Assembly (NCBI RefSeq): GCF_000314005.1 | Contig: NZ_JH980292.1 | Span: 730,517 to 794,516 of the forward strand | DNA: 64,000 nt | Direction: 5' to 3' | Origin: Spirulina subsalsa PCC 9445 | Lineage (GTDB): Bacteria; Cyanobacteriota; Cyanobacteriia; Cyanobacteriales; Spirulinaceae | Part shown: positions 1 to 64,000 of the stretch, piece after piece | Numbering within the stretch: position 1 is the stretch's first letter | How the letters are laid out: each line of letters opens with the position of its first letter | The notes under the pieces: model-generated | What the model was told of the DNA's origin: nothing | The model's input: the letters and a program-made list of their open reading frames with translations, nothing else | Databases searched by the model: none | Position numbers and translations under genes: made by a program

Positions 1-30
1 TGGGTCGTCTTCGACGATTAGAAGTTCCAT
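1..30 (-). CDS. N-terminus of a response regulator (cut by window edge)
   Basis: Reading leftward from an ATG at 30-28, the ten codons to the edge give MELLIVEDDP. This is the usual first beta strand and acidic pocket of a receiver (REC) domain. The rest lies outside the window. The gene diverges from the larger regulator that starts at 163, so a third two-component gene probably belongs to this locus. No clear ribosome binding site is visible. The call rests on ten residues and could be chance, but the match to the REC start is good and the position fits. Confidence 0.5.
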   Translation of the reverse strand, partial: MELLIVEDDP

Positions 31-162
31 GAGGTTGGTAAAAAGACTATGGGCAGGGGTTTGTTCAAACTTTGTGAACCAGTTGGGCGGAGTCATGTTG
101 AACCCGCTAGGATAAAAAAAGGCAGTTATTGGACTGTACAGTATAGACGCTTAGGAAAAACG

Positions 163-2019
163 GTGAGAATTCTTCTGATTGAAGATGACGAGACATTGGC
201 CCAACTGTTGACCGAGACTCTGATCAGTAATTACTATCTGGTAGATCATGCAACAGATGGTCAGACGGGATGGGATTTGGCGGAGGCTTTTGAATATGAT
301 CTGATTCTGTTAGATTTTCTGGTTCCCCAAATCAATGGCTTGGAGTTTTGCCAACAATTGCGCAAAAAAGGCGATCGCACTCCCATTTTACTGATGACTG
401 GAGATCAAAGCCAGACCCGCAAGGTCGCCATTTTAGACGCGGGGGCTGATGATTATTTAAGCAAACCCTTTAATTTAGAGGAATTATTAGCCCGAGTGCG
501 CGCCCTCCTGCGACGGGGCAGTGATGTCACCTTACCCGTCATAGAATGGGGAAATCTCCATCTTGACCCTAGCAGTTGTATTGTCACCTTTCAAGGGCAG
601 CCTTTACGGTTAACGGCGAAAGAGTACCAAATGTTGGAGTTATTCTTACGCAACCGAGAACGGATTTTTAGTCAAAGCGCCTTACTTGATAGTCTTTGGT
701 CTTTTGATGATCCCCCTTCTGAAAATGCTGTACGCACCCAAATTAAGAGTCTACGGCAAAAGTTAAAACGGGCAGGGGCGGGGGATGTCATTGAGACATT
801 ATACGGTTTAGGGTATCGTCTGAAAGTGCCTGATACAGCCAACCCTAAACCAACAGCCCCCAAGGAGTCGGAGAGCAAAACCCCGACCAACACCATACCC
901 AGTTATATGGTGAAAATTTGGGAGCGCAATCGGGAGAAATATGATCAACGGATTGATACTATTGAACAGGCGATCGCGGCTTTACAGATTAATCCCAATG
1001 ATGGGGAATGGCGGGACAAAAGCCAGCGAGAAGCCCACACTCTAGCGGGATCTTTGGGCAGTTTTGGCCTCCACGCCGCCTCAGAACAAGCCCGAGTGAT
1101 TGAGCAGTATTTACAGGAAGCATCCCCCAATTTGCCCCAACTCTCCCTAGCGGTGAACCATTTGCGGCAACTCCTCCATCCCGTCCCCCAAGGGGCAACC
1201 GAGGCCTCCATTAGCCCGCCCCCCGTCCTCTCCCAGGAAAAAGCCTCTCTGCTCATTGTGGATCATGATGTGGCGTTAACCGAAATCTTGAGTCAGGAAG
1301 CGCAACGCTGGGGAATGACAGTGCGCACCGCTTACAGTGTAGATCAAGCTCGAAATGCGATCGCCCAAGCCAAACCCGATATCATTCTACTCGACCTCCA
1401 CTTTCCCACCGAACCCGGAGCCGGCTTTGAACTGCTGACAGAACTCGCCTCACCCAAGAACAAAATTCCCGTCGTAGTTTTCAGCACCCGAGATGACTTT
1501 GATTATCGTTTAAAAGTCGCCCGTTTAGGGGGGCAAGGGTTCTTACAAAAACCCCTCTCTCCCGTTCATGTCCTAGGCAGCTTACAGCAAGTTCTCCATC
1601 AATCCAATGCCACCGTCGCTAAATTAATGATTGTGGACGACGACCCAGAACTTTTAGACTGTTTAGAGGTCATCTTGAAACCTTGGGGCTTTACTTTAAT
1701 CTTATTGGACGATCCTAAAAAGTTTTGGGAGGTTCTCAAAGAATCGCGTCCTGATTTGCTAATTTTAGACGTACAAATGCCCCAAATTAGTGGCATTGAA
1801 TTGTGTCAAGTGTTACGTAATGATCCCCAATGGTACACTATCCCCATCCTCATTCTCTCAGCCCATCGGGACTCAGAAACCATTCAACAAGTCTTTATGG
1901 CCGGAGCCGATGATTATATTCAAAAACCTATTGTTGAACCGGAATTAATTGCTCGCATTCTCAACCGTTTAGAACGAAGTCAATTACAGCGTCGGGTTGC
2001 CATTTCCGGGAAACATTAA
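163..2019 (+). CDS. Multidomain response regulator REC-wHTH-Hpt-REC-REC (locus A)
   Basis: DNA-binding response regulator with an internal phosphorelay module. The frame is open from an ATG at 49, but I place the start at GTG 163. An AGGA lies just upstream there, and the protein then opens directly with the first REC strand (VRILLIEDDE), giving 618 residues. Order: REC1 (about 1-115, phospho-acceptor Asp51), OmpR/PhoB winged helix (about 130-225), Hpt (about 250-350, His292 in AHTLAGS), REC2 (about 365-480, Asp411), REC3 (about 490-605, Asp536). All three receivers keep the acceptor Asp and a C-terminal Lys (KP). It precedes the giant kinase at 2232, its likely partner. It is a clear paralogue of the regulator at 17664, which has the same order plus a GGDEF domain. 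DNA target and signal are unknown. Confidence 0.9.
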   Translation: MRILLIEDDETLAQLLTETLISNYYLVDHATDGQTGWDLAEAFEYDLILLDFLVPQINGLEFCQQLRKKGDRTPILLMTGDQSQTRKVAILDAGADDYLSKPFNLEELLARVRALLRRGSDVTLPVIEWGNLHLDPSSCIVTFQGQPLRLTAKEYQMLELFLRNRERIFSQSALLDSLWSFDDPPSENAVRTQIKSLRQKLKRAGAGDVIETLYGLGYRLKVPDTANPKPTAPKESESKTPTNTIPSYMVKIWERNREKYDQRIDTIEQAIAALQINPNDGEWRDKSQREAHTLAGSLGSFGLHAASEQARVIEQYLQEASPNLPQLSLAVNHLRQLLHPVPQGATEASISPPPVLSQEKASLLIVDHDVALTEILSQEAQRWGMTVRTAYSVDQARNAIAQAKPDIILLDLHFPTEPGAGFELLTELASPKNKIPVVVFSTRDDFDYRLKVARLGGQGFLQKPLSPVHVLGSLQQVLHQSNATVAKLMIVDDDPELLDCLEVILKPWGFTLILLDDPKKFWEVLKESRPDLLILDVQMPQISGIELCQVLRNDPQWYTIPILILSAHRDSETIQQVFMAGADDYIQKPIVEPELIARILNRLERSQLQRRVAISGKH

Positions 2020-2170
2020 ATGGGGAACGGGGGGAGCAGGGGAGAGGTAATAGGTAATAGGCAACCTTAACAAGTTAAGCTTGTGTGCATTTTGTCAAGT
2101 CCCATATATAGAGTTCTACAAATTGGACAACACCATTTATAGACTATTCAGGATTGGACACAACCGCATT

Positions 2171-2228
2171 TTCCTGACTCCCGATTCCCGATTCCCGATT
2201 CCCGATTCCCGACTCCCCGTTCCCTCCT
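2171..2228. repeat. Heptanucleotide (STRR-type) tandem repeat
   Basis: Imperfect tandem copies of a 7-base unit, CCCGATT or CCCGACT, fill the space just before the kinase gene. Short tandemly repeated repeats of this kind are typical of filamentous cyanobacteria. The same units recur near 46260-46530, 55585-55665 and 61220-61255. The rest of 2020-2231 is noncoding. It holds a G-rich stretch near 2022-2050, and the sequence at about 2158-2185 is nearly repeated at 43103-43130. Confidence 0.85.
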
Positions 2229-2231
2229 AAT

Positions 2232-5200
2232 ATGCTTGAACCCTTACCCTTAACCCTCGATCAATTTCTCAGCACCTTTCCCAGACATCTCTTCTGGATT
2301 GATGTATCAGAACGTGAGATCCGGCCCTTGCCCCAGACAGCAGACCAGCCTGACTCAGACCATTTTTCCCTGCTCCTAAAAGCCTTTGAGCAGAAATCGG
2401 AATTTTGGCAGATCGTGGACTGGGTAAACACCCAACAGCAAGCCCAACCCTTCTCCTATAGCTTCCCCAATCAAACCCACTTTAGCGCTCAAATTAGCCC
2501 CTGCACCCCTGGGAACGTCCTTTGGGTTGCCCAAGAGGTAACAGCCTTACAACAGCCCTCACCGCCCCCCTCGCCCCCCTCACAAGACTTTGAGCAACTG
2601 GTCGTTACCCTCTTAAATAGCTTTGTCCATCTGCAAGACCCGTCCGAACTCGACCAAACCATTCAACAAGCCCTCACCCAAACCCTACAATATACGGGCT
2701 TTGACCGCAGTTTCATCATGTTATTTTCCGAAGACGGACAGGAGGGGCATTTAGCCTATGAAGCTTGTCGTCCCGGCGTTCCCTCCGCCACCCCTCGGCG
2801 CACTTTACCCACCGAACCCTTTACCTGGTGGATGGAAAAAATGTATCGGCAAGAAATCATCGAAATTGCCAACCTTGACCAACTACCGCCCCAAGCCACC
2901 CCAGAACGGACGGTTTTAGAAAGTGCGGGAATACAGTCCCTCGTCGTCGTTCCCCTGATCTCCCGACAAGAAACCCTCTGGGGGGCGCGCTACACCTTGG
3001 GTTACGTGGGCTTTTCCAGCTTTCAACGGGAGAAAACTTGGTCCAGCCAGACGGTTTCCTTACTGCGTTTAGTGGGGGATTTATTTGCCCAAACCCTTGA
3101 ACGTTACTCCACCGTTACCGCCTTACAAAATACAGAACAGCGCTTTCATGCCATCTTTGAACAAACTTTTCAGTTCATGAGTTTGTTAACCACAGAAGGG
3201 GTAATCTTAGAAGCCAATGCCAGCTTTTTAAACTGGGCTGAACAAACGGCCGTCGAGGGCAGAATGTTGTGGAGTATGCAGATTTTTCAAAATGCCCAGG
3301 TCACACTCTGTCCGTCCTCTCCCATCACCTCTGCCCAAGAGACGGGCGGGCGAGAAACGAGGGGGAATTGTCCCTTAACGTTGAATTATTGTTCCTTATC
3401 CCGAGAGGTTATCGAGCGAAGTCGAGAGGCAGAAGAAGGCTCCCACGCCTGTTTACAGAAGGACGGGACTGTATCCATTGAGCAGCAATTACAGTTAGCC
3501 ATTCAGCAAGCGGCCGGGGGGCAATTAGTGCGCTGTGCCTTGAAGGTGCGCCCCCGTTTTCAAGACCCCCTGAGCGCCGACCTAGAGTCTGAGGGACTGA
3601 CTCCTTCCCTTTATCTGGCAAACACTATCTATAAACAGGGTCAGTCCCCGGATTATCAAGAACGGATTTTTGACTTCTCCCTGAAACCTGTGCGAGATCA
3701 TGCCGGGGAGGTTCAATTCTTGATTATCGAGGGTCATGATATTACGGACCACTACCGGGCGGTGGAACAAATCCGCTTTCAAGCGGATTTACTGGATGTG
3801 GTGGAACAGGCGGTGATTGTTACGGATTTTGAGAGCAAGATTTGTTATTGGAACCGCTACGCGGAAAAACTCTATGGTTGGTCGGCCGAGGAGGTGCTAG
3901 GGCGTTCTTTATTTGAGACGGTGGCGAATACGGACGCGCAAGCGGTCGGCCGGGAGATTATGGCTAGTCTGGAACGGGGGGAAAGTTGGTCGGGGGAATT
4001 TTGGGTGCGCCATAAGGATGGCTCAAGCTTTCCCGCTTGGGTGATGGATTCTCCCATTGCCGATGACCAGGGGAATCTGGTGGGGGTGATTGGCATTTCT
4101 ACGGATATCACGGAACGCTTAGAAGCGGCGGCGGCCTTACAACAGAGTGAGGAGTTATTCCGGGTGACGTTTGAACAGTCTCCTATCGGGATGTTAGTAC
4201 GACCGTTGGATGGGGGGCCGAATCGTCCAAATCAGGCGTTGGCGAAGTTATTGGGGTATAGCCTCGAAGAATTAGAGCATATCACCTATCACGACTATAC
4301 CCACCCGGAGGATTTGCCCTTAGATATCCGATTAGATGAACAGTTGGTGCGGGGGGAAATTTCGGACTTTCATTTAGAAAAACGCTATATCTGTAAGGAC
4401 GGACAGGTGGTTTATACCTTGCTGCACTGTGCTTTAGTGCGGGATGGTGAGGGTCTTCCCCATTATGTAATTGGGCAGGTGGTGAATATTACCGAACGCA
4501 AGGAGAAGGAGACGGCCTTACAACAAAGTGAGGAACGGTGGCAATTAGCCCTACGGGGGACTCATGATGGAATTTGGGATTGGAATGTCCGCACGGGGGA
4601 GGTGTTTTATTCGGATCGTTTATTAACCATGTTGGGCTATGAACCGGGGGACTGGGAAAATAGCTTAGAAGCTTGGACTGGGCGCATTCACCCGGCGGAT
4701 TATGAGGCGGTGATGCAGGCGTTAGAGGAGCATTTAGCCCAAAAAACGCCCTATTACATTACGGAACATCGGGTGCGCTGTCAGAATGGGGAGTATCTCT
4801 GGATTTTGGATCGGGGTCAGGCTTTGTGGGATGAAGAGGGGCAAGCGGTGCGAGTGGTGGGGTCCCACACGGATATTGGCGATCGCAAACGATCCGAAGT
4901 AGCCCTCCAACGCGCCAACCGCGCCCTAAAAACCCTCAGTGATTGTAACCAAGCCCTCGTTCACGCCGACACCGAAGAAGCCCTCTTTCAGCAAATCTGC
5001 GAAATTATGGTAGCCGTGGGCGGATACCGTCTGGCTTGGGTGGGTTATCCCGAATATGACTCCGCCCAAAGTGTCCGCGTCGTTGCCCAAGCGGGTTGGG
5101 AAGCGGGCTATTTAGATCAACTTCAAATTACTTGGGCCGATCGAGAACGAGGCCGAGGCCCGACGGGAATCGCTATCCGCACCGGAAAACCCGCCGTTTT

Positions 5201-8042
5201 CCAGAATATCCTCACCGACCCTAATTATGCCCCCTGGCGAGAAGAAGCCCGTAAGCGAGGCTATCGTTCCTCCATCGCCATCCCCTTAAACCAAAGTTAT
5301 CAAAACCTCGGTCATTGGCTTCAAGAGAGTAATCAGCAAGCAGAGAAAGGAGACTCCATGGCAGGGAGTTTTCCCCCTCCCCTCCCTCTAACCCCCGCTA
5401 TGGGAGTCCTAAACCTCTACTCCACGGAGCCCGAAGCCTTTGATGAGGCTGAAGTGCAACTGCTCTGTGAACTGGCCAACGATTTAAGCTATGGCATCAT
5501 GGCCTTACGCACCCATCGCGCTCAGATTGAAAGTGAGGAGAAATTCCGACAACTGGCGGAAAATATCGAGGATGTATTCTGGATGAGTCGCATTGATGGG
5601 ACTCAAATGCTCTATGTCAGTCCAGCCTATGAGCAGATTTGGGGTCGTTCTCGTCGGGAACTTTATCAAAACCCCCAGGCTTTTTTTGCCGCCATTCACC
5701 CGGAAGACCAACAACGGGCAATCTCCACCATTCGCAACCCCCAAAATTTACGCTTTGATCTCGAATATCGCATTATCCGACCCGATGGAAGTATACGCTG
5801 GGTCTGGGATCGGGGGTTTCCGATTGTGGATCGGGACTCGCGGAAAGTGTACCGTCGGGCAGGCATTGCCAAAGACATCACCGAGCGCAAACAAGCCGAA
5901 CAAATGCTTCATGATGCCAAGGAGGAGCTAGAGTTACGGGTGGCCTACCGCACGGTGGAATTAGAAACCGCCAACGAACGCCTACAAAATGAGTTGATGC
6001 AGCGTCACCGGACAGAAATGAAACTGCGCAAAAGTGAGGAACAGTATCGAACCTTAGTGCGCAATTTCCCCAAGGGAGCGGTTTTCTTGTTCAATCAAGA
6101 CCTGCGCTATACCATTGCTGATGGGGTGGGGTTAGCCCCTCAAGGTTTATCCCGGGAACAGTTGGAAAATCGAATGATTTGGGAGGTTCTACCGCCGGAT
6201 TTGTGCCGGGATGTAGAACCTCTCTATTACGCGGCTTTGGCCGGAGAAACCCGCAGCGTGGAAATTGAGTATCAAGGGCGTTTGTATTTTTATCAAGCTC
6301 TCCCGGTGCGCAATGAACAGGGAGAAGGCTTTGCAGGCATGATTGTAATGCAGGATATCACCGAGCGCCAACAGGCCGAAGCCGAACGGAATCAACTGAT
6401 TGCCATTATTGAGGCCACCCCAGATTTTATCTCTTCTGTCACTCCCGACGGTGAGATTGTCTATATGAACCAATCAGCACGGCAAATTTTGGGGGTTCCG
6501 TCGGATAAATCCCTCTGGAATCAAGAGGAAACACCACCCCATCCTTTACCTTGGGGGAAGGGGGGCAAAACGAAACGTTCTTTTCATAGTCAGCGCTTCT
6601 CTTCGGCTTATCCTCAGTGGGCGGATCATCTCATTCGCTCAGAAGGGATTCCGACGGCCATTCGGGAGGGAACTTGGATCGGAGAAACGGCGATTTTGAA
6701 CCATGATGGCCAGGAAATTCCCCTGTCTCAGTTGATTATTGCTCACCGTTCTTTACGGGAGGGGGAGAGAATGGGGACGGTGCAGTTACTCTCAACGATT
6801 GCCCGGGATATTAGTGAACAGAAACGCAGTGAGGCCACTTTGCGGGAGTCGGAACGGCGCTGGCGTAGTTTTTTGGAAAATATTCCTCTGTTAGTGGTGA
6901 ATTTAACCCCGATGGGCAAGGTGGATTATGTGAATCCCTATTTTTTAAAACTGACAAGTTATAATAAGGCGGAAGTGATGGGACAGGATTGGTTTGAGTT
7001 TTTCCTCCCCCCAGCCCAGCGCCCCAGTACCCATCACCATTTTGAGGCGATGCTCCATGATGCGGGGCAACCGCGCTATGAGGAGTCGTTATTAACCAAG
7101 TTTGGGGAAGAACGGCGGATTGCTTGGAATAATACGGTGTTGCGGGATTCTCAGGGTCATGTGGTGGGGACGTTGAGTATTGGGGAGGATATCACGGAAC
7201 GCTACGCGGTGGAACGGATGAAGGATGAGTTTATTTCGGTGGTGAGTCATGAACTGCGCACTCCTTTAACCTCGATTCATGGGGCGTTGAATCTACTGGC
7301 GAGTGGTTTGGTCGATTGTAAGTCTCAACGGGGCGATCGCGTGATTCACATTGCTGCCGAAAGTGCAGAACGTCTGGTGCGTTTGGTCAATGACATTCTG
7401 GAGTTAGAACGTCTCGAATCGGGCAAAATTAAACTGATTACCCAACAGGTGAATAGTGCAGATTTACTGGTGCGAGCCACAGAACAAATGCAGGTGATGG
7501 CTAATCGTTCTGGGATTCGCTTGGAGGCGAAACCCCGTGAAATTGACTTTGAAGCCGATGCGGATCGCGTGATTCAGGTTTTAACCAATTTGTTGAGTAA
7601 TGCGATTAAGTTCTCCGAGGCCGATAGTACAATCTGTTTATCGGTGCAGGGGATTCCCGATGATGCCGATCATCTCCTAGCTCTCCAAAGTCAAGATCCT
7701 GCGCGGCGTTTCCCGGATTCTTTAACCATCCCGGATCACTGGCTGAATTTACCCACCTCTGATTCTGCGGCTTGTGTCTTATTCTCTGTGCAGGATCAGG
7801 GTCGAGGGATTCCAACAGATAAAATCGAGAGTATTTTTGAGCGCTTCCATCAAGTGGATGCCTCGGATTCTCGAAAAAAAGGAGGCACGGGTTTAGGGTT
7901 AGCAATTTGTCGGAGTATTGTGGAACAACATGGCGGACAAATTTGGGTGCAAAGTCAAGTCGGACAAGGGAGTTGTTTTTTCTTTACGATCCCTTTGAGC
8001 AGAGAGATTAACCCTCTAGAGCCAAAGCATAGGCAATCTTAG
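2232..8042 (+). CDS. Giant soluble multi-PAS/GAF sensor histidine kinase (locus A)
   Basis: Histidine kinase of 1936 residues with no obvious membrane segment, so probably cytoplasmic. Approximate order: GAF (117-293), PAS (303-503, enlarged by an insert), PAS (520-628), PAS (640-756), PAS (764-886), GAF (910-1090), PAS (1100-1220), coiled coil, PAS (1268-1380), PAS (1388-1530), PAS (1543-1656), HisKA (phospho-acceptor His1673 in VVSHELRTPL), HATPase (about 1773-1926, with GRGIP and GGTGLGLAI). Several PAS units end in the usual DITER-type motif. No receiver domain is attached, so phosphate must pass to a separate protein, most simply the regulators at 163 and 8095. Three low-complexity stretches (near residues 357-415, 1033-1057 and 1432-1446) look like in-frame inserts. 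Bound ligands or chromophores cannot be told: no phytochrome Cys motif was recognised in the GAF domains. Confidence 0.92.
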   Translation: MLEPLPLTLDQFLSTFPRHLFWIDVSEREIRPLPQTADQPDSDHFSLLLKAFEQKSEFWQIVDWVNTQQQAQPFSYSFPNQTHFSAQISPCTPGNVLWVAQEVTALQQPSPPPSPPSQDFEQLVVTLLNSFVHLQDPSELDQTIQQALTQTLQYTGFDRSFIMLFSEDGQEGHLAYEACRPGVPSATPRRTLPTEPFTWWMEKMYRQEIIEIANLDQLPPQATPERTVLESAGIQSLVVVPLISRQETLWGARYTLGYVGFSSFQREKTWSSQTVSLLRLVGDLFAQTLERYSTVTALQNTEQRFHAIFEQTFQFMSLLTTEGVILEANASFLNWAEQTAVEGRMLWSMQIFQNAQVTLCPSSPITSAQETGGRETRGNCPLTLNYCSLSREVIERSREAEEGSHACLQKDGTVSIEQQLQLAIQQAAGGQLVRCALKVRPRFQDPLSADLESEGLTPSLYLANTIYKQGQSPDYQERIFDFSLKPVRDHAGEVQFLIIEGHDITDHYRAVEQIRFQADLLDVVEQAVIVTDFESKICYWNRYAEKLYGWSAEEVLGRSLFETVANTDAQAVGREIMASLERGESWSGEFWVRHKDGSSFPAWVMDSPIADDQGNLVGVIGISTDITERLEAAAALQQSEELFRVTFEQSPIGMLVRPLDGGPNRPNQALAKLLGYSLEELEHITYHDYTHPEDLPLDIRLDEQLVRGEISDFHLEKRYICKDGQVVYTLLHCALVRDGEGLPHYVIGQVVNITERKEKETALQQSEERWQLALRGTHDGIWDWNVRTGEVFYSDRLLTMLGYEPGDWENSLEAWTGRIHPADYEAVMQALEEHLAQKTPYYITEHRVRCQNGEYLWILDRGQALWDEEGQAVRVVGSHTDIGDRKRSEVALQRANRALKTLSDCNQALVHADTEEALFQQICEIMVAVGGYRLAWVGYPEYDSAQSVRVVAQAGWEAGYLDQLQITWADRERGRGPTGIAIRTGKPAVFQNILTDPNYAPWREEARKRGYRSSIAIPLNQSYQNLGHWLQESNQQAEKGDSMAGSFPPPLPLTPAMGVLNLYSTEPEAFDEAEVQLLCELANDLSYGIMALRTHRAQIESEEKFRQLAENIEDVFWMSRIDGTQMLYVSPAYEQIWGRSRRELYQNPQAFFAAIHPEDQQRAISTIRNPQNLRFDLEYRIIRPDGSIRWVWDRGFPIVDRDSRKVYRRAGIAKDITERKQAEQMLHDAKEELELRVAYRTVELETANERLQNELMQRHRTEMKLRKSEEQYRTLVRNFPKGAVFLFNQDLRYTIADGVGLAPQGLSREQLENRMIWEVLPPDLCRDVEPLYYAALAGETRSVEIEYQGRLYFYQALPVRNEQGEGFAGMIVMQDITERQQAEAERNQLIAIIEATPDFISSVTPDGEIVYMNQSARQILGVPSDKSLWNQEETPPHPLPWGKGGKTKRSFHSQRFSSAYPQWADHLIRSEGIPTAIREGTWIGETAILNHDGQEIPLSQLIIAHRSLREGERMGTVQLLSTIARDISEQKRSEATLRESERRWRSFLENIPLLVVNLTPMGKVDYVNPYFLKLTSYNKAEVMGQDWFEFFLPPAQRPSTHHHFEAMLHDAGQPRYEESLLTKFGEERRIAWNNTVLRDSQGHVVGTLSIGEDITERYAVERMKDEFISVVSHELRTPLTSIHGALNLLASGLVDCKSQRGDRVIHIAAESAERLVRLVNDILELERLESGKIKLITQQVNSADLLVRATEQMQVMANRSGIRLEAKPREIDFEADADRVIQVLTNLLSNAIKFSEADSTICLSVQGIPDDADHLLALQSQDPARRFPDSLTIPDHWLNLPTSDSAACVLFSVQDQGRGIPTDKIESIFERFHQVDASDSRKKGGTGLGLAICRSIVEQHGGQIWVQSQVGQGSCFFFTIPLSREINPLEPKHRQS

Positions 8043-8094
8043 CCTACAATGCTCTAGGTGACGGGCATGAGAAAATGCTTTTTCCCCAATCAAA

Positions 8095-8484
8095 ATGACT
8101 ATGACCAATCCAAAACGAGTTTTAGTGATTGATGATGATGATGGAGTGCGGGAGATTATCCAAATTTGTTTAGAAGCGGCCGCCGGGTGGGAAGTGGTGA
8201 CGGCGGCTTCAGGTCAGGAGGGTTTAGAGTTAGCCCAAACCGAACAGCCTGATGCGATTCTGTTGGATGTGATGATGCCGGAAATGGACGGCCCGACGAC
8301 GTTCCGCAAACTCTGTGCTATTCCTGAAATTTGCAATATTCCCACGATTCTCCTCACGGCGAAGGCTAAAATTAGTGAGAAGGAACAGTTTATTAATTTG
8401 GGTGTTACGGGGGTGATTACGAAGCCCTTTGAAGCTCAGGATTTAGTAGACCAGATTTGCGCCATTTTAAAATGGGAGAATTGA
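8095..8484 (+). CDS. Single-domain response regulator (CheY-like)
   Basis: A 129-residue stand-alone receiver. It shows VIDDDD at the N-terminus, acceptor Asp58 in ILLDVMMP, the conserved Thr in LLTAKA and Lys in ITKPFE. There is no output domain, so it works by protein contact or as a phosphate shuttle. It lies 52 bases after the giant kinase on the same strand and is probably co-transcribed, which makes it a likely direct partner. The start may be the ATG at 8095 or the one at 8101 (MTMTNPKR against MTNPKR). The sequence does not decide. Confidence 0.9.
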   Translation: MTMTNPKRVLVIDDDDGVREIIQICLEAAAGWEVVTAASGQEGLELAQTEQPDAILLDVMMPEMDGPTTFRKLCAIPEICNIPTILLTAKAKISEKEQFINLGVTGVITKPFEAQDLVDQICAILKWEN

Positions 8485-8493
8485 GAACGCATC

Positions 8494-8793
8494 ATGACTA
8501 ACTCATCGGACGAAAAAACGGTTACGCCGTTACAGTGCCTGTGGGGGGCGCTGATCTCGGGGGGCTTGGCTTTGCTGTTGTATCGGTTGGATAGTGCGAT
8601 CGCCCATACCTTCGCCAACAAACCCCTCCCCACCGCCAACACCACCGCCCTCAACCTTTCAGTAGCCGTGCGTACCTTAGTGGTGGGGAGTATTACCCTC
8701 GTGACTTGTTTATTTGCGATCGCCTCCCTCGGATTAGTCGCCCTCGCCCTCCAAACTGCTTGGCAAAACCAACAAAACCCGGATCAGAGATAA
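8494..8793 (+). CDS. Small two-helix membrane protein, DUF3082-like
   Basis: Protein of 99 residues with two hydrophobic segments (about 17-38 and 57-90) separated by a short polar loop. The pattern, with LISGGLA in the first helix and AVRTLVVG at the start of the second, resembles the cyanobacterial DUF3082 family, recalled from general knowledge. It starts 9 bases after the CheY-like gene, so it may be read through from locus A, although nothing ties it to signalling. Function is unknown. It is probably a thylakoid or plasma membrane protein. Confidence 0.7.
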   Translation: MTNSSDEKTVTPLQCLWGALISGGLALLLYRLDSAIAHTFANKPLPTANTTALNLSVAVRTLVVGSITLVTCLFAIASLGLVALALQTAWQNQQNPDQR

Positions 8794-8821
8794 CCCGTCA
8801 CGCACCCCCCTGTTTTTTGGT

Positions 8822-8842
8822 AAGCTGATAGCTATTCAGCTT
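8822..8842. promoter_or_regulatory. Inverted repeat upstream of the dynamin-like gene
   Basis: AAGCTGA and TCAGCTT flank a 7-base centre, 26 bases before the ATG at 8869. The size and symmetry suit a protein-binding site or a small hairpin. No T-run follows it, so a terminator for the gene ending at 8793 is less likely. Confidence 0.3.
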
Positions 8843-8868
8843 GCCTAATACGACGGTGCAACTCTGGT

Positions 8869-11088
8869 ATGTCCTCTCAACTCTTCCAAGAAACCCACAG
8901 CAACATCAACAACACCGGAGCAAGGCTCTTGCAATACATCCGAGAGCTACGCAACGCCCAACTTGAAGGGGACGATACCGAAGCCCTACAAAAAATTGAA
9001 CTAGGGATTCAAAAAGCCCTCACCGCCCTCCATGAACAGCGCTATCAAGTCGCCGTCATCGCCGCCATGAAAGCCGGAAAAAGTACCTTTCTGAACGCCT
9101 TGATTGGTTCAGATGTTCTTGCCAGTGAAACCGAGGCCTGCACCGTCTGCCGCACCGACGTTAAACCCATCTCCCCCAATCAAACCCCCTGTCTCCTAGA
9201 ATACCGAGAAGGCCACAGCGAACCCGTCGCCGTCGCCGAAGGAGAACCCTCCCTCATTCGTCATCAATTCCTCGAAAGAAACCATCTCATCCGTGCCACA
9301 GGCAACCGAGATCAAACCACCCGCTTTGAACTCCATCACCCCATCGCCGCCATCCAAGAATTACCCTCCCTCCAAGGCTTCACCCTCGTAGACACCCCCG
9401 GCCCGAACGAGTGGAAATCCGCCGGACTAGATAGTATTAGCCTCAAACAAACCGCCCTCGAAGCCCTGCGCAACTGCGACGTTATCCTCTTTATCTTGGA
9501 TTATTGTTCCTTCAAAGACAACACCAACTCCGAACTCCTACAAGACCTCATTCAACAACGCAGTGAATTCCTAACCCGTAATCGTGGCGTAATTTACTTC
9601 ATCCTCAACAAAATCGATCGGCAAACCGAAGAAGATCGCCCCATCGCCCACGTCGTCGATGATTTACGCCGTACCCTCAACGAATTTGGCATTCCCAACC
9701 CCATTATTTATCCCGCCAGCGCTTGGCAAGGACTCCTAGCAAAACTCATTGCTCAAGGCCTTGCCACAGAAAGCCATCTCAAAGACTTTAAACACTTCTT
9801 TAGTGCGCGCTACGCCAAAGAAACCGAAGACGGGGACTTAATGATTCCCTCCCCCAAAAAAATCGCCTCCCAAGCCCTACAAGATAGCCTCATCCCCATC
9901 ATTGAAAAATCGGTTGTCCAAGATGTGGTGAACAATTCTGGCTGGAACTTATTGCGAGATGTTTTAGCCAAACTCGACAAATCCGCCAAAGAAGTAGAAG
10001 ACATCTTGAACGCCCGGATTAGTGGCTGGAAAATTGAAATTAAACCCCTCCGGCAACGGATGGAAGAATATAAACGACTCGCTAAATCCGCCATCGTGCA
10101 AATTCGCGGCGTGAAAAAATTAGTCGAACAACAAGAACAAAAACTGGTCAACCAATTTAAACGGGAAATTGTCGAATTTGCCGAGCGCGCTAAACTCACC
10201 ATTCAGCAAGAATTTGAAATCTTTGCCCAGTACCGTTTTTCTGACTTAACCACCACTAGCACTCCCTTACAGTTAGATTTTCCCAGTAAATCTCCCCCCA
10301 CCTTTGCCGGGTTTCCCGTGCCGCAACGTTTAGGAGAATCCCTAAAAAAAGCCGTGCGTGACTTACTCGGAGATGAAGAAAACCCCTACGCCATTCGCTG
10401 TACTTCTCAAGAAGAAGTGGAGAAAATTAAACAAGATATTAACCGTTTTTGTTCAATTTTGATTAAAGATTGGTGGACGAATACTCAAGATAAACTCTCT
10501 AGAGATGGTACCTTAATCCGCCAAGAATTAGTAGCACAAATTCGCGATAATGTCCAGCAAATTTCTAATGAATTATCCCAATATTTAGGGGAAGCGTTAG
10601 AAATTACCATGAATATCAACCCTATTCAAATGTTAGTCTTTGATTTTCAAGGGATTGATACCCAAGTGCAACGGCAAACCGAGAATTATACAAGGTGGAA
10701 AAAGGAACAGAAAAAGGCGTTCTGTCGGGATTATGAAGTCGATATACAAGTAGATGATCGGCGTTCTTACTATGAGATTGATTTACGCTTAACAATGGAG
10801 GCGATTAAGCGAGAAATTGATGCTCAAACCACGGGGAGTTTAGTTGTCGTTGAACGGGTCATTAAAAAGCAAGTTTCCGAAGATTTCAGCAACGCCGAGC
10901 AACAGATTAATGATTATATTAATCGCTTTTTAATTGAATTTGATCGCCTGCTGCGGGAGCGAGAATTACGAGAAGCCCAAGTAGATGAAATTTTAGCCAC
11001 CTTAGAAGTCCAGAAGTCCTTACTCCATCAATATGTGGATGAGTTTGAGTCAATTGGGGATTCCTTGGAAATGTGGAAACCGCGTTAA
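8869..11088 (+). CDS. Bacterial dynamin-like GTPase
   Basis: Large GTPase of the dynamin superfamily, 739 residues. Visible G motifs are a P-loop AAMKAGKST (about 65-73), a conserved Thr in ETEACT (G2), DTPG (G3) and NKID (G4). The remainder is long, charged and helical, as in the stalk and tip of bacterial dynamin-like proteins, which remodel or fuse membranes. A stretch near residues 475-500 (PPTFAGFPVPQRLG) is the most hydrophobic part of the tip and could be the membrane-contacting paddle. No separate transmembrane helix is obvious. It stands alone, convergent with chlN, and no second dynamin gene (these often occur as pairs) is adjacent. Substrate membrane is unknown. Confidence 0.85.
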   Translation: MSSQLFQETHSNINNTGARLLQYIRELRNAQLEGDDTEALQKIELGIQKALTALHEQRYQVAVIAAMKAGKSTFLNALIGSDVLASETEACTVCRTDVKPISPNQTPCLLEYREGHSEPVAVAEGEPSLIRHQFLERNHLIRATGNRDQTTRFELHHPIAAIQELPSLQGFTLVDTPGPNEWKSAGLDSISLKQTALEALRNCDVILFILDYCSFKDNTNSELLQDLIQQRSEFLTRNRGVIYFILNKIDRQTEEDRPIAHVVDDLRRTLNEFGIPNPIIYPASAWQGLLAKLIAQGLATESHLKDFKHFFSARYAKETEDGDLMIPSPKKIASQALQDSLIPIIEKSVVQDVVNNSGWNLLRDVLAKLDKSAKEVEDILNARISGWKIEIKPLRQRMEEYKRLAKSAIVQIRGVKKLVEQQEQKLVNQFKREIVEFAERAKLTIQQEFEIFAQYRFSDLTTTSTPLQLDFPSKSPPTFAGFPVPQRLGESLKKAVRDLLGDEENPYAIRCTSQEEVEKIKQDINRFCSILIKDWWTNTQDKLSRDGTLIRQELVAQIRDNVQQISNELSQYLGEALEITMNINPIQMLVFDFQGIDTQVQRQTENYTRWKKEQKKAFCRDYEVDIQVDDRRSYYEIDLRLTMEAIKREIDAQTTGSLVVVERVIKKQVSEDFSNAEQQINDYINRFLIEFDRLLRERELREAQVDEILATLEVQKSLLHQYVDEFESIGDSLEMWKPR

Positions 11089-11112
11089 TCCGTAAACAGA
11101 AAAGGCGCGTCA

Positions 11113-11132
11113 GGGGAATTCATAAATTCCCC
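11113..11132. terminator. Hairpin between convergent genes
   Basis: GGGGAATT and AATTCCCC form an 8-bp stem with a 4-base loop, in the 55-base gap between the dynamin-like gene and chlN, which converge here. There is no good T-run, so it is a possible bidirectional terminator rather than a firm one. Confidence 0.45.
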
Positions 11133-11143
11133 CCACTGTAACT

Positions 11144-12730
<1,587 letters not shown>

Positions 12731-12733
12731 TCA

Positions 12734-13600
12734 CTAAACCATCATCAAATCTAATTCATCCTCCACAGTCACCGAAGCCGCTTTAGGAGGATTGAGATAA
12801 TAGTCAGAAAGTAGAGTAAATAATTCCCGATCCTGCGCCTCACTGGGAACAACCCCCTCCGGTAACGCTAAAACTTGATCAGCAATATTGAGGTAAAAAT
12901 CACAGACATAATTGAGCGAGGGATCTTGTTCCGCCATCTCAAAGAGGGTTTTCCCTTTCACCCGAGAAACACGAATATCTTCAATTAAAGGCAGCACTTC
13001 CAAAACAGGCATCGGCACCGCTTCAATGTACTTTTCAATTAAATCCCGTTTAGAGGTACGATTACCAATTAATCCCGCTAAACGGAGGGGATGGGTGCGG
13101 GCTTTTTCTCGTACAGAAGCGGCGATGCGATTGGCAGCAAAGAGGGCATCAAACCCGTTATCGGTGACAATCATGCAGTAGTCGGAATAGTTCAGAGGAG
13201 CAGCAAATCCGCCACATACTACGTCCCCTAAAACATCAAATAAAATAACATCATATTCATCAAAAGCGTTTAATTCTTTGAGCAGTTTAACGGTTTCTCC
13301 TACTACATAACCGCCACATCCTGCACCTGCCGGGGGGCCTCCTGCTTCGACACAATCCACTCCCGCATAGCCTTTATAAATTACATCTTCGGGCCAAATA
13401 TCCTCATAGTGAAAGTCTTTTTCTTGTAGGGTGTCAATGATGGTGGGAATGAGAAACCCTGTAAGGGTGAAGGTGCTGTCATGTTTGGGATCACAACCAA
13501 TCTGTAAGACTTTTTTCCCCCGTTTGGCTAGGGCAACGGAGATGTTGCAGCTTGTGGTTGATTTACCGATGCCACCTTTTCCATAAACTGAGAGTTTCAC
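12734..13600 (-). CDS. chlL: Light-independent protochlorophyllide reductase ATP-binding protein L
   Basis: NifH-like ATPase that feeds electrons to ChlN-ChlB. From a GTG at 13600 it has 288 residues, the normal ChlL length, and begins [15 protein letters not shown] with the P-loop at residues 8-15. The two Cys that hold the bridging 4Fe-4S cluster are visible in [10 protein letters not shown] and [10 protein letters not shown], and GCDPKHD is present. The frame extends to an ATG at 13672, but an AGGAG lies about 10 bases before the GTG and the family begins there. It is first in the chlL-chlN pair. The long AT-rich region upstream presumably holds its promoter. Confidence 0.95.
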
Positions 13601-14189
13601 GTTGGTATATCTCCTAAATGATAGGTCGTTTAAAGGGTTGGGAGTTTTTCTAGTTGTTTCTCTTGATTGCATTATTGACCAAGGGAATCACTCTTGGAAA
13701 GGGGGGCAAAAAATGAATCGGGGTGATAATCGGGGTTTTTAGCTCTATTTAAGTTTAATAGAGAATCTCAGTTATTAGAAACTGTTTCAAGCTTATTTAA
13801 AGTTTTATTCTTTATTTTTTGTTTTTTATTATATTAATATAGTACAATAAAAAATAATGCCTAAAGTTGAAGCTCTATCCTCACGCTGGAACGCTATCCC
13901 AGCAAGGGGAACAGGCTTTATTGCTTTAGGGGTTTGTTCTCTTGAGAATTTTCGATTAAATCCTGAAATTGGCGGAATTTAGTCTCTGGTTTAGGGGATT
14001 GCTGAGTAGGATTAGCACAAAAAAGCCCCCCGAAAACGTTATTCTGGGAGGATTTGGGCTGATTTTCAACGGGTTTTTAGGGAGTCAAGGGGAGAGGTAA
14101 AGAATAATTACATTTTGAAAGTTCGGACAATGGGGAAGTAGGCTTTCTTGACCTGTTTAGGCTGTGTAGCTTTCTCCCACATCTGACTT
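13601..14189. other. Long noncoding region upstream of chlL
   Basis: About 590 bases. The part nearest chlL (13601-13680) is its leader. It is followed by a very AT-rich block (about 13785-13856) that suits a promoter. From 13858 a 41-codon frame beginning MPKVEALSSRWNAIPARG is open, but no family is recognised. It could be a relic of a mobile element. A hairpin at 14019-14060 is listed separately. Nothing else is clear. Confidence 0.5.
14019..14060 (-). terminator. Possible terminator after the FHA gene
   Basis: Read on the minus strand, AGCCC is complemented by GGGCT, followed at once by TTTTT. An alternative pairing is CCTCCC with GGGGGG. It lies about 130 bases past the stop of the FHA-domain gene. 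The loop is long and the stem short, so confidence is moderate to low. Confidence 0.4.
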
Positions 14190-14636
14190 TCACTCTAAGT
14201 TGGTGGGAATGTCGGGGTGATTTTCAACGGGGGTATTTCTTAAATTTAGGAGGGTATTTCGTTCCACAGAGGGATCTGGAGTTGAGGCAGAAGGCGATCG
14301 CCGATTGACCACCTTTCCTAACTTCGCGGGATCATTTGCCCCTAAACGGATGAGCAGCTTGGGCCCGGACTCTCCTAAGCGGATAATCATGCCATCCACT
14401 ACCCTAGCTTGGGTAATTGATTTTCCGTCGATATAGGTTCCGTTGGCCCCAAAGTTAATCAATTCCCACTTCGACTCAAAATTTTGTAATTCAGCGTGAC
14501 GACGGGAAACTACTGCACTATATAAAACAACGTCATTCTGGTTGCCTCGTCCTAAACGGACGACGCTTTCAGAATCAAATAGCCAACTTTGCACGGGGGT
14601 AGATTGGCTCGGATGCAGTAAAGTTAGGGTAATCAC
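14190..14636 (-). CDS. FHA-domain protein
   Basis: Protein of 148 residues with a forkhead-associated domain (about 1-100), a phosphothreonine-binding module. Visible hallmarks are RLGRGNQND (the GR motif), SRRHAEL (the SxxH motif) and NGTYIDGK (the NG motif). The C-terminal 45 residues are low in complexity and probably unstructured. It starts 77 bases after the stop of the M56 peptidase gene on the same strand and may be the third gene of that transcript. It implies Ser/Thr protein kinase signalling, but no kinase gene of that type is nearby. Confidence 0.85.
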   Translation of the reverse strand: MITLTLLHPSQSTPVQSWLFDSESVVRLGRGNQNDVVLYSAVVSRRHAELQNFESKWELINFGANGTYIDGKSITQARVVDGMIIRLGESGPKLLIRLGANDPAKLGKVVNRRSPSASTPDPSVERNTLLNLRNTPVENHPDIPTNLE

Positions 14637-14713
14637 CGCAGTTTATAACCAATTAGGTTGAGGATTGCATGAGGATTGAAACAATCGCTACACACTAGCC
14701 ATCATAGTACAAC

Positions 14714-15577
14714 TTAACAATGGAAGGGAATGACTAAAAGTGGCAAAAAAGCGGCAATTAACCAACTCCACGCCCACCAAGGGAGATGATAGGGGGGTTG
14801 GGGTTCGTGGAGTAGGGCTTCAATCCGTTCTTGTAGGCGATCGCGCAAAATCGGCCGTTGAATCGTTGCGCTAATACTGGCGGGAGTCAGGAGGGGCGCA
14901 CTAACCACCATTAACAGCGACTCAGCTAATAATAAACCATCTACCGATTGAGTCGCCCAACGATCAGCGCGTAATTCCCGTAATAAAAGCAATTCCTCCC
15001 AGAGGGCTTGAGTACTGGGCAGCCAAGGGGTGAGATGGCGTAAACAGCCTAACCAGAAAAACCAAAAGGTATCCCGATAGTAAATATGGGCTTGTTCGTG
15101 GCGTAACACGGCGTTAAGGTGTTCTGCATCTAAAGTTTTTAATAAACCTTGACTTACGACTAATTGCGGTTGCCAAAATCCCACCTGAGCGCAAAATAAG
15201 CCCTCACTGTCTAAAAGATAAGCCCGAGGGGCAGGAGGGGCGAGTTTAACCCGAGGGTAGGATTGGATGGTTTCTAGGGATTTGCCCCCTGCTAGGGCTT
15301 GTTTTAGGGGGATAGAGAAGGCAATCAGGAGGAAACCGAGAACCGCACCATAACTGAGGGGATCTGTGGGCATTCCCATCATTTTCCCTTGGGGTCCCAT
15401 ACAAAGAACTGCGATCGCCGTCATCACCAACAACAAGGGGGGCAGGGTAAAAACAATCATCGCCCCCACCCAGCGCCTAGACCAACCCGCTTTAGACCCA
15501 GAATCTGGGCAGGGGGTCCAACTGTAACGAATGGAAACAGCAACAGCGAGGACGAATAAACTCAAGAGTAAGTGCAT
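14714..15577 (-). CDS. M56-family (BlaR1-like) membrane metallopeptidase
   Basis: Integral membrane zinc peptidase, 287 residues. Hydrophobic segments lie near residues 1-17, 38-60, 75-92 and at the C-terminus. The zinc motif is HEQAH (160-164), followed by ELRADRWA, which gives the third ligand. It lacks the extracellular beta-lactam sensor domain of true BlaR1/MecR1, so the signal is different or unknown. Its ATG overlaps the stop of the BlaI-type gene (TAATG), which is strong translational coupling. In this arrangement the peptidase usually destroys or inactivates the paired BlaI-type repressor. That role is inferred from family knowledge, not shown here. Confidence 0.85.
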   Translation of the reverse strand: MHLLLSLFVLAVAVSIRYSWTPCPDSGSKAGWSRRWVGAMIVFTLPPLLLVMTAIAVLCMGPQGKMMGMPTDPLSYGAVLGFLLIAFSIPLKQALAGGKSLETIQSYPRVKLAPPAPRAYLLDSEGLFCAQVGFWQPQLVVSQGLLKTLDAEHLNAVLRHEQAHIYYRDTFWFFWLGCLRHLTPWLPSTQALWEELLLLRELRADRWATQSVDGLLLAESLLMVVSAPLLTPASISATIQRPILRDRLQERIEALLHEPQPPYHLPWWAWSWLIAAFLPLLVIPFHC

Positions 15578-16002
15578 TAGGACTCCTTCTCCTCCCGGGC
15601 TTGACGAACCGCTTGTAAACGATGGGCGATCGCCTGAATTTGCTCCAGACTCGCACTATCGAGACTATCGGCAAAAGCCGCCACAATATCCGGGTTACTC
15701 ACCGCCAGAAAACGATTAAATTGTTCATAAGCAAACAGGACTTCCGCCTCCTCCTGACTCATACGAGGCGACCAAGAAAACGCCCGTCCTCGTTTCCGAG
15801 AGGTTAACCAGCCCTTTTTCTCCAAACGTTGTAAAACCGTAGTCACAGAAGTATAGGCCAGTTCTCGGTCTGGATCCGCCAAAATCCGTTCATGAATATC
15901 TTTCACCGTAGCAGACCCCAATTGCCAGACCCAGTGTAAGATTTCCTTTTCCAACGGGCCTAGGGAGAGTTTTTGGGGACGATGATCAGGCAGAGGAGTC
16001 AT
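15577..16002 (-). CDS. BlaI/MecI-family transcriptional repressor
   Basis: Protein of 141 residues with an N-terminal winged helix (about 10-80) of the penicillinase repressor family. Typical features are LGPLEKEILHWVWQLG and TSVTTVLQRLEKKGWL. The C-terminal helices should mediate dimerisation. It is the first gene of a translationally coupled pair with the M56 peptidase and probably represses its own promoter upstream of 16002. Target genes beyond the pair are unknown. Confidence 0.9.
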   Translation of the reverse strand: MTPLPDHRPQKLSLGPLEKEILHWVWQLGSATVKDIHERILADPDRELAYTSVTTVLQRLEKKGWLTSRKRGRAFSWSPRMSQEEAEVLFAYEQFNRFLAVSNPDIVAAFADSLDSASLEQIQAIAHRLQAVRQAREEKES

Positions 16003-16028
16003 ATCAAGTTCTCAATATAGCGAATACA

Positions 16029-16143
16029 TAGGGCTTGCTGAATCAGTTGGAGAGTCGGGAATCGCCACTTGTGCAAGTTTTGGATGATCTGTTCCCCGTT
16101 CCCTTGCTGAGTCTAGCGTAGGCGTGTTATTCAGTAAGCCCTA
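16029..16143. mobile_element. MITE-like element with TAGGGCTTGCTGAAT ends
   Basis: A 115-base element bounded by TAGGGCTTGCTGAAT and its near-perfect inverse ATTCAGTAAGCCCTA. It has no coding capacity. Similar ends recur at 36191-36344, 48902-49094 and 55489-55691, and single ends occur near 42002 and 49297. The interior resembles the heptanucleotide repeats (GAGTCGGGAATCG). It lies just upstream of the BlaI-type gene. The rest of 16144-16466 shows no gene. Confidence 0.65.
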
Positions 16144-16368
16144 CCTAGATGTTATCTCCTTGGGGTATAAAAAAACATCCGCCCTTAAAGAGGTCTAAGA
16201 CTACCAAGCTAAACAGTGTTTTTAGATCATCTTCCTAAAAGCTTTGCGGTATACCGCCTCCATTCCCTTAACAGGTAGTGGTGCTATCGTTGCATTATCC
16301 GGGAACAACCGGAAAAATGTCGCGTAAATGTATCAGAGCAGCCGTTTTCTAGAAGATTCCCACCAAGA

Positions 16369-16398
16369 ACAAGGGGCGTGTAAAATCACGCCCCTTGT
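16369..16398. terminator. Strong hairpin terminator after the lipoprotein gene
   Basis: A perfect 12-bp stem, ACAAGGGGCGTG with CACGCCCCTTGT, around a 6-base loop. On the minus strand it is followed by TCTTGG and on the plus strand by TTCTTC. It lies 69 bases past the stop of the small lipoprotein gene, for which it is the likely terminator. Confidence 0.75.
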
Positions 16399-16466
16399 TT
16401 CTTCACAATTTAATTCTTCAATAGAAAAATTAAGCTGCAATCAGATAGCCTAGGATAGATCCTAAT

Positions 16467-16688
16467 CTATTCCCCTGCCTCCTCGGAGGCTTCAGTACCT
16501 GCTTCCTCGGGGGCTTCGGTGCCTGCTTCCTCGGGGGCTTCGGTGCCTTCAGGCATGGTTTCCTCAGTGGTTTCTCCGGGGGCTTCAGTCCCCTCGGGAG
16601 TAGTGGTTTCAGGCTCAGTGCCGCAGGCTGCAACCGCAAACGCTAAACCTAAAGCGAGCAATAATTTGACAAATTTGGACTGGATCAT
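16467..16688 (-). CDS. Small acidic lipoprotein with Glu/Ala/Pro/Thr repeats
   Basis: Secreted lipoprotein of 73 residues. The start is set at ATG 16688 because an AGGAG lies 7 bases upstream, although the frame opens at 16706. A basic N-terminus and hydrophobic stretch (about 8-19) end in the lipobox AVAAC, with the lipidated Cys near residue 21. The mature part is highly acidic and repetitive: EAPEEAGT recurs, encoded by tandem 24-base units at about 16480-16545. No folded domain is likely. Function is unknown. Such short acidic tails on lipoproteins occur in cyanobacteria. A strong terminator follows. Confidence 0.75.
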   Translation of the reverse strand: MIQSKFVKLLLALGLAFAVAACGTEPETTTPEGTEAPGETTEETMPEGTEAPEEAGTEAPEEAGTEASEEAGE

Positions 16689-17336
16689 GTGTTTACTCCT
16701 CATCAAGCCGGAAAATGAACTCCACCTTAGATTTTAAGGGAAGGTTAAAAAAAATTAAACTGTGGATAAAGATACAGCAAATGTAGCATTTTCTACATTT
16801 CTGTTCTCCGTCCAGATGAATGCTCCGCCACCTGCGTTCCGCGAAGTGGGGGTGTCTACAAGGATTTATCCCTTGTGACAAGTGGCATTCTTACCCTGTT
16901 GCGGGAACTTTTGCCCACATACACCTCTAAGTCGTTTCCGCTTAGAGTTGTTCAAACCACCATACACAAAAACAAAAATATGTCAAGTTTTTTGAAGCGA
17001 GTCAAGCCCTCCCAAAACGAGAAACGTTACAATCCTGCCCTAGGCTGTAAATCCTTGCATAGTCGGGAAATTAGGAGAATTCCTCAACGGGTTATTCCCG
17101 TACTAATACGGAGAGAAAACATAACTTTAATTATATTCACCAAGATTTTAAATATTTTTTTAAGATTTAAGACATTTTTGACCAAAAGGGGTGACTTCTG
17201 CTTATGTTGGATGTGGGTTAGTATTGGTGACTCATAAACCTTCGCTGCTGGCTCAAGGTCAAGCTCCATGTAGAACAGCAAAATCCCAAACAGCAAAATC
17301 CCAGCAGCCATCTTGATCTTCCGAGGGACTTTTCCT
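16689..17336. other. 650-base region without a convincing gene
   Basis: It holds the lipoprotein promoter region on the left. From about 16800 to 17110 there is moderately GC-rich sequence with short symmetries (ACAAGGATTTATCCCTTGTG at 16858-16877, CTAAGTCGTTTCCGCTTAG at 16927-16945) that recalls insertion-sequence debris. An AT-rich block follows at about 17120-17180. Frames of 120 codons (plus) and 75 codons (minus) exist here, but their composition is not protein-like and no family is recognised. Confidence 0.5.
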
Positions 17337-17621
17337 ATGAAATTTTCATCTCATCTCCTACGTTCAGTCCTACTGACAACATTTTTTAGTTTTGCCGCCC
17401 CGATTATTGTCGCTGGAATGCTCCTGATGAGCTTTTGGCTGTTCCAAATGTTGCCTTATGGTCATGATGTAGGGCAACTTTGTATTAATCAGGTTCTCAC
17501 CTTCTTAGCCGTATTTGGCAACGGTCATCCGGTAGAAGGAAGCATTACTATTGGACTCTGTTGGGGTTTTGTAGGGGCTATGTTTGATTTGTGTACGTTC
17601 TATCGCTATCAACATCTTTAG
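17337..17621 (+). CDS. Small hydrophobic membrane protein, unknown
   Basis: Protein of 94 residues from ATG 17337. The frame opens at 17313, but MKFSSHLLRS is a more natural beginning and a GAGG precedes it. Two strongly hydrophobic segments (about residues 9-36 and 50-82) predict two or three membrane passes. I do not recognise the family. It lies 42 bases before the regulator at 17664 on the same strand and may be part of the locus B transcript, possibly as a membrane partner. That is inference from position only. Confidence 0.55.
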   Translation: MKFSSHLLRSVLLTTFFSFAAPIIVAGMLLMSFWLFQMLPYGHDVGQLCINQVLTFLAVFGNGHPVEGSITIGLCWGFVGAMFDLCTFYRYQHL

Positions 17622-17663
17622 TGTGACACTACATTACTTGTCCTTATATTTCGTGATCCTATC

Positions 17664-20048
17664 ATGAAAATTTTAGTTGTTGAAGATGATCCAGTCACAG
17701 GGGACTTTTTGACACGATTATTAACTCAACACCATTATGTAATAGACCGAGCAATAGATGGTCGTAGCGGCTTGGATTTAGCCAGCAGTGCAGACTACGA
17801 CCTCATTCTGTTGGATTGGTTAATCCCCCATCTTGATGGCCTAACCCTCTGCCGTCGTTTGCGTTCGAGTGGCTACCAAAAGCCCATCTTACTGTTAACA
17901 TCTAAAACCTCCCATCAGGATGTCGTCGCCGGATTTGAGGCTGGGGCGGATGATTATGTCACCAAACCCTACACCCCCTCAGAACTCCTCGCCCGTATTC
18001 GCGCCTTACTCCGACGGGCAGCCCATCCCCTGAACCCCAAAATCCTGCGCTGGGGAGAGCTTTGTTGTAATCCCGCCACCGCAGAAGTCACCTATCAGAA
18101 TCAACTAATCTCCTTAACCCATAAGGAATATAACGTCTTACAACTTTTCTTAGAAAATCCTCAACGGGTCTATAGTCGGAGTGCCATTATTGATCGGCTG
18201 TGGTCAATGGATCATTGTCCGACAGAAAGCGCCGTGACAACACTAATCAAAGAAGTACGCCGTAAATTGCGGGTGGCCGGGCTACCCATTGATCCCATTG
18301 ACACCTTATATGGTCTGGGCTACCGTTTAAAGCCCCAAGAAGCCGCCCCCCCTATCCCCAATTTATCCACCCTCAAAACCGACAAATTAGCCCGCTTGGT
18401 GACGGTTTTAAAGCAGTATCAGGACAGTTTTCATGAGCAGGTACAGCTTTTAGACAAAGCGGCAGAAGCCCTGAAGGACAACACCCTGACTCCAGAATTG
18501 CACGAACAGGCCAAAATCAACGCCCACAAACTAGCCGGAAGTCTGGGTACCTTTGGCTATCCGATGGGGTCAGAAATAGCCCGAAAATTAGAGGAACTTC
18601 TCGGCCGAGAAACTCCCTATACAGCGCTCGAATCGGTTTATTTTAGTAATCAAGTTACTCAGTTAAAACATATTCTCTGCTGTCCTCCTCGTCTTGATGA
18701 CGAAACCGGACAATTGCCCACCCCCTTAGTTTTAGTGGTTGATGATGACCTGAACTTAACCAGTCAGTTAATGCGAGAAGCGACCCAGTGGGGGGTGAGA
18801 ATTGAGACTGTCCAGACCATTGAAGAAGCGCGACAGTGGTTAAAACAACGATTACCCGATGTCATCTTGCTAGATTTAGTCTTTTCCGAAACCGAACAAA
18901 ATGGCTTGCAATTTTTGGATGAATTAACCCATCGCCTGCCCCAGATTCCGGTGTTAATGTTTACAGTGCGAGGGGGATTAGGCGATCGCATCACCGCCTC
19001 CCGTTTAGGCGCGAAAGGCTTTCTCCATAAGCCCATTGCCCTCCCCCAAATCGTCCAAACCATCACCCCCCTCCTTCTCCCCCCCACCAGCACCGATGCT
19101 AAAGTGATGATCATGGATGATGATCCCCTCACCCTCAAAACCCTCCGCAGTTTATTGGAACCGTGGGGACTCGAAATTACCACCATTAAGCACCCCGATC
19201 AATTTTGGGAAGCCCTCACCCAAACTGCCCCCGATTTATTGATTCTCAACCTAGAAATGACCGTTGTCCAGAGTCTCGAACTCTGCCGCGTTGTGCGTCA
19301 AGATGCCGAATGGGGCGATTTACCTATTATCGGCATTACAGATCGTTCACAAGCCCAAGCCATTCAAGAAGTTTTCGCGGCTGGCGTAGATGATTTTATT
19401 GGGAAGCCCGTAGTCGGCCCCGAATTAGTGACTCGTGTTCTCATTCGCATTGAACGGATTCAACTCCAGCACCAACTGAAAACCCTACAACATCAAGAAA
19501 AACAAAAATTACAATATCAAGCCCGCATTGACGGGTTAACCCAAATCGCCAATCGTCGTCACTTTGAGGAATATTTACAACAAGTTTGGTTACAACATCA
19601 CCGAGAAAAAGAATCTTGTAGCTTGCTATTAGGGGATCTAGACTACTTCAAACTCTACAACGACACCTACGGTCATTTAGCCGGAGATCGTTGTTTACAA
19701 ACCGTTGCCCATCTTCTCAATAGCTCCCTAAAGCGCCCCGGTGATTTATTAGCCCGTTACGGAGGAGAAGAATTTGCAATTATATTACCAAAAACCAATT
19801 TAACCGGGGCCGTTCGTGTCGCTCAACGCATCCGAGACAAACTCAAAAAAGCCGATATTCCCCATATCAAATCCCCCGTTTGTGATGCCGCCGGAATTCC
19901 CTATGGACGGGTAACAATGAGTCTAGGAGTCAGCAGTGGAATCCCTCAAGGAAATCAGTCTTTAGATCAATGGCTGCACATTGTCGATCAGGCCTTATAT
20001 GAAGCCAAGGCACAAGGAAGAGATCGGTTTGTCTGTCTGCCCTGGTGA
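17664..20048 (+). CDS. REC-wHTH-Hpt-REC-REC-GGDEF response regulator (locus B)
   Basis: A 794-residue regulator that combines a DNA-binding domain and a diguanylate cyclase in one chain. Order: REC1 (1-115, Asp51), OmpR-type winged helix (about 128-225), Hpt (about 237-330, His288 in AHKLAGS), REC2 (about 352-465, Asp404), REC3 (about 475-595), GGDEF (about 630-790). The cyclase site is intact (GGEEF 700-704), and a c-di-GMP inhibitory site RPGD (691-694) sits exactly five residues before it. In REC3 the acceptor position is Asn529 (LLILNLEM), so that receiver probably cannot be phosphorylated, although its acidic pocket and Lys remain. It is a paralogue of the regulator at 163. The kinase at 20273 is the likely partner. 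Confidence 0.93.
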   Translation: MKILVVEDDPVTGDFLTRLLTQHHYVIDRAIDGRSGLDLASSADYDLILLDWLIPHLDGLTLCRRLRSSGYQKPILLLTSKTSHQDVVAGFEAGADDYVTKPYTPSELLARIRALLRRAAHPLNPKILRWGELCCNPATAEVTYQNQLISLTHKEYNVLQLFLENPQRVYSRSAIIDRLWSMDHCPTESAVTTLIKEVRRKLRVAGLPIDPIDTLYGLGYRLKPQEAAPPIPNLSTLKTDKLARLVTVLKQYQDSFHEQVQLLDKAAEALKDNTLTPELHEQAKINAHKLAGSLGTFGYPMGSEIARKLEELLGRETPYTALESVYFSNQVTQLKHILCCPPRLDDETGQLPTPLVLVVDDDLNLTSQLMREATQWGVRIETVQTIEEARQWLKQRLPDVILLDLVFSETEQNGLQFLDELTHRLPQIPVLMFTVRGGLGDRITASRLGAKGFLHKPIALPQIVQTITPLLLPPTSTDAKVMIMDDDPLTLKTLRSLLEPWGLEITTIKHPDQFWEALTQTAPDLLILNLEMTVVQSLELCRVVRQDAEWGDLPIIGITDRSQAQAIQEVFAAGVDDFIGKPVVGPELVTRVLIRIERIQLQHQLKTLQHQEKQKLQYQARIDGLTQIANRRHFEEYLQQVWLQHHREKESCSLLLGDLDYFKLYNDTYGHLAGDRCLQTVAHLLNSSLKRPGDLLARYGGEEFAIILPKTNLTGAVRVAQRIRDKLKKADIPHIKSPVCDAAGIPYGRVTMSLGVSSGIPQGNQSLDQWLHIVDQALYEAKAQGRDRFVCLPW

Positions 20049-20272
20049 AAAGTGATGAGAACTGGTGAGAACTGATGAGAACTGATGAGAAGTAATCAAC
20101 AGTTTGTGAAAATGTCTGTGAAAATGTCTGTGAAAATTTCGTGAAAATTTCCTAGAGAGAACCGGCTCAGTCTTCCCCTCGTCGCCCCCCTATTCTACCC
20201 TGCCCTCCTGAATGGTTACAATCAGAGAATGAATTGCTTCGGTTGTACTCCTCGCCAATTTAGGATTACCGG

Positions 20273-22432
20273 ATGTCCAATATACCAGATGAAACCGCCC
20301 AAGCCCTTCGCACGAGTGAAAACAGACTCCGTTTAGTCACCAATGCCTTACCCGTTTGTATTTCCTATATCGATCGAGAATTGCGCTATCAATTTGCGAA
20401 TCAAACCTATCAAAAATGGTTCGGACGCTCCACTGATGAAATTATCAATCAATACCTCTGGGATGTTATTGGTCAAGTTGCCTATGAAAACATAAAATCT
20501 AAGGTTGATCAAGTCTTACAAGGGCAAACGGTAGAATATGAAACAGAAATGGTTTATAGCCCTAATCATATTCGTTATGTTGCCGCTACCCTCGTCCCTG
20601 ACCTAGGAGAAGATGGTCAGGTCTTGGGGTATTATGCCCTAATTGAAGACCGCTCCAATCAACGCAAAACAGAAGCCGAATTAAAAGACTTAGCGCAACG
20701 AATGTTAACGGTGATTGAAACGGTGGGGGAAGGGATTACCCTGAGCAATTTAGGGGGAGAATTTATGATTCTCAACTCTAAATTAGAACAAATTACAGGC
20801 TACAGTCGGGAAGAAGTGAGAAGTTTTCAAGACTTCTTGATTTATCTTTATCCGAATCTACAAGAACGACAACGAGTTGCCCAAGAAATTCAAGATGTTT
20901 TACGGGTTGGAGTGCGAGAAAATATCGAAACCCAAATTGTTACTAAATCTGGTAAGCGCAAAACTTTATTAGTCTCTACTTCTCGCCTAGAAATCAATAA
21001 CGAGCCTTGGCTATTGAGTGCCTATCGAGACATTACAGAACGTCAAGTGATTGAATTACAACTACGGGATAGTGAAGCACGATTACAGACCATTGTCAAT
21101 AACACTTTTGATGGAATTTTAATCGTAGATAGTCAAGGAATTGTACGCTTTGCTAATCCGGCCGTTACCCGTTTATTTAATAAATCCATTGAGCAAATTA
21201 TGGGGAGTGAATTGGGTCGTCCTATTGTAGTAGGAGGTTCAGCAGAAATTGAGCTACATTCTCGGGGTCAAGAAGTCAAATATGCAGAAATGACGGTGGC
21301 TGAGGCGCAATGGGAAGGGGAGAATGTTTACATTGTTTCCTTACGAGATATTAGTGAGCGAAAACAGGCTGAACGAGCTTTACGCGAGAGTGAGGAACGG
21401 TTTCGTCGGGCTTTTCGCGACTCTGCTATTGGTATGGCATTAGTGACAATTGAGGGGGAATTTTTGCGGGTCAATCGTTCTTTATGTGAAATTTTAGGCT
21501 ATAGTGAAGCGGAGTTTAGCCACTTAACCTTAAAAGGGATTACTCACCCAGAAGATTGGTCAATGAGTGAGTGTTATCAACAGCAAATTATCCGGGGAGA
21601 AATTCGCTACTATCAACAAGAAAAGCGGTATTTTAATCGGCACGGTCAAGCGGTTTGGGTGTTGGTTTCTGCGTCTTTGGTGCGAGATAGTGAGGGACAG
21701 CCTTTATATTTGATTGCCCAAGTGCAAGATATTAGTGAACAACGGGCAATTGACCAGATGAAACATGAATTTATTTCTGTGGTCAGTCATGAGTTACGCA
21801 CGCCTTTGACGGCCATTGAGGGGGCTTTAGGGTTATTAGCAACGGGGATTTATAACAATAAACCGGAGAAAGCCCAACGAATGTTAGAAATTGCCCGGAC
21901 AGATTGCGATCGCCTTGTCCGCTTGGTCAATGATATCCTGAGCTTGGAACGCTTGGACTCGGGACAGTTTCAGTTAGAGATGGCCTCCTGTTCCGTGGCC
22001 CACTTAATGAAACAGTCCGTCGAGGTGATGCAGGCGATCGCCAGTACAGTTCCCATTACCCTGACCACCCAACCCCTAGAGGCTCAAGTTTGGGCTGAGG
22101 CTGACTCCATTTTACAAACCCTAACCAACCTCTTGAACAATGCCATCAAATTTTCCCCACCCCATACCACCGTTACTGTCTCAGCCCAAGATTATGGGGC
22201 CAGCATCTGTTTTTGTGTCCAAGATCAAGGGCGTGGCATCCCCCCCGATAAACTACACAGCATTTTCCGCCGTTTCCAACAAGTGGATGTGTCCGATGCC
22301 CGTCAAAAAGGAGGCACAGGATTAGGACTTGCCATCTGTCAGAAAATTATTGAACAACACGGAGGACGAATTTGGGCAGAAAGTCAACTAGGACAAGGAA
22401 CTTGTTTTTATTTCACCCTGCCTAAAGCTTAG
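20273..22432 (+). CDS. Four-PAS soluble sensor histidine kinase (locus B)
   Basis: Histidine kinase of 719 residues, no membrane segment. Four PAS units (about 10-130, 142-262, 268-365, 372-490) precede HisKA (His506 in VVSHELRTPL) and HATPase (about 605-718, with GRGIP and GGTGLGLAI). Its catalytic part closely resembles that of the giant kinase at 2232: H-box and following helix SVVSHELRTPLT, LVRLVNDIL, and the phrase QKGGTGLGLAI. It has no receiver and should phosphorylate a separate regulator. The gene 225 bases upstream is the obvious candidate. A TAGGA precedes the ATG. Confidence 0.92.
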   Translation: MSNIPDETAQALRTSENRLRLVTNALPVCISYIDRELRYQFANQTYQKWFGRSTDEIINQYLWDVIGQVAYENIKSKVDQVLQGQTVEYETEMVYSPNHIRYVAATLVPDLGEDGQVLGYYALIEDRSNQRKTEAELKDLAQRMLTVIETVGEGITLSNLGGEFMILNSKLEQITGYSREEVRSFQDFLIYLYPNLQERQRVAQEIQDVLRVGVRENIETQIVTKSGKRKTLLVSTSRLEINNEPWLLSAYRDITERQVIELQLRDSEARLQTIVNNTFDGILIVDSQGIVRFANPAVTRLFNKSIEQIMGSELGRPIVVGGSAEIELHSRGQEVKYAEMTVAEAQWEGENVYIVSLRDISERKQAERALRESEERFRRAFRDSAIGMALVTIEGEFLRVNRSLCEILGYSEAEFSHLTLKGITHPEDWSMSECYQQQIIRGEIRYYQQEKRYFNRHGQAVWVLVSASLVRDSEGQPLYLIAQVQDISEQRAIDQMKHEFISVVSHELRTPLTAIEGALGLLATGIYNNKPEKAQRMLEIARTDCDRLVRLVNDILSLERLDSGQFQLEMASCSVAHLMKQSVEVMQAIASTVPITLTTQPLEAQVWAEADSILQTLTNLLNNAIKFSPPHTTVTVSAQDYGASICFCVQDQGRGIPPDKLHSIFRRFQQVDVSDARQKGGTGLGLAICQKIIEQHGGRIWAESQLGQGTCFYFTLPKA

Positions 22433-22442
22433 GTTTTACTCT

Positions 22443-22474
22443 TTATTTTTGCGAGTGTCAACCGCAAAAAATAA
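22443..22474. terminator. Hairpin after locus B kinase
   Basis: TTATTTTTGCG and CGCAAAAAATAA form a stem of about 11 bp with a 9-base loop. Outside it, AGGTTTT (22431) and AAAACCT add further pairing. It begins about 10 bases past the kinase stop. The AT-rich arms make a classical T-run hard to separate from the stem. Confidence 0.5.
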
Positions 22475-22567
22475 TAAAAAAAAACCTTAATTTTACTCGA
22501 ATAGATGAAGATTTTCAATTGTTTTGTGATATCATGAAAAAATCCAATATTTTGGAAAATTTTGACC

Positions 22568-23380
22568 ATGATTGATCCTAACTTAATTGCTAAAATACCT
22601 GACGAATTCGCCGAAGTTAAACCGTTTTTAGAAAATAATTTACTGCCTTATATCGCCATAACCTGCCACGACCAGGGCTGGATTAGCGGTTCTGAACCAG
22701 ACTTATTGAAACCTTGGGAGACAAAACTAGGGGGATATCCTTATTTACCCAAAGGAATGGACTACCCCAAAGATGCAGAAACCAATCGGCTTTTAATGTT
22801 TTTAGGTCAGATTGACTGCGCTGATGTGCCGGAATTGCCTGGTTTCAACTTTCCTAAACAGGGACTTTTACAATTTTACACAGGATACATCGTTCCCATG
22901 GGACAGTGGGAGTCCACACAACATTACATTCGTTACTTTCCAGAGATTTCTAAAGACGAAGGGGAATTAATCACAGATTTTAGTTTTCTGGCAGAAGAAC
23001 GAAGTTATAATGAGTGGTATGATCATGTTTATCGCTTAAGTTTCTCTCTGGAGTCTGATGTTTTCTTAGACTATCGTAGCGGTTTTTCGGTGTTTCATCC
23101 CTTAGACGAACCCGAAAATCTGCCGAACTGGGAGGAATTTTATTATGAGTGGTTTTATGAACAAGAGGAACACATGGCACTCAAAGGAAATGGGAAATTA
23201 GGGGGATATCCTGAAGTTCATTCCTATGTGCCGGAGACACTAGATAAGGCGGAAGGTCAGCTTTTATTAGAATTAGATCATCCCGATGATGATGGGGGGT
23301 TTTTCTACTTTTTTATTGACCCTGAAAAATTAAGTCAGCTAGATTTTAGTGAGGTTAGTTCTTATTTAGTAGCTGTTTAA
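22568..23380 (+). CDS. DUF1963 (YwqG-like) protein
   Basis: Protein of 270 residues matching the YwqG/DUF1963 pattern: LGGYPYLPKGMDYP near the front, LLMFLGQIDCADVP, LLQFYTG, a second KLGGYPEV and a C-terminal LLLELDHPDDDGGFFYFFI. These proteins are soluble, acidic and of unknown function. A TTG at 22562 is in frame, but ATG 22568 is preferred. No strong ribosome binding site is visible. It converges with the glycosyltransferase at 23495, with a good hairpin between them. Confidence 0.85.
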   Translation: MIDPNLIAKIPDEFAEVKPFLENNLLPYIAITCHDQGWISGSEPDLLKPWETKLGGYPYLPKGMDYPKDAETNRLLMFLGQIDCADVPELPGFNFPKQGLLQFYTGYIVPMGQWESTQHYIRYFPEISKDEGELITDFSFLAEERSYNEWYDHVYRLSFSLESDVFLDYRSGFSVFHPLDEPENLPNWEEFYYEWFYEQEEHMALKGNGKLGGYPEVHSYVPETLDKAEGQLLLELDHPDDDGGFFYFFIDPEKLSQLDFSEVSSYLVAV

Positions 23381-23441
23381 TTGGCTCTTTCTTAAGAAAA
23401 AATAGTGCTTTAGGTTTATTTTTGAAGGTGTGACAAACTGA

Positions 23442-23472
23442 ATGGATAAGCCCTCCAGGAGAGCTTATCCAT
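23442..23472. terminator. Bidirectional hairpin between convergent genes
   Basis: ATGGATAAGC and GCTTATCCAT pair perfectly over 10 bp, with CTCC/GGAG able to extend the stem inside. It lies between the stops of the DUF1963 gene and the GT4 gene, which converge. T-rich tails are weak, so the function is inferred from position and strength. Confidence 0.55.
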
Positions 23473-23494
23473 GACAGCACAAATAGCCACTCGA

Positions 23495-24622
23495 TTAAGC
23501 CAAAGAATGATCTACAAACTTCTTAATTTCTTGGGTAAACTTAGCCGTAGAAAAAAGCTCTTTTCGCGCCGCTAATTTAGCCAACATTTCTTTCTCTTTC
23601 GCCTCGTCACTTAAAACAGCCACAATCTGCTTGACAGCTTCTTCAGGACGGTCAAATAATAACTCATCATTTTCCGGTCCAATAATCTCAATTTGTCCCC
23701 CTCCTTTGCGACGAGCAAAGGTGAGAGCTCCCGCTTTCACCATCTCCGCCACAGAAATCCCGAAGGGTTCTTTTTTGTAGTGAATACCGTATTTACACCG
23801 GGTCAAAACTTTTTTGTAGTCCTCATAGGGTAAGTTTTCATACAGTGTCACCCAGTCGGAATTTTGATCAATCATTTTCTGGAGAAAGCGCCGATAATCT
23901 ACCGCATAAGTTCCCCCCCCTCCTCCAGTCAGATATAGCTTCACATCAAAGCCTTGTGCGCGCACTTCCTTTAAAATTTCAATCACCCGATGGGGTTCTT
24001 TCGGTCGAGTTAAACGACCACTACAAATAAAGGCATATTCTTTAGTTTCCCAAGGAATATCCTGCACTTCCAAAACCACGGGAGGATAAATTACTGTTGA
24101 CTCTATCCCATAGGTTTGTTTAACTTTATCGGCAACAAAACCAGAGTTAGCAATTGAGTAGTTATTCTTCAAATTTTCGTAAGATAACTTAGAAACTCTG
24201 TTATAAATTTTGTTATCATCTAAGACTTTAACCCAGTGAATATACTGGATGTCTTTGCCTCCCATATCAATGGCATTATAAGTTGAGATCGCTAAATCAT
24301 ACTCTGAACGATGAGCTTTTAATTTACGAATAATAAGATGATAGCTAAAAATCTTGAAATTCCAATTATTCGCCACTAAAAAAGTTGTAAACTTGCTCAA
24401 CCTGTCTGGGATAAGTGCATTTATTTTTAACTTTTCTGGCTCAATTTCTGTCCCATACATAGCATTTAAATAACGGACATCAATATTGACTAAAGTAAAT
24501 AAAGTTAAGTCATAGTTGTCTTTTAATGCTTGGGCAATCCATAGCGCAACGGCTTCAGCACCTCCTCCTAAAAAAAGGGGGTAAAACAAAGCAACTTTTT
24601 TTTGTTTTTCAGATGAATTCAT
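23495..24622 (-). CDS. GT4-type glycosyltransferase
   Basis: Glycosyltransferase of GT-B fold, about 375 residues. The N-terminal half opens with VALFYPLFLGGGAEAVALWIA, the glycine-rich acceptor-side loop. The C-terminal half holds FICSGRLTRPKEPHRVIE and EPFGISVAEMVKAGAL, the E-x7-E region of GT4 enzymes that binds the nucleotide sugar. A GTG at 24655 is in frame, 11 bases after the preceding gene. The ATG at 24622 gives a more usual N-terminus. Neither has a clear ribosome binding site. It is downstream of another GT4 gene and probably co-transcribed. Sugar and acceptor cannot be read from sequence. Confidence 0.88.
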   Translation of the reverse strand: MNSSEKQKKVALFYPLFLGGGAEAVALWIAQALKDNYDLTLFTLVNIDVRYLNAMYGTEIEPEKLKINALIPDRLSKFTTFLVANNWNFKIFSYHLIIRKLKAHRSEYDLAISTYNAIDMGGKDIQYIHWVKVLDDNKIYNRVSKLSYENLKNNYSIANSGFVADKVKQTYGIESTVIYPPVVLEVQDIPWETKEYAFICSGRLTRPKEPHRVIEILKEVRAQGFDVKLYLTGGGGGTYAVDYRRFLQKMIDQNSDWVTLYENLPYEDYKKVLTRCKYGIHYKKEPFGISVAEMVKAGALTFARRKGGGQIEIIGPENDELLFDRPEEAVKQIVAVLSDEAKEKEMLAKLAARKELFSTAKFTQEIKKFVDHSLA

Positions 24623-24666
24623 GTTGATATTTTGCGAAGGTAAGCTAAAGGACACGGGTATTATTA

Positions 24667-25869
24667 TCAGTAACCGAGTTGTTTGATCACATCTTCTAGA
24701 ATCGTTGCCATACAGTTAACGCTATAATGGTCAACGCATCTTTCCCTAGCACGACTTCCCGCTAAGATGGCTTGATCATAATGGTCAAAAATCCACTGAA
24801 TTTTATCAGCGATTTGTTCTGGAGATTCAGGATCAACTAAAAACCCGGTATCTGATAATAATTTTGGAATATCGCCCACTCGTGTAGCTAGAATAGGTTT
24901 TGCCATTGACATCCCATCCGTCAGTTTTAAAGGGAATTGAGCTTGAGTGACAGGGGTATCCCGTTGAGGTACGACAACAATATGAGCAGCCGCTACAATT
25001 TCCGGCATTTCTACTGCTGGAAATTGGGGGAGATTGATTAACCATTTTCCCCATTTTTTTTGTAATTTCTGCTCATAGTCATCGTAGGGACTCCCTCCAA
25101 CAATTACCAGCCTTAAATCTTCTTGATTTAATTGATCAAGTGCCATCAGAACATCTTCTACCCCTTTATAGGGACGAGGCGCTCCCGGGAACATTAAAAT
25201 ACGATAATTTTGTAAATTATATTTAACTCGACTTTTTTCTACATCATAGTTTTCTGGATTAAATAAGTCTGTATCTTTACCATTAGGAATATAAATCCCC
25301 CCAAAACGGGATTTAAGAAATTCCGTATGAACAGTAATTAGATCAGCAGAAGATACCGTTTTTTCCATCCACTTTAAATAAACACGATGATCGGGAAAAC
25401 GCAATGCTCCATCGGGCTTAATAATATCTCTAGCGAGTTGTCTAAAATTTTCTGGATACTTGAATTTATCTCCTCCCTGCCATCCTAACTCCCAATCATC
25501 AATATCTAAAATAAGGGGTTTCTTTCTGATTTTTTTACTCCATAATGCTACGCCAAAACTTGTTACTTTTGGCCGTAGTGCATAGAGAATATCTCCAGTA
25601 ATCTCTCCCATTAATTGGCGGGCTGATTGCAGGAAGTTAGGGTAATTTTTGCCCTTTATGGCTTTAATCTGAAAGGGCAATGAAGAAGTATCTGGAAAGT
25701 TATCGCCAAAAACGAATCCTAAAATTTCTACTTCATGTCCTAGTTTTTCTAGGGCTTGAGCTAGTAAAAAGGTGCGGACTGCTCCTCCCCATCTTCCGGC
25801 TCCACTGGTGGAAATGTCACTCACAATAATAGAAATCTTTAACTTTTTTGCAGAATGGTAAACCATCAT
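24667..25869 (-). CDS. GT4-type glycosyltransferase
   Basis: Glycosyltransferase of 400 residues. Features: an N-terminal glycine-rich segment (STSGAGRWGGAVRTFLLA), the central ILMFPGAPRPYKGVEDVLMAL that begins the nucleotide-sugar domain, and PLKLTDGMSMAKPILATRVGDIPKLL near the C-terminus. The usual first Glu of the E-x7-E motif appears replaced: the region reads QFPLKLTDGMSMAKP. It is first of a two-gene minus-strand set and diverges from the GT61 gene at 26155. A role in surface polysaccharide assembly fits the neighbourhood but is inferred. Confidence 0.87.
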   Translation of the reverse strand: MMVYHSAKKLKISIIVSDISTSGAGRWGGAVRTFLLAQALEKLGHEVEILGFVFGDNFPDTSSLPFQIKAIKGKNYPNFLQSARQLMGEITGDILYALRPKVTSFGVALWSKKIRKKPLILDIDDWELGWQGGDKFKYPENFRQLARDIIKPDGALRFPDHRVYLKWMEKTVSSADLITVHTEFLKSRFGGIYIPNGKDTDLFNPENYDVEKSRVKYNLQNYRILMFPGAPRPYKGVEDVLMALDQLNQEDLRLVIVGGSPYDDYEQKLQKKWGKWLINLPQFPAVEMPEIVAAAHIVVVPQRDTPVTQAQFPLKLTDGMSMAKPILATRVGDIPKLLSDTGFLVDPESPEQIADKIQWIFDHYDQAILAGSRARERCVDHYSVNCMATILEDVIKQLGY

Positions 25870-26154
25870 GTGCAGACCATTAAGTTTGATAAACTGGGAT
25901 CTAGAATCATCCTAATATAAAGAGAGAACTCTAAGTATCCATGGTAGTCTCTTCATCGACCAGAGAAACATTAAGTTCTTGTGATCAGATGGGAGCGATA
26001 CTTGTTTACACGCTAAGACTCTAGGCTGTCTTCCCTTTTTCTGCTTGAGCAACATTCGTCATTCGTGAAGGATGTTACTGAATACAAGGGACTCCTTGCT
26101 ATATTGGTGCTTGAATGGACATCTCACCAATATTCTATTCTCAAGATCCTGATT

Positions 26155-27309
26155 ATGCCTGATCCTGTATCACTGTTACATCGTATCAAACGAAAAACCT
26201 TGAATCAACTGCGGTCGTGGTTTGATCGATCCGATCCTGAAGCTTGTGGTCCGACGGGACTGGCGAAAAACTGGATAAGTTATCAAGATTATTGTCAACA
26301 AGAAGGGACTTGGTATCTTGTCTATCCGAGTTTGTCTTGTTACTGGGACAAAAATCGAAGTCATAACTGGGGGAAGCTGTCGGTTGATTTTACCAAAAAT
26401 CTGCGATCGCACATTCCAGAAACTGGAGTCCTGGAAATTCCCAAGGGTCAGGTCATGGATATTCAGGGTTACACCCTGACAGGAAACGATTTTTTCCTCC
26501 CTGATTTATCTTACCATCGGAATCGGCTGGAGTATGCTCATTTACCCTCTGTAAAGTACCCCATTGAGAAGATTGAGGGAACTTGTTTCTCCTTGATGAC
26601 CAATGCCTCGAATAATTACTGTCATTTTTTGCTAGATTCTTTGACCCGTCTGCATCTCTTTGAGAAGGCCGGATTTTCTTTAGATCAGGTCGATTGGATT
26701 TTAGCACCTAAACCGATTTCTGAAAATGCTTGGAATATTTTTCGACAACTCGGAATTAACGAATCGAAGTGTATTTGGTCTGAACGCCAACGAGGAATTC
26801 AAGCGGATCGCCTAATCGCAACAACTCACCCCGGTCTACAAGCACACTATCCCCGTTGGGTTGTAGATTTCATGCAGCAGCGCGTTAAACTAGAGCCAAG
26901 TCAGCCTCAACGTCGCTTGTACATACCGCGTAAAACTGGGACTCGTAAGATTGCCAATGAATCAGAACTTTATCCTCTGCTGAAAAAATATGGCTTTGAG
27001 TTATACAATCCTGACCAAGAACCCTATCAACCTCAAGTCTTCCATGAAGCCGCGATTATTGTTGCACCTCATGGCGCAGCCTTGACTAATCTGGTCTTTT
27101 GTCAACCGGGAACTAAGCTCTTAGAATTAATGTCGGCAGGACATTTAAAGCCGTACTTTTTCGCACTTTCTCAGGTGATCGGTTTAGAACATCACTATAT
27201 TGTAGGCGCTACAACAGAGCCACTACCAAAACGTCGGGGTCTATGCAAGTTTGATTTTACAATTGAGCCGTCCTTATTAAATAAAGCTTTAGCCGAATTA
27301 GTCAGTTGA
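26155..27309 (+). CDS. GT61-family (DUF563) glycosyltransferase
   Basis: Protein of about 384 residues resembling the GT61/DUF563 family: NNYCHFLLDSLTRLHLFE in the middle and VAPHGAALTNLVFCQPGTKLLEL near the C-terminus, the family's signature. The frame opens at 26065, but ATG 26155 (MPDPVSLLHRI) removes an unlikely leader. It diverges from the GT4 pair across about 285 bases that show no other gene. Family members in bacteria take part in polysaccharide or glycan synthesis. The donor sugar is unknown. Confidence 0.85.
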   Translation: MPDPVSLLHRIKRKTLNQLRSWFDRSDPEACGPTGLAKNWISYQDYCQQEGTWYLVYPSLSCYWDKNRSHNWGKLSVDFTKNLRSHIPETGVLEIPKGQVMDIQGYTLTGNDFFLPDLSYHRNRLEYAHLPSVKYPIEKIEGTCFSLMTNASNNYCHFLLDSLTRLHLFEKAGFSLDQVDWILAPKPISENAWNIFRQLGINESKCIWSERQRGIQADRLIATTHPGLQAHYPRWVVDFMQQRVKLEPSQPQRRLYIPRKTGTRKIANESELYPLLKKYGFELYNPDQEPYQPQVFHEAAIIVAPHGAALTNLVFCQPGTKLLELMSAGHLKPYFFALSQVIGLEHHYIVGATTEPLPKRRGLCKFDFTIEPSLLNKALAELVS

Positions 27310-27640
27310 CTCCTCCCACCGTTAAGCTCCTCTCGTCGCTATAACGGAGGTCTTCACCCCGACATTCCAAACAACACAGCTTTAAGTTGTCACGCTTTTA
27401 ACAAAAATGTTGCGGAATTCCCCTTCCTCGCTTGCAGGGACCGGATGGACTTGACCACTAACTCCCAAAGCGAAAACCAAGCTAAAAAGGGCTGTGTTGC
27501 AAGAGAAAATTTGGGTCTTAGGAACTAGGACTTCTGCCTAGGGAGGGAAGATAAGACTCGCTATATTTCGGTATAGAAAGCACTTCCCATTGAATCAGGA
27601 AGCTCCATCCTCGCGCCTCGGCAGGGTGGGGTAGTTCACT
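27310..27640. mobile_element. Relic of an IS200/IS605-type element
   Basis: The left part (27310-27357) has CCGTTA and TAACGG around a loop, as in the end hairpins of this IS class. TTTTAACAAAAATGTTGCG at 27396-27414 is repeated exactly at 41492-41510. ATTGAATCAGGAAG and GCAGGGTGGGGTAGTTCAC at about 27591-27641 recur at 41893-41943, beside a tnpB fragment. No transposase reading frame remains. The right end reaches into the stop codon area of the ABC exporter gene. Confidence 0.65.
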
Positions 27641-29690
27641 CAATTGATTTTGCACCATGTTCCTCAAAGTAAGAGAGGGTTTTGAGCAGTCCAAGGGCGG
27701 CCGCGTAGGATTCTTCAATCAATTCTTGTTTCTCTTCTGGAGTGTCTACAAGGTCATCGGTGGCTAGTTGTAGGCTGCCTAACATAGCATTGAGACTGGT
27801 GCGCACTTCGTAGGAAAGACGGGTGCGGAGTTCGTGGGAGGCGCGGATAGAAGCCCGAATTAAAGCCGCATTGGTGGGAAGAACCACTTTTTTGGCTTTT
27901 TTCTTGCCAAACTGCATGGCGTGAAGATTGGCATATTGTCCATTCATGGCTAAGAGTTCTTCATGATTGCCAAATTCCACGACCCGGCCTTTTTCCATCA
28001 CAGCAATTTTATAAGCTTGCTGGACGGTGGAGAGACGGTGGGCAATCACAAGAGTGGTGCGATCGCGGCATAATTCATCAATGGCTTCCTGTACGAGCCG
28101 TTCCGATACCGTATCCAAGGCGCTGGTGGCTTCATCTAAAATCAGAATATCGGGATCTCGTAACAGGGCGCGAGCAATGGCAATCCGTTGTCGTTGTCCC
28201 CCAGAAAGCATTACGCCGCGATCGCCAATATCCGTATCAAACCCATTGGATAATTCCATAATAAAATCATAGGCATTAGCTCGTTTAGCCGCCATGATGA
28301 TTTCCTCTTTCGTAGCATCTTCCTTGCCATAGGAGATATTGTAAGCAATCGTGTTATTAAACAAAAACGTATCCTGACTCACCACACCCATAGAGCGTCT
28401 CAGGTCGTACATATTAAAATCTTTCAGATCAATACCATCCAAAGTAATCCGACCTTCAATCGGGTCATAATATCGTGGCACTAAATCCACTAAGGTTGAT
28501 TTTCCCGCTCCAGAAGACCCCACCAATGCCACCGTTTTCCCCTTCGGCACCCATAAGTTAATGTCATTAAGAACCCTGTCATTACTACCGGGATAGGCAA
28601 AACTAACATTCTCAAAGCGAATCCCCTCTTTAATTGGGCTGTAAGGATGTTCTCCATTACCCATGATGGGCTTGTTGTCTCGATTCAGGAAATGGGCAAT
28701 AATTTCAGCACTTGGAGCGGCATTAGCAAAACGACTACGGTTATTGTTTAACTGACCAATAAAAGGAATCAGACGAAATAGGGTGACTAGATAAATTAAC
28801 AGAATAGTAGAAAGAGCTTCTAGTTGTTCTGAAAACAAATAGCGACCGACCACAACAATAGCCAAAATAGTCAAAATCCCTAAGCACTCATTCAAGGGAG
28901 AAATGGCGGCGAAAGTAGCTTGAGATTTTAATTCCGCTTCCTCTCGTTCTTTAATCAGTCCCTTAATTATATTATATTCTGCTTCTTCCGTACTAACGGT
29001 TTTAATTAAACGAATACCAGATAAAATTTCAAGTAGTTTTCGAGTATATTGAGCGGATCGATCTGATAAAATTTTACCATATTTTTTAGCACTCATGATT
29101 AAGTATTGATTACTCAGTGCAACCAGAGCGAGTAATACAGTAGAAATTAAGGTTAATTGCCAAGATAAAGAAACTAAAATAGCCGCAAAAACTAAAATTG
29201 TGATGGCAACCGTTAGCATTTCAATAGCAATCTTAATTGAACTAATTGCTCGGGTTACTTCCTGATTAATATAGTTGACAATATCACCCAACTTAGTTTT
29301 ACTGAAGTAATCTAAGTCAATTTCTAGTAAAAGTCTCACCCCCTGAAGGCGCATATTAGTAATTAAGGAGCGATTTAAATATGAACTGACAATAGTCGTT
29401 AAATAAAGGGCTACATTTTTTAGTAAAATTGCCAAGAAGACTGAGAAAATCATGGCAATGAATTTAAAATCGCCCGGAAATCTTTCAAAAAATAACATCA
29501 GTTGCTGAAGGGCAGCGGGACCCCGTTGTAAGAGGCCTGTATCTTGCCCCAAGAATCCTAGGAGTAAGGGGACAATTAAGGCTGTACTAATACCATTAAA
29601 AATTGCTCCAGAAAAACCTAAGACAATGGTCAAAACCATTAAGATTGGGTACTGGAGAGCAAATTTTAGTAAAAGTTGATTGGGATTCAT
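27636..29690 (-). CDS. ABC exporter (ABCB type) with a HisKA-like C-terminal tail
   Basis: Fused membrane-ATPase half transporter of 684 residues. About six membrane helices occupy residues 15-320. The ATPase (about 350-590) has Walker A GSSGAGKST, signature LSGGQRQRIAIA, Walker B ILILDEATSALD and the H-loop in IAHRLST. Known relatives flip lipid-linked sugars, lipids or glycolipids. HepA of heterocyst formation is of this kind. The last 75 residues are unusual: ASHELRTRLSYEVRTSLNAM, then LGSLQL, then a region rich in Glu, imitate the H-box helix of histidine kinases. No HATPase domain follows. The neighbouring glycosyltransferases support a glycan or glycolipid substrate, but this is inference. 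Confidence 0.88.
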   Translation of the reverse strand: MNPNQLLLKFALQYPILMVLTIVLGFSGAIFNGISTALIVPLLLGFLGQDTGLLQRGPAALQQLMLFFERFPGDFKFIAMIFSVFLAILLKNVALYLTTIVSSYLNRSLITNMRLQGVRLLLEIDLDYFSKTKLGDIVNYINQEVTRAISSIKIAIEMLTVAITILVFAAILVSLSWQLTLISTVLLALVALSNQYLIMSAKKYGKILSDRSAQYTRKLLEILSGIRLIKTVSTEEAEYNIIKGLIKEREEAELKSQATFAAISPLNECLGILTILAIVVVGRYLFSEQLEALSTILLIYLVTLFRLIPFIGQLNNNRSRFANAAPSAEIIAHFLNRDNKPIMGNGEHPYSPIKEGIRFENVSFAYPGSNDRVLNDINLWVPKGKTVALVGSSGAGKSTLVDLVPRYYDPIEGRITLDGIDLKDFNMYDLRRSMGVVSQDTFLFNNTIAYNISYGKEDATKEEIIMAAKRANAYDFIMELSNGFDTDIGDRGVMLSGGQRQRIAIARALLRDPDILILDEATSALDTVSERLVQEAIDELCRDRTTLVIAHRLSTVQQAYKIAVMEKGRVVEFGNHEELLAMNGQYANLHAMQFGKKKAKKVVLPTNAALIRASIRASHELRTRLSYEVRTSLNAMLGSLQLATDDLVDTPEEKQELIEESYAAALGLLKTLSYFEEHGAKSIE

Positions 29691-29718
29691 AAATCCAGGA
29701 TTCTATGGCTGTAGGGAT

Positions 29719-29835
29719 CTAAAGGAGAACCGGGTGGATTGTTACCACTGACGCAACTCCCCCATCAATTTTAGTCGCTAGAGAGGTGAGTGGAACATTA
29801 ATTTCTAGCAAAGTGCCGCCACTGCACCAATCCAT
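29719..29835 (-). pseudogene. Possible short coding remnant
   Basis: A 38-codon frame starting MDWCSGGTLLEINVPL, with AGGAGG directly against the ATG. The phrase GGTLLEINVPL recalls the last strand of histidine kinase ATPase domains. It lies between rpaA and the exporter gene on the same strand. It is too short to be firm. It could be the end of a decayed kinase gene or chance. Confidence 0.25.
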
Positions 29836-29851
29836 CCTCCTAGAATAACCA

Positions 29852-29887
29852 AGGATCAATCCAATCCATAACGATTAGATTGATCCT
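29852..29887. terminator. Hairpin downstream of rpaA
   Basis: AGGATCAATC and GATTGATCCT pair perfectly. After one mismatch AATC/GATT extends the stem to about 15 bp around a 6-base loop. It lies 88 bases past the rpaA stop and before the exporter gene. On the minus strand it is followed by TGGTTATTC, a weak T-rich tail. Confidence 0.5.
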
Positions 29888-29974
29888 CATGGTGGGTTCA
29901 ACTGGGCGAATGCTTTAAAAGTCCACGATTTCAGGGATTTACCCAACCGGAAAATCTAGGGACAGACAGTCCGC

Positions 29975-30718
29975 CTAAACCGTTTCTTCAGAATTAGCGT
30001 CAACGGCGACTTGATCAGAACTAGGTAGTTCCAAACAATAACCAGCCCCGTACACCGTTTTAATATATTGGGGATGACGAGGGTCCGGTTCTAGTTTTGT
30101 TCTCAAGTGGCGAATATGAACCCGAATGGTTTCAATATCATCATTGGGATCATATCCCCAAACTTCTTTGAGAATTTCACTGGGGGATACGGTTTGTCCG
30201 TGACGCTGGAGAAGACAGTGTAATAATTCAAATTCCAAATGGGTGAGCTTGACGGTCTTGTTAAACCAAATCGCCTCAAACCGTTCTGGAATCAGGGTTA
30301 ACGGTCCATAATTTAGGATTTCAGCGTGTTTGGCCGCTTGAGGGATACGGTCAGTCCGACGGAGTAAAGCCCGCACTCGTGCTAGCATTTCTTCGAGTTC
30401 AAAGGGCTTTGTCATGTAGTCATCTGCACCAGCATTGAATCCACCCACTTTATCTTGAGTTTGATCTAAAGCGGTGAGCATCAGGACTGGAATATCTGCT
30501 GTCCGTTCGTCTCGACGCAACCGTTGACAAACTGTAAAACCATCAACTTTGGGGAGCATTAAGTCCAGCATAATCAAGTCAGGTTGCAGTTGAACGGCAA
30601 GGGCCTGACCTTTTACTCCATCACTGGCTAAGTTAACATCATAGCCAGCCATTTCTAAATTAATGGAGACAAGTTCTGAAATAGCGGGATCATCGTCAAT
30701 GACCAAGATTCGGGGCAT
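29975..30718 (-). CDS. rpaA: OmpR-family response regulator RpaA
   Basis: Response regulator of 247 residues: REC (about 1-118, Asp52 in [10 protein letters not shown]) and a winged helix (about 140-235). The sequence follows cyanobacterial RpaA closely as I remember it: [54 protein letters not shown] and [20 protein letters not shown]. In known cyanobacteria RpaA is the main output regulator of the KaiABC clock, phosphorylated by SasA and dephosphorylated through CikA. None of those genes lies here. RpaB is the nearest alternative, but the linker and tail fit RpaA better. Confidence 0.85.
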
Positions 30719-30917
30719 GACCAGAGAATATTAGCGACTGCTGTATTTGTGGATTTGTTACGGTTCTCTAAGAACTGTAAGGGTTAGATTAAGAAATCTG
30801 TATTGATTATAAAGGGTAATTCTCAATTCGGTCGCACTCAGGGGAGTTTTTTTGGCTGCTTTGATACAAAGGGGTGGGTTTGTCAAGGGGCAGTTTATTA
30901 AAGATTGCAACAGCCTG

Positions 30918-31007
30918 TTAACCCTTAGTAAATCTGGGTTTCAGGCGAGTGCCGTTCGGCAAAAGTCCCGGGGGAATCTGCGGAGGATTCCGGGTTGGGG
31001 GTTTTTC
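30918..31007 (+). ncRNA. Candidate structured RNA between rpaA and the next gene
   Basis: Three hairpins follow one another: AACCC/GGGTT (30920-30940), TGCCG/CGGCA with a two-base loop (30950-30961), and GGAATC/GATTCC extended by CCCG/GGG (30967-30994), the last followed by TTGGGGGTTTTTC. The final hairpin with its T-run looks like a terminator, yet no plus-strand gene lies upstream for more than 3 kb. This suggests a small RNA, or a leader attenuator for the hydrolase gene at 31097. No known RNA family is recognised. The remaining bases of 30719-31096 hold the rpaA promoter region. Confidence 0.35.
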
Positions 31008-31096
31008 TTGACACCAGGAACAGAATTTTAGTCTTTATACTTTTATAAGATTTCTGAGACAGTTCTCTTTGTCTCTTAACATAACTTTATCAACAT

Positions 31097-32200
31097 ATGA
31101 TTAAATCGAATTATCAAGTGCCTTGGTATTTACGGCAGGGATTAGTCCATACGCTTTGGGCGAGTAAGCGCTATGGGAAACGCTGGGAAGAACAGGGGGA
31201 ACAGGCAGCTTGGTTGCGGCGGTTTCCGCCCATGATTTGGCGAGAGAAGGTGTTTACGGGGGCGGATGATGTGCCGTTGTGGGGGGTGTGGAGTTGTCCC
31301 CCTCGGGCAAAGGGGACGCTGATTATCACCTATGGAATCACGGGGACGGTAGAACAGGCTTGGTATGCTCAGACCTTGGCACGCAAGGCCTATGAACAGG
31401 GGTGGGCAGTCTTGCTCTATGATTGGCGGTTTCATGGCAAGACGGCGGAACTGTCTGGGGTGCCTTGTTCCGATGGTTGGCGGGAAGGTTGGGATCAGGT
31501 GCGACTGGCGGAACAGTTGGTAGAGTTGGGTTGTCCTCCTTTTGTGGGTTTGGTGGGGTTTTCTTTGGGGGGACAGTTGGCGTTGTGGGGGTTAAAGGCG
31601 GCGGAGTGGGAAAAAAGCCGTTTGATTGGTTTTGGGGCGGTTTTATGTCCGGCGTTGGAGTCGAATCGTTCTCTGACTTGGCTGCAAACAACGTGGGTAG
31701 GACGGCGGATTGAGCGGGTTTTAACGGAGGAGTTAAGGGCTTTTGTCGCTCAACAGTGTGGGTTTCATGGTCGAGGGGGCGCTTCCTTACCGGAACACCT
31801 GTCGCCGGACGTTGTGAACCGGATTGATTCCATCATGGGCTTTGATCGGGAAATTGTTATTAATTATTACGGGTTTCCCTCGGTGAGGGATTACTATGAA
31901 CAAACAAGTGGTTTGTATTTGCTCGATCAAATTCGACAACCGTATTTAGTGATTTATGCGGCGGATGATCCAATGTTTGAGCCGGATTTAGTGCCGGAGA
32001 TAGAAGCGCGCATGGCGGGGCATCCAGACGGGACATTGTTACTCACAACTCACGGGGGTCATCTGGGTCATTTGACTGATCCTACCCCCCAAGAGGACGA
32101 GTTTTGGGGTTTGAATCGCTTGTTAGAATTCTCTCAACACCAATGGGAGCAGCAAGTGGGACAACGAGGACTACTCCATCAGTTAACTGTGAACAGTTAA
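31097..32200 (+). CDS. Alpha/beta hydrolase (YheT-like)
   Basis: Soluble alpha/beta hydrolase of 367 residues. The nucleophile elbow is GFSLGG (Ser near residue 156), an acid is likely in YAADDPMF, and the catalytic His in HGGHLGHL. The N-terminal segment YLRQGLVHTLWASKRYG and the phrase GTLIITYGITGT recall the YheT/EMB8 group, recalled from general knowledge. Substrate is unknown; esters or lipids are usual. It starts 378 bases from divergent rpaA, and the PEP-synthase-like gene follows 47 bases later on the same strand. Confidence 0.8.
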   Translation: MIKSNYQVPWYLRQGLVHTLWASKRYGKRWEEQGEQAAWLRRFPPMIWREKVFTGADDVPLWGVWSCPPRAKGTLIITYGITGTVEQAWYAQTLARKAYEQGWAVLLYDWRFHGKTAELSGVPCSDGWREGWDQVRLAEQLVELGCPPFVGLVGFSLGGQLALWGLKAAEWEKSRLIGFGAVLCPALESNRSLTWLQTTWVGRRIERVLTEELRAFVAQQCGFHGRGGASLPEHLSPDVVNRIDSIMGFDREIVINYYGFPSVRDYYEQTSGLYLLDQIRQPYLVIYAADDPMFEPDLVPEIEARMAGHPDGTLLLTTHGGHLGHLTDPTPQEDEFWGLNRLLEFSQHQWEQQVGQRGLLHQLTVNS

Positions 32201-32247
32201 TATTCCTGATTGGGTGATTCCTGTTTACTGATTACCAGAAATGTGGC

Positions 32248-34593
32248 ATGGGCAAGTTTTACTGGCTTGAGGAGATCGAGCCAACCGAGGTAAATTTAGT
32301 CGGGGAAAAAGCTCTCGCCCTGAGTCAATTGGGACGTTTGGGCTATCCTATTGTGCCGGGTTTTGTGATTCCCACTACGACGCTCAAGGCTTTTTTAAAA
32401 CGTCTCGGAGAGTCAGAACCCCTGTTAGTGGATTTAGCCGATTCTTCCCTCTATGTGGATGTGGATGATTACCAAGCCTTGCAAAAATTGACCCGCCATA
32501 TTCGGGTGGCTATTTCGGCCACTGCTTTAGAAGTGGATTGGTTAGAGGATTTGAGTCAGGAAATTAAGAAGTTGGGGACTCCGACGTTGATTATACGTCC
32601 CTCGGTGACGATTCCCCAAAAGCGGGAGGAACATCTACATGGGGTGTTAATGGCTCAAGTTTGCAGGAATGATCCCAAGGCTTTGGAAAGGGCGATTAAG
32701 CAAGTATGGGCGGATTTGTTCTCGGCGAAAAGTTTGTTTTATCGGCAACGAATGGCGATCGCACGTTTACCCGTTCACTGTGCCTTATTAGTCCAACCCC
32801 TCTGGAAGGTAGTGGCATCGGGCACCCTGACGACCAATGAACAAACCTGGTCTATCCAATCGAGTTGGGGACTAGGACAGAGTTGGGTACGGGGAGAAGT
32901 GGATCCCGATACCTATTCGATTAAAGCGAATCAAGGCATCTTAACCGCTAAACACCTCGGCCATAAAACCCGAGCCTACGAGATTCTAGCTCCATCTGAA
33001 AGCCGGACTAACCCCTTAGATGTGATTGCCCTCACAGAAGCCCAACAAAATGACTATGCGTTAGACTATCAAAACCTACAGGATTTAATTGAACTGTCTC
33101 GTCGTCTGCTAGAGGAGGGAAAACAGCATTTCTCCCTAGAATGGATTCTCTGTTCTGAGCAAGACAAGTTACAGCTATATTTGACTCAATTCACCCCAGA
33201 ACGCACCCCCTATTTTCGCCCTCCTCCTATGGCTCTAGAACAGTCATCGGTTCTAGTGACCGGGATGCCTGCTTCTCCGGGGCGGGTGATTGCTCCGGCA
33301 ATGGTCATTTTCCCCAACCAAAAACCTCGACCCGCCATTCCCCCCGGTTCTATTTTAGTAACACAGGGGTTAACCTCGGATTGGTTGCCCTTGCTTCAGC
33401 ATTCCATCGGCATTGTGTTAGAAACCGGGGGAATGACCAGTCATGGGGCAATCATAGCCCGAGAATTAGGGATTCCTGCCTTGGTGGGGGCTACCCAGGC
33501 TACCCACCAAATTCAAACGGGAGAATTAATCTTGTTAGATGCCACTCGGGGTGAGGTGTATCGCTATACGGGAAACTCTGACCCTTTAGAGGAGCCGGAG
33601 AACCCAGAAACAGAGGGGCATTTTCCCCTTGTACTCCGGGGAAATCCCTCTCCACGAACTGAAGAGTCGGATGAGGCGGAACATGACTGGATTGGAACGC
33701 AATTGTGGGTGAATGTCAGTCAACCAGATTTAGCGGAAGAAGTGGCACAATGTCGGGTGGATGGGGTGGGTTTGTTGCGGGCTGAGATGATGATGATGGG
33801 GTTGCTGCATCAACAATCTTTAGCCCAGTGGTTGGCAGATCCCCAAGCCTTAGTCGATGGGCTTCGTCAAGGTTTGGAACGGTTCGCCGCCGCCTTTAAG
33901 CCCCGTCCGATTTTTTATCGCACGACGGACTGGCGTTTCCCGGAATATCCGGCTTTGGGGGAGAATTGGCAGGGGGGGGCGAATCCCTTAATGGGGTTAC
34001 GGGGGACTTATCACTATCAGTTCCATCCGGCCTTGTTTGAGGCGGAATTAAAGGCATTACAAGCGATTCAGGGGCGTTATGGAAATTTTCGGGTGATTTT
34101 GCCTTTTGTGCGCAGTGTGGCGGAATTTCGGTATTGTCGCGATCGCCTCGCGGAAATAGGATTATTGCGATCGCCCACCTTCCAACTTTGGATTATGGCC
34201 GAGGTGCCTTCGGTGTTATTCCTCCTTGGGGACTATATTGAGGCCGGGGTGCAGGGTATTGCCATTGGCACCAATGACTTAAGCCAGTTATTACTAGGAG
34301 TAGACCGGGAAAACCCTCCACTGGCTCAGTTTTATGATCAAGATGCCACGGCCTTAAAACGGATGTTGCAACAGTTAATTACCCAAGCCCACACCTATCA
34401 GATTCCCTGTTCTATTTGTGGGCAAGGGGTGTTAGAAATTCCTGACTTCGTGGATCATTTGGTGCAATGGGGGGTGACAGCCCTTTCTGTAGAACCCCAT
34501 GCCATTGAGTCTACCTATCAAACCCTAGCCCGGGCTGAAAAACGTTTACTCTTAGCGGCTGCCCGGGTGACTAAAGCTAATGGGCAATCTTGA
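32248..34593 (+). CDS. Phosphoenolpyruvate synthase-like protein
   Basis: Protein of 781 residues with the three parts of PEP synthases and dikinases. The N-terminal ATP-binding part is about 1-330 (NLVGEKALALSQLGRLGYPIVPGFV...). The mobile phospho-His domain has GGMTSHGAIIARELGIPALVGA (His near 397). The C-terminal PEP/pyruvate barrel (about 480-770) has LLRAEMMMMG, AIGTNDLSQLLLGVDR and CSICGQGV with the catalytic Cys. Where PEP synthases have an RSSATAED-type segment, this protein reads IIRPSVTIPQKREEHLHG, so nucleotide binding may be altered. It could interconvert pyruvate and PEP or be a diverged relative. I therefore give no gene symbol. Confidence 0.8.
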   Translation: MGKFYWLEEIEPTEVNLVGEKALALSQLGRLGYPIVPGFVIPTTTLKAFLKRLGESEPLLVDLADSSLYVDVDDYQALQKLTRHIRVAISATALEVDWLEDLSQEIKKLGTPTLIIRPSVTIPQKREEHLHGVLMAQVCRNDPKALERAIKQVWADLFSAKSLFYRQRMAIARLPVHCALLVQPLWKVVASGTLTTNEQTWSIQSSWGLGQSWVRGEVDPDTYSIKANQGILTAKHLGHKTRAYEILAPSESRTNPLDVIALTEAQQNDYALDYQNLQDLIELSRRLLEEGKQHFSLEWILCSEQDKLQLYLTQFTPERTPYFRPPPMALEQSSVLVTGMPASPGRVIAPAMVIFPNQKPRPAIPPGSILVTQGLTSDWLPLLQHSIGIVLETGGMTSHGAIIARELGIPALVGATQATHQIQTGELILLDATRGEVYRYTGNSDPLEEPENPETEGHFPLVLRGNPSPRTEESDEAEHDWIGTQLWVNVSQPDLAEEVAQCRVDGVGLLRAEMMMMGLLHQQSLAQWLADPQALVDGLRQGLERFAAAFKPRPIFYRTTDWRFPEYPALGENWQGGANPLMGLRGTYHYQFHPALFEAELKALQAIQGRYGNFRVILPFVRSVAEFRYCRDRLAEIGLLRSPTFQLWIMAEVPSVLFLLGDYIEAGVQGIAIGTNDLSQLLLGVDRENPPLAQFYDQDATALKRMLQQLITQAHTYQIPCSICGQGVLEIPDFVDHLVQWGVTALSVEPHAIESTYQTLARAEKRLLLAAARVTKANGQS

Positions 34594-34604
34594 CTTCTAA
34601 CAGC

Positions 34605-34640
34605 GAGAAAGTGCAAGGTTTTAGGGATAAAGAATCAAAC
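34605..34640. repeat. Dispersed repeat beginning GAGAAAGTGCAAGGTTTTAG
   Basis: The sequence GAGAAAGTGCAAGGTTTTAG continuing GGATAAAGAATCAAA occurs here, exactly again at 49184-49218, and with small changes at 48952-48988. All copies are between genes and close to other repeats. Nature unknown. Confidence 0.7.
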
Positions 34641-34744
34641 CTGTCAACGCTTGTATCGCAGGAGTCCGGGAGATTAGGACATCGAACGTGTTTTTATCGG
34701 CAAAAGTTGTCAAAATAATAGTGTAGGATTCTGACTCAAGTCTT

Positions 34745-35044
34745 ATGAATACTCTTCTTCGCCCCGTTTTAGGTCTAACTTATCGCAAAGAACCCCTTTC
34801 TAGTTTTATTCTGACAATGGGACTCGTCGATGCGGTCATTGGTGGGGTAGGCGGACAACCTTCTCTGTTAGTGTTGGGGACTCTGACGGTGGGGATAGCT
34901 ATTGTAATTCGTTGGAAACTCAATCAACCCTATCATTTACAAAGTCCCCAGACCCCCCCTAAAGGTTATTTGCCTCCTAGCCCAACTTTAGAGCCTTTAC
35001 CCGTTCTCACCCACGAACAACGACAAAAACGCCGTAAACGCTGA
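34745..35044 (+). CDS. Small membrane protein, unknown
   Basis: Protein of 99 residues: a short N-terminus (LRPVLGLTYRKEP), a hydrophobic span (about residues 19-55, probably two short helices) and a proline-rich, strongly basic tail ending QRQKRRKR. I do not recognise a named family. The layout looks like a conserved cyanobacterial hypothetical. It ends 13 bases before pyrD on the same strand, so the two are probably co-transcribed. Confidence 0.65.
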   Translation: MNTLLRPVLGLTYRKEPLSSFILTMGLVDAVIGGVGGQPSLLVLGTLTVGIAIVIRWKLNQPYHLQSPQTPPKGYLPPSPTLEPLPVLTHEQRQKRRKR

Positions 35045-35057
35045 ATAAACAGCCTCT

Positions 35058-36194
35058 ATGGATCTTTATACAACCACCCTCCGGCCTCTGATTTTTTCCC
35101 TGCTGAAATTAGACCCTGAATGGGCGCATCATACCGCCGTGAGTAGTTTGGACTGGATAACTTGCCATGCCCAAACCCCCGCTACTCAAGCCCTGTTAGC
35201 TTATCTGGAGAACACCTGTGTCGTCACCGATCCTCGACTAGAACAAAAGCTCTGGAACTTAACCTTTCCTAACCCTTTAGGATTGGCGGCTGGTTTTGAT
35301 AAAGATGGCATCGCCGCCCCGATTTGGGATAAATTTGGCTTTGGTTACGCAGAATTAGGCACTGTTACGCTCCATCCCCAACCGGGCAATCCAAGACCTC
35401 GTTTATTTCGTCTCATGGCAGATGAAGCGATTTTAAACCGTATGGGGTTTAATAATTTGGGTAGTGCAGCACTTCAGCAACGCCTCGCGACTTGGGGCAA
35501 AAATCCCCGGATTCCTTTGGGGATTAATTTGGGCAAATCAAAAATTACGCCCTTAGCTGAGGCTGCCCAGGATTATTTAGGCAGTTTCCAACAGTTACAA
35601 GATTGGGGGGATTATTTTGTGGTGAATGTGAGTTCACCCAATACACCGGGATTGCGAAGTTTACAAGATAGTGAGCAGTTGGGGTTCATTTTAGAGGTCT
35701 TGCAAGAAAAAAATCAGGGGCAAAAGCCCATTCTGGTTAAGATTGCGCCAGATTTGGATTGGGAGGCGATCGCCTCGGTGTTAGAAATCGCCCAAACCTA
35801 CCAAATGGCGGGCATTATTGCCACCAATACCACCATACAACGGGACAATCTGAAAACCCAAGTTTTAGCCGCAACGGGAAACCCTGTCACAGAGGAAGCA
35901 GGGGGGATTAGCGGCAAACCTCTAACCCAACGTTCTACAGAAGTGATTCGCTTTATCTGGCGAGAAACGGGGGGAAATTTGCCCATTATTGGCGTAGGGG
36001 GAATTTTTGACGGTGAGGACGCTTGGGAAAAAATAATCGCCGGAGCTAGTTTAATTCAAATCTACACGGGCATGATTTACGAGGGGCCTTGGATGATGCA
36101 GCGAGTCCTCAAAGGGCTGTTACGAAAGCTCGAAGATCACGGATTAAACCATATTACTGAGGCCGTAGGGTATGGGGCAAGGCTGACCCCTTAA
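35058..36194 (+). CDS. pyrD: Dihydroorotate dehydrogenase (quinone), class 2
   Basis: Fourth step of pyrimidine synthesis: oxidises dihydroorotate to orotate with FMN and passes electrons to quinone at the membrane. It has 378 residues. The class 2 mark is the catalytic Ser in [14 protein letters not shown]. Other FMN-site motifs are [30 protein letters not shown] and [16 protein letters not shown]. The N-terminal helices that dock to the membrane are present. The TAA stop lies inside the first bases of the inverted-repeat element at 36191, so the element abuts or slightly replaced the gene end. Confidence 0.95.
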
Positions 36195-36344
36195 GGCTTA
36201 CTGAATAACTTTGCTCGTGGGGCTAGGGAACAGGGAACGGGGAACAGGGGAAATTCAGGTTTTTGCCCTCAAGTCTATTTAATTTGGTATAAACGGCTAA
36301 AAGTCCTAGTAACACTGCTTAGAGGGATATTCAGCAGACCCTAA
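36191..36344. mobile_element. MITE-like element after pyrD
   Basis: Bounded by TTAAGGCTTACTGAATA and TATTCAGCAGACCCTAA, inverted copies of each other with a few changes. Its right 40 bases, read on the minus strand, nearly match the first 40 bases of the element at 48902. The interior has AACAGGGAACGGGGAACAGG. It carries no gene. Confidence 0.65.
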
Positions 36345-36380
36345 AGAGACGGAGAGGGTCAAAACCAGAGGCGATCGCAC

Positions 36381-38600
36381 CTACAAACGGGGTAATAATT
36401 GGGGTAATAAGGGGCCTGGAATTTGAGATAAGGCTCGATTTTGTCCCTGAATTCCCCCGTACTGATAAAAAGCTTGTACGGTGCGGACAATGTAATTAAA
36501 GGCCGTTTGATAAATTTCCGAGTCGGGCGGAACAGCCGTTAGGGCTTGTAAATAGGCCTGTAAGGAAGCTTCTAAATATTCCAGTTTGATGTCGGTGGGT
36601 AGCAAGAAACCGTCGGTAGTGGCCAGTTGATAATGAACTAAACCCAAGTTGTTGTAGGTGGCGAGACAGTCGAAGTTAACGGGGATGGGGGGATCTTGAT
36701 GGCTCAGTTGTTGGGCGAGTTGGGTAGCGATGCCATAGGCGGCGGCGGCGCGTTCGAGGTAGTCTTGTTTACTCCGACTCGAAAAGTTTTCTGCGGTGCT
36801 AAGGTGCCAGTAGGCGGTGCCGAGATTATTTTGGGTGGCAGCACAGGCGGCCGGGGCGTTTTTGGCGGTGCGATAGCGTAAACTGCGCTCGTAGGCGATG
36901 ACGGCTTTTTTGAGGGAGTTGATACTGTCTTCGTATTGGGAGAGGTTCCAGTAGGCGGTACCGAGGTTATTTTGAATCATCGCCCAAGGCCCAAAGTCCT
37001 CGCTGGGATCGTAGTATTGGCTGGCTTCGGTGTAGGCGGCGATCGCCGCGCGTAGATTTTCGATGGGATGATGTTGTTGGGCAAGGTGCCAGTAGGCGGT
37101 GCCGAGATTATTTTGGGTGGATCCGTATTTGGTCGGATTACTGTCCGGGGTGCGATATTTTAAGGCTTCTTCATAGGCCGCGATGGATAGCTGCATATTC
37201 TCGATAAAGTCCCGATAACGGGCTAAATCCCCGTAGGCTGCCCCCAGATTGTTGTGAATCATGCCGTAGGTGGTCGCGAAATTTTGGGGGTCGGTAATAT
37301 GTAGGAGGGCCGTTTGATAGCAGATTAAGGCCTCTTCTAGGTCGGGAAAGGCCTGTTCTGGACTGTCGGGACGGCGGGATTCTCGGTCTGAGACAATGCG
37401 TGAACGCATCCAGTAAAAATTGCCTAAATCATTCAAGACTTCGGCCGCTAACGGCAAGGTGGGATGACAGTCTAAGGCCCCCTGATAAGCCTGAATGGCT
37501 TGGGTGAGAATGTCTCGGGAAGGGTCGCCTTGAGCAATGCGATCGCGGTACTGTTGCCCTAAGTGTAGAAAGCCTTGGGCAATACTTTCAAGGGTGTAGG
37601 AGGCCTTGAGTTGTTCGAGTTCCTCTGGACTGGGGAAGGAAAACAGGAGAGGGATCGGTTCTGAGGGGGGGGATTCTGGGCTGTCAGTTTGGGGGTCTAA
37701 GGGAGTTTCCCCGTCGGTGGCTTCTAAGGGCTGTTCTAACACCGTCTCCCCGCTCTCTTGGGGGTCTATCGGGGCTTCTAAAGTGACCTGTGTGCTGTCC
37801 TGTAGCTCTCCAGAGACAGCTAAGGGCGTTTCACCCTCGGCGGTATCTTCTCGACCATCGGCAGCCCTTTCAAGGCTCTCTGGAGGGTTTAGATGACCTT
37901 CATCTAAACCTTCTGGGGGCGCCTCGTCTAATCCCGGAGGGGAGGGAGTTCGAGGGGTTGCCCATTCTTGCTGAGGGATCGGGAGAGGAGAGTAGGGTTT
38001 AAATTGTAAGGTGACGAGGGGGAATTCTCCCTCACTGAGGGGGGAAAGAGGAGGGGGAGGGGGAAGGGAAGGACGGGAGGGGGTCGATTCTTCGGGGAAA
38101 CTGTCCACCTCGCTACTAAATTCAAACACTCCGGTATGCCAGCGCCAAAATTCTGGCACCGCTTGGCGAATATTGCCTAACCAAGGCCGGGGCAACCAGA
38201 GCAAAAGACTAAAATCCAGTTGGGGTAAATGGCGCTCAATCAGCCGTAAATGGCGAATAAAACGTTGTTGAAGGGGGGCAGATTTGCGGGTCAGGTCTTC
38301 AATGCCGATAATTTCAAAGGTGGGGGAGAGTTTGGATTGTTTGAGGTGGGGGTTATCTTGGAGAATCGTGGCGATCGCATTTAAAAAATTGGGGTTCTCC
38401 GCATTGAGTCTCACCGTGATGAGGGGCGGGAAAGAGGCACTTTGTCCGGCGTGTAATTGTTCCGAAAGGCGATCGCGCAGTGGCACCGGATCACAAACCG
38501 CCACAAAAATTTGACGACGTAACCCCACACTTAAGGCCTTATATAACCGTTGATAAATAACCGTATTGGAATGTGCCACAGTCGTTTCAGCTTGAGCCAA
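36381..38600 (-). CDS. TPR-repeat protein with a degenerate N-terminal NTPase-like region
   Basis: Protein of 739 residues. Residues 1-165 resemble the front of STAND/AAA-type proteins (IFVAVCDPVPLRDRLSEQL, LLLWLPRPWLGN, FWRWHTGVFEFSSE), but no Walker A motif is visible, so nucleotide binding is doubtful. Residues about 170-325 are a proline- and acid-rich linker. The C-terminal half is tetratricopeptide repeats with a recurring NNLGTAYWHL signature, a protein-binding scaffold. It begins 15 bases after the coiled-coil membrane protein gene and may be in one transcript with ftsZ and thiD. Partner and role are unknown. Confidence 0.8.
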   Translation of the reverse strand: MAQAETTVAHSNTVIYQRLYKALSVGLRRQIFVAVCDPVPLRDRLSEQLHAGQSASFPPLITVRLNAENPNFLNAIATILQDNPHLKQSKLSPTFEIIGIEDLTRKSAPLQQRFIRHLRLIERHLPQLDFSLLLWLPRPWLGNIRQAVPEFWRWHTGVFEFSSEVDSFPEESTPSRPSLPPPPPLSPLSEGEFPLVTLQFKPYSPLPIPQQEWATPRTPSPPGLDEAPPEGLDEGHLNPPESLERAADGREDTAEGETPLAVSGELQDSTQVTLEAPIDPQESGETVLEQPLEATDGETPLDPQTDSPESPPSEPIPLLFSFPSPEELEQLKASYTLESIAQGFLHLGQQYRDRIAQGDPSRDILTQAIQAYQGALDCHPTLPLAAEVLNDLGNFYWMRSRIVSDRESRRPDSPEQAFPDLEEALICYQTALLHITDPQNFATTYGMIHNNLGAAYGDLARYRDFIENMQLSIAAYEEALKYRTPDSNPTKYGSTQNNLGTAYWHLAQQHHPIENLRAAIAAYTEASQYYDPSEDFGPWAMIQNNLGTAYWNLSQYEDSINSLKKAVIAYERSLRYRTAKNAPAACAATQNNLGTAYWHLSTAENFSSRSKQDYLERAAAAYGIATQLAQQLSHQDPPIPVNFDCLATYNNLGLVHYQLATTDGFLLPTDIKLEYLEASLQAYLQALTAVPPDSEIYQTAFNYIVRTVQAFYQYGGIQGQNRALSQIPGPLLPQLLPRL

Positions 38601-38615
38601 GTGTTAATGCAAATC

Positions 38616-39152
38616 TCAATTATTATTGTTATTACTCCGCACATAGAGAAAACCAATCCCAAAAGCCGTTAACACCGTCAGGGCAATCACAACACAAACT
38701 AACCAGATACTCACATCCATTGATTTTTCGGCAGATTGCGGTCTTAAATCCGGTTCTTCGGCAATTTCCATAATCAAATCATCTGGATTATCCGGGTCAT
38801 AAAGAGGAAAGCCACCCCCTCCCCCAGAGTGATCTCCTGTTGCTTCTGCAACGACCTGGTATCCTGAATTTTGCCCCGTAATCGGTCGTCCATAAGCATC
38901 TTGGGTGGTCGTCCACTTTTCGAGGTTTTTCATCCCGTCCAGTACCTTTTCCACTTCCCGACGCAGTAGCTGATTTTGTTTTAATAACTGCTGATTTTCA
39001 CTTTTCAGGGTGGCTAACTGACTTTGAGCCGTTTGTAACTCACTGGCCAGTTCCCGATAAATGCTAATCGGCACCGATGGACGGTAATGATTGGCCTCTC
39101 CAGTGAAAGAACCGTTTTGGGGATTGGGTTGGGAAGGACGAGGTTTAAACAT
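38616..39152 (-). CDS. Coiled-coil protein with one C-terminal membrane helix
   Basis: Protein of 178 residues. A predicted coiled coil spans about 35-80 (AQSQLATLKSENQQLLKQNQLLRREVEKV), then an acidic, glycine-rich linker, then one hydrophobic helix (about 147-171) and a poly-Asn end. The layout is that of a tail-anchored membrane protein with a cytoplasmic coiled coil. I do not recognise a family. It is tightly linked to the TPR gene downstream (15 bases) and lies 64 bases below thiD. Confidence 0.7.
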   Translation of the reverse strand: MFKPRPSQPNPQNGSFTGEANHYRPSVPISIYRELASELQTAQSQLATLKSENQQLLKQNQLLRREVEKVLDGMKNLEKWTTTQDAYGRPITGQNSGYQVVAEATGDHSGGGGGFPLYDPDNPDDLIMEIAEEPDLRPQSAEKSMDVSIWLVCVVIALTVLTAFGIGFLYVRSNNNNN

Positions 39153-39216
39153 TATCGGCTATGCACAAAAGTGAGCAAAAGTCAAGAAAAATGACTTAAA
39201 ATAAATAACTGAAAAA

Positions 39217-40023
39217 TCAGGGAGTGAGATCCGGTAAGAGGGGGAAAAAATGCCCAACCGGACCCGTGCCTTGACCGAGGGGGATGGCATAGTGTAGGGC
39301 TTGGGTGACATAGTTTTTCGCCTGTTCCACCGCATCGGAGGGAGAAGCTCCGAGGGCTAATTGAGCCGCGATCGCCGCCGACAAGGTGCAACCGGTGCCG
39401 TGGGTGTGGGGAGTGTCCACCGTTTCGGTTTTAAACACCGTGAGATTATCCCCATCAAACCATACATCAACGCCCTTTAACGCGCCCGTCATGCCCCCTC
39501 CTTTGACCAAAACGGCCTTAGACCCCAATTGATAGATTTTCTGGGCGGCTTGCTGCATATCCGCCAAATTATTCAACTCCAAACCGCTTAAAAGTTGGGC
39601 TTCATAACGGTTAGGAGTCAGGATAGTAGCTTGGGGCAACAAACAAGAGGTCAGAGTTGCGATCGCCCGCTCATCAATCAACTGGGAGCCCGTGCGAGAC
39701 ACCATCACCGGATCCACCACCAAAGGATAGATCCCCAACTCCTGCACCACCTCCGCCACCACCTCAATAATACCCTCATTGAGCAACATCCCCGTTTTCG
39801 CCCCATCCACCCCAATATCCGTCACCACAGCCCGCACCTGAGCCACAACGGCCTCGGGCGATAAACCATCCACCCGACTCACCCCTTGGGTATTTTGAGC
39901 CGTCACACAAGTGACCGCACTCATACCGTGAACACAGTGGAACGAGAAGGTGCGCAGATCCGCTTGAATCCCCGCACCCCCACCACTATCTGAACCTGCA
40001 ATGGTTAGCGCCTTCTTTGTCAT
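39217..40023 (-). CDS. thiD: Hydroxymethylpyrimidine/phosphomethylpyrimidine kinase
   Basis: Thiamine pathway kinase that phosphorylates HMP and HMP-P to HMP-PP. It has 268 residues, ribokinase-like. Motifs: ALTIAGSDSGGGAGIQADL at the start, GMSAVTCVTAQNT, VDPVMVSRTGS, LTPNRYEA, LVKGGG, and the anion-hole segment THGTGCTLSAAIAA near the end. It starts 12 bases after ftsZ on the same strand, so the two are probably co-transcribed. No thiamine riboswitch was recognised upstream. Confidence 0.95.
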   Translation of the reverse strand: MTKKALTIAGSDSGGGAGIQADLRTFSFHCVHGMSAVTCVTAQNTQGVSRVDGLSPEAVVAQVRAVVTDIGVDGAKTGMLLNEGIIEVVAEVVQELGIYPLVVDPVMVSRTGSQLIDERAIATLTSCLLPQATILTPNRYEAQLLSGLELNNLADMQQAAQKIYQLGSKAVLVKGGGMTGALKGVDVWFDGDNLTVFKTETVDTPHTHGTGCTLSAAIAAQLALGASPSDAVEQAKNYVTQALHYAIPLGQGTGPVGHFFPLLPDLTP

Positions 40024-40035
40024 GCTCCCTTACCC

Positions 40036-41265
40036 TCAACGTCGAGGAAAACGACGGCGTTGTAGGAACTCGGGAATATCCAATCCCGTCCCCTTGAGGG
40101 GAGAACTCACATCCGGGGGCGGCGCAGGATTAGCAGCAGGTTTAGGAGGAGTCGTCGGTTGATTCACCGCCCGGTTAGGCTTTGGGGCCGTGGGTATCGT
40201 CCGACCACTGGTTGTACTTTTCGCCGGAGTTTCCCCAGAAAAACCCGTCGCAATCACCGTAATTGTCAATTCCCCCTGACTTTGGTCATCAATCACCGCC
40301 CCAAAAATAATATTGGCGTTGGGATCCACCACCTCATAAATCGTCTCTGCTGCGGTGTTCACCTCATGGAGCGTCAAATCAGAGCCGCCTGTAATATTAA
40401 AGACCACCCCTTTCGCCCCCTCAATAGAAGACTCCAACAAGGGCGAAGAAATCGCCATACTGGCCGCTTCTCTAGCGCGAGACTTCCCGGAACCCGTTCC
40501 AATGCCCATCAACGCCGAACCCGCATCCGCCATCACAGCACGCACGTCCGCAAAGTCCACATTCACTAAACCGGGGATAATAATAATATCGGAAATCCCT
40601 TGAACCCCTTGGCGTAGGATATCATCGGCCACCATAAAGGCTTGTTGTACCGGAGTTTCGGGAGAAATCACCGACAGTAACTTATTGTTCGGAATCACAA
40701 TCAACGTATCCACCCGGCCTTGTAGAGCAGCAATCCCTTCATTGGCTTGGGTTGTGCGGCGATGCCCTTCAAAGGTAAAAGGACGAGTAACAATCCCCAC
40801 CGTCAAACAGCCAATTTCCTTGGCCACTTCCGCGACAATAGCAGATGCACCCGTTCCTGTACCACCACCCATTCCCGAGGTAATAAACACCAAATCCGTG
40901 CCTTCTAAAGCGTTGGCAATTTCATCCCGGGATTCTTCTGCCGCCTTTTGACCAATCGCCGGATTCCCCCCAGCCCCCAATCCTCTGGTCAATTTTTGGC
41001 CAATTTGTAAACGATGGGGGGCTGCCGTTAATTCTAGGGCTTGGGAGTCGGTGTTAATCGCCCAAAATTCGACCCCAGTAATACCACTGGCAATCATGCG
41101 ATTCACCGCATTACAACCGCCACCCCCTACACCAATGACCTTAATTTGGGCGGCGTTACTGGGTACAATTTTGTCAAATGTCATAGTTTCTTGAGCAGGA
41201 GTACCATAGTCAGTGCTTTGAGGAAGAGAGAGTCCGGGGTTATGAAAGGGTGAGTTACTTGCCAC
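40036..41265 (-). CDS. ftsZ: Cell division GTPase FtsZ
   Basis: Tubulin-like GTPase that forms the division ring. Clear marks: [17 protein letters not shown], the tubulin signature [36 protein letters not shown] and the C-terminal peptide [14 protein letters not shown] that binds partner proteins. The frame runs upstream to 41466, but that part is insertion-sequence debris with an end hairpin at 41302. I choose GTG 41265 ([10 protein letters not shown]..., 409 residues), which has GGA just before it. ATG 41184 (MTFDKIVPS) is the alternative. No ftsQ is adjacent upstream. Confidence 0.95.
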
Positions 41266-41301
41266 AGTTCCAGGAATATTAGGGTAGTTGGGTTGACACA
41301 C

Positions 41302-41331
41302 TCTCCCGTTAAAGTACACTATCACGGGAGA
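41302..41331. mobile_element. IS200/IS605-type end hairpin just upstream of ftsZ
   Basis: TCTCCCGT and ACGGGAGA pair across a 14-base loop, preceded by GTTGACACA. The same arrangement, GTTGACATACTCTCCCGTTAA, is at 53612-53632. It lies 37 bases upstream of the FtsZ start used here, in the zone where a promoter or leader should be. Confidence 0.55.
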
Positions 41332-41627
41332 TTCTGTAAGTTTACACTTAAGAGTTCCTGCTTCACAGATTCTTGACGCTTGCGATGCTGCGCCCGTCAG
41401 ACCATCTCCACAGGAATTTTCTAATACGCCATGCCCTGACGCACTTCGACACCGCTCAGTGTACACACTTTGACCCCGCTCGGTATAAAAATTTTAACAA
41501 AAATGTTGCGAAACTCCCCTTCCTCGTTTACAGGGAGGGCATGGATAGCCAACTAAAAATAAACTAAGCAATAGCGAATCATCTGATAAGATTTTACCAT
41601 CTTATCAGTAGTGTTGAGTTTTGATAA

Positions 41628-41963
41628 TGCACGGGGAAAACTTATATTGAAGTTGACCGCTTTTTTGCGTCTTCAAAAACTTGTCACGTTTGCCTTAATC
41701 GAGTAGATAGTTTAGCGTTAGAGGTTCGGCAATGGGAATGTCAAAATTGTGGCACTCACCACGACCGTGATATTAATGCAGCGCAAAACATTAAAAATGA
41801 AGCCTTGCGGATATTGTCGTTGGGAATCAGCGATAGGGCTTGGGTCGGGAATATAAGAGAACTGGGTAAAACTTCGGTTTTGCTAAATGTTCCGTTGAAT
41901 CAGGAAGCCTCATCCTCGCCAATGGCAGGGTGGGGTAGTTCACAGATAGTCTTGGAAGTATAA
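41628..41963 (+). pseudogene. C-terminal fragment of TnpB (IS200/IS605 OrfB)
   Basis: The frame reads TYIEVDRFFASSKTCHVC, LNRVDSLALEVRQWECQNCG and THHDRDINAAQNIKNEAL before a tail to TAA 41963. The two CxxC pairs (CHVC, CQNC) and the Asp in DRDINAAQNI are the zinc ribbon and last RuvC catalytic residue of TnpB. The N-terminal two thirds and any start codon are missing, and a stop lies at 41625. TTTTAACAAAAATGTTGCG (41492) and GCAGGGTGGGGTAGTTCAC (about 41924-41943) flank it and recur in other relics, so about 41490-41945 is a decayed element. The rest of 41266-42158 has only repeats and no gene. Confidence 0.8.
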
Positions 41964-42083
41964 GACTCTGACAACAGGGTATCAAAGTTAGGGAATAGGT
42001 AGGGCTTGCTGAATAGGGGAATAGGGAACGGGTAAGACGCACTCTTGCAACAGTTTGGGCTATTAGACACCTCCTAAAACCCT

Positions 42084-42127
42084 GAAAACGGGATTAACCC
42101 CGATGAAATTTAAGTTCTAAAACGATA
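42084..42127. repeat. 44-base direct repeat, copy upstream of the Uma2 gene
   Basis: The 44 bases beginning GAAAACGGGATTAACCCCGA are identical to 43053-43096, which encode the last residues and stop of the Uma2-family gene plus 14 bases beyond. A copy before the gene suggests that another Uma2 gene end once stood here. Confidence 0.85.
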
Positions 42128-42158
42128 GGATGAGTCAAAATGTCCTGATGGCTGTGCT

Positions 42159-43082
42159 ATGGTTAATCTCACCCCAAGGCAGAAAACCCTGCCCACAATG
42201 TATGAGCTACCCAGTGAAGAAGTAGGAGAACCGGGTTTGCCGGACCAATTTCACCCCCTACAAGCCGAATTACTGCGTCTAACATTTCAACCGGGCAATT
42301 ACGACCCAGAACAGGTTTTTTCGGCAATGGATCTCAATGTTTATTACGATGAGAACCACACCAGACGATATAAACGCCCCGATTGGTTTGGGGTGGTGGG
42401 AGTGCCTCGCCTATACGAAAATCGAGACTTGCGCTTAAGTTATGTAGTGTGGCAAGAAGGAGTTAGCCCTTCTCTGGTGGTGGAATTATTATCCCCAAGT
42501 ACCCAAGATCAGGATTTAGGACAAGTGGAAGGGGAGGCGGATGGAACACCGACCAAATGGGAGGTGTATGAGCAGATTCTGAGGGTCCCCTACTATGTAG
42601 TATATGACCGGACGATGGGGGGTTTTCGAGGGTTTGAATTAGAAAGGGGAGCAACAGCCGAATCTCCTCGTTATGTGGAGGTAGAAGTAAGGGAGAATCG
42701 CTGGTGGTTGGAGGGATTGGAATTAGGAGTGGGTTTGTGGCAAGGGACTTATGAAAATGTGAATCGTTTATGGTTACGCTTCTATGGGAGTTCGGGGGAT
42801 TGGATTCCTACGCCGACAGAACAGGAACGGCAAGCTAGAGAGTCCGCCGAACAACGGGAAGCACGGGAACGGCAAGCTAGAGAGTCCGCCGAACAACGGG
42901 AAGCACGGGAACGACGGGCTAGAGAGTCCGCCGAACAACGGGAAGCACGGGAACGACGGGCTAGAGAGTCCGCCGAACAACGGGAAGCACGGGAACGACA
43001 AGCTAGAGAAGCAGCAGAAGAACAAGCGGAACGTTTCCGGCGTTTACTCATGGAAAACGGGATTAACCCCGATGAAATTTAA
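42159..43082 (+). CDS. Uma2-family (DUF820) endonuclease-like protein with a charged repeat tail
   Basis: Protein of 307 residues. Residues about 30-200 match the Uma2 fold, a PD-(D/E)xK-like nuclease family greatly expanded in cyanobacteria: VVELLSPSTQDQD, KWEVYEQILRVPYYVVYD and a final WLRFYG. Residues 223-280 are four tandem copies of a 14-residue unit (ERQARESAEQREAR with R/Q exchange), probably one long charged helix, followed by RFRRLLMENGINPDEI, the usual end of this group. Role in the cell is unknown. Many members sit near mobile DNA, as here. Confidence 0.85.
   Translation: MVNLTPRQKTLPTMYELPSEEVGEPGLPDQFHPLQAELLRLTFQPGNYDPEQVFSAMDLNVYYDENHTRRYKRPDWFGVVGVPRLYENRDLRLSYVVWQEGVSPSLVVELLSPSTQDQDLGQVEGEADGTPTKWEVYEQILRVPYYVVYDRTMGGFRGFELERGATAESPRYVEVEVRENRWWLEGLELGVGLWQGTYENVNRLWLRFYGSSGDWIPTPTEQERQARESAEQREARERQARESAEQREARERRARESAEQREARERRARESAEQREARERQAREAAEEQAERFRRLLMENGINPDEI
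42825..42992 (+). repeat. Four 42-base tandem repeats inside the Uma2 gene
   Basis: Units start at 42825, 42867, 42909 and 42951, with a partial fifth from 42993. They are almost identical at DNA level and differ mainly at CGGCAA against CGACGG. Copy number is likely to vary between strains. Each unit adds 14 residues in frame. Confidence 0.92.
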
Positions 43083-43096
43083 GTTCTAAAACGATA
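43053..43096. repeat. 44-base direct repeat, copy at the end of the Uma2 gene
   Basis: Identical to 42084-42127. It spans the last nine codons, the stop and 14 bases downstream. After it, 43103-43130 repeats sequence found at 2158-2185. Confidence 0.85.
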
Positions 43097-43169
43097 ATTT
43101 CCGACACAACCGCATTTTCCTGACTCCCGACTCCCAATGCCTTGACTTATAACTTTGGGTCTTAACTTG

Positions 43170-44099
43170 TCAAGATTCCCCGTTCCCTAACCCATCCAAC
43201 CAAGGCAATAACACCTGATGAAATCGTTCGGGAACTTCATCATGGGGGCAATGTCCCACATTTTCCAAAGGAACAAAGGTTAAATGGGGATTTTTCTGGC
43301 GAAAACGCTGAGAAAGGCGAAAAGGCACCATACAATCTTGGGTTCCCCAGATGAGCAAAATCGGTCGGGATATCTGGGGAAATAAGTCCAAGAGACGGGG
43401 GGAAAATTCCGGTTGACGGATGGACTGAAAGAGGGCGCAAAAGGTAGCCGCGGCCCCTTGGTCATAGGCAGGGGCGGCTAAAATTTCTACTAATTCATCG
43501 GTGATAGCTTCTCGGTGAGGATAGGCCAAAGTAGCCCAACGGCGAATCGTGAAGCGACGACGTAGCAGTTGGAAGATAGGGACTAATAGGGGGGGAGAAC
43601 CAAAGACTCCCTCAATGCGATTGACAATCGGCCGCACCCAGGGGGGTAACATTTCCTGACGAACTGACACATCGGGGATATTGAGCAGAACAACACCCTT
43701 TAACATTTCGGGATGGTGGGCGGCTGCCACTAAACAGACTAGGGAGCCTAAAGAATTCCCCACTAATACTATGGGTTCACGGATAAAGGTCTGCCAAAAC
43801 TCATAGATTTGTTCTACCCACAGTTCGACGGTGTAGGTGGGGGTGGCTTTGCGAGAGGCCCCAAAACCCAGTAGGTCGAGGGCGTAAACGGTGCGATTTT
43901 GGGAGAGGATGGGGATGTTGTGCCGCCAGTGTTCTAGGGCTGCCCCAAAGCCGTGAATCAGTAGGATGGGGGGTTCTGGGGAGGTTGGGGGGGGAGATGG
44001 CGATCGCCTAAAACTATATCGCACCTGCCAACCTCGCCAAATCCAATCCCGTTGAAACCCAATCCGTTCATGCCAAGGTTTTAAACGTTCTGCGGTCAC
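43170..44099 (-). CDS. Alpha/beta hydrolase
   Basis: Hydrolase of 309 residues with HGFGAALEHWRHN (oxyanion region), the nucleophile elbow GNSLGS, the acid in WGTQDCMVPF and the catalytic His in VGHCPHDE. It starts with GTG immediately after the TAA of pyrG, so translation is coupled to pyrG. The gene at 60297 encodes a close relative. Such hydrolases are common in cyanobacteria and plant plastids, where some act on pheophytin or quinone precursors. The substrate here is not known. Confidence 0.85.
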   Translation of the reverse strand: MTAERLKPWHERIGFQRDWIWRGWQVRYSFRRSPSPPPTSPEPPILLIHGFGAALEHWRHNIPILSQNRTVYALDLLGFGASRKATPTYTVELWVEQIYEFWQTFIREPIVLVGNSLGSLVCLVAAAHHPEMLKGVVLLNIPDVSVRQEMLPPWVRPIVNRIEGVFGSPPLLVPIFQLLRRRFTIRRWATLAYPHREAITDELVEILAAPAYDQGAAATFCALFQSIRQPEFSPRLLDLFPQISRPILLIWGTQDCMVPFRLSQRFRQKNPHLTFVPLENVGHCPHDEVPERFHQVLLPWLDGLGNGES

Positions 44100-45830
<1,731 letters not shown>

Positions 45831-45914
45831 CTATTCTATTAGAGTTTACCAGAAATTCTGGGTTTAAAGCCCTGCCCTTTAGCGTAGTGCCGGACGGCTT
45901 TTAGATTCTGGGTT

Positions 45915-45943
45915 GCCCCGTTGAGTGCAAGGGGGTATAATAC
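45915..45943 (+). promoter_or_regulatory. Sigma-70-type promoter for the gene at 45994
   Basis: TTGCCC (45915-45920) and a consensus TATAAT (45938-45943) are 17 bases apart. Transcription would begin near 45950, about 44 bases before the ATG at 45994. Confidence 0.55.
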
Positions 45944-45993
45944 ATTTATACTGCTAAGTTCAATGTGAATGTTTGTTCTGTAATTGAAAAGCC

Positions 45994-46377
45994 ATGACCA
46001 AATCAACTCTGAACACTCGCTTGATTGATTCACTGACCGAAATCATCCTTTCTCTCTCTGAAGCAGAACAGCAACTCTTAATCGAGCAACTGCAAATTTC
46101 CCTCGTTTCTCAAGGAAATAAAGTTGAAGCCGATCCAGAACTTAAAGCGCAGATTGAGTTAGGAATTGAACAACTCCAAAACGGTCAATATAGGGAATAC
46201 CAAAAAGACTCACTGGCTAATCTTTTTGAAAAGTTAAGGCTCAACATTAGAAGTCAAGGTGTCGGGAGTCGGGAGTCGGGAATCGGGAATCGGGAGTCGG
46301 GAGTCGGGTGTCGGGAGTTGGGAGTCGGTGTAGGGGCGCAATGCTTGCGCCCTAGGGAGTCGGGTGTCGGGAGTTGA
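45994..46377 (+). CDS. Small antitoxin-like protein with a repeat-encoded tail
   Basis: Protein of 127 residues. Residues 1-85 (LIDSLTEIILSLSEAEQQLL, then DPELKAQIELGIEQLQNGQYREY) look like the small helical proteins that act as type II antitoxins or their orphans in cyanobacteria, with the usual ELGIEQLQNGQY-like segment. From about residue 87 the frame runs into the heptanucleotide repeat and reads GVGSRESGIGNRESGVGCRE, which is repeat, not protein evolution. The natural C-terminus was probably lost. No toxin gene follows. Start is ATG 45994, behind a good promoter. Confidence 0.6.
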   Translation: MTKSTLNTRLIDSLTEIILSLSEAEQQLLIEQLQISLVSQGNKVEADPELKAQIELGIEQLQNGQYREYQKDSLANLFEKLRLNIRSQGVGSRESGIGNRESGVGCRELGVGVGAQCLRPRESGVGS

Positions 46378-46530
46378 TTAGTATTACCTATTCCCTATTC
46401 CCTATTCCCTATTCCCTCCCCCCTGTTCCCTGTTCCCTGTTCCCTGTTCCCTAAAATAAAAGAGTTTTGGCTATTCACTAGCCACTATTCCCCTGCTTCC
46501 CTGCTCCCCCTCTCCCCTGTTCCCTATTCC
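46258..46530. repeat. Heptanucleotide repeat block (STRR-type)
   Basis: First GGGAGTCGGGAATC-type units (46258-46378), then runs of TTCCCTA and TTCCCTG (46385-46452), then mixed CCCCTG units up to the end of the IMPase gene. It overlaps the last 40 codons of the antitoxin-like gene. Confidence 0.9.
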
Positions 46531-47346
46531 CTAAACGCGATCGCCGATGAACCGGACGAGGGGTAAAAATTGCTGGGCTAAGGTCTGACGACTGACTACT
46601 AAACTGGGAAAGGAGCGTTTTCCGTAGTCTTTTCCCACTTGGAGGGGAAAAACGGGCTGGGGTTCAAGGGGGATAAATGCGCCCCCAGCGCCCTGGACAA
46701 TGACCCAAACGGCGGCTATATCCCAAATTTTGGGCGTGGCCTCGACTCCCCCTAGACTGGCTCCACAGGCCACAAGAGCGCTGCTATAACTAGATACGCC
46801 AATCATGCGCACTTTGCAGGGAAAGGGTTTTTTAAAAACATCGGTACTGCGGGCGCAGAGGTTGAAGAGATGGTTTAAGCTGGGTTCGTCGGGACTGGTT
46901 TGGATGGGTCGCCCGTTGAGATAAGCGCCACCCGGACCAGTGAGGCCTGAATCAGCGAACCAGTAGCCGTGATAGGTTTGTTGCATGGGGGGGAAGTGGA
47001 CAAAACCGAAGACGGGGGTTCCGCGATAGAGAAGGCCGAGGGAGATTCCCCAAATGGGGAGGCCGCGAGTAAAGTTGGTGGTGCCGTCGATGGGGTCTAC
47101 CACCCAACAAAACTCTTGGGGGGGGAGGATATGTTCTGTTTCTTCGGTCAGAACTCCGTGATCGGGAAATTTTTGTGCGATCGCCTGCCGAATTTCTTGA
47201 TCCGCCCAACGGTCTGCTTGGGTCACAAGAGATCCGTCGGATTTGCGACTGGCTTCAATCTGTCCGAAGTCCTTCATTAATTGCTGACCAATAGTATTAG
47301 TCAGGGTTTGACAGAAGACTAAGACCTCCTCCCAAAAGCTATTCAT
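46531..47346 (-). CDS. Inositol monophosphatase family protein
   Basis: Mg-dependent phosphatase of 271 residues. Metal-binding motifs are intact: EETE (near residue 68), WVVDPIDGTTNF (near 81-92) and WDIAA (near 212). Family members hydrolyse myo-inositol phosphates, fructose 1,6-bisphosphate, histidinol phosphate or PAP. Substrate cannot be decided. It begins 3 bases after the PucC-family gene stop on the same strand, so the two form an operon. Confidence 0.88.
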   Translation of the reverse strand: MNSFWEEVLVFCQTLTNTIGQQLMKDFGQIEASRKSDGSLVTQADRWADQEIRQAIAQKFPDHGVLTEETEHILPPQEFCWVVDPIDGTTNFTRGLPIWGISLGLLYRGTPVFGFVHFPPMQQTYHGYWFADSGLTGPGGAYLNGRPIQTSPDEPSLNHLFNLCARSTDVFKKPFPCKVRMIGVSSYSSALVACGASLGGVEATPKIWDIAAVWVIVQGAGGAFIPLEPQPVFPLQVGKDYGKRSFPSLVVSRQTLAQQFLPLVRFIGDRV

Positions 47347-47349
47347 AAT

Positions 47350-48783
47350 TTAATCTAAGTCTCCTTCCATAACAGTGGCGATCGCTTCTTTGGTATTGTT
47401 CCGAAACTCGGTGACATCCACTTGAGCCAATAGACCTATTGCCCCAATCATCACAATCGCTTGTAACAAGAATACACTGCCATAAGCCCAGATCGGTTCG
47501 GTAAACACCCGTTTTCCCACATCTAGAATAATCCCCCCAGACCAAGTGGCAATCCCTCGCGCTAGGGCTTGGGAAAGTCCCCAAGTCCCAATAAAGGTTC
47601 CGGCTGTGGAAGCCACGGTGAGATCCAACATTAAACTAATCGCCCCCAAGGTGGTTACTCCGGCCGCTAATCCAAAGAGTAACATAGCCCCTTTTAAGAT
47701 CAGGGGATTTTGGGTAAAACCTGCCAGAATAATTAAGAGGAAACAGCCCGCCACTACCCCACAACCTACTTTTGTGACGGGGGTTTTGCCGAAGCGGGGA
47801 ATTAAGGCAAATCCGGTGATACTATAGCCAATTAAAATCCCAATCCCCCAATAAGAATTGAGCATGGTTGTATCCCCAATTGACATTCCGAATACTTCCC
47901 CGCCGTAGGGTTCAAGGACAGCTTCTTGGAGGAATAAGCTAATAGTAACGAGGAGCAAAAAGGAGAAAAAGATTCCGGTTTGCCGACTAACCGTTAGGAC
48001 TTTTAAGGCTTTTAATAGGGTGACACTATCTTCTCGGTCTGAAGCAGAAGAACGGCGAGTATAGAGGGAATATCTGCGCTCAATTTTCCAGGTGCTAAAC
48101 CAAGATAACCCCAAAACAATTAACGGGATGACGAGAAATAAGCTATTAATCGGGCCGGGTAAAATATCTAGGGGATTGCCTTCTAATCCTTCCACTTGGG
48201 TTAGGAAAATTTTGCCTGTGATGCCCCCTAAAATAATCCCCACCATTAACATTGACCACACCACGGCCACAATGCGCGATCGCTCCTGTTCGCTGGAAAT
48301 ATCCACTAACAACGCTGTAAAGGGGGTTGAACTGGCACTAATGGCTAACCCATAAACCATAAAAATTAGGATTAAAACCCCTGTCCAAAATAGGGTTAAA
48401 CCATTCCATTCCCAGACTCCCGTTTGCGAAACAATGCCCCCCAATTGCCAAACCACTTGGACAGATAAAAAGATAGCAATACCGAAAATAATAGTTCCGA
48501 GGCGCACATAACCAGTCCGGTGGAGGCCAAAGAGGGGGCGAGAGTCGGACATTTGACCAAACCAGACCCGGGTCGGTGAGATAAAATACTGCACGGCCAC
48601 CACTCCGGCCGTAATCGTCCCCGGAATCGCCAATTCACTGATCATCACCCGATTAATGACGGCTACGGTTAACACCGACATTAGACCCAATCCAAGGTTA
48701 AACAATCCAATCCGAAACATGGTAGGGAGGTTAATTGATCTAGAGGATTCCTCCCTTAAGCTTGATACTTCTTGGGTAGCCAT
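47350..48783 (-). CDS. PucC/LhaA-family MFS transporter-like protein
   Basis: Membrane protein of 477 residues, about twelve hydrophobic helices. It matches the PucC (BCH) family: LPTMFRIGLFNLGLGLMSVL, NRVMISEL, PTRVWFGQMSD and RTGYVRLGT near the front. Purple bacterial relatives assemble light-harvesting complexes. Cyanobacterial members are thought to act in chlorophyll delivery or photosystem assembly. It is the first gene of a two-gene operon with the IMPase. Confidence 0.88.
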   Translation of the reverse strand: MATQEVSSLREESSRSINLPTMFRIGLFNLGLGLMSVLTVAVINRVMISELAIPGTITAGVVAVQYFISPTRVWFGQMSDSRPLFGLHRTGYVRLGTIIFGIAIFLSVQVVWQLGGIVSQTGVWEWNGLTLFWTGVLILIFMVYGLAISASSTPFTALLVDISSEQERSRIVAVVWSMLMVGIILGGITGKIFLTQVEGLEGNPLDILPGPINSLFLVIPLIVLGLSWFSTWKIERRYSLYTRRSSASDREDSVTLLKALKVLTVSRQTGIFFSFLLLVTISLFLQEAVLEPYGGEVFGMSIGDTTMLNSYWGIGILIGYSITGFALIPRFGKTPVTKVGCGVVAGCFLLIILAGFTQNPLILKGAMLLFGLAAGVTTLGAISLMLDLTVASTAGTFIGTWGLSQALARGIATWSGGIILDVGKRVFTEPIWAYGSVFLLQAIVMIGAIGLLAQVDVTEFRNNTKEAIATVMEGDLD

Positions 48784-48901
48784 TGGTTTTCTTAAATATT
48801 GTCGCCTTTGACGAAAATAGCACGGGATGCCCGCAAGCCCTCCTCTTTAAAGGGAGAGTTAGGGCGACTCGCTGGTTTTAATCGCTCTCCCGACTTTATG
48901 G

Positions 48902-49094
48902 TAGGGTCTGCTGAATATCCCTCTAAGCGCTGTTAATAGGACTGATGGGGAGCGAGAAGCTGCAAGGTTTTAGGGATAAATCATCAAAAAGGCTTCCCTT
49001 TTTCCGATTCCCCTTCCCGTTCCCTGTTCCCCGTTCCCTAACCCCACGAGTAGAGTTATATTGCTACGCAACGCTTCGCGAACAGCAAGCCCTA
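48902..49094. mobile_element. MITE-like element
   Basis: Starts TAGGGTCTGCTGAATA and ends GAACAGCAAGCCCTA, inverted relatives of each other and of the ends at 16029, 36191 and 55489. The interior holds a copy of the GAGAAAGTGC repeat and CCCTTCCCGTTCCCTG runs. The last 45 bases (about 49050-49094) recur at 49270-49314. The whole 48784-49324 region is repeats with no gene. Confidence 0.6.
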
Positions 49095-49153
49095 ATTAGC
49101 AAAGCTTATCACTTTGAGGGAACGGGGAACAGGGCATAGGAGGGCGTTGACAT

Positions 49154-49177
49154 CCCCTCCGCCGTAAACGGACGGGG
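49154..49177. mobile_element. IS200/IS605-type end hairpin
   Basis: GTTGACAT is followed by CCCCTCCG...CGGACGGGG around a short loop, ending GGGGATTCC. This is the common form of the end of this insertion-sequence class. No transposase lies nearby. It sits between two copies of other repeats. Confidence 0.5.
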
Positions 49178-49324
49178 ATTCCATGAGAAAGTGCAAGGTT
49201 TTAGGGATAAAGAATCAAAAAGGCTTACCTTTTTCCGACTCCCCCCCGTTCCCTGTTCCCCACGCGCAGCGGAGTTATATTGCTACGCAACGCTTCGCGA
49301 ACAGCAAGCCCTAACGTATGGAGA

Positions 49325-50854
49325 TTAACTCATGCGGTCAATGGTGCGGTATTGAATGGCTTCGGCAACGTGGGGGGCTTGAATGGTTTCCGACTGGGCG
49401 AGGTCGGCAATGGTGCGGGACACTTTGAGGATGCGATCCATGGCGCGGGCGGAGAGGCCTAAGCGTCGGATGGCACTTTCGAGCAAGTTTTGTCCGGCTG
49501 GGTCAAGGGCGCAGAATTGCCGCAAATCCCGGCTGGACATCTCGGCATTACATTTGACTTTAGGACGGTCTTGGAAGCGGTCTGAGGCCTGTTTACGGGC
49601 GTTCTGGACGCGCTGACGAATGGGGGCGGAGGGTTCCCCGGCGGTTTGTTGGGTCATTTCTTCGGGTTTTAAACGGTTGACGGCGACTTGTAAATCAATA
49701 CGATCCATCAGGGGGCCCGAGAGTTTCGCCCAGTATTGTTCTCGTTGGCGGGGGGAACAGGTACAGGCTTGAATGCGATCGCCATAGTAACCACAAGGAC
49801 AGGGATTGGTGCTGGCGACTAGGGTAAACTGGGCGGGAAATAATACGGATTGGCGGGTGCGGGAAATGGTGACAAAGCCATCTTCTAAGGGTTGGCGTAG
49901 AAATTCTAAAACATTGCGCTTAAATTCGGTTAATTCGTCTAAAAATAACACCCCCCGATGGGCGAGGGAAATTTCTCCCGGTCGGGGAATACTCCCACCC
50001 CCCACTAAGGAGGGGCCTGAGGCGGAATGGTGGGGACTGCGAAAGGGACGTTCTTTGATTAAGGTTCCGCGATCGCGCAGAAAACCCGCGACGGAGTGAA
50101 TTTGAGACACTTCTAGGGCTTCGTCAAAATTCAACGGGGGGAGAATACTGGGTAAACGCCGCGCCAACATGGTTTTCCCACTCCCCGGCGGCCCAACGAA
50201 AATTAAATTATGCCCCCCGGCCGCCGCAATTTCTAAGGCACGACGGGCGTGATTTTGCCCCTTCACATCCTGTAAATCGGTCATCCTGTGATCTGGGCAA
50301 TTAAACTCCTGCTGGGCATCAAATTGGACGGGGGGGTAATTTTCGGGGGCATCGAGAAAATCGGCCACTTCGGTTAAATGTTTAAACCCATAAACCGCTA
50401 AACCCTCCACAACGGCGGCTTCTTGGGCATTATCCAAGGGAACAACTAACCCCGTAATCCCTAATTTTTTCGCCGTGGCGGCAATGGGTAACACCCCACT
50501 CACCGGGCGTAATCCCCCATCTAAGGACACTTCCCCTAAAAAGAGAAAATCCCCCAACAGTTGGGGGTTCACTTGTTCTGAAGCGGCAAGAATGCCCACA
50601 CTCATGGGGAGATCAAAAATGGGGCCTTCTTTGCGTAAATCGGCGGGGGTGAGATTAATTAAAATTTGCTGGCGGGGAAAGGCAAATCCGGCATTTTTCA
50701 AGGCGGCCTTCACTCGTTCCCTGGATTCTTGTACGGCAGTGTCGGGCAGTCCGACTAAAATCATTTTGGGCAGGCCACCGGATACGTCTATTTCTACCCC
50801 AACTTTTACCGCATCAATTCCGACGATGGATGCACTCCAAACTCTGGCTAACAT
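49325..50854 (-). CDS. YifB/ComM-type Mg-chelatase-like AAA ATPase
   Basis: ATPase of 509 residues. Front: an S5/Lon-C-like domain (about 1-170). Middle: AAA+ of the Mg-chelatase type with Walker A GPPGSGKTM, Walker B VLFLDEL, and the characteristic FRSPHHSAS and ACPCGYYGD-like segment (NPCPCGYYGD). ComM relatives are hexameric helicases that promote branch migration during integration of transformed DNA. Orthologues in cyanobacteria are widespread. It stands alone and is flanked downstream by the repeat region 48784-49324. Confidence 0.92.
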   Translation of the reverse strand: MLARVWSASIVGIDAVKVGVEIDVSGGLPKMILVGLPDTAVQESRERVKAALKNAGFAFPRQQILINLTPADLRKEGPIFDLPMSVGILAASEQVNPQLLGDFLFLGEVSLDGGLRPVSGVLPIAATAKKLGITGLVVPLDNAQEAAVVEGLAVYGFKHLTEVADFLDAPENYPPVQFDAQQEFNCPDHRMTDLQDVKGQNHARRALEIAAAGGHNLIFVGPPGSGKTMLARRLPSILPPLNFDEALEVSQIHSVAGFLRDRGTLIKERPFRSPHHSASGPSLVGGGSIPRPGEISLAHRGVLFLDELTEFKRNVLEFLRQPLEDGFVTISRTRQSVLFPAQFTLVASTNPCPCGYYGDRIQACTCSPRQREQYWAKLSGPLMDRIDLQVAVNRLKPEEMTQQTAGEPSAPIRQRVQNARKQASDRFQDRPKVKCNAEMSSRDLRQFCALDPAGQNLLESAIRRLGLSARAMDRILKVSRTIADLAQSETIQAPHVAEAIQYRTIDRMS

Positions 50855-50914
50855 GGTTTCTGGTTAACGGGATATTGACACAATCTTATGGACACCATCC
50901 TACCAGAGAGGGGT

Positions 50915-52183
50915 TTAAGCGGTTCCGGTGGGGAGGTTGAGCAACATTAATCCGGGACGACGAATATTTTGCTCCGTCGCTGGGTCAAAAAAGTGGATTT
51001 TGTCGGGATTCAGGGCAAACCAGAGACTCTCCCCCACTTTTACCGTTTCCTCGGAAGAGAGGCGAATCTGTAGGGTAAGGCTGGGATCACTCACTAAATG
51101 AGCCGCAATATAAGTATCATTGCCCAAGGCTTCCACTAGATCCACCTGTACCTCTAGGTTTTTGGTGGCGGGGGGACTGAGGATCAGATGTTCTGGACGG
51201 ATGCCCAGTAAGAGGGAGCGCCCATCGTAGGGGTTTAAGATATTCTCCCAGACTTCGGGGAGGGTGTAGCGCAATTCTTCATAAACGATGGTGGAGGGGC
51301 CGACAATCTGCACGGGTAAAAAGTTCATGGGGGGGGACCCGATAAACTCCGCCACAAAGCGGTTAGCGGGGTGGTTGTAGAGTTCGAGGGGTTTGGCGAT
51401 TTGTTGGATTTCCCCCTGATTCATCACGGCAATGCGATCGCCCATCGTCATCGCTTCCGTTTGATCATGGGTGACATAGATCGTCGTAATCCCTAACTGC
51501 CGTTGGAGTTTGACAATTTGGGCGCGAGTTTGGGCCCGTAATTTCGCGTCTAAATTGGACAGGGGTTCATCCATCAGGAACACTTGGGGATTCCGTGCGA
51601 TCGCCCGGCCTAAAGCCACCCGTTGTTTTTGCCCCCCAGATAACTGTTTCGGCAGTCGGTCTAACAGGGGTTCAATTTGCAACAACTGCGCCACCGTCCG
51701 CACCTGTTTGGCGATTTCCTTCTCCCGAGGGGAATAATAACGAAATTTTCGCGGCAAGGGTCTTGTAGCCCCTTCTAGCCCCCTCTGGGTTAACCTTTCT
51801 CCTAGGGGTGCATCCTCCCCCCCCATGCGCCGTAACCCAAAGGCGATATTGTCATAAACCGAGAGGTGGGGATAGAGTGCATAATTCTGGAAAACCATGG
51901 CAATGTCGCGGTCTTTGGGGGGTAAATGGTTGACAATGCGATCGCCCACCCTCACCGTTCCCGCCGTCAAAGACTCCAACCCCGCCAAAATCCGCAACAG
52001 GGTACTCTTACCACAACCCGACGGCCCCACCAACACCATAAACTCCCCATCCCGCACCTTGAGGTCAATCCCCCGCAGGACATTCACCCCCGCCCCCGTG
52101 GAATCCTTCCCTTCCGGCGACTTCGCCCCTCCCTTCCCTTGGGGAAACTGTTTATAAACCTTCTCCAGTTGAACCTGTGCCAC
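50915..52183 (-). CDS. UgpC/MalK-type ABC transporter ATPase
   Basis: ATPase of 422 residues for an ABC importer, probably of sugars or glycerol phosphate. Walker A GPSGCGKST, Q-loop MVFQNYALYPHLSVYDNI, signature LSGGQKQRVALGRA, Walker B VFLMDEPLSNLDA and H-loop THDQ. A C-terminal TOBE-type regulatory part (about 290-415) follows. Two inserts stand out. One is about 10 residues after VYKQFPQ (GKGGAKSPEGKDSTG). The other is about 40 residues in the helical region after FGLRR (MGGEDAPLGERLTQRGLEG onward), coded by C-rich sequence. No permease genes are adjacent, as is common for shared ATPases. Confidence 0.9.
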   Translation of the reverse strand: MAQVQLEKVYKQFPQGKGGAKSPEGKDSTGAGVNVLRGIDLKVRDGEFMVLVGPSGCGKSTLLRILAGLESLTAGTVRVGDRIVNHLPPKDRDIAMVFQNYALYPHLSVYDNIAFGLRRMGGEDAPLGERLTQRGLEGATRPLPRKFRYYSPREKEIAKQVRTVAQLLQIEPLLDRLPKQLSGGQKQRVALGRAIARNPQVFLMDEPLSNLDAKLRAQTRAQIVKLQRQLGITTIYVTHDQTEAMTMGDRIAVMNQGEIQQIAKPLELYNHPANRFVAEFIGSPPMNFLPVQIVGPSTIVYEELRYTLPEVWENILNPYDGRSLLLGIRPEHLILSPPATKNLEVQVDLVEALGNDTYIAAHLVSDPSLTLQIRLSSEETVKVGESLWFALNPDKIHFFDPATEQNIRRPGLMLLNLPTGTA

Positions 52184-52226
52184 AATTTTTACTCACCCAA
52201 TCATTAATTCAGAAAATCCTTCCAGC

Positions 52227-53126
52227 TTAATCCAAATAATCCGGGTTTTCCCTTGGGGATTTTTGCCCTTGCACCTCCTCCTCCACCGTCTCCTCTTGAG
52301 GCATTTCCAACTCCAGAGACTCCTGTTGAGACTGTTCCAACCGCAAGGGCGTTTTTTCCAACTCCGGCAACGCCAAAAGGTGTTCCTTCTGCCGTTGACG
52401 CTGCTTCGGCATCAAAATGGGTAACGGTTCCACCTTCTCCAACCAACATTCCGCCACCGGAAGGGTATGTTCCAAATCCTCCAGCGGCCGGGGAATCACC
52501 ATCACCGCGCTAAACTCCCCAATCCGTTCCGCCTCAAACATCCCCGCCTCAACCGCCACCGCCACATTGGCCACGGACCCGCGAATCACCGCCGTACATA
52601 AACCATCCCCAATTTTCTCATACCCCGCCAACTGCACATCCGCCGCCTTCAACATCGCATCCGCCGCCCCCACCAGTGCCGGAAACCCTCGCGTTTCCAA
52701 CAACCCCAAAGACTGATTACTCAAGCGACTATACCCTTTTTGTTCTTGCTGCATTTGGGCTAAATGAGTCCCAATGGGAAAAATTACCTCTAAATTCGGC
52801 AAAGGACGGGGTAACACCATCTTAGACACCAACTGTCCAAACTGTTCCGCCGTTTTCGCCCCTTCCTCCACCGCTAACCGCACATCCGCCGTTTTCCCTC
52901 GCACAATTGCCGTACAGTAGCCACTGCCAATTTTTTCATACCCCACCAAGGTGACTCCGGCCGACTTCAGCATCATATCCGCCGTTCCCACCACGGCGGG
53001 AAAACTGCGAGTACAGACCAAACCTAACGCACTATCGGCCATCATGCGTCTTTGAGCGGCACTTTGGGCAGCGCTATTGTGAGGTCGAGTTTGAACTAAA
53101 CGGCTGTGGAGTTCCATCTTGGACAT
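52227..53126 (-). CDS. ccmO: Carboxysome shell protein CcmO (two BMC domains)
   Basis: Beta-carboxysome shell component of 299 residues with two BMC domains: about 32-115 (ALGLVCTRSFPAVVGTADMML, GSGYCTAIVRG) and about 137-220 (SLGLLETRGFPALVGAADAML, GDGLCTAVIRG). Each ends with VIPRP or VLPRP. The last 75 residues are rich in Gln, Glu and Leu and probably disordered. Tandem BMC plus a tail matches CcmO of beta-cyanobacteria. It is not with ccmKLMN here. Such satellite positions for ccmO are known. Confidence 0.9.
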   Translation of the reverse strand: MSKMELHSRLVQTRPHNSAAQSAAQRRMMADSALGLVCTRSFPAVVGTADMMLKSAGVTLVGYEKIGSGYCTAIVRGKTADVRLAVEEGAKTAEQFGQLVSKMVLPRPLPNLEVIFPIGTHLAQMQQEQKGYSRLSNQSLGLLETRGFPALVGAADAMLKAADVQLAGYEKIGDGLCTAVIRGSVANVAVAVEAGMFEAERIGEFSAVMVIPRPLEDLEHTLPVAECWLEKVEPLPILMPKQRQRQKEHLLALPELEKTPLRLEQSQQESLELEMPQEETVEEEVQGQKSPRENPDYLD

Positions 53127-53278
53127 GGTGTTACCTATTTGGGCGAAGGATTGAAAAGCTCTAAGCGAAGTCCCCTAATACTACTCTAGTGTATCCTATG
53201 GGAGTCCGACGGGGGGTTAGGAAAAGTGATAGCAAAGATTAAGCAATCAGGGCTGGGGACAGGTTATTTTATTGGGTC

Positions 53279-53317
53279 ATGAAGCGCTCCCCACCTGGTG
53301 GGTGGGGAGCGCTTCAT
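53279..53317. repeat. Perfect 17-bp inverted repeat
   Basis: ATGAAGCGCTCCCCACC (53279-53295) and its exact inverse GGTGGGGAGCGCTTCAT (53301-53317) surround a 5-base loop. No T-run follows on either strand. Two further small hairpins follow within 60 bases (CTTGTC/GACAAG and GGGCT/AGCCC). It lies between ccmO and tRNA-Leu and may be the end structure of an insertion-sequence relic. Confidence 0.75.
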
Positions 53318-53425
53318 CACAACCGTACTTGCTCGATTCTCGCTTGCCTCTTGTCTTGACAAGGGGCTAAAAAGCCCAACTGGTCAACCTTGGGGTGGGA
53401 GTCTCGTCGATTGATTTTTGAGTGA

Positions 53426-53506
53426 TGCGGACGGAGAGACTCGAACTCTCACATCAGAGATACTAGAACCTAAATCTAGCGCGTCTACCAATTCCGCCAC
53501 GTCCGC
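53426..53506 (-). tRNA. tRNA-Leu (UAG)
   Basis: The minus strand folds as an 81-base class II tRNA. Acceptor GCGGACG pairs with CGTCCGC, followed by discriminator A. The D-arm is GGCGGAATTGGTAGACGC, the anticodon stem CTAGA/TCTAG with loop TTTAGGT (anticodon TAG, bases 53470-53472), then a long variable arm typical of Leu, and T-arm GAGAG TTCGAGT CTCTC. CCA is not encoded. Confidence 0.95.
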
Positions 53507-53622
53507 GTTATTTTTACCGTTCTCTATCCTAGCAAACCTTGGAACAAAATGGGACAAGCTCAGAAAATTTCGGGAAACCTCCCCCTATTTTGCTCGGAGT
53601 GAAAAGAAATCGTTGACATACT

Positions 53623-53654
53623 CTCCCGTTAACCGCTACGCAGTTTAACGGGAG
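53623..53654. mobile_element. IS200/IS605-type end hairpin
   Basis: CTCCCGTTAA and TTAACGGGAG form a perfect 10-bp stem with a 12-base loop, preceded by GTTGACATA. The unit matches the hairpin upstream of ftsZ. It lies 70 bases before the binding-protein gene and may influence its expression. Confidence 0.6.
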
Positions 53655-53725
53655 TCCTCTTGCTCCATTAAGATAGAATCTCCGATAATTGATCACCAAC
53701 AACACAAATCCAAAGGAGTGTTCAG

Positions 53726-55480
53726 TTGTTCAAATTGCCCAGTCGTCGTTTTTTCCTCCCGTTGGTGTTGCTATCGTTGTTCTGTAGCATAACCTTTGCG
53801 GCTTGTAACCCCGGTCAACCTCCTCAGACGGGGGATTCCCCGCCCACGGAACAAGCTACCGGGGACAATACACTCCGCCTCCTCTATTGGCAGGCTCCGA
53901 CTATTTTAAACCCCCATCTCGCCTCGGGATTCAAAGATTTTGATGCCGCGCGTATTGTCTACGAACCCCTAGCCAGCTATGATAGTAACGATGAACTGGT
54001 TTTATTTCTGGCGGCCGAGGTGCCGACGGTGGAAAATGGCGGTTTAGCGGCAGATGGTCGGTCGGTGACTTGGAAACTGAAAGAGAATGTCCAGTGGTCT
54101 GATGGGGAACCGTTTACGGCTGAGGATGTGGTGTTCACTTATGAGTATTTGTCCAATCCTGATGTAGCGACCACCAGTTTAGAAAATTATGCCACGGTGG
54201 AGACGGTGGAAGCGGTGGATGAGCATAGGGTGAAGATCACGTTTAAGGAAGTCACTCCGGGGTGGTCTGTGCCGTTTACGGGACAGAATGGGATGATTTT
54301 ACCGAAACATATTTTCGAGGGGTTTAATAATGCACAAGCGCGGGAAGCACCGGCTAATTTAATGCCTGTGGGAACCGGGCCCTATAAGGTGGTGGAGTTT
54401 AAACCGGGAGATATTGTGGTTTATGAACAAAATCCCAATTTCCGGGATAAGGAAGAAAAGGCCCTCTTTTCTCGGGTGGAGTTGAAAGGGGGAGGAGATG
54501 CGAATTCGGCGGCGATCGCTGTATTGCAAACTGGAGATGTAGACTATGCCTATAATTTACAGGTGGAGGCCAATGTTTTAAGGCAGTTGGAAGCGGCGGG
54601 ACAAGGGCGCGTTGTGGCGACTTTTGGGCCTTATGTGGAGCGGATTATGGTGAATTTTACCGACCCCAATCAGGCTACGGCCGACGGAGAACGTTCCAGT
54701 TTAGAATTTCCCCATCCCTTTTTCTCAGATCTCAAGGTGCGTCAGGCGTTTAACCTTGCCATTGACCGAGATGCGATCGCCGACCAACTCTATGGCCCCA
54801 CCGGACGAGCGACCGCACAATTATTAGTCAGTCCCACCCAGTTTAAATCTGACCAGATTCCCTATGAATTTAACCTCGAAAAAGCCGCCCAACTCTTAGA
54901 AGAGGCCCGATGGACCGATACCAACGGCAACGGCACAAGAGATAAAGAGGGGGTCGAAATGCGGGTTTTATTCCAAACTTCCGTTAATCCTGTGCGGCAA
55001 AAGACCCAAGAAATTGTCAAACAAGCTTTAGAACAGATTGGAGTCGGAGTCGAACTCAAAAGCATTGATGCGGGGATTTTCTTTTCTGGAGATCCTGCGA
55101 GTACCGACACCATTAATGCGTTTTACGCAGACTTACAAATGTTCAACACCGGGAATGATAGCCCAGACCCCGGCGCTCACATGAAATGGTGGACTTGTGG
55201 GGAGGCCTCCCAAAAGGCGAATCAGTGGCAGCGTCCCAATTATGCTCGTTACTGTAACCCAGAGTATGATCAGTTATGGCAAGCTTCGGCAACGGAATTG
55301 AATCCAGAACGACGAGCGGCATTATTCCGACAGATGGATGAGTTACTCGCGGCTGATGTGGCGGTGATTCCCATTGTAGACCGTGCTAATACTAATGGAG
55401 TCAGTAACCGTTTAACAGGTGTTGAACCCTCTCCTTGGGATTCCAACACTTGGGACATTATGAACTGGCGACGGAGCTAA
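53726..55480 (+). CDS. ABC transporter substrate-binding lipoprotein (SBP family 5, peptide type)
   Basis: Periplasmic lipoprotein of 584 residues. The start is TTG 53726: AAAGGAG lies 7 bases upstream, and the following signal peptide (RRFFLPLVLLSLFC) ends in the lipobox TFAAC. The mature part matches the oligopeptide/dipeptide/nickel binding family: GRSVTWKLKENVQWSDGEPFTAEDVVFTYEYL, GTGPYKVVEF, VRQAFNLAIDRDAI and YCNPEYDQLW near the C-terminus. No permease or ATPase genes adjoin it. Ligand unknown; peptides are likely. Confidence 0.92.
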   Translation: MFKLPSRRFFLPLVLLSLFCSITFAACNPGQPPQTGDSPPTEQATGDNTLRLLYWQAPTILNPHLASGFKDFDAARIVYEPLASYDSNDELVLFLAAEVPTVENGGLAADGRSVTWKLKENVQWSDGEPFTAEDVVFTYEYLSNPDVATTSLENYATVETVEAVDEHRVKITFKEVTPGWSVPFTGQNGMILPKHIFEGFNNAQAREAPANLMPVGTGPYKVVEFKPGDIVVYEQNPNFRDKEEKALFSRVELKGGGDANSAAIAVLQTGDVDYAYNLQVEANVLRQLEAAGQGRVVATFGPYVERIMVNFTDPNQATADGERSSLEFPHPFFSDLKVRQAFNLAIDRDAIADQLYGPTGRATAQLLVSPTQFKSDQIPYEFNLEKAAQLLEEARWTDTNGNGTRDKEGVEMRVLFQTSVNPVRQKTQEIVKQALEQIGVGVELKSIDAGIFFSGDPASTDTINAFYADLQMFNTGNDSPDPGAHMKWWTCGEASQKANQWQRPNYARYCNPEYDQLWQASATELNPERRAALFRQMDELLAADVAVIPIVDRANTNGVSNRLTGVEPSPWDSNTWDIMNWRRS

Positions 55481-55488
55481 GACTCTAA

Positions 55489-55691
55489 TTAGGGCTTGCT
55501 CACTGGGCTAGGGAATGGGGAGCAGGGGAGCAGGGGGGCAGGGGGGCAGGGGAGCAGGGGAGAGGGGGAGTTGATAATTATTAACTATTCCCGACTCCCG
55601 ACTCCCGACTCCCGATTCCCGACTCCTGACTCCCGATTCCTGACTCCTGATTCCCTATTCCCCAACTCTTGGACTGATTCAGCAGGCACTA
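55489..55691. mobile_element. MITE-like element enclosing heptanucleotide repeats
   Basis: Starts TTAGGGCTTGCTCAC and ends GATTCAGCAGGCACTA, related to the ends listed at 16029. The interior is almost wholly repeat: GGGGAGCAGGGGAGCAGGGG (55515-55565) and CCCGACT/CCCGATT units (55590-55662). It follows the binding-protein stop by 8 bases. The remaining bases up to the secA stop hold a GTTGCGTAGCAAAGC repeat (55729-55758). There is no gene. Confidence 0.65.
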
Positions 55692-55777
55692 TTTAGCTCA
55701 TCGTCGGGAAGCCCCGCACTGTACGTTCGCGTTGCGTAGCAAAGCGTTGCGTAGCAAATGTCAGTGTCGGGAGGATG

Positions 55778-58585
55778 TCACACCGTTTGGGGTTGAACTT
55801 GGGGCTGGAATTGGAAGAGGGAATAAACCACGTTGCGACGAATATCAATCATCACTTCGAGGAACATTTCATACCCTTCTTGTTTGTATTCAATCAGGGG
55901 ATCTTTCTGACCATAACCCCGTAAACCAATGGCCTCCCGCAAGGCATCCATCCCTTGTAAATGTTCCCGCCAGAGGGTGTCAATTTGTTGGAGGATAAAG
56001 AAGCGCTCGGCTTGACGCATTAAACCGGGTTGAATTTGCTCAATTTGGTTTTCTTTAATGTCGTAAGCTTTGCGGACTTCTTCATGGAGGAAGGTTTTAA
56101 TTTCCCCAACGGTCATGTTATCGAGGTGTTTGGGTTGAAGGTCTTTGAGTAAATAAACAAACTCTTTCACCTTATTGATTAACCCTTCAAGATCCCACTC
56201 TTCTGGGGGTAATTCGGGGTTAATATAGGCCTCTACAATGTCGTTCATGGTGAGTTCAGCGTAGTTGATGACCTGTTCTTTGAGGTCTTCCCCTTCCAAT
56301 ACCCGACGACGTTCGGCATAAATCGCCCGCCGTTGGTTGTTCATCACTTCGTCATACTCAAAAACCTGTTTCCGAGCATCGTAGTAGAAGGTTTCAACTT
56401 TCTTTTGCGCCCCTTCAAGGGAACGGGTCAGGATGCCGGACTCAATGGGCATATCTTCTTCTACGCGGAAGGCATTCATCAACCCAGCTACGCGATCGCC
56501 GCCAAAAATCCGCAGTAGGTTATCCTCTAAGCTGAGGAAGAATTTCGTAGAGCCAGGGTCCCCTTGTCGTCCTGCCCGGCCGCGCAGTTGGTTGTCAATG
56601 CGTCGGGATTCGTGGCGCTCTGTACCAATCACATGGAGGCCTCCGGCTTGTACTACTTCGTCATGTTCCCGACTGGTAAAGGCTTCGTACTCTTTGCGGA
56701 TCAGTTGGTACACTTCCCGGATCTTCTGGACGACGGGATCTTGTACGGGGGCATTTTCTGAGGCGATCGCAATTTTTTCCTCAGCCTCTAATTCCTGCAA
56801 GCTTTGTTCCCCATACTGCTGCACCGCAAAATTCACCGCCATCTTTAACTTCTGCTCGGTTTCTGAGGAGAGTTCCGTGGGGAAAATATGAGCAGACGCT
56901 TTCCAAGTTTTAGGCTTTTTCCCCTCATTACCAAACCCTTGAGGACGATTGCGAGTTTTCGGCATTCCGGCCGCACTAGCCACCAGTTCTTTATCTTCAG
57001 GCATGACAATTTTGGGCATGAAATATTCCCGCAATTTCAGCCGCGCCATATAGTCGGAGTTCCCCCCTAAGATAATATCTGTCCCTCGTCCGGCCATGTT
57101 GGTGGCAATGGTAACAGCACCCTTGCGCCCGGCTTGAGCCACAATTTCTGATTCCCGTTCCACGTTCTCCGGTCGGGCGTTCAGGATATCATGGGGAACC
57201 CCCCGCTCTCGCAACAACTTGGCCAAAACCTCGGATTTTTCTACACTGGTGGTTCCCACCAACACCGGGCGGCCTTGTTCGTGCATATCGGCGCACTCTT
57301 GGGCGACAGCGCTCCATTTCGCCAGTTCCGTTTTATAGACCACATCGGCCATATCCTGACGACGGGAGGGTAAATTGGTGGGAATAATCGTCACCTGTAG
57401 GTTATAGATTTTCTCAAATTCCGCCTCTTCGGTTTTCGCCGTCCCTGTCATCCCCGCTAACTTGGGATACAACAGGAAAAAGTTTTGATAGGTAATCGTC
57501 GCCAGGGTTTGGGTTTCATTTTGAATTTTGACCCCCTCTTTCGCTTCAATGGCTTGGTGGAGGCCATCACTCCAGCGCCGCCCTTGCAACACCCGCCCGG
57601 TGAACTCATCGACAATGACCACATCATCATCTTTCACAATGTAGTTCACATCTTTGATAAACAATTCCTTGGCCTTAATAGCATTAGAAACATAATGGGC
57701 CCAAGGGTCGTTCGGGTCATACAAATCTGTCACCCCTAGGAGGCGTTCGGCTTCGGCAAACCCTTCATCAGTCATCAACACATTGCGGGCTTTTTCGTCC
57801 ACCTCATAATGGCCTTGTCCCTCTTCATTTTGGGGGAACAGTTGGGCGGCAATTTGGGCGGCCTGCATATACTTTTCTGTGGGTCGTTCCACTTGACCCG
57901 AAATAATCAGAGGCGTTCTGGCTTCGTCAATCAGTACCGAGTCCACCTCGTCAATAATGCAGTAATTAAAGGGGCGCTGCACCACATCTTCCATGGCGGT
58001 GGCCATGTTGTCCCGTAAATAGTCAAACCCTAATTCGCTGTTGGTGGCGTAGGTAATATCACAGGCGTAGTTTTGACGGCGTTCCATGGGACTCATTCCT
58101 GACTGAATCAGTCCCACCGTCAGACCAAGGAAGCGGTGGACTTGTCCCATCCATTCGGCGTCCCGTCGGGCGAGGTAGTCGTTCACTGTCACCACATGAA
58201 CCCCACGCCCGCTTAAAGCGTTTAAATAGGAGGGGAGGGTGGCGACTAGGGTTTTTCCTTCCCCGGTTTTCATCTCGGCAATTTGTCCCTCGTGGAGAAC
58301 CGTTCCCCCTAACAACTGCACATCAAAATGGCGCATCCCCAAGACCCGCCAAGCGGCCTCCCGCACGACGGCAAAGGCTTCTGGCAATATATCATCGAGA
58401 ATGTCTGACCGTTCGCGATCGCTTTTGGCCTTAGCCAGTTGTTCCTGAAACTCTCTCGTCTTCCCCCGTAGTCCATCATCGGAGAGGGCTTTAATATCAT
58501 CTTCAATAACGTTCACCTCTGCAACCAGAGGCTGAAATTTTTTGAGTTTCCGAGTGTTAGGGTCGCCGAGTAACTGTTTTAACAT
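55778..58585 (-). CDS. secA: Preprotein translocase ATPase SecA
   Basis: Motor ATPase that drives proteins through SecYEG in plasma and thylakoid membranes. It has 935 residues. Walker [12 protein letters not shown] (near 100), [19 protein letters not shown], the preprotein cross-linking region, [14 protein letters not shown] and [16 protein letters not shown] are all present, followed by the helical scaffold. The C-terminal zinc motif of E. coli SecA is absent and the protein ends [12 protein letters not shown]. That is usual in cyanobacteria, to my knowledge. It diverges from asnS across 240 bases that must contain both promoters. Confidence 0.97.
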
Positions 58586-58825
58586 AGAAAGTTCTTATTG
58601 ATTTTCTGGTCTATCTTTGCGCTGCTCATTTGTCACAAACGAAGGGTTGACCCGTAACTGATGACAAAATGATCCTTGACTTATGTTATCTCAAATATGG
58701 GGCTGAACATCTCCGATCAAGGAATGTTAGGGGAGAGAGAGCCGTCCTCCCCCCAGATAAACCGGAGTCGTCAACACTCTTCCTCAACCGGGGGGGAATT
58801 CAGGAAAACAGGATAAAAGTACACC

Positions 58826-60217
58826 ATGAACAAAACCAGAATTGTCCAGATTTTACGCCACGGTCAACCCGATGAGTCGGTTCTCATTCAAGGCTGGGTG
58901 CGCACCACACGGGCGTTAAAGGGCTTTGCCTTTGTGGAACTCAATGATGGGTCTTCCCTCGCCAACCTGCAAGTCGTGATTAATGAAGCGTTCCCGGACT
59001 ATGAAGCCCTGATCAAACGTTTAACCATTGGCTCCTCTGTGGCTGTGGAAGGGGTGTTAGTGGCTTCTCAGGGCAAAGGACAACGAATTGAGGTTAACCC
59101 CTCTAAAATCGAGGTATTTGGGGAATCTGACCCGGAAACCTATCCCCTCCAGAAGAAACGGCATAGCTTTGAGTTTTTGCGGGGTTTGGGTCATTTGCGA
59201 TCGCGCACTAATACCCTCGGCGCTGTGTTCCGCGTTCGCAATGCCTGTTCTAGTGCCATTCACCAGTTTTTCCAAGAACGCGGGTTTCTCTGGGTTCACA
59301 CCCCCCTCATTACCGCCAGCGACTGCGAGGGGGCCGGGGAACTGTTCAGCGTCACCACCCTTGACCCCAAAAACCCCCCCAAAACCCCCCAGGGCGAAAT
59401 TGACTACAGTCAGGACTTCTTCGGGAAACCCGCCTATTTAACCGTCAGTGGGCAACTGGAGGCTGAAATCATGGCCATGTCCTTTAGTGATGTCTACACC
59501 TTTGGCCCCACCTTCCGCGCCGAAAACTCCAACACCTCCCGCCACCTCGCGGAATTCTGGATGGTGGAACCGGAAATGGCGTTTTGTGATCTTCAGGGCA
59601 ATATGGACTTAGCCGAAGCCTTTTTAAAACATATTTTTAAAACTGTCCTGGAACAATGCCCCGAAGACATGGACTTTTTCAACCAACGGATTGATCAAAC
59701 GGTTTTAGCCACCGCCGATAATATTATCAACAACCAGTTTGAGCGCATTTCTTACACCGAGGCGATCGCACTTTTAGAAAAAGCCGACCGTAAATTTGAG
59801 TATCCCGTAGAATGGGGCCTCGACCTCCAATCCGAACACGAGCGTTATTTAGCCGAAGAACTCTTTAAAAAACCCGTCATCGTCCGCGACTACCCCAAAG
59901 GCATCAAAGCCTTTTATATGCGTCTCAACGACGATAACCAAACCGTCGCCGCCATGGACGTTCTCGCCCCCAAAATCGGCGAAATCATCGGCGGTTCCCA
60001 ACGGGAAGAGCGCCTCAATGTCCTAGAACAGCGCATCCAAGACAACCAAATGCCCCTAGAGGAACTTTGGTGGTATCGTGACCTGCGACGATATGGCACC
60101 GTCCCCCATGCCGGATTTGGTTTAGGCTTTGAACGAGTGGTTCAATTCATGACCGGGATGGGCAACATTCGGGATGTGATTCCCTTCCCCCGTACCCCCA
60201 TGAACGCCGAATTTTAA
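58826..60217 (+). CDS. asnS: Asparaginyl-tRNA synthetase
   Basis: Class II aminoacyl-tRNA synthetase of 463 residues. The N-terminal OB-fold (about 1-110, [25 protein letters not shown]) binds the anticodon. The catalytic part carries motif 1-like [16 protein letters not shown], motif 2 [25 protein letters not shown] and motif 3 [15 protein letters not shown]. The combination ([15 protein letters not shown]) is that of AsnRS rather than AspRS. Confidence 0.96.
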
Positions 60218-60228
60218 CAAGATTGCCA

Positions 60229-60259
60229 GGAATTCCCCACTCCTTGGGTGGGGATTCTC
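60229..60259. terminator. Hairpin after asnS
   Basis: GAATTCCCCAC and GTGGGGATTC pair over about 10 bp with one bulge and a 7-base loop, 12 bases past the asnS stop. No T-run follows. It could be a terminator or, given the GGGGATTC motif, an insertion-sequence end. Confidence 0.4.
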
Positions 60260-60296
60260 AAATCATGAGAATTAATACTTTTTTACTGATAACTCA

Positions 60297-61181
60297 ATGA
60301 ACACCCTCCCCCAAACTTGGCAATGGCAAGGCTATAACATCTGTTATCAACAGTGTGGCACCGGAGAGCCGGCCGTTATCCTCATTCATGGCTTTGGTGC
60401 ATCTTGGGGTCACTGGCGGAAAACCCTCCCCGTCTTGGGTCAAACGATGCGCGTCTATGCCATCGACCTCATCGGTTTTGGAGCATCCGCTAAACCCCAC
60501 CCCAGCCAACTCGACTATACCTTTGAAACTTGGGCGCAACAAATCGCCGACTTTTGCCAAGAAATCGTACAAACCCCCGTCTTTCTGATTGGGAATTCCA
60601 TTGGCTGTATTGTCGCCATGCAAACCGCCGTCACCTATCCCGACTGGGTGCGAGGAGTCGCCACCCTCAACTGTTCTTTACGAATGCTGCACGAGCGGAA
60701 ACGTCAAGAAATCCCTTGGTATCAACGACTGAGTACCCCCATCTTGCAGAATCTTCTCCGTCAGCCTTGGTTTGGTTATCGTTTCTTTGGCTTGATGGCT
60801 CGTCCTAACTTTGTCCGTCAAGCCCTCCTACAAGCCTATCACCGCCCCGAAGCGGTCACGGAGGAACTGGTCAACCTTTTAATGAAACCCGCCGCCGATG
60901 AGGGGGCGGCCGATGTCTTTATTGCCTTTACCACCTATTCCCAGGGTCCGCTTCCCGAGGATTTATACCCCATCATGCCCTGTCCTACCCTAATCCTATG
61001 GGGAACGGAGGATCCTTGGGAGAAATTCGAGTGGGGTCAAAAATTCGCCGACCTCCCCACCGTAGAAAAGTTCATCCCCTTACCGGGAGTGGGTCATTGT
61101 CCCCAAGACGAGGCCCCAGAATTGGTGAATCCCCTCCTCCAAGAGTGGATTCTGAGCCATAGCCCAATTTTGACAAGTTAA
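60297..61181 (+). CDS. Alpha/beta hydrolase
   Basis: Hydrolase of 294 residues: HGFGASWGHWRKT, nucleophile elbow GNSIGC, acid in WGTEDPWE, His in VGHCPQDE. It is a paralogue of the hydrolase at 43170, and both share IDLIGFGAS or LDLLGFGAS just after the oxyanion loop. Substrate unknown. The ATG follows asnS by 79 bases on the same strand. Confidence 0.85.
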   Translation: MNTLPQTWQWQGYNICYQQCGTGEPAVILIHGFGASWGHWRKTLPVLGQTMRVYAIDLIGFGASAKPHPSQLDYTFETWAQQIADFCQEIVQTPVFLIGNSIGCIVAMQTAVTYPDWVRGVATLNCSLRMLHERKRQEIPWYQRLSTPILQNLLRQPWFGYRFFGLMARPNFVRQALLQAYHRPEAVTEELVNLLMKPAADEGAADVFIAFTTYSQGPLPEDLYPIMPCPTLILWGTEDPWEKFEWGQKFADLPTVEKFIPLPGVGHCPQDEAPELVNPLLQEWILSHSPILTS

Positions 61182-61256
61182 GGGAACAGGGAACGGGAAG
61201 GGGGCAGGGGGGCAGGGGAGAGGCAATCTCCCGACTCCCGACTCCCGATTCTCCCC
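61181..61256. repeat. Heptanucleotide repeat block
   Basis: GGGAACAGGGAACGGGAAGG followed by GGGGCAGG units and CCCGACT/CCCGATT units. It fills the gap between two convergent genes. Confidence 0.85.
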
Positions 61257-61261
61257 ATGAG

Positions 61262-61552
61262 TTAGAAATAGTAACGTTGATCTAACCAAACCCGCACCTC
61301 TTGTTCCGACATAAACCGGAATTGTCTCCCGGTGATGGGGTCGTAGACCTTCCACAACTCATGACCTTGATGATCAAAAACCAACTTAATTTGAGGTTCG
61401 TGGCTTCTTATTGAGCGAGTCAAGAACCATTGATTGATTTTGGCTAGAGTTGGCAGAACAACATTATTCCAGAGTTCAACAATTTTATTGGGGCGATGCT
61501 CGATGGTTTCGTGATGCTTCTCAAGCGGTAAAGCGTGACTTAGATTTTTCAT
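61262..61552 (-). CDS. Conserved small hypothetical protein
   Basis: Protein of 96 residues from ATG 61552. A GGAGG lies 4 bases upstream, which favours it over the in-frame ATG at 61597. The C-terminal half reads LVFDHQGHELWKVYDPITGR, followed by a short segment ending EQEVRVWLDQRYYF. This is a pattern I associate with cyanobacterial hypotheticals of unknown function. There are no membrane segments. The N-terminal third is rich in His and Leu. Confidence 0.65.
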   Translation of the reverse strand: MKNLSHALPLEKHHETIEHRPNKIVELWNNVVLPTLAKINQWFLTRSIRSHEPQIKLVFDHQGHELWKVYDPITGRQFRFMSEQEVRVWLDQRYYF

Positions 61553-61717
61553 AAACCCTCCGATCGTTTTCCTCAAGTCTGGTGTGACTTGATACAACAG
61601 ACCGCTTTAAAATATGTTATTGCTTACCTCCATTCTAGCGAGGGGGTAGGTTGTCTCCGCAGGACTTTATAAGACTTGATAAATCGAAAAAATAGTTGAT
61701 AAACGATGAATGTCGGG

Positions 61718-61761
61718 GCGCACTACCCCACCCTGCCGTTGGTGAGGATGGGGTAGTGCGC
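61718..61761. mobile_element. Fused ends of an IS200/IS605-type relic
   Basis: GCGCACTACCCCA and TGGGGTAGTGCGC form a perfect 13-bp stem with an 18-base loop. The loop and flank repeat pieces of the other relics: GGCAGGGTGGGGTAGT and AACAAAAATGTT occur here in inverse orientation. It ends ten bases before the stop of the lipase-like gene. Confidence 0.65.
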
Positions 61762-61771
61762 AACATTTTTG

Positions 61772-62668
61772 TTAAAACTCCAAGGAACCAAACTCCCGCA
61801 CTATCCCCTCAATACACTGGTCTAAACCCAAGGCATCTTTCCACCCTACAAACCCCCCATAAAGACATTGCCCTTGTTTATCCCCTAAAAAAACATGATT
61901 CACCCCCACAACATTTTTCCATCCCCTTAACTCTAACCCGTCTCCCAAATCAGCTATTTTTTGAGAACGGGCAAAATTTCGCGGGTGTGCGTCGGTGATG
62001 CCCTCCACTTGCCGCAGGTGTTGGATGAGGGTACGGGCTAAACTGGGGGGAGGGGGGGGAGAAATAACCGGGTTTTGCCAAAAGGTTTGGATGAGGGGGA
62101 TTAAGTCGGGGTGGGCGTTCAGTTGGGGGTGGGGAAGTTCGACACAGATAAATTGACTGTGGTCAAATTGGGTGGAGGCCACTAGGATGGTGCCGTCGCT
62201 GCCTTGGTCAATATCCCCGGCAATGACTAGGGTGGGGATTTGTTGGGCGATTTTTTCGGCTAAAGCGCGCCGATTGATGCCTAAGTCTCTGGCAATGCCA
62301 ATCCCTAATCCCAAGGGGTCAATAATCCGGGCAGCATCAGCGCCCCCAATGGGGGAGGCCAGCAGAATCAAGGAGTGAAGGTGAGAACACCATCCTGGAT
62401 GACGGTTAAGCAGTTCTAACCAAATAATCCCCCCCATAGAGTGACCAATCACGCGGAGGGGGGTGGTGGGATATTGTTCTAGGGTGGTGGTGACTTGGCT
62501 TTCCACTTGGGCAATTAAGGGTTCAAGACGGAGCCAGGTTTTCAGCCAGCCTAGATTAGGGGCGATGACGAGATGATGGGGGGCGAGGGTTTCGCCGAAT
62601 TGCTGCATCGCGTCGCTGGTGTCAGCCCAACCGTGTTGGAGGTAGAGGATGAAGTCGGGGGAAGGCAT
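61772..62668 (-). CDS. Lipase-like alpha/beta hydrolase
   Basis: Protein of 298 residues: YLQHGWADTSDAM at the start, nucleophile elbow GHSMGG (Ser near residue 76), LILLASPIGGAD, and an acid in IAGDIDQGSDG. The region after residue 190 (including HPRNFARSQKIADLGDG) is not typical of lipases and could bind the substrate. The start is ATG 62668, 14 bases after the cimA stop, so the two are probably co-transcribed. Confidence 0.78.
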   Translation of the reverse strand: MPSPDFILYLQHGWADTSDAMQQFGETLAPHHLVIAPNLGWLKTWLRLEPLIAQVESQVTTTLEQYPTTPLRVIGHSMGGIIWLELLNRHPGWCSHLHSLILLASPIGGADAARIIDPLGLGIGIARDLGINRRALAEKIAQQIPTLVIAGDIDQGSDGTILVASTQFDHSQFICVELPHPQLNAHPDLIPLIQTFWQNPVISPPPPPSLARTLIQHLRQVEGITDAHPRNFARSQKIADLGDGLELRGWKNVVGVNHVFLGDKQGQCLYGGFVGWKDALGLDQCIEGIVREFGSLEF

Positions 62669-62682
62669 GGGGGGACTGGAGA

Positions 62683-64000
62683 TTAGAGGACGGGGGTTTT
62701 CAGGGGCGATCGCAACAATAACCCATATTCGATTCCTTCGACCACCGCTTGATAGGAAGCGTCAATGATATTGGTAGACACCCCCACCGTCGTCCAACGT
62801 TGTTCTCCGTTGCTAGACTCCACCAAAACCCGGGTTTTCGCCGATGTGCCGGAATTACTGTCCAGAATCCGTACTTTGTAGTCTGTGAGGTAGAACTCCG
62901 CAATTTCTGGGTAAAACTTGACTAGGGCTTTGCGTAGGGCTTGGTCTAACGCCGAAACGGGGCCATTCCCTTCTGCCACTTCTAATAAATCCTCCCCATT
63001 GACACTGACTTTAATTGTGGCGAGGGCATTACTTTCTATTACATCGGAGGCATTACAATGAACTTGAAACCCTTTGAGGTGGAAACGGTGGGGGCGTTGC
63101 GCAATGGCAGAACGCATCAACAGTTCAAAACTGGCCTCGGCCGCTTCAAATTGGTAGCCTTCTTTTTCTAATACCTTCAGTTCCGCTAAAATCTGGCGGC
63201 AGGTTTGGTCATCCTGTTCTAAATCAATGCCAAAACTGCGCGCTTTAGCTAACACATTACTTAAACCCGATTGATCGGAAATCACAATGCGGCGACGGTT
63301 GCCAATGACTTCCGGGGTGATATGTTCATAGGTGAGGGGGTTTTTCGCCACGGCTGAGACGTGAATCCCTCCTTTGTGAGCAAAGGCCGAACGTCCGACG
63401 AAAGGGGCATGATCATCCGGGGCCAGGTTGACAATTTCGCTCACAGCGCGACTGGTGAGGGTGAGGCGGGCTAATTGTTCTGGGGTAACGCAATCATAGC
63501 CTAGTTTTAACTGGAGATTGGGAATGAGGGTGCAGAGGTTGGCATTGCCGCAACGTTCCCCATACCCGTTGATGGTGCCTTGTACCATTTTCGCTCCGGC
63601 CATCACGGCGGCGATCGCATTGGCTACGGCCGTCCCCCCATCATTATGGGTGTGAATCCCCAACTGGGGCGCATTTTCCCCCCTCCCCTGTAACTGGGGC
63701 AAAGCTTCCCGCACCTCCTCAATAATTTGTGTCACCTCATGGGGTAACGCCCCCCCATTGGTATCACATAGCACCAACCATTCCGCCCCCGCTTCCAAGG
63801 CCGTCCGCAGAGTTTGCAGGGCATAATCCCGATTCGCCTTATACCCATCAAACCAGTGTTCGGCATCATAAATCACCCGTCGCCCCTGACGGCGCAAATA
63901 CTCCAAAGTGTCACCAATCATGGCTAGATTCTCTTCTAGCGTCGTGTGTAGCCCTTCCGTGACATGGAGATCCCAAGATTTCCCGAAAATCGCCACCCAA
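62683..64000 (-). CDS. cimA: Citramalate synthase (5' part outside the window)
   Basis: Homolog of isopropylmalate/homocitrate synthases that condenses pyruvate with acetyl-CoA to citramalate, the first step of the threonine-independent isoleucine pathway. The visible part has FGKSWDLHVTEGL, HIHTHNDGG-like GIHTHNDGGTAVANA (metal site), NGYGERCGNANL and HKGGIHVSAV. The C-terminal regulatory domain is about the last 130 residues. These motifs are more like CimA than LeuA. About 100 N-terminal residues, with the first HMGL-like motif, should lie beyond 64000. The in-frame GTG at 63996 is not the start. Confidence 0.88.
   Translation of the reverse strand, partial: WVAIFGKSWDLHVTEGLHTTLEENLAMIGDTLEYLRRQGRRVIYDAEHWFDGYKANRDYALQTLRTALEAGAEWLVLCDTNGGALPHEVTQIIEEVREALPQLQGRGENAPQLGIHTHNDGGTAVANAIAAVMAGAKMVQGTINGYGERCGNANLCTLIPNLQLKLGYDCVTPEQLARLTLTSRAVSEIVNLAPDDHAPFVGRSAFAHKGGIHVSAVAKNPLTYEHITPEVIGNRRRIVISDQSGLSNVLAKARSFGIDLEQDDQTCRQILAELKVLEKEGYQFEAAEASFELLMRSAIAQRPHRFHLKGFQVHCNASDVIESNALATIKVSVNGEDLLEVAEGNGPVSALDQALRKALVKFYPEIAEFYLTDYKVRILDSNSGTSAKTRVLVESSNGEQRWTTVGVSTNIIDASYQAVVEGIEYGLLLRSPLKTPVL

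Follow-up and report, generated by a model that had tools for sequence, protein, structure and literature searches.

RcaC-type response regulators, PAS kinases and an RcaF-like receiver in Spirulina subsalsa PCC 9445, with a GGDEF domain in one regulator

Two genes encoding multidomain response regulators, here termed A and B, are found in a 64,000-nucleotide stretch (the window) of the Spirulina subsalsa PCC 9445 genome, and each is followed by a gene for a PAS-containing histidine kinase. The arrangement raises the question of whether these are two copies of one self-contained locus or parts of wider phosphorelays. Regulators A and B are members of the already known RcaC kind of cyanobacterial response regulator, and they represent old, separate branches and not a local duplication.

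Gene and domain organization of the two loci

The features of the two loci are the following.

163–2019, plus strand: regulator A; start codon GTG at 163, open frame from ATG 49, end at 2019
163–519, plus strand: regulator A REC1; phospho-Asp codon 313–315
541–828, plus strand: regulator A wHTH
916–1188, plus strand: regulator A Hpt; phospho-His codon 1036–1038
1243–1605, plus strand: regulator A REC2; phospho-Asp codon 1393–1395
1618–1980, plus strand: regulator A REC3; phospho-Asp codon 1768–1770
2232–8042, plus strand: kinase A, 1936 amino acids; GAF, PAS array, HisKA, HATPase; HisKA His codon 7248–7250
8095–8484, plus strand: single-domain RcaF-like receiver, directly after kinase A; phospho-Asp codon at 8266
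17664–20048, plus strand: regulator B, REC-wHTH-Hpt-REC-REC-GGDEF
17664–18020, plus strand: regulator B REC1; Asp51
18045–18335, plus strand: regulator B wHTH
18405–18689, plus strand: regulator B Hpt; His288
18723–19082, plus strand: regulator B REC2; Asp404
19098–19460, plus strand: regulator B REC3; Asn529 in place of the phospho-Asp
19527–20039, plus strand: regulator B GGDEF; I-site RxxD (RPGD) at R691, GGEEF from residue 700
20049–20272, no strand: intergenic stretch from regulator B to kinase B; by eye, it contains short tandem repeats
20273–22432, plus strand: kinase B, 719 amino acids; PAS, HisKA, HATPase; HisKA His codon 21788–21790

By Pfam, each regulator has three Response_reg domains, one Trans_reg_C and one Hpt, with an additional GGDEF in B, and the two align over 618 columns with 40% identity (E 7e-157). 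The domain order REC-wHTH-Hpt-REC-REC and the extra GGDEF at locus B, both given in the first-pass annotation, are thus borne out. The phospho-Asp residues of the first and last receivers and the Hpt His are all present in regulator A; at the same three sites of regulator B (REC1 Asp, Hpt His, REC3 Asp), REC3 has Asn529 instead. This loss of the phospho-Asp from the last receiver of B had not been remarked on in the first-pass annotation.

Pfam and a simple hydropathy scan agree with the earlier description of a soluble PAS kinase after each regulator in the window, as no transmembrane-like stretch is seen in kinase A or B (top 19-residue means of 1.18 and 1.08). Genome-wide, the cores closest to that of kinase B are those of kinase A (51% and 64%, in two pieces; the HATPase core of kinase A has an insertion relative to kinase B) and of a kinase at C2:989737-990429 (55%), with the next best at 38%. 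Five non-Rca kinases were scanned with Pfam: kinases A and B, the kinase parts of L045 and L056, and L040. PAS domains are present in all five and GAF in three (kinase A, L045 and L040).

The approximately 9 kb between the loci encode a dynamin-like GTPase, chlN, chlL, an FHA protein, an M48/M56-type peptidase and a BlaI/CopY-like repressor, and the neighbor scan confirms that the intervening genes are unrelated. Photosystem or phycobilisome genes are not among the ten neighbors scanned. The gene at 8095–8484 had gone unnoticed. A two-part system of regulator and kinase had been proposed, and both parts are indeed present, but the third part, the RcaF-like single receiver, was missed.

Phylogeny and partner assignment

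The regulators scanned comprise 105 proteins with wHTH and Hpt; 90 of these, which have REC1 and two later receivers, are in the tree and 15 are left out. Domain profiles for the relatives were made from the domains of the window regulators and their paralogues, not from Pfam, and active-site letters were read from alignments to these profiles, which can be out of register where a receiver is highly degenerate. Trees are of the "quick" type with SH-aLRT support only. Genome and member counts are lower bounds, as three candidates were scored per genome at E 1e-80 and 100 stretches around matches were taken; short copies L010–L039 were excluded as duplicates.

Of 386 sampled genomes, at least 53 encode the full REC-wHTH-Hpt-REC-REC order, which is the RcaC order; contrary to the first-pass annotation, it is not unusual among cyanobacteria. 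There are four full-length paralogues of the regulator in the genome: A and B in the window, and C and D elsewhere. A split with SH-aLRT support of 99 separates A from B, and forcing them together costs 148 log units (AU p 6e-7, on a 45-row subset of the 90). A recent local duplication is rejected on these grounds. A and B are not each other's closest relatives, the outcome that the first-pass annotation had named as refuting its view, and the notion of two paralogous copies of one locus gives way to four paralogues, with A and B in different clades.

All 105 members keep the Hpt His, and 104 of them keep the REC1 Asp; the REC2 phospho-Asp is absent from 21 of 90. A kinase does not always follow the regulator: one is found on the same strand in 41 of 80 unfused five-domain relatives, and none is within 1.3 kb in 30 of the 90 five-domain members, although six of the 105 members have less than 2.5 kb of downstream sequence and a kinase there could be missed. 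Regulator and kinase are fused in one protein in 10 of 90, and all 10 have an RcaF-like receiver within 8 kb. Both kinase and RcaF-like receiver are near in 51 of the 90.

The nearest matches to the receiver at 8095–8484 are single receivers from further clade-A loci (60–75% identity); those of the RcaC-clade loci L117, L136 and L118 come next, at 56–59%. Four RcaF-like receivers in the genome score above 100 bits, and the next scores 78 bits. In the receiver tree, built from only 127 columns and weakly supported at many forks, one of the four sorts with clade-A and one with clade-B receivers. The four are assignable to A and B and, tentatively, to C and D. No RcaF-like receiver was found near regulator B; its partner is most likely the unlinked gene G000:C2:974224-974595, predicted to pair in trans.

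Across relatives, the three parts (regulator, kinase and single receiver) show co-variation. For kinase and regulator trees, the Mantel rho is 0.38 vs a permutation maximum of 0.28 (2000 permutations), with the same nearest partner in 24 of 60 pairs vs at most 6 in permutations. Regulator and single receiver give a rho of 0.46 vs 0.28, and share the nearest partner in 36 of 62 vs at most 5. When kinases are swapped within the same genome only, the correlation averages 0.24 and is as high as the observed value in 39 of 2000 swaps; thus much of the kinase-regulator signal may be species history. In clade-A members L064 and L066 the nearest kinase is from another group and the A-type kinase is further off, and the near upstream kinase of clade-B member L084 is also of another group. 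Matching of the regulator, kinase and receiver trees offers testable partner assignments even for unlinked genes.

Kinase B lies in a 25-row kinase clade (support 95) with 10 of the 11 clade-B-labeled kinases and kinases of sister groups. It pairs with the kinase of L101 (support 86), which belongs to the sister group of clade B, and is not grouped with the kinases of regulator B's closest relatives. A contig search gave six loci: a near-identical regulator (L004), a partial one (L005) and four weaker or partial matches. In the sister genome, also Spirulina subsalsa, regulator B and kinase B are both intact (95% and 94%) but sit on separate contigs, the two having parted somewhere from 20041 to 20219. 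Their adjacency is therefore not fixed. The single receiver of set A is not beside kinase A in that genome. The annotated pairing of regulator with kinase is supported at locus A; at locus B, the adjacency is not conserved in the sister species.

A proposed relay and its alternatives

It is proposed, with moderate confidence, that A and B act as RcaC-kind regulators, each with its own kinase and its own RcaF-like receiver in a multistep relay. The soluble PAS kinase would autophosphorylate on His and pass the phosphoryl group to the Asp of the single receiver (8095–8484 for A, most likely C2:974224-974595 for B). From there it would move to the Hpt His of the regulator and then to the Asp residues of the regulator's own receivers, leading to output, with REC1 phosphorylation governing DNA binding by the wHTH. 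In B, phosphorylated REC2 (Asp404) may, via the dead REC3, pair two GGDEF domains as in PleD, and one relay would supply both a promoter and c-di-GMP. Predicted here are the phosphotransfer steps and their direction, the cyclase activity, the signal and the DNA targets, and also which receiver serves B in trans. The earlier suggestion of internal phosphate routing, based on an Hpt and three receivers in one protein, is supported as a plausible reading.

A somewhat unlikely alternative is that these are ordinary two-component pairs, in which the kinase phosphorylates its neighbor's REC1 directly, Hpt, REC2 and REC3 being a phosphate sink or dimerization parts, and the single receiver serves elsewhere. 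REC1 is the best-kept receiver, many relatives have kinase and regulator adjacent or fused, the regulator and kinase trees agree, and the REC2 phospho-Asp is missing in 21 of 90, all of which fit direct transfer. However, a spectator Hpt would not need the invariant His, and co-variation with the regulator is at least as strong for the RcaF-like receiver as for the kinase. The receiver also lies near every five-domain fusion, in which there would otherwise be no need of a separate carrier.

It is less probable still that locus B is a chance neighborhood and that kinase B serves another regulator. The separation of the two intact genes in the sister genome, the lack of an RcaF-like receiver nearby and the pairing of kinase B with the L101 kinase, not with kinases of the closest clade-B regulators, are in keeping with this; so is L135, the one further relative whose REC3 has Asn, which is of unsure tree position (long branch) and has no kinase found nearby. 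On the other hand, kinase B belongs to the clade that holds nearly all clade-B kinases, and regulator-then-kinase is the usual order in that clade, such that the linked state looks ancestral and the S. subsalsa arrangement derived. A duplicated single locus yielding two self-contained regulator and kinase units, suggested by the same gene order, the sequence identity, the same kinase type and the proximity of the loci, is highly improbable given the well-supported split and AU result, two further paralogues elsewhere, the existence of a third component and a differing regulator B neighborhood in the sister genome.

A more tentative extension of the multistep relay, put forward as a possibility, is that regulator B combines RcaC and PleD in a chimera. 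A single relay, passing by way of the separately encoded C2:974224-974595 receiver, would load two receivers of the same polypeptide: REC1, to control DNA binding, and REC2, to promote c-di-GMP synthesis via the dead REC3 as a PleD-like adaptor. The genome would then contain four RcaC-type relays that work in parallel and insulated from one another, with components that are dispersed but can be paired from their trees.

With both GGEEF and the I-site kept, regulator B probably makes c-di-GMP, and the c-di-GMP branch envisaged for this locus gains support. The combination of DNA binding and GGDEF in one regulator, previously called uncommon, is not so within this family: by our profile, GGDEF is present in 32 of 105 members. 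The motif GG[D/E]EF is found in 19 of these, 12 depart from it, including the paralogue C, and one has no readable motif; a GGDEF domain thus need not mean c-di-GMP. A single ancestral gain of GGDEF is rejected, as at least 12 changes of this label have to be placed on the regulator tree, seven of them forced by starred branches (33 rows are labeled, L097 being included for a separate GGDEF frame beside it, and gain and loss are indistinguishable in this count). An AlphaFold2 model of B from three sequences only is too poor to build on, with pLDDT 58.4, pTM 0.29 and GGDEF below 50.

Comparison with known systems

Residues 480–789 of regulator B match PleD 154–448, and the layout of PleD, a live receiver, a pseudo-receiver and GGDEF (PMC12632262), recurs in B as D404, N529 and GGDEF with GGEEF and the I-site RPGD. 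In B, however, this module sits at the C terminus of a DNA-binding regulator that also has an Hpt, and the score for NCBIfam PleD NF007135 (310.3 bits) is below the cut-off of 474. In Anabaena PCC 7120, CdgK-CdgS is described as a relay via REC and Hpt to a receiver that raises GGDEF activity (PMC9927289). It resembles the proposal for B as a cyanobacterial REC/Hpt relay with GGDEF output, but its Hpt is within the kinase, and the term DNA-binding is absent from the text of that paper. CdgS is ruled out as the nearest relative of B by its different architecture.

The order of locus A (163–8484), regulator, kinase and CheY-like receiver, resembles the rfpB-rfpA-rfpC operon of far-red photoacclimation, in which RfpC is given as a possible phosphate shuttle (PMC4658448). 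RfpA is a knotless phytochrome (GAF-PHY-PAS-HK), whereas Pfam finds no PHY in kinases A and B. RfpB, unlike A and B, is described as having one receiver on either side of the winged helix, and the far-red photosystem gene cluster of RfpABC has no counterpart among the ten scanned neighbors.

RcaC is a regulator of type III chromatic acclimation, best known for the adjustment of cells to light color, and has three phospho-sites: the Asp of the first and last receivers and the His of Hpt. It is described as having a winged helix along with three CheY-like receivers (PMC4390838) and as phosphorylated by RcaE via RcaF (PMC8256508), and all5323 is labeled an rcaC homolog, nothing more (PMC12282138). 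Loci L117, L118 and L107 have the gene order kinase, single receiver, regulator. As the L117 and L107 kinases match RcaE (PDB 7ckv) at 6e-92 and 4e-62, and the L118 kinase core groups with that of L117, we treat the regulators of these loci as RcaC and the single receivers as RcaF. The L117 regulator has all five domains by our profiles; Pfam detects two receivers, wHTH and Hpt, and the middle receiver is degenerate.

A and B differ from these in several ways. They are outside the clade of the L107, L117, L118 and L136 regulators, the REC2 phospho-Asp is kept in A but lost in L117 and L118 RcaC, GGDEF is added in B, and the recognition-helix sequences are unlike that of RcaC. A structure search at E 1e-4 with residues 1–1650 of kinase A gave 35 matches, with no RcaE or cyanobacteriochrome among their names, and Pfam detects no GAF in kinase B. 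A pattern like the L box, to which RcaC binds, occurs six times in the window vs 4.5 expected by chance, no excess. A and B thus have the RcaC domain order but are not RcaC proper (orthologues), being in different clades and with no RcaE kinase alongside. The likeness to RcaE-RcaF-RcaC lies in the regulator domain order, the kinase-core subfamily, the single-receiver family and the three-part set. RcaEFC and RfpABC, both of light acclimation, are the two worked examples in the available literature of relays with such a regulator and a single receiver, and regulator B could show whether a single phosphorelay drives transcription and c-di-GMP from one protein.

Regulators, kinases and a single receiver

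The window (C2:730517-794516 of the 5.3 Mb host genome) carries two regulators, each followed by a kinase, as the first-pass annotation had claimed. The order REC-wHTH-Hpt-REC-REC is seen in both regulator sequences, and GGDEF only in regulator B. A single-receiver gene directly after kinase A had been overlooked.

Features of the two loci and the paralogues elsewhere in the host genome
163 (GTG) to 2019: regulator A, REC-wHTH-Hpt-REC-REC
2232-8042: kinase A, after regulator A
8095-8484: single-receiver gene, directly after kinase A
17664-20048: regulator B, REC-wHTH-Hpt-REC-REC with C-terminal GGDEF
20273-22432: kinase B, after regulator B
C2:299828-301693: paralogue C, with GGDEF
C2:439501-441261: paralogue D, without GGDEF

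Regulators A and B are 40% identical across 618 aligned columns, and a Spirulina subsalsa FACHB-351 protein shares 95% identity with regulator B. The phospho-Asp of the third receiver is Asn in B and Ala in D. The proposed kinship of the kinase cores holds: kinase A is a true relative by score, matching the kinase B core in two pieces (132.5 and 123.5 bits). A third kinase (C2:989737-990429, in a 1794-aa frame) scores 237 bits against this core, and the next match 137 bits.

At the window edge, a plain OmpR-type regulator (L003:10852-11613, minus strand; L-numbers denote stretches taken around family members) is divergent from regulator A and extends into window 1-96, with an HSP70 gene beyond it. 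Immediately 3′ of the locus A single receiver is a dynamin-like GTPase gene (8869-11088, plus strand). Between loci A and B lie chlN and chlL, encoding light-independent protochlorophyllide reductase (11144-13672, minus strand), and genes for an FHA protein, an M48/M56-type peptidase and a BlaI/CopY-like repressor are found consecutively at 14190-16002 (minus strand).

Four paralogues in the host genome

The set had been described as two copies, but the host genome has four full-length members, A to D. In a 90-row regulator tree, A falls in a 14-row set (SH-aLRT 99) with L041, L043, L137, L044, L042, L046 and a GGDEF subclade; the 15-row set (99) that contains B also includes L135, L098, L110, L115 and others. 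A and B lie on either side of a split supported at 99, and RcaC and C/D are in other places. When A and B are forced as sisters in a 45-row subset, the cost is 147.7 log units (AU p 6e-7). These results match the outcome that the first-pass annotation had named as refuting its reading: A and B are not each other's closest relatives.

Paralogue C, whose GGDEF motif is EGDEF, has upstream a REC-HK-REC hybrid kinase gene (L001:5331-9815, minus strand, C included) that belongs to another kinase group. No kinase was found near D among the neighbours scanned. The third kinase is an orphan with REC-GAF/PAS (L040:7723-13104, minus strand; G000:C2:989737-995088) and is of the same group as kinases A and B. 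In the kinase-core tree it clusters with the kinases found close to two C and D relatives, L131 and L069, and it is possibly an unlinked partner of D or C.

The host and the sister S. subsalsa genome are collinear at A (regulator and kinase), C and D. The sister, of the same genus, is called S. subsalsa because it contains the FACHB-351 stretch unchanged (L142 within L004). In this sister genome, regulator B (95% identical) and kinase B (94%) are on separate contigs, with the breakpoint between window 20041 and 20219; A's receiver and kinase A are also on different contigs. As regulator-then-kinase order is frequent among B relatives, the separation of the B genes looks derived. The gap where they part (20049-20272) contains short tandem repeats, and the repeat after the sister genome's regulator B occurs at dozens of host-genome places.

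The family and its partners across cyanobacteria

Matches to A at E 1e-80, some of them partial, are present in at least 72 of 386 phylum genomes (52 of 143 genera), with three candidates scored per genome. From 100 stretches scanned with domain profiles built in this analysis, 105 proteins display wHTH and Hpt. The full five-domain order is found in 90 of these, from 54 genomes, of which 53 belong to the 386 and one is the S. subsalsa record. GGDEF is in the same frame in 32 of the 105, and its motif departs from GG[D/E]EF in C plus 11 other members. Another feature is fusion to a kinase, in 18 of 105 members (L045, L049, L051, L054, L056, L057, L060, L071, L073, L121, L123-L129 and L132), with a single receiver gene adjoining; L045 has the order REC-wHTH-Hpt-REC-REC-PAS/GAF-HisKA-HATPase-REC-REC. 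The Hpt His is present in 105/105 and the REC1 Asp in 104/105. Of the 90 rows in which both later receivers were scored, 21 lack the Asp in REC2 and nine lack it in REC3: 3/32 with GGDEF (B, its S. subsalsa orthologue and L135), 0/10 fusions and 6/48 plain members.

When a kinase is counted within 1.3 kb and an RcaF-like receiver within 8 kb, 51 of the 90 have both as neighbours, nine a kinase only, 11 a receiver only and 19 neither. Whether a kinase always follows the regulator had been posed as a check, and it does not: for the 80 unfused five-domain members, the nearest kinase within 1.3 kb is downstream on the same strand in 41, upstream on the same strand in six, on the other strand in three and absent in 30, a few stretches ending too early to tell.

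In the kinase-core tree (116 rows), kinase A joins the kinases beside L041, L137, L044 and L042, which are A's nearest regulators among paired loci, in identical order. A 25-row clade (95) unites kinase B with the kinases of clade-B regulators and their sister groups; as kinase B pairs within it with the L101 kinase from a sister group (86), it fits its group and not its regulator's nearest kin. Exceptions are L064 and L066, where the closest kinase belongs to a different group and the A-type kinase is further off, and L084, whose kinase is foreign. Regulator and kinase distances correlate (rho 0.38 over 60 pairs vs a permutation maximum of 0.28) and nearest partners agree in 24/60 (maximum 6). 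When kinases are exchanged only between pairs of one genome, 39/2000 swaps attain the observed rho. For regulators and single receivers, rho is 0.46 over 62 pairs (maximum 0.28), with agreement in 36/62 (maximum 5).

The receivers of L041, L137, L042, L044 and L046 share 75, 71, 70, 66 and 60% identity with the window receiver; for L118, L136 and L117 the figures are 59, 57 and 56%. Four RcaF-like receivers exceed 100 bits in the host genome (the next is at 78 bits), and likewise four in the sister genome. On the 86-receiver tree, one host receiver is with clade A, C2:974224 falls with clade B (fork 94), C2:4679369 with L069, a relative of D (87), and C2:1068233 beside the L069 group (83). Since forks are weak, the last two are only tentatively assigned as partners of C and D. 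Each regulator appears to have its own single receiver besides a kinase, and the systems are therefore richer than first described.

Comparison with RcaC, RfpB and PleD

The gene order at L117, L118 and L107 is kinase, single receiver, regulator. Among solved structures, the L117 kinase hits 8k9o (E 5e-108) and the GAF domain of RcaE (7ckv, 6e-92). RcaE is also a match for the L107 kinase, ranked behind 8k9o, and the L118 kinase, placed by the core tree, clusters with that of L117. On these sequence grounds the three loci are taken as rcaE-rcaF-rcaC, and the five-domain order is likewise attributed to RcaC. RcaC is described as having three CheY-like receivers and a winged helix (PMC4390838); Pfam detects only two receivers in the L117 RcaC, the middle one being degenerate. 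A and B are ordinary in kind, of the RcaC type.

RcaE is described as acting on RcaC via RcaF (PMC8256508), and the same kind of relay has been proposed for RfpA-RfpC-RfpB (PMC4658448), encoded by an operon with its genes arranged as at locus A. Given this route and proposal, the best reading is a four-step phosphorelay, whereby phosphate would pass from the kinase His to the single-receiver Asp, then to the regulator Hpt His and finally to a regulator receiver Asp.

PleD of Caulobacter is described as a receiver, a pseudo-receiver and a cyclase, activated by receiver phosphorylation (PMC12632262). Residues 480-789 of B align to PleD 154-448, and B's C-terminal half has the same order of live receiver, dead receiver and GGDEF, with GGEEF and the RxxD I-site retained. 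Judged by its sequence, B is uncommon in one respect: it is an RcaC type joined to a PleD-like cyclase module, with the last receiver dead.
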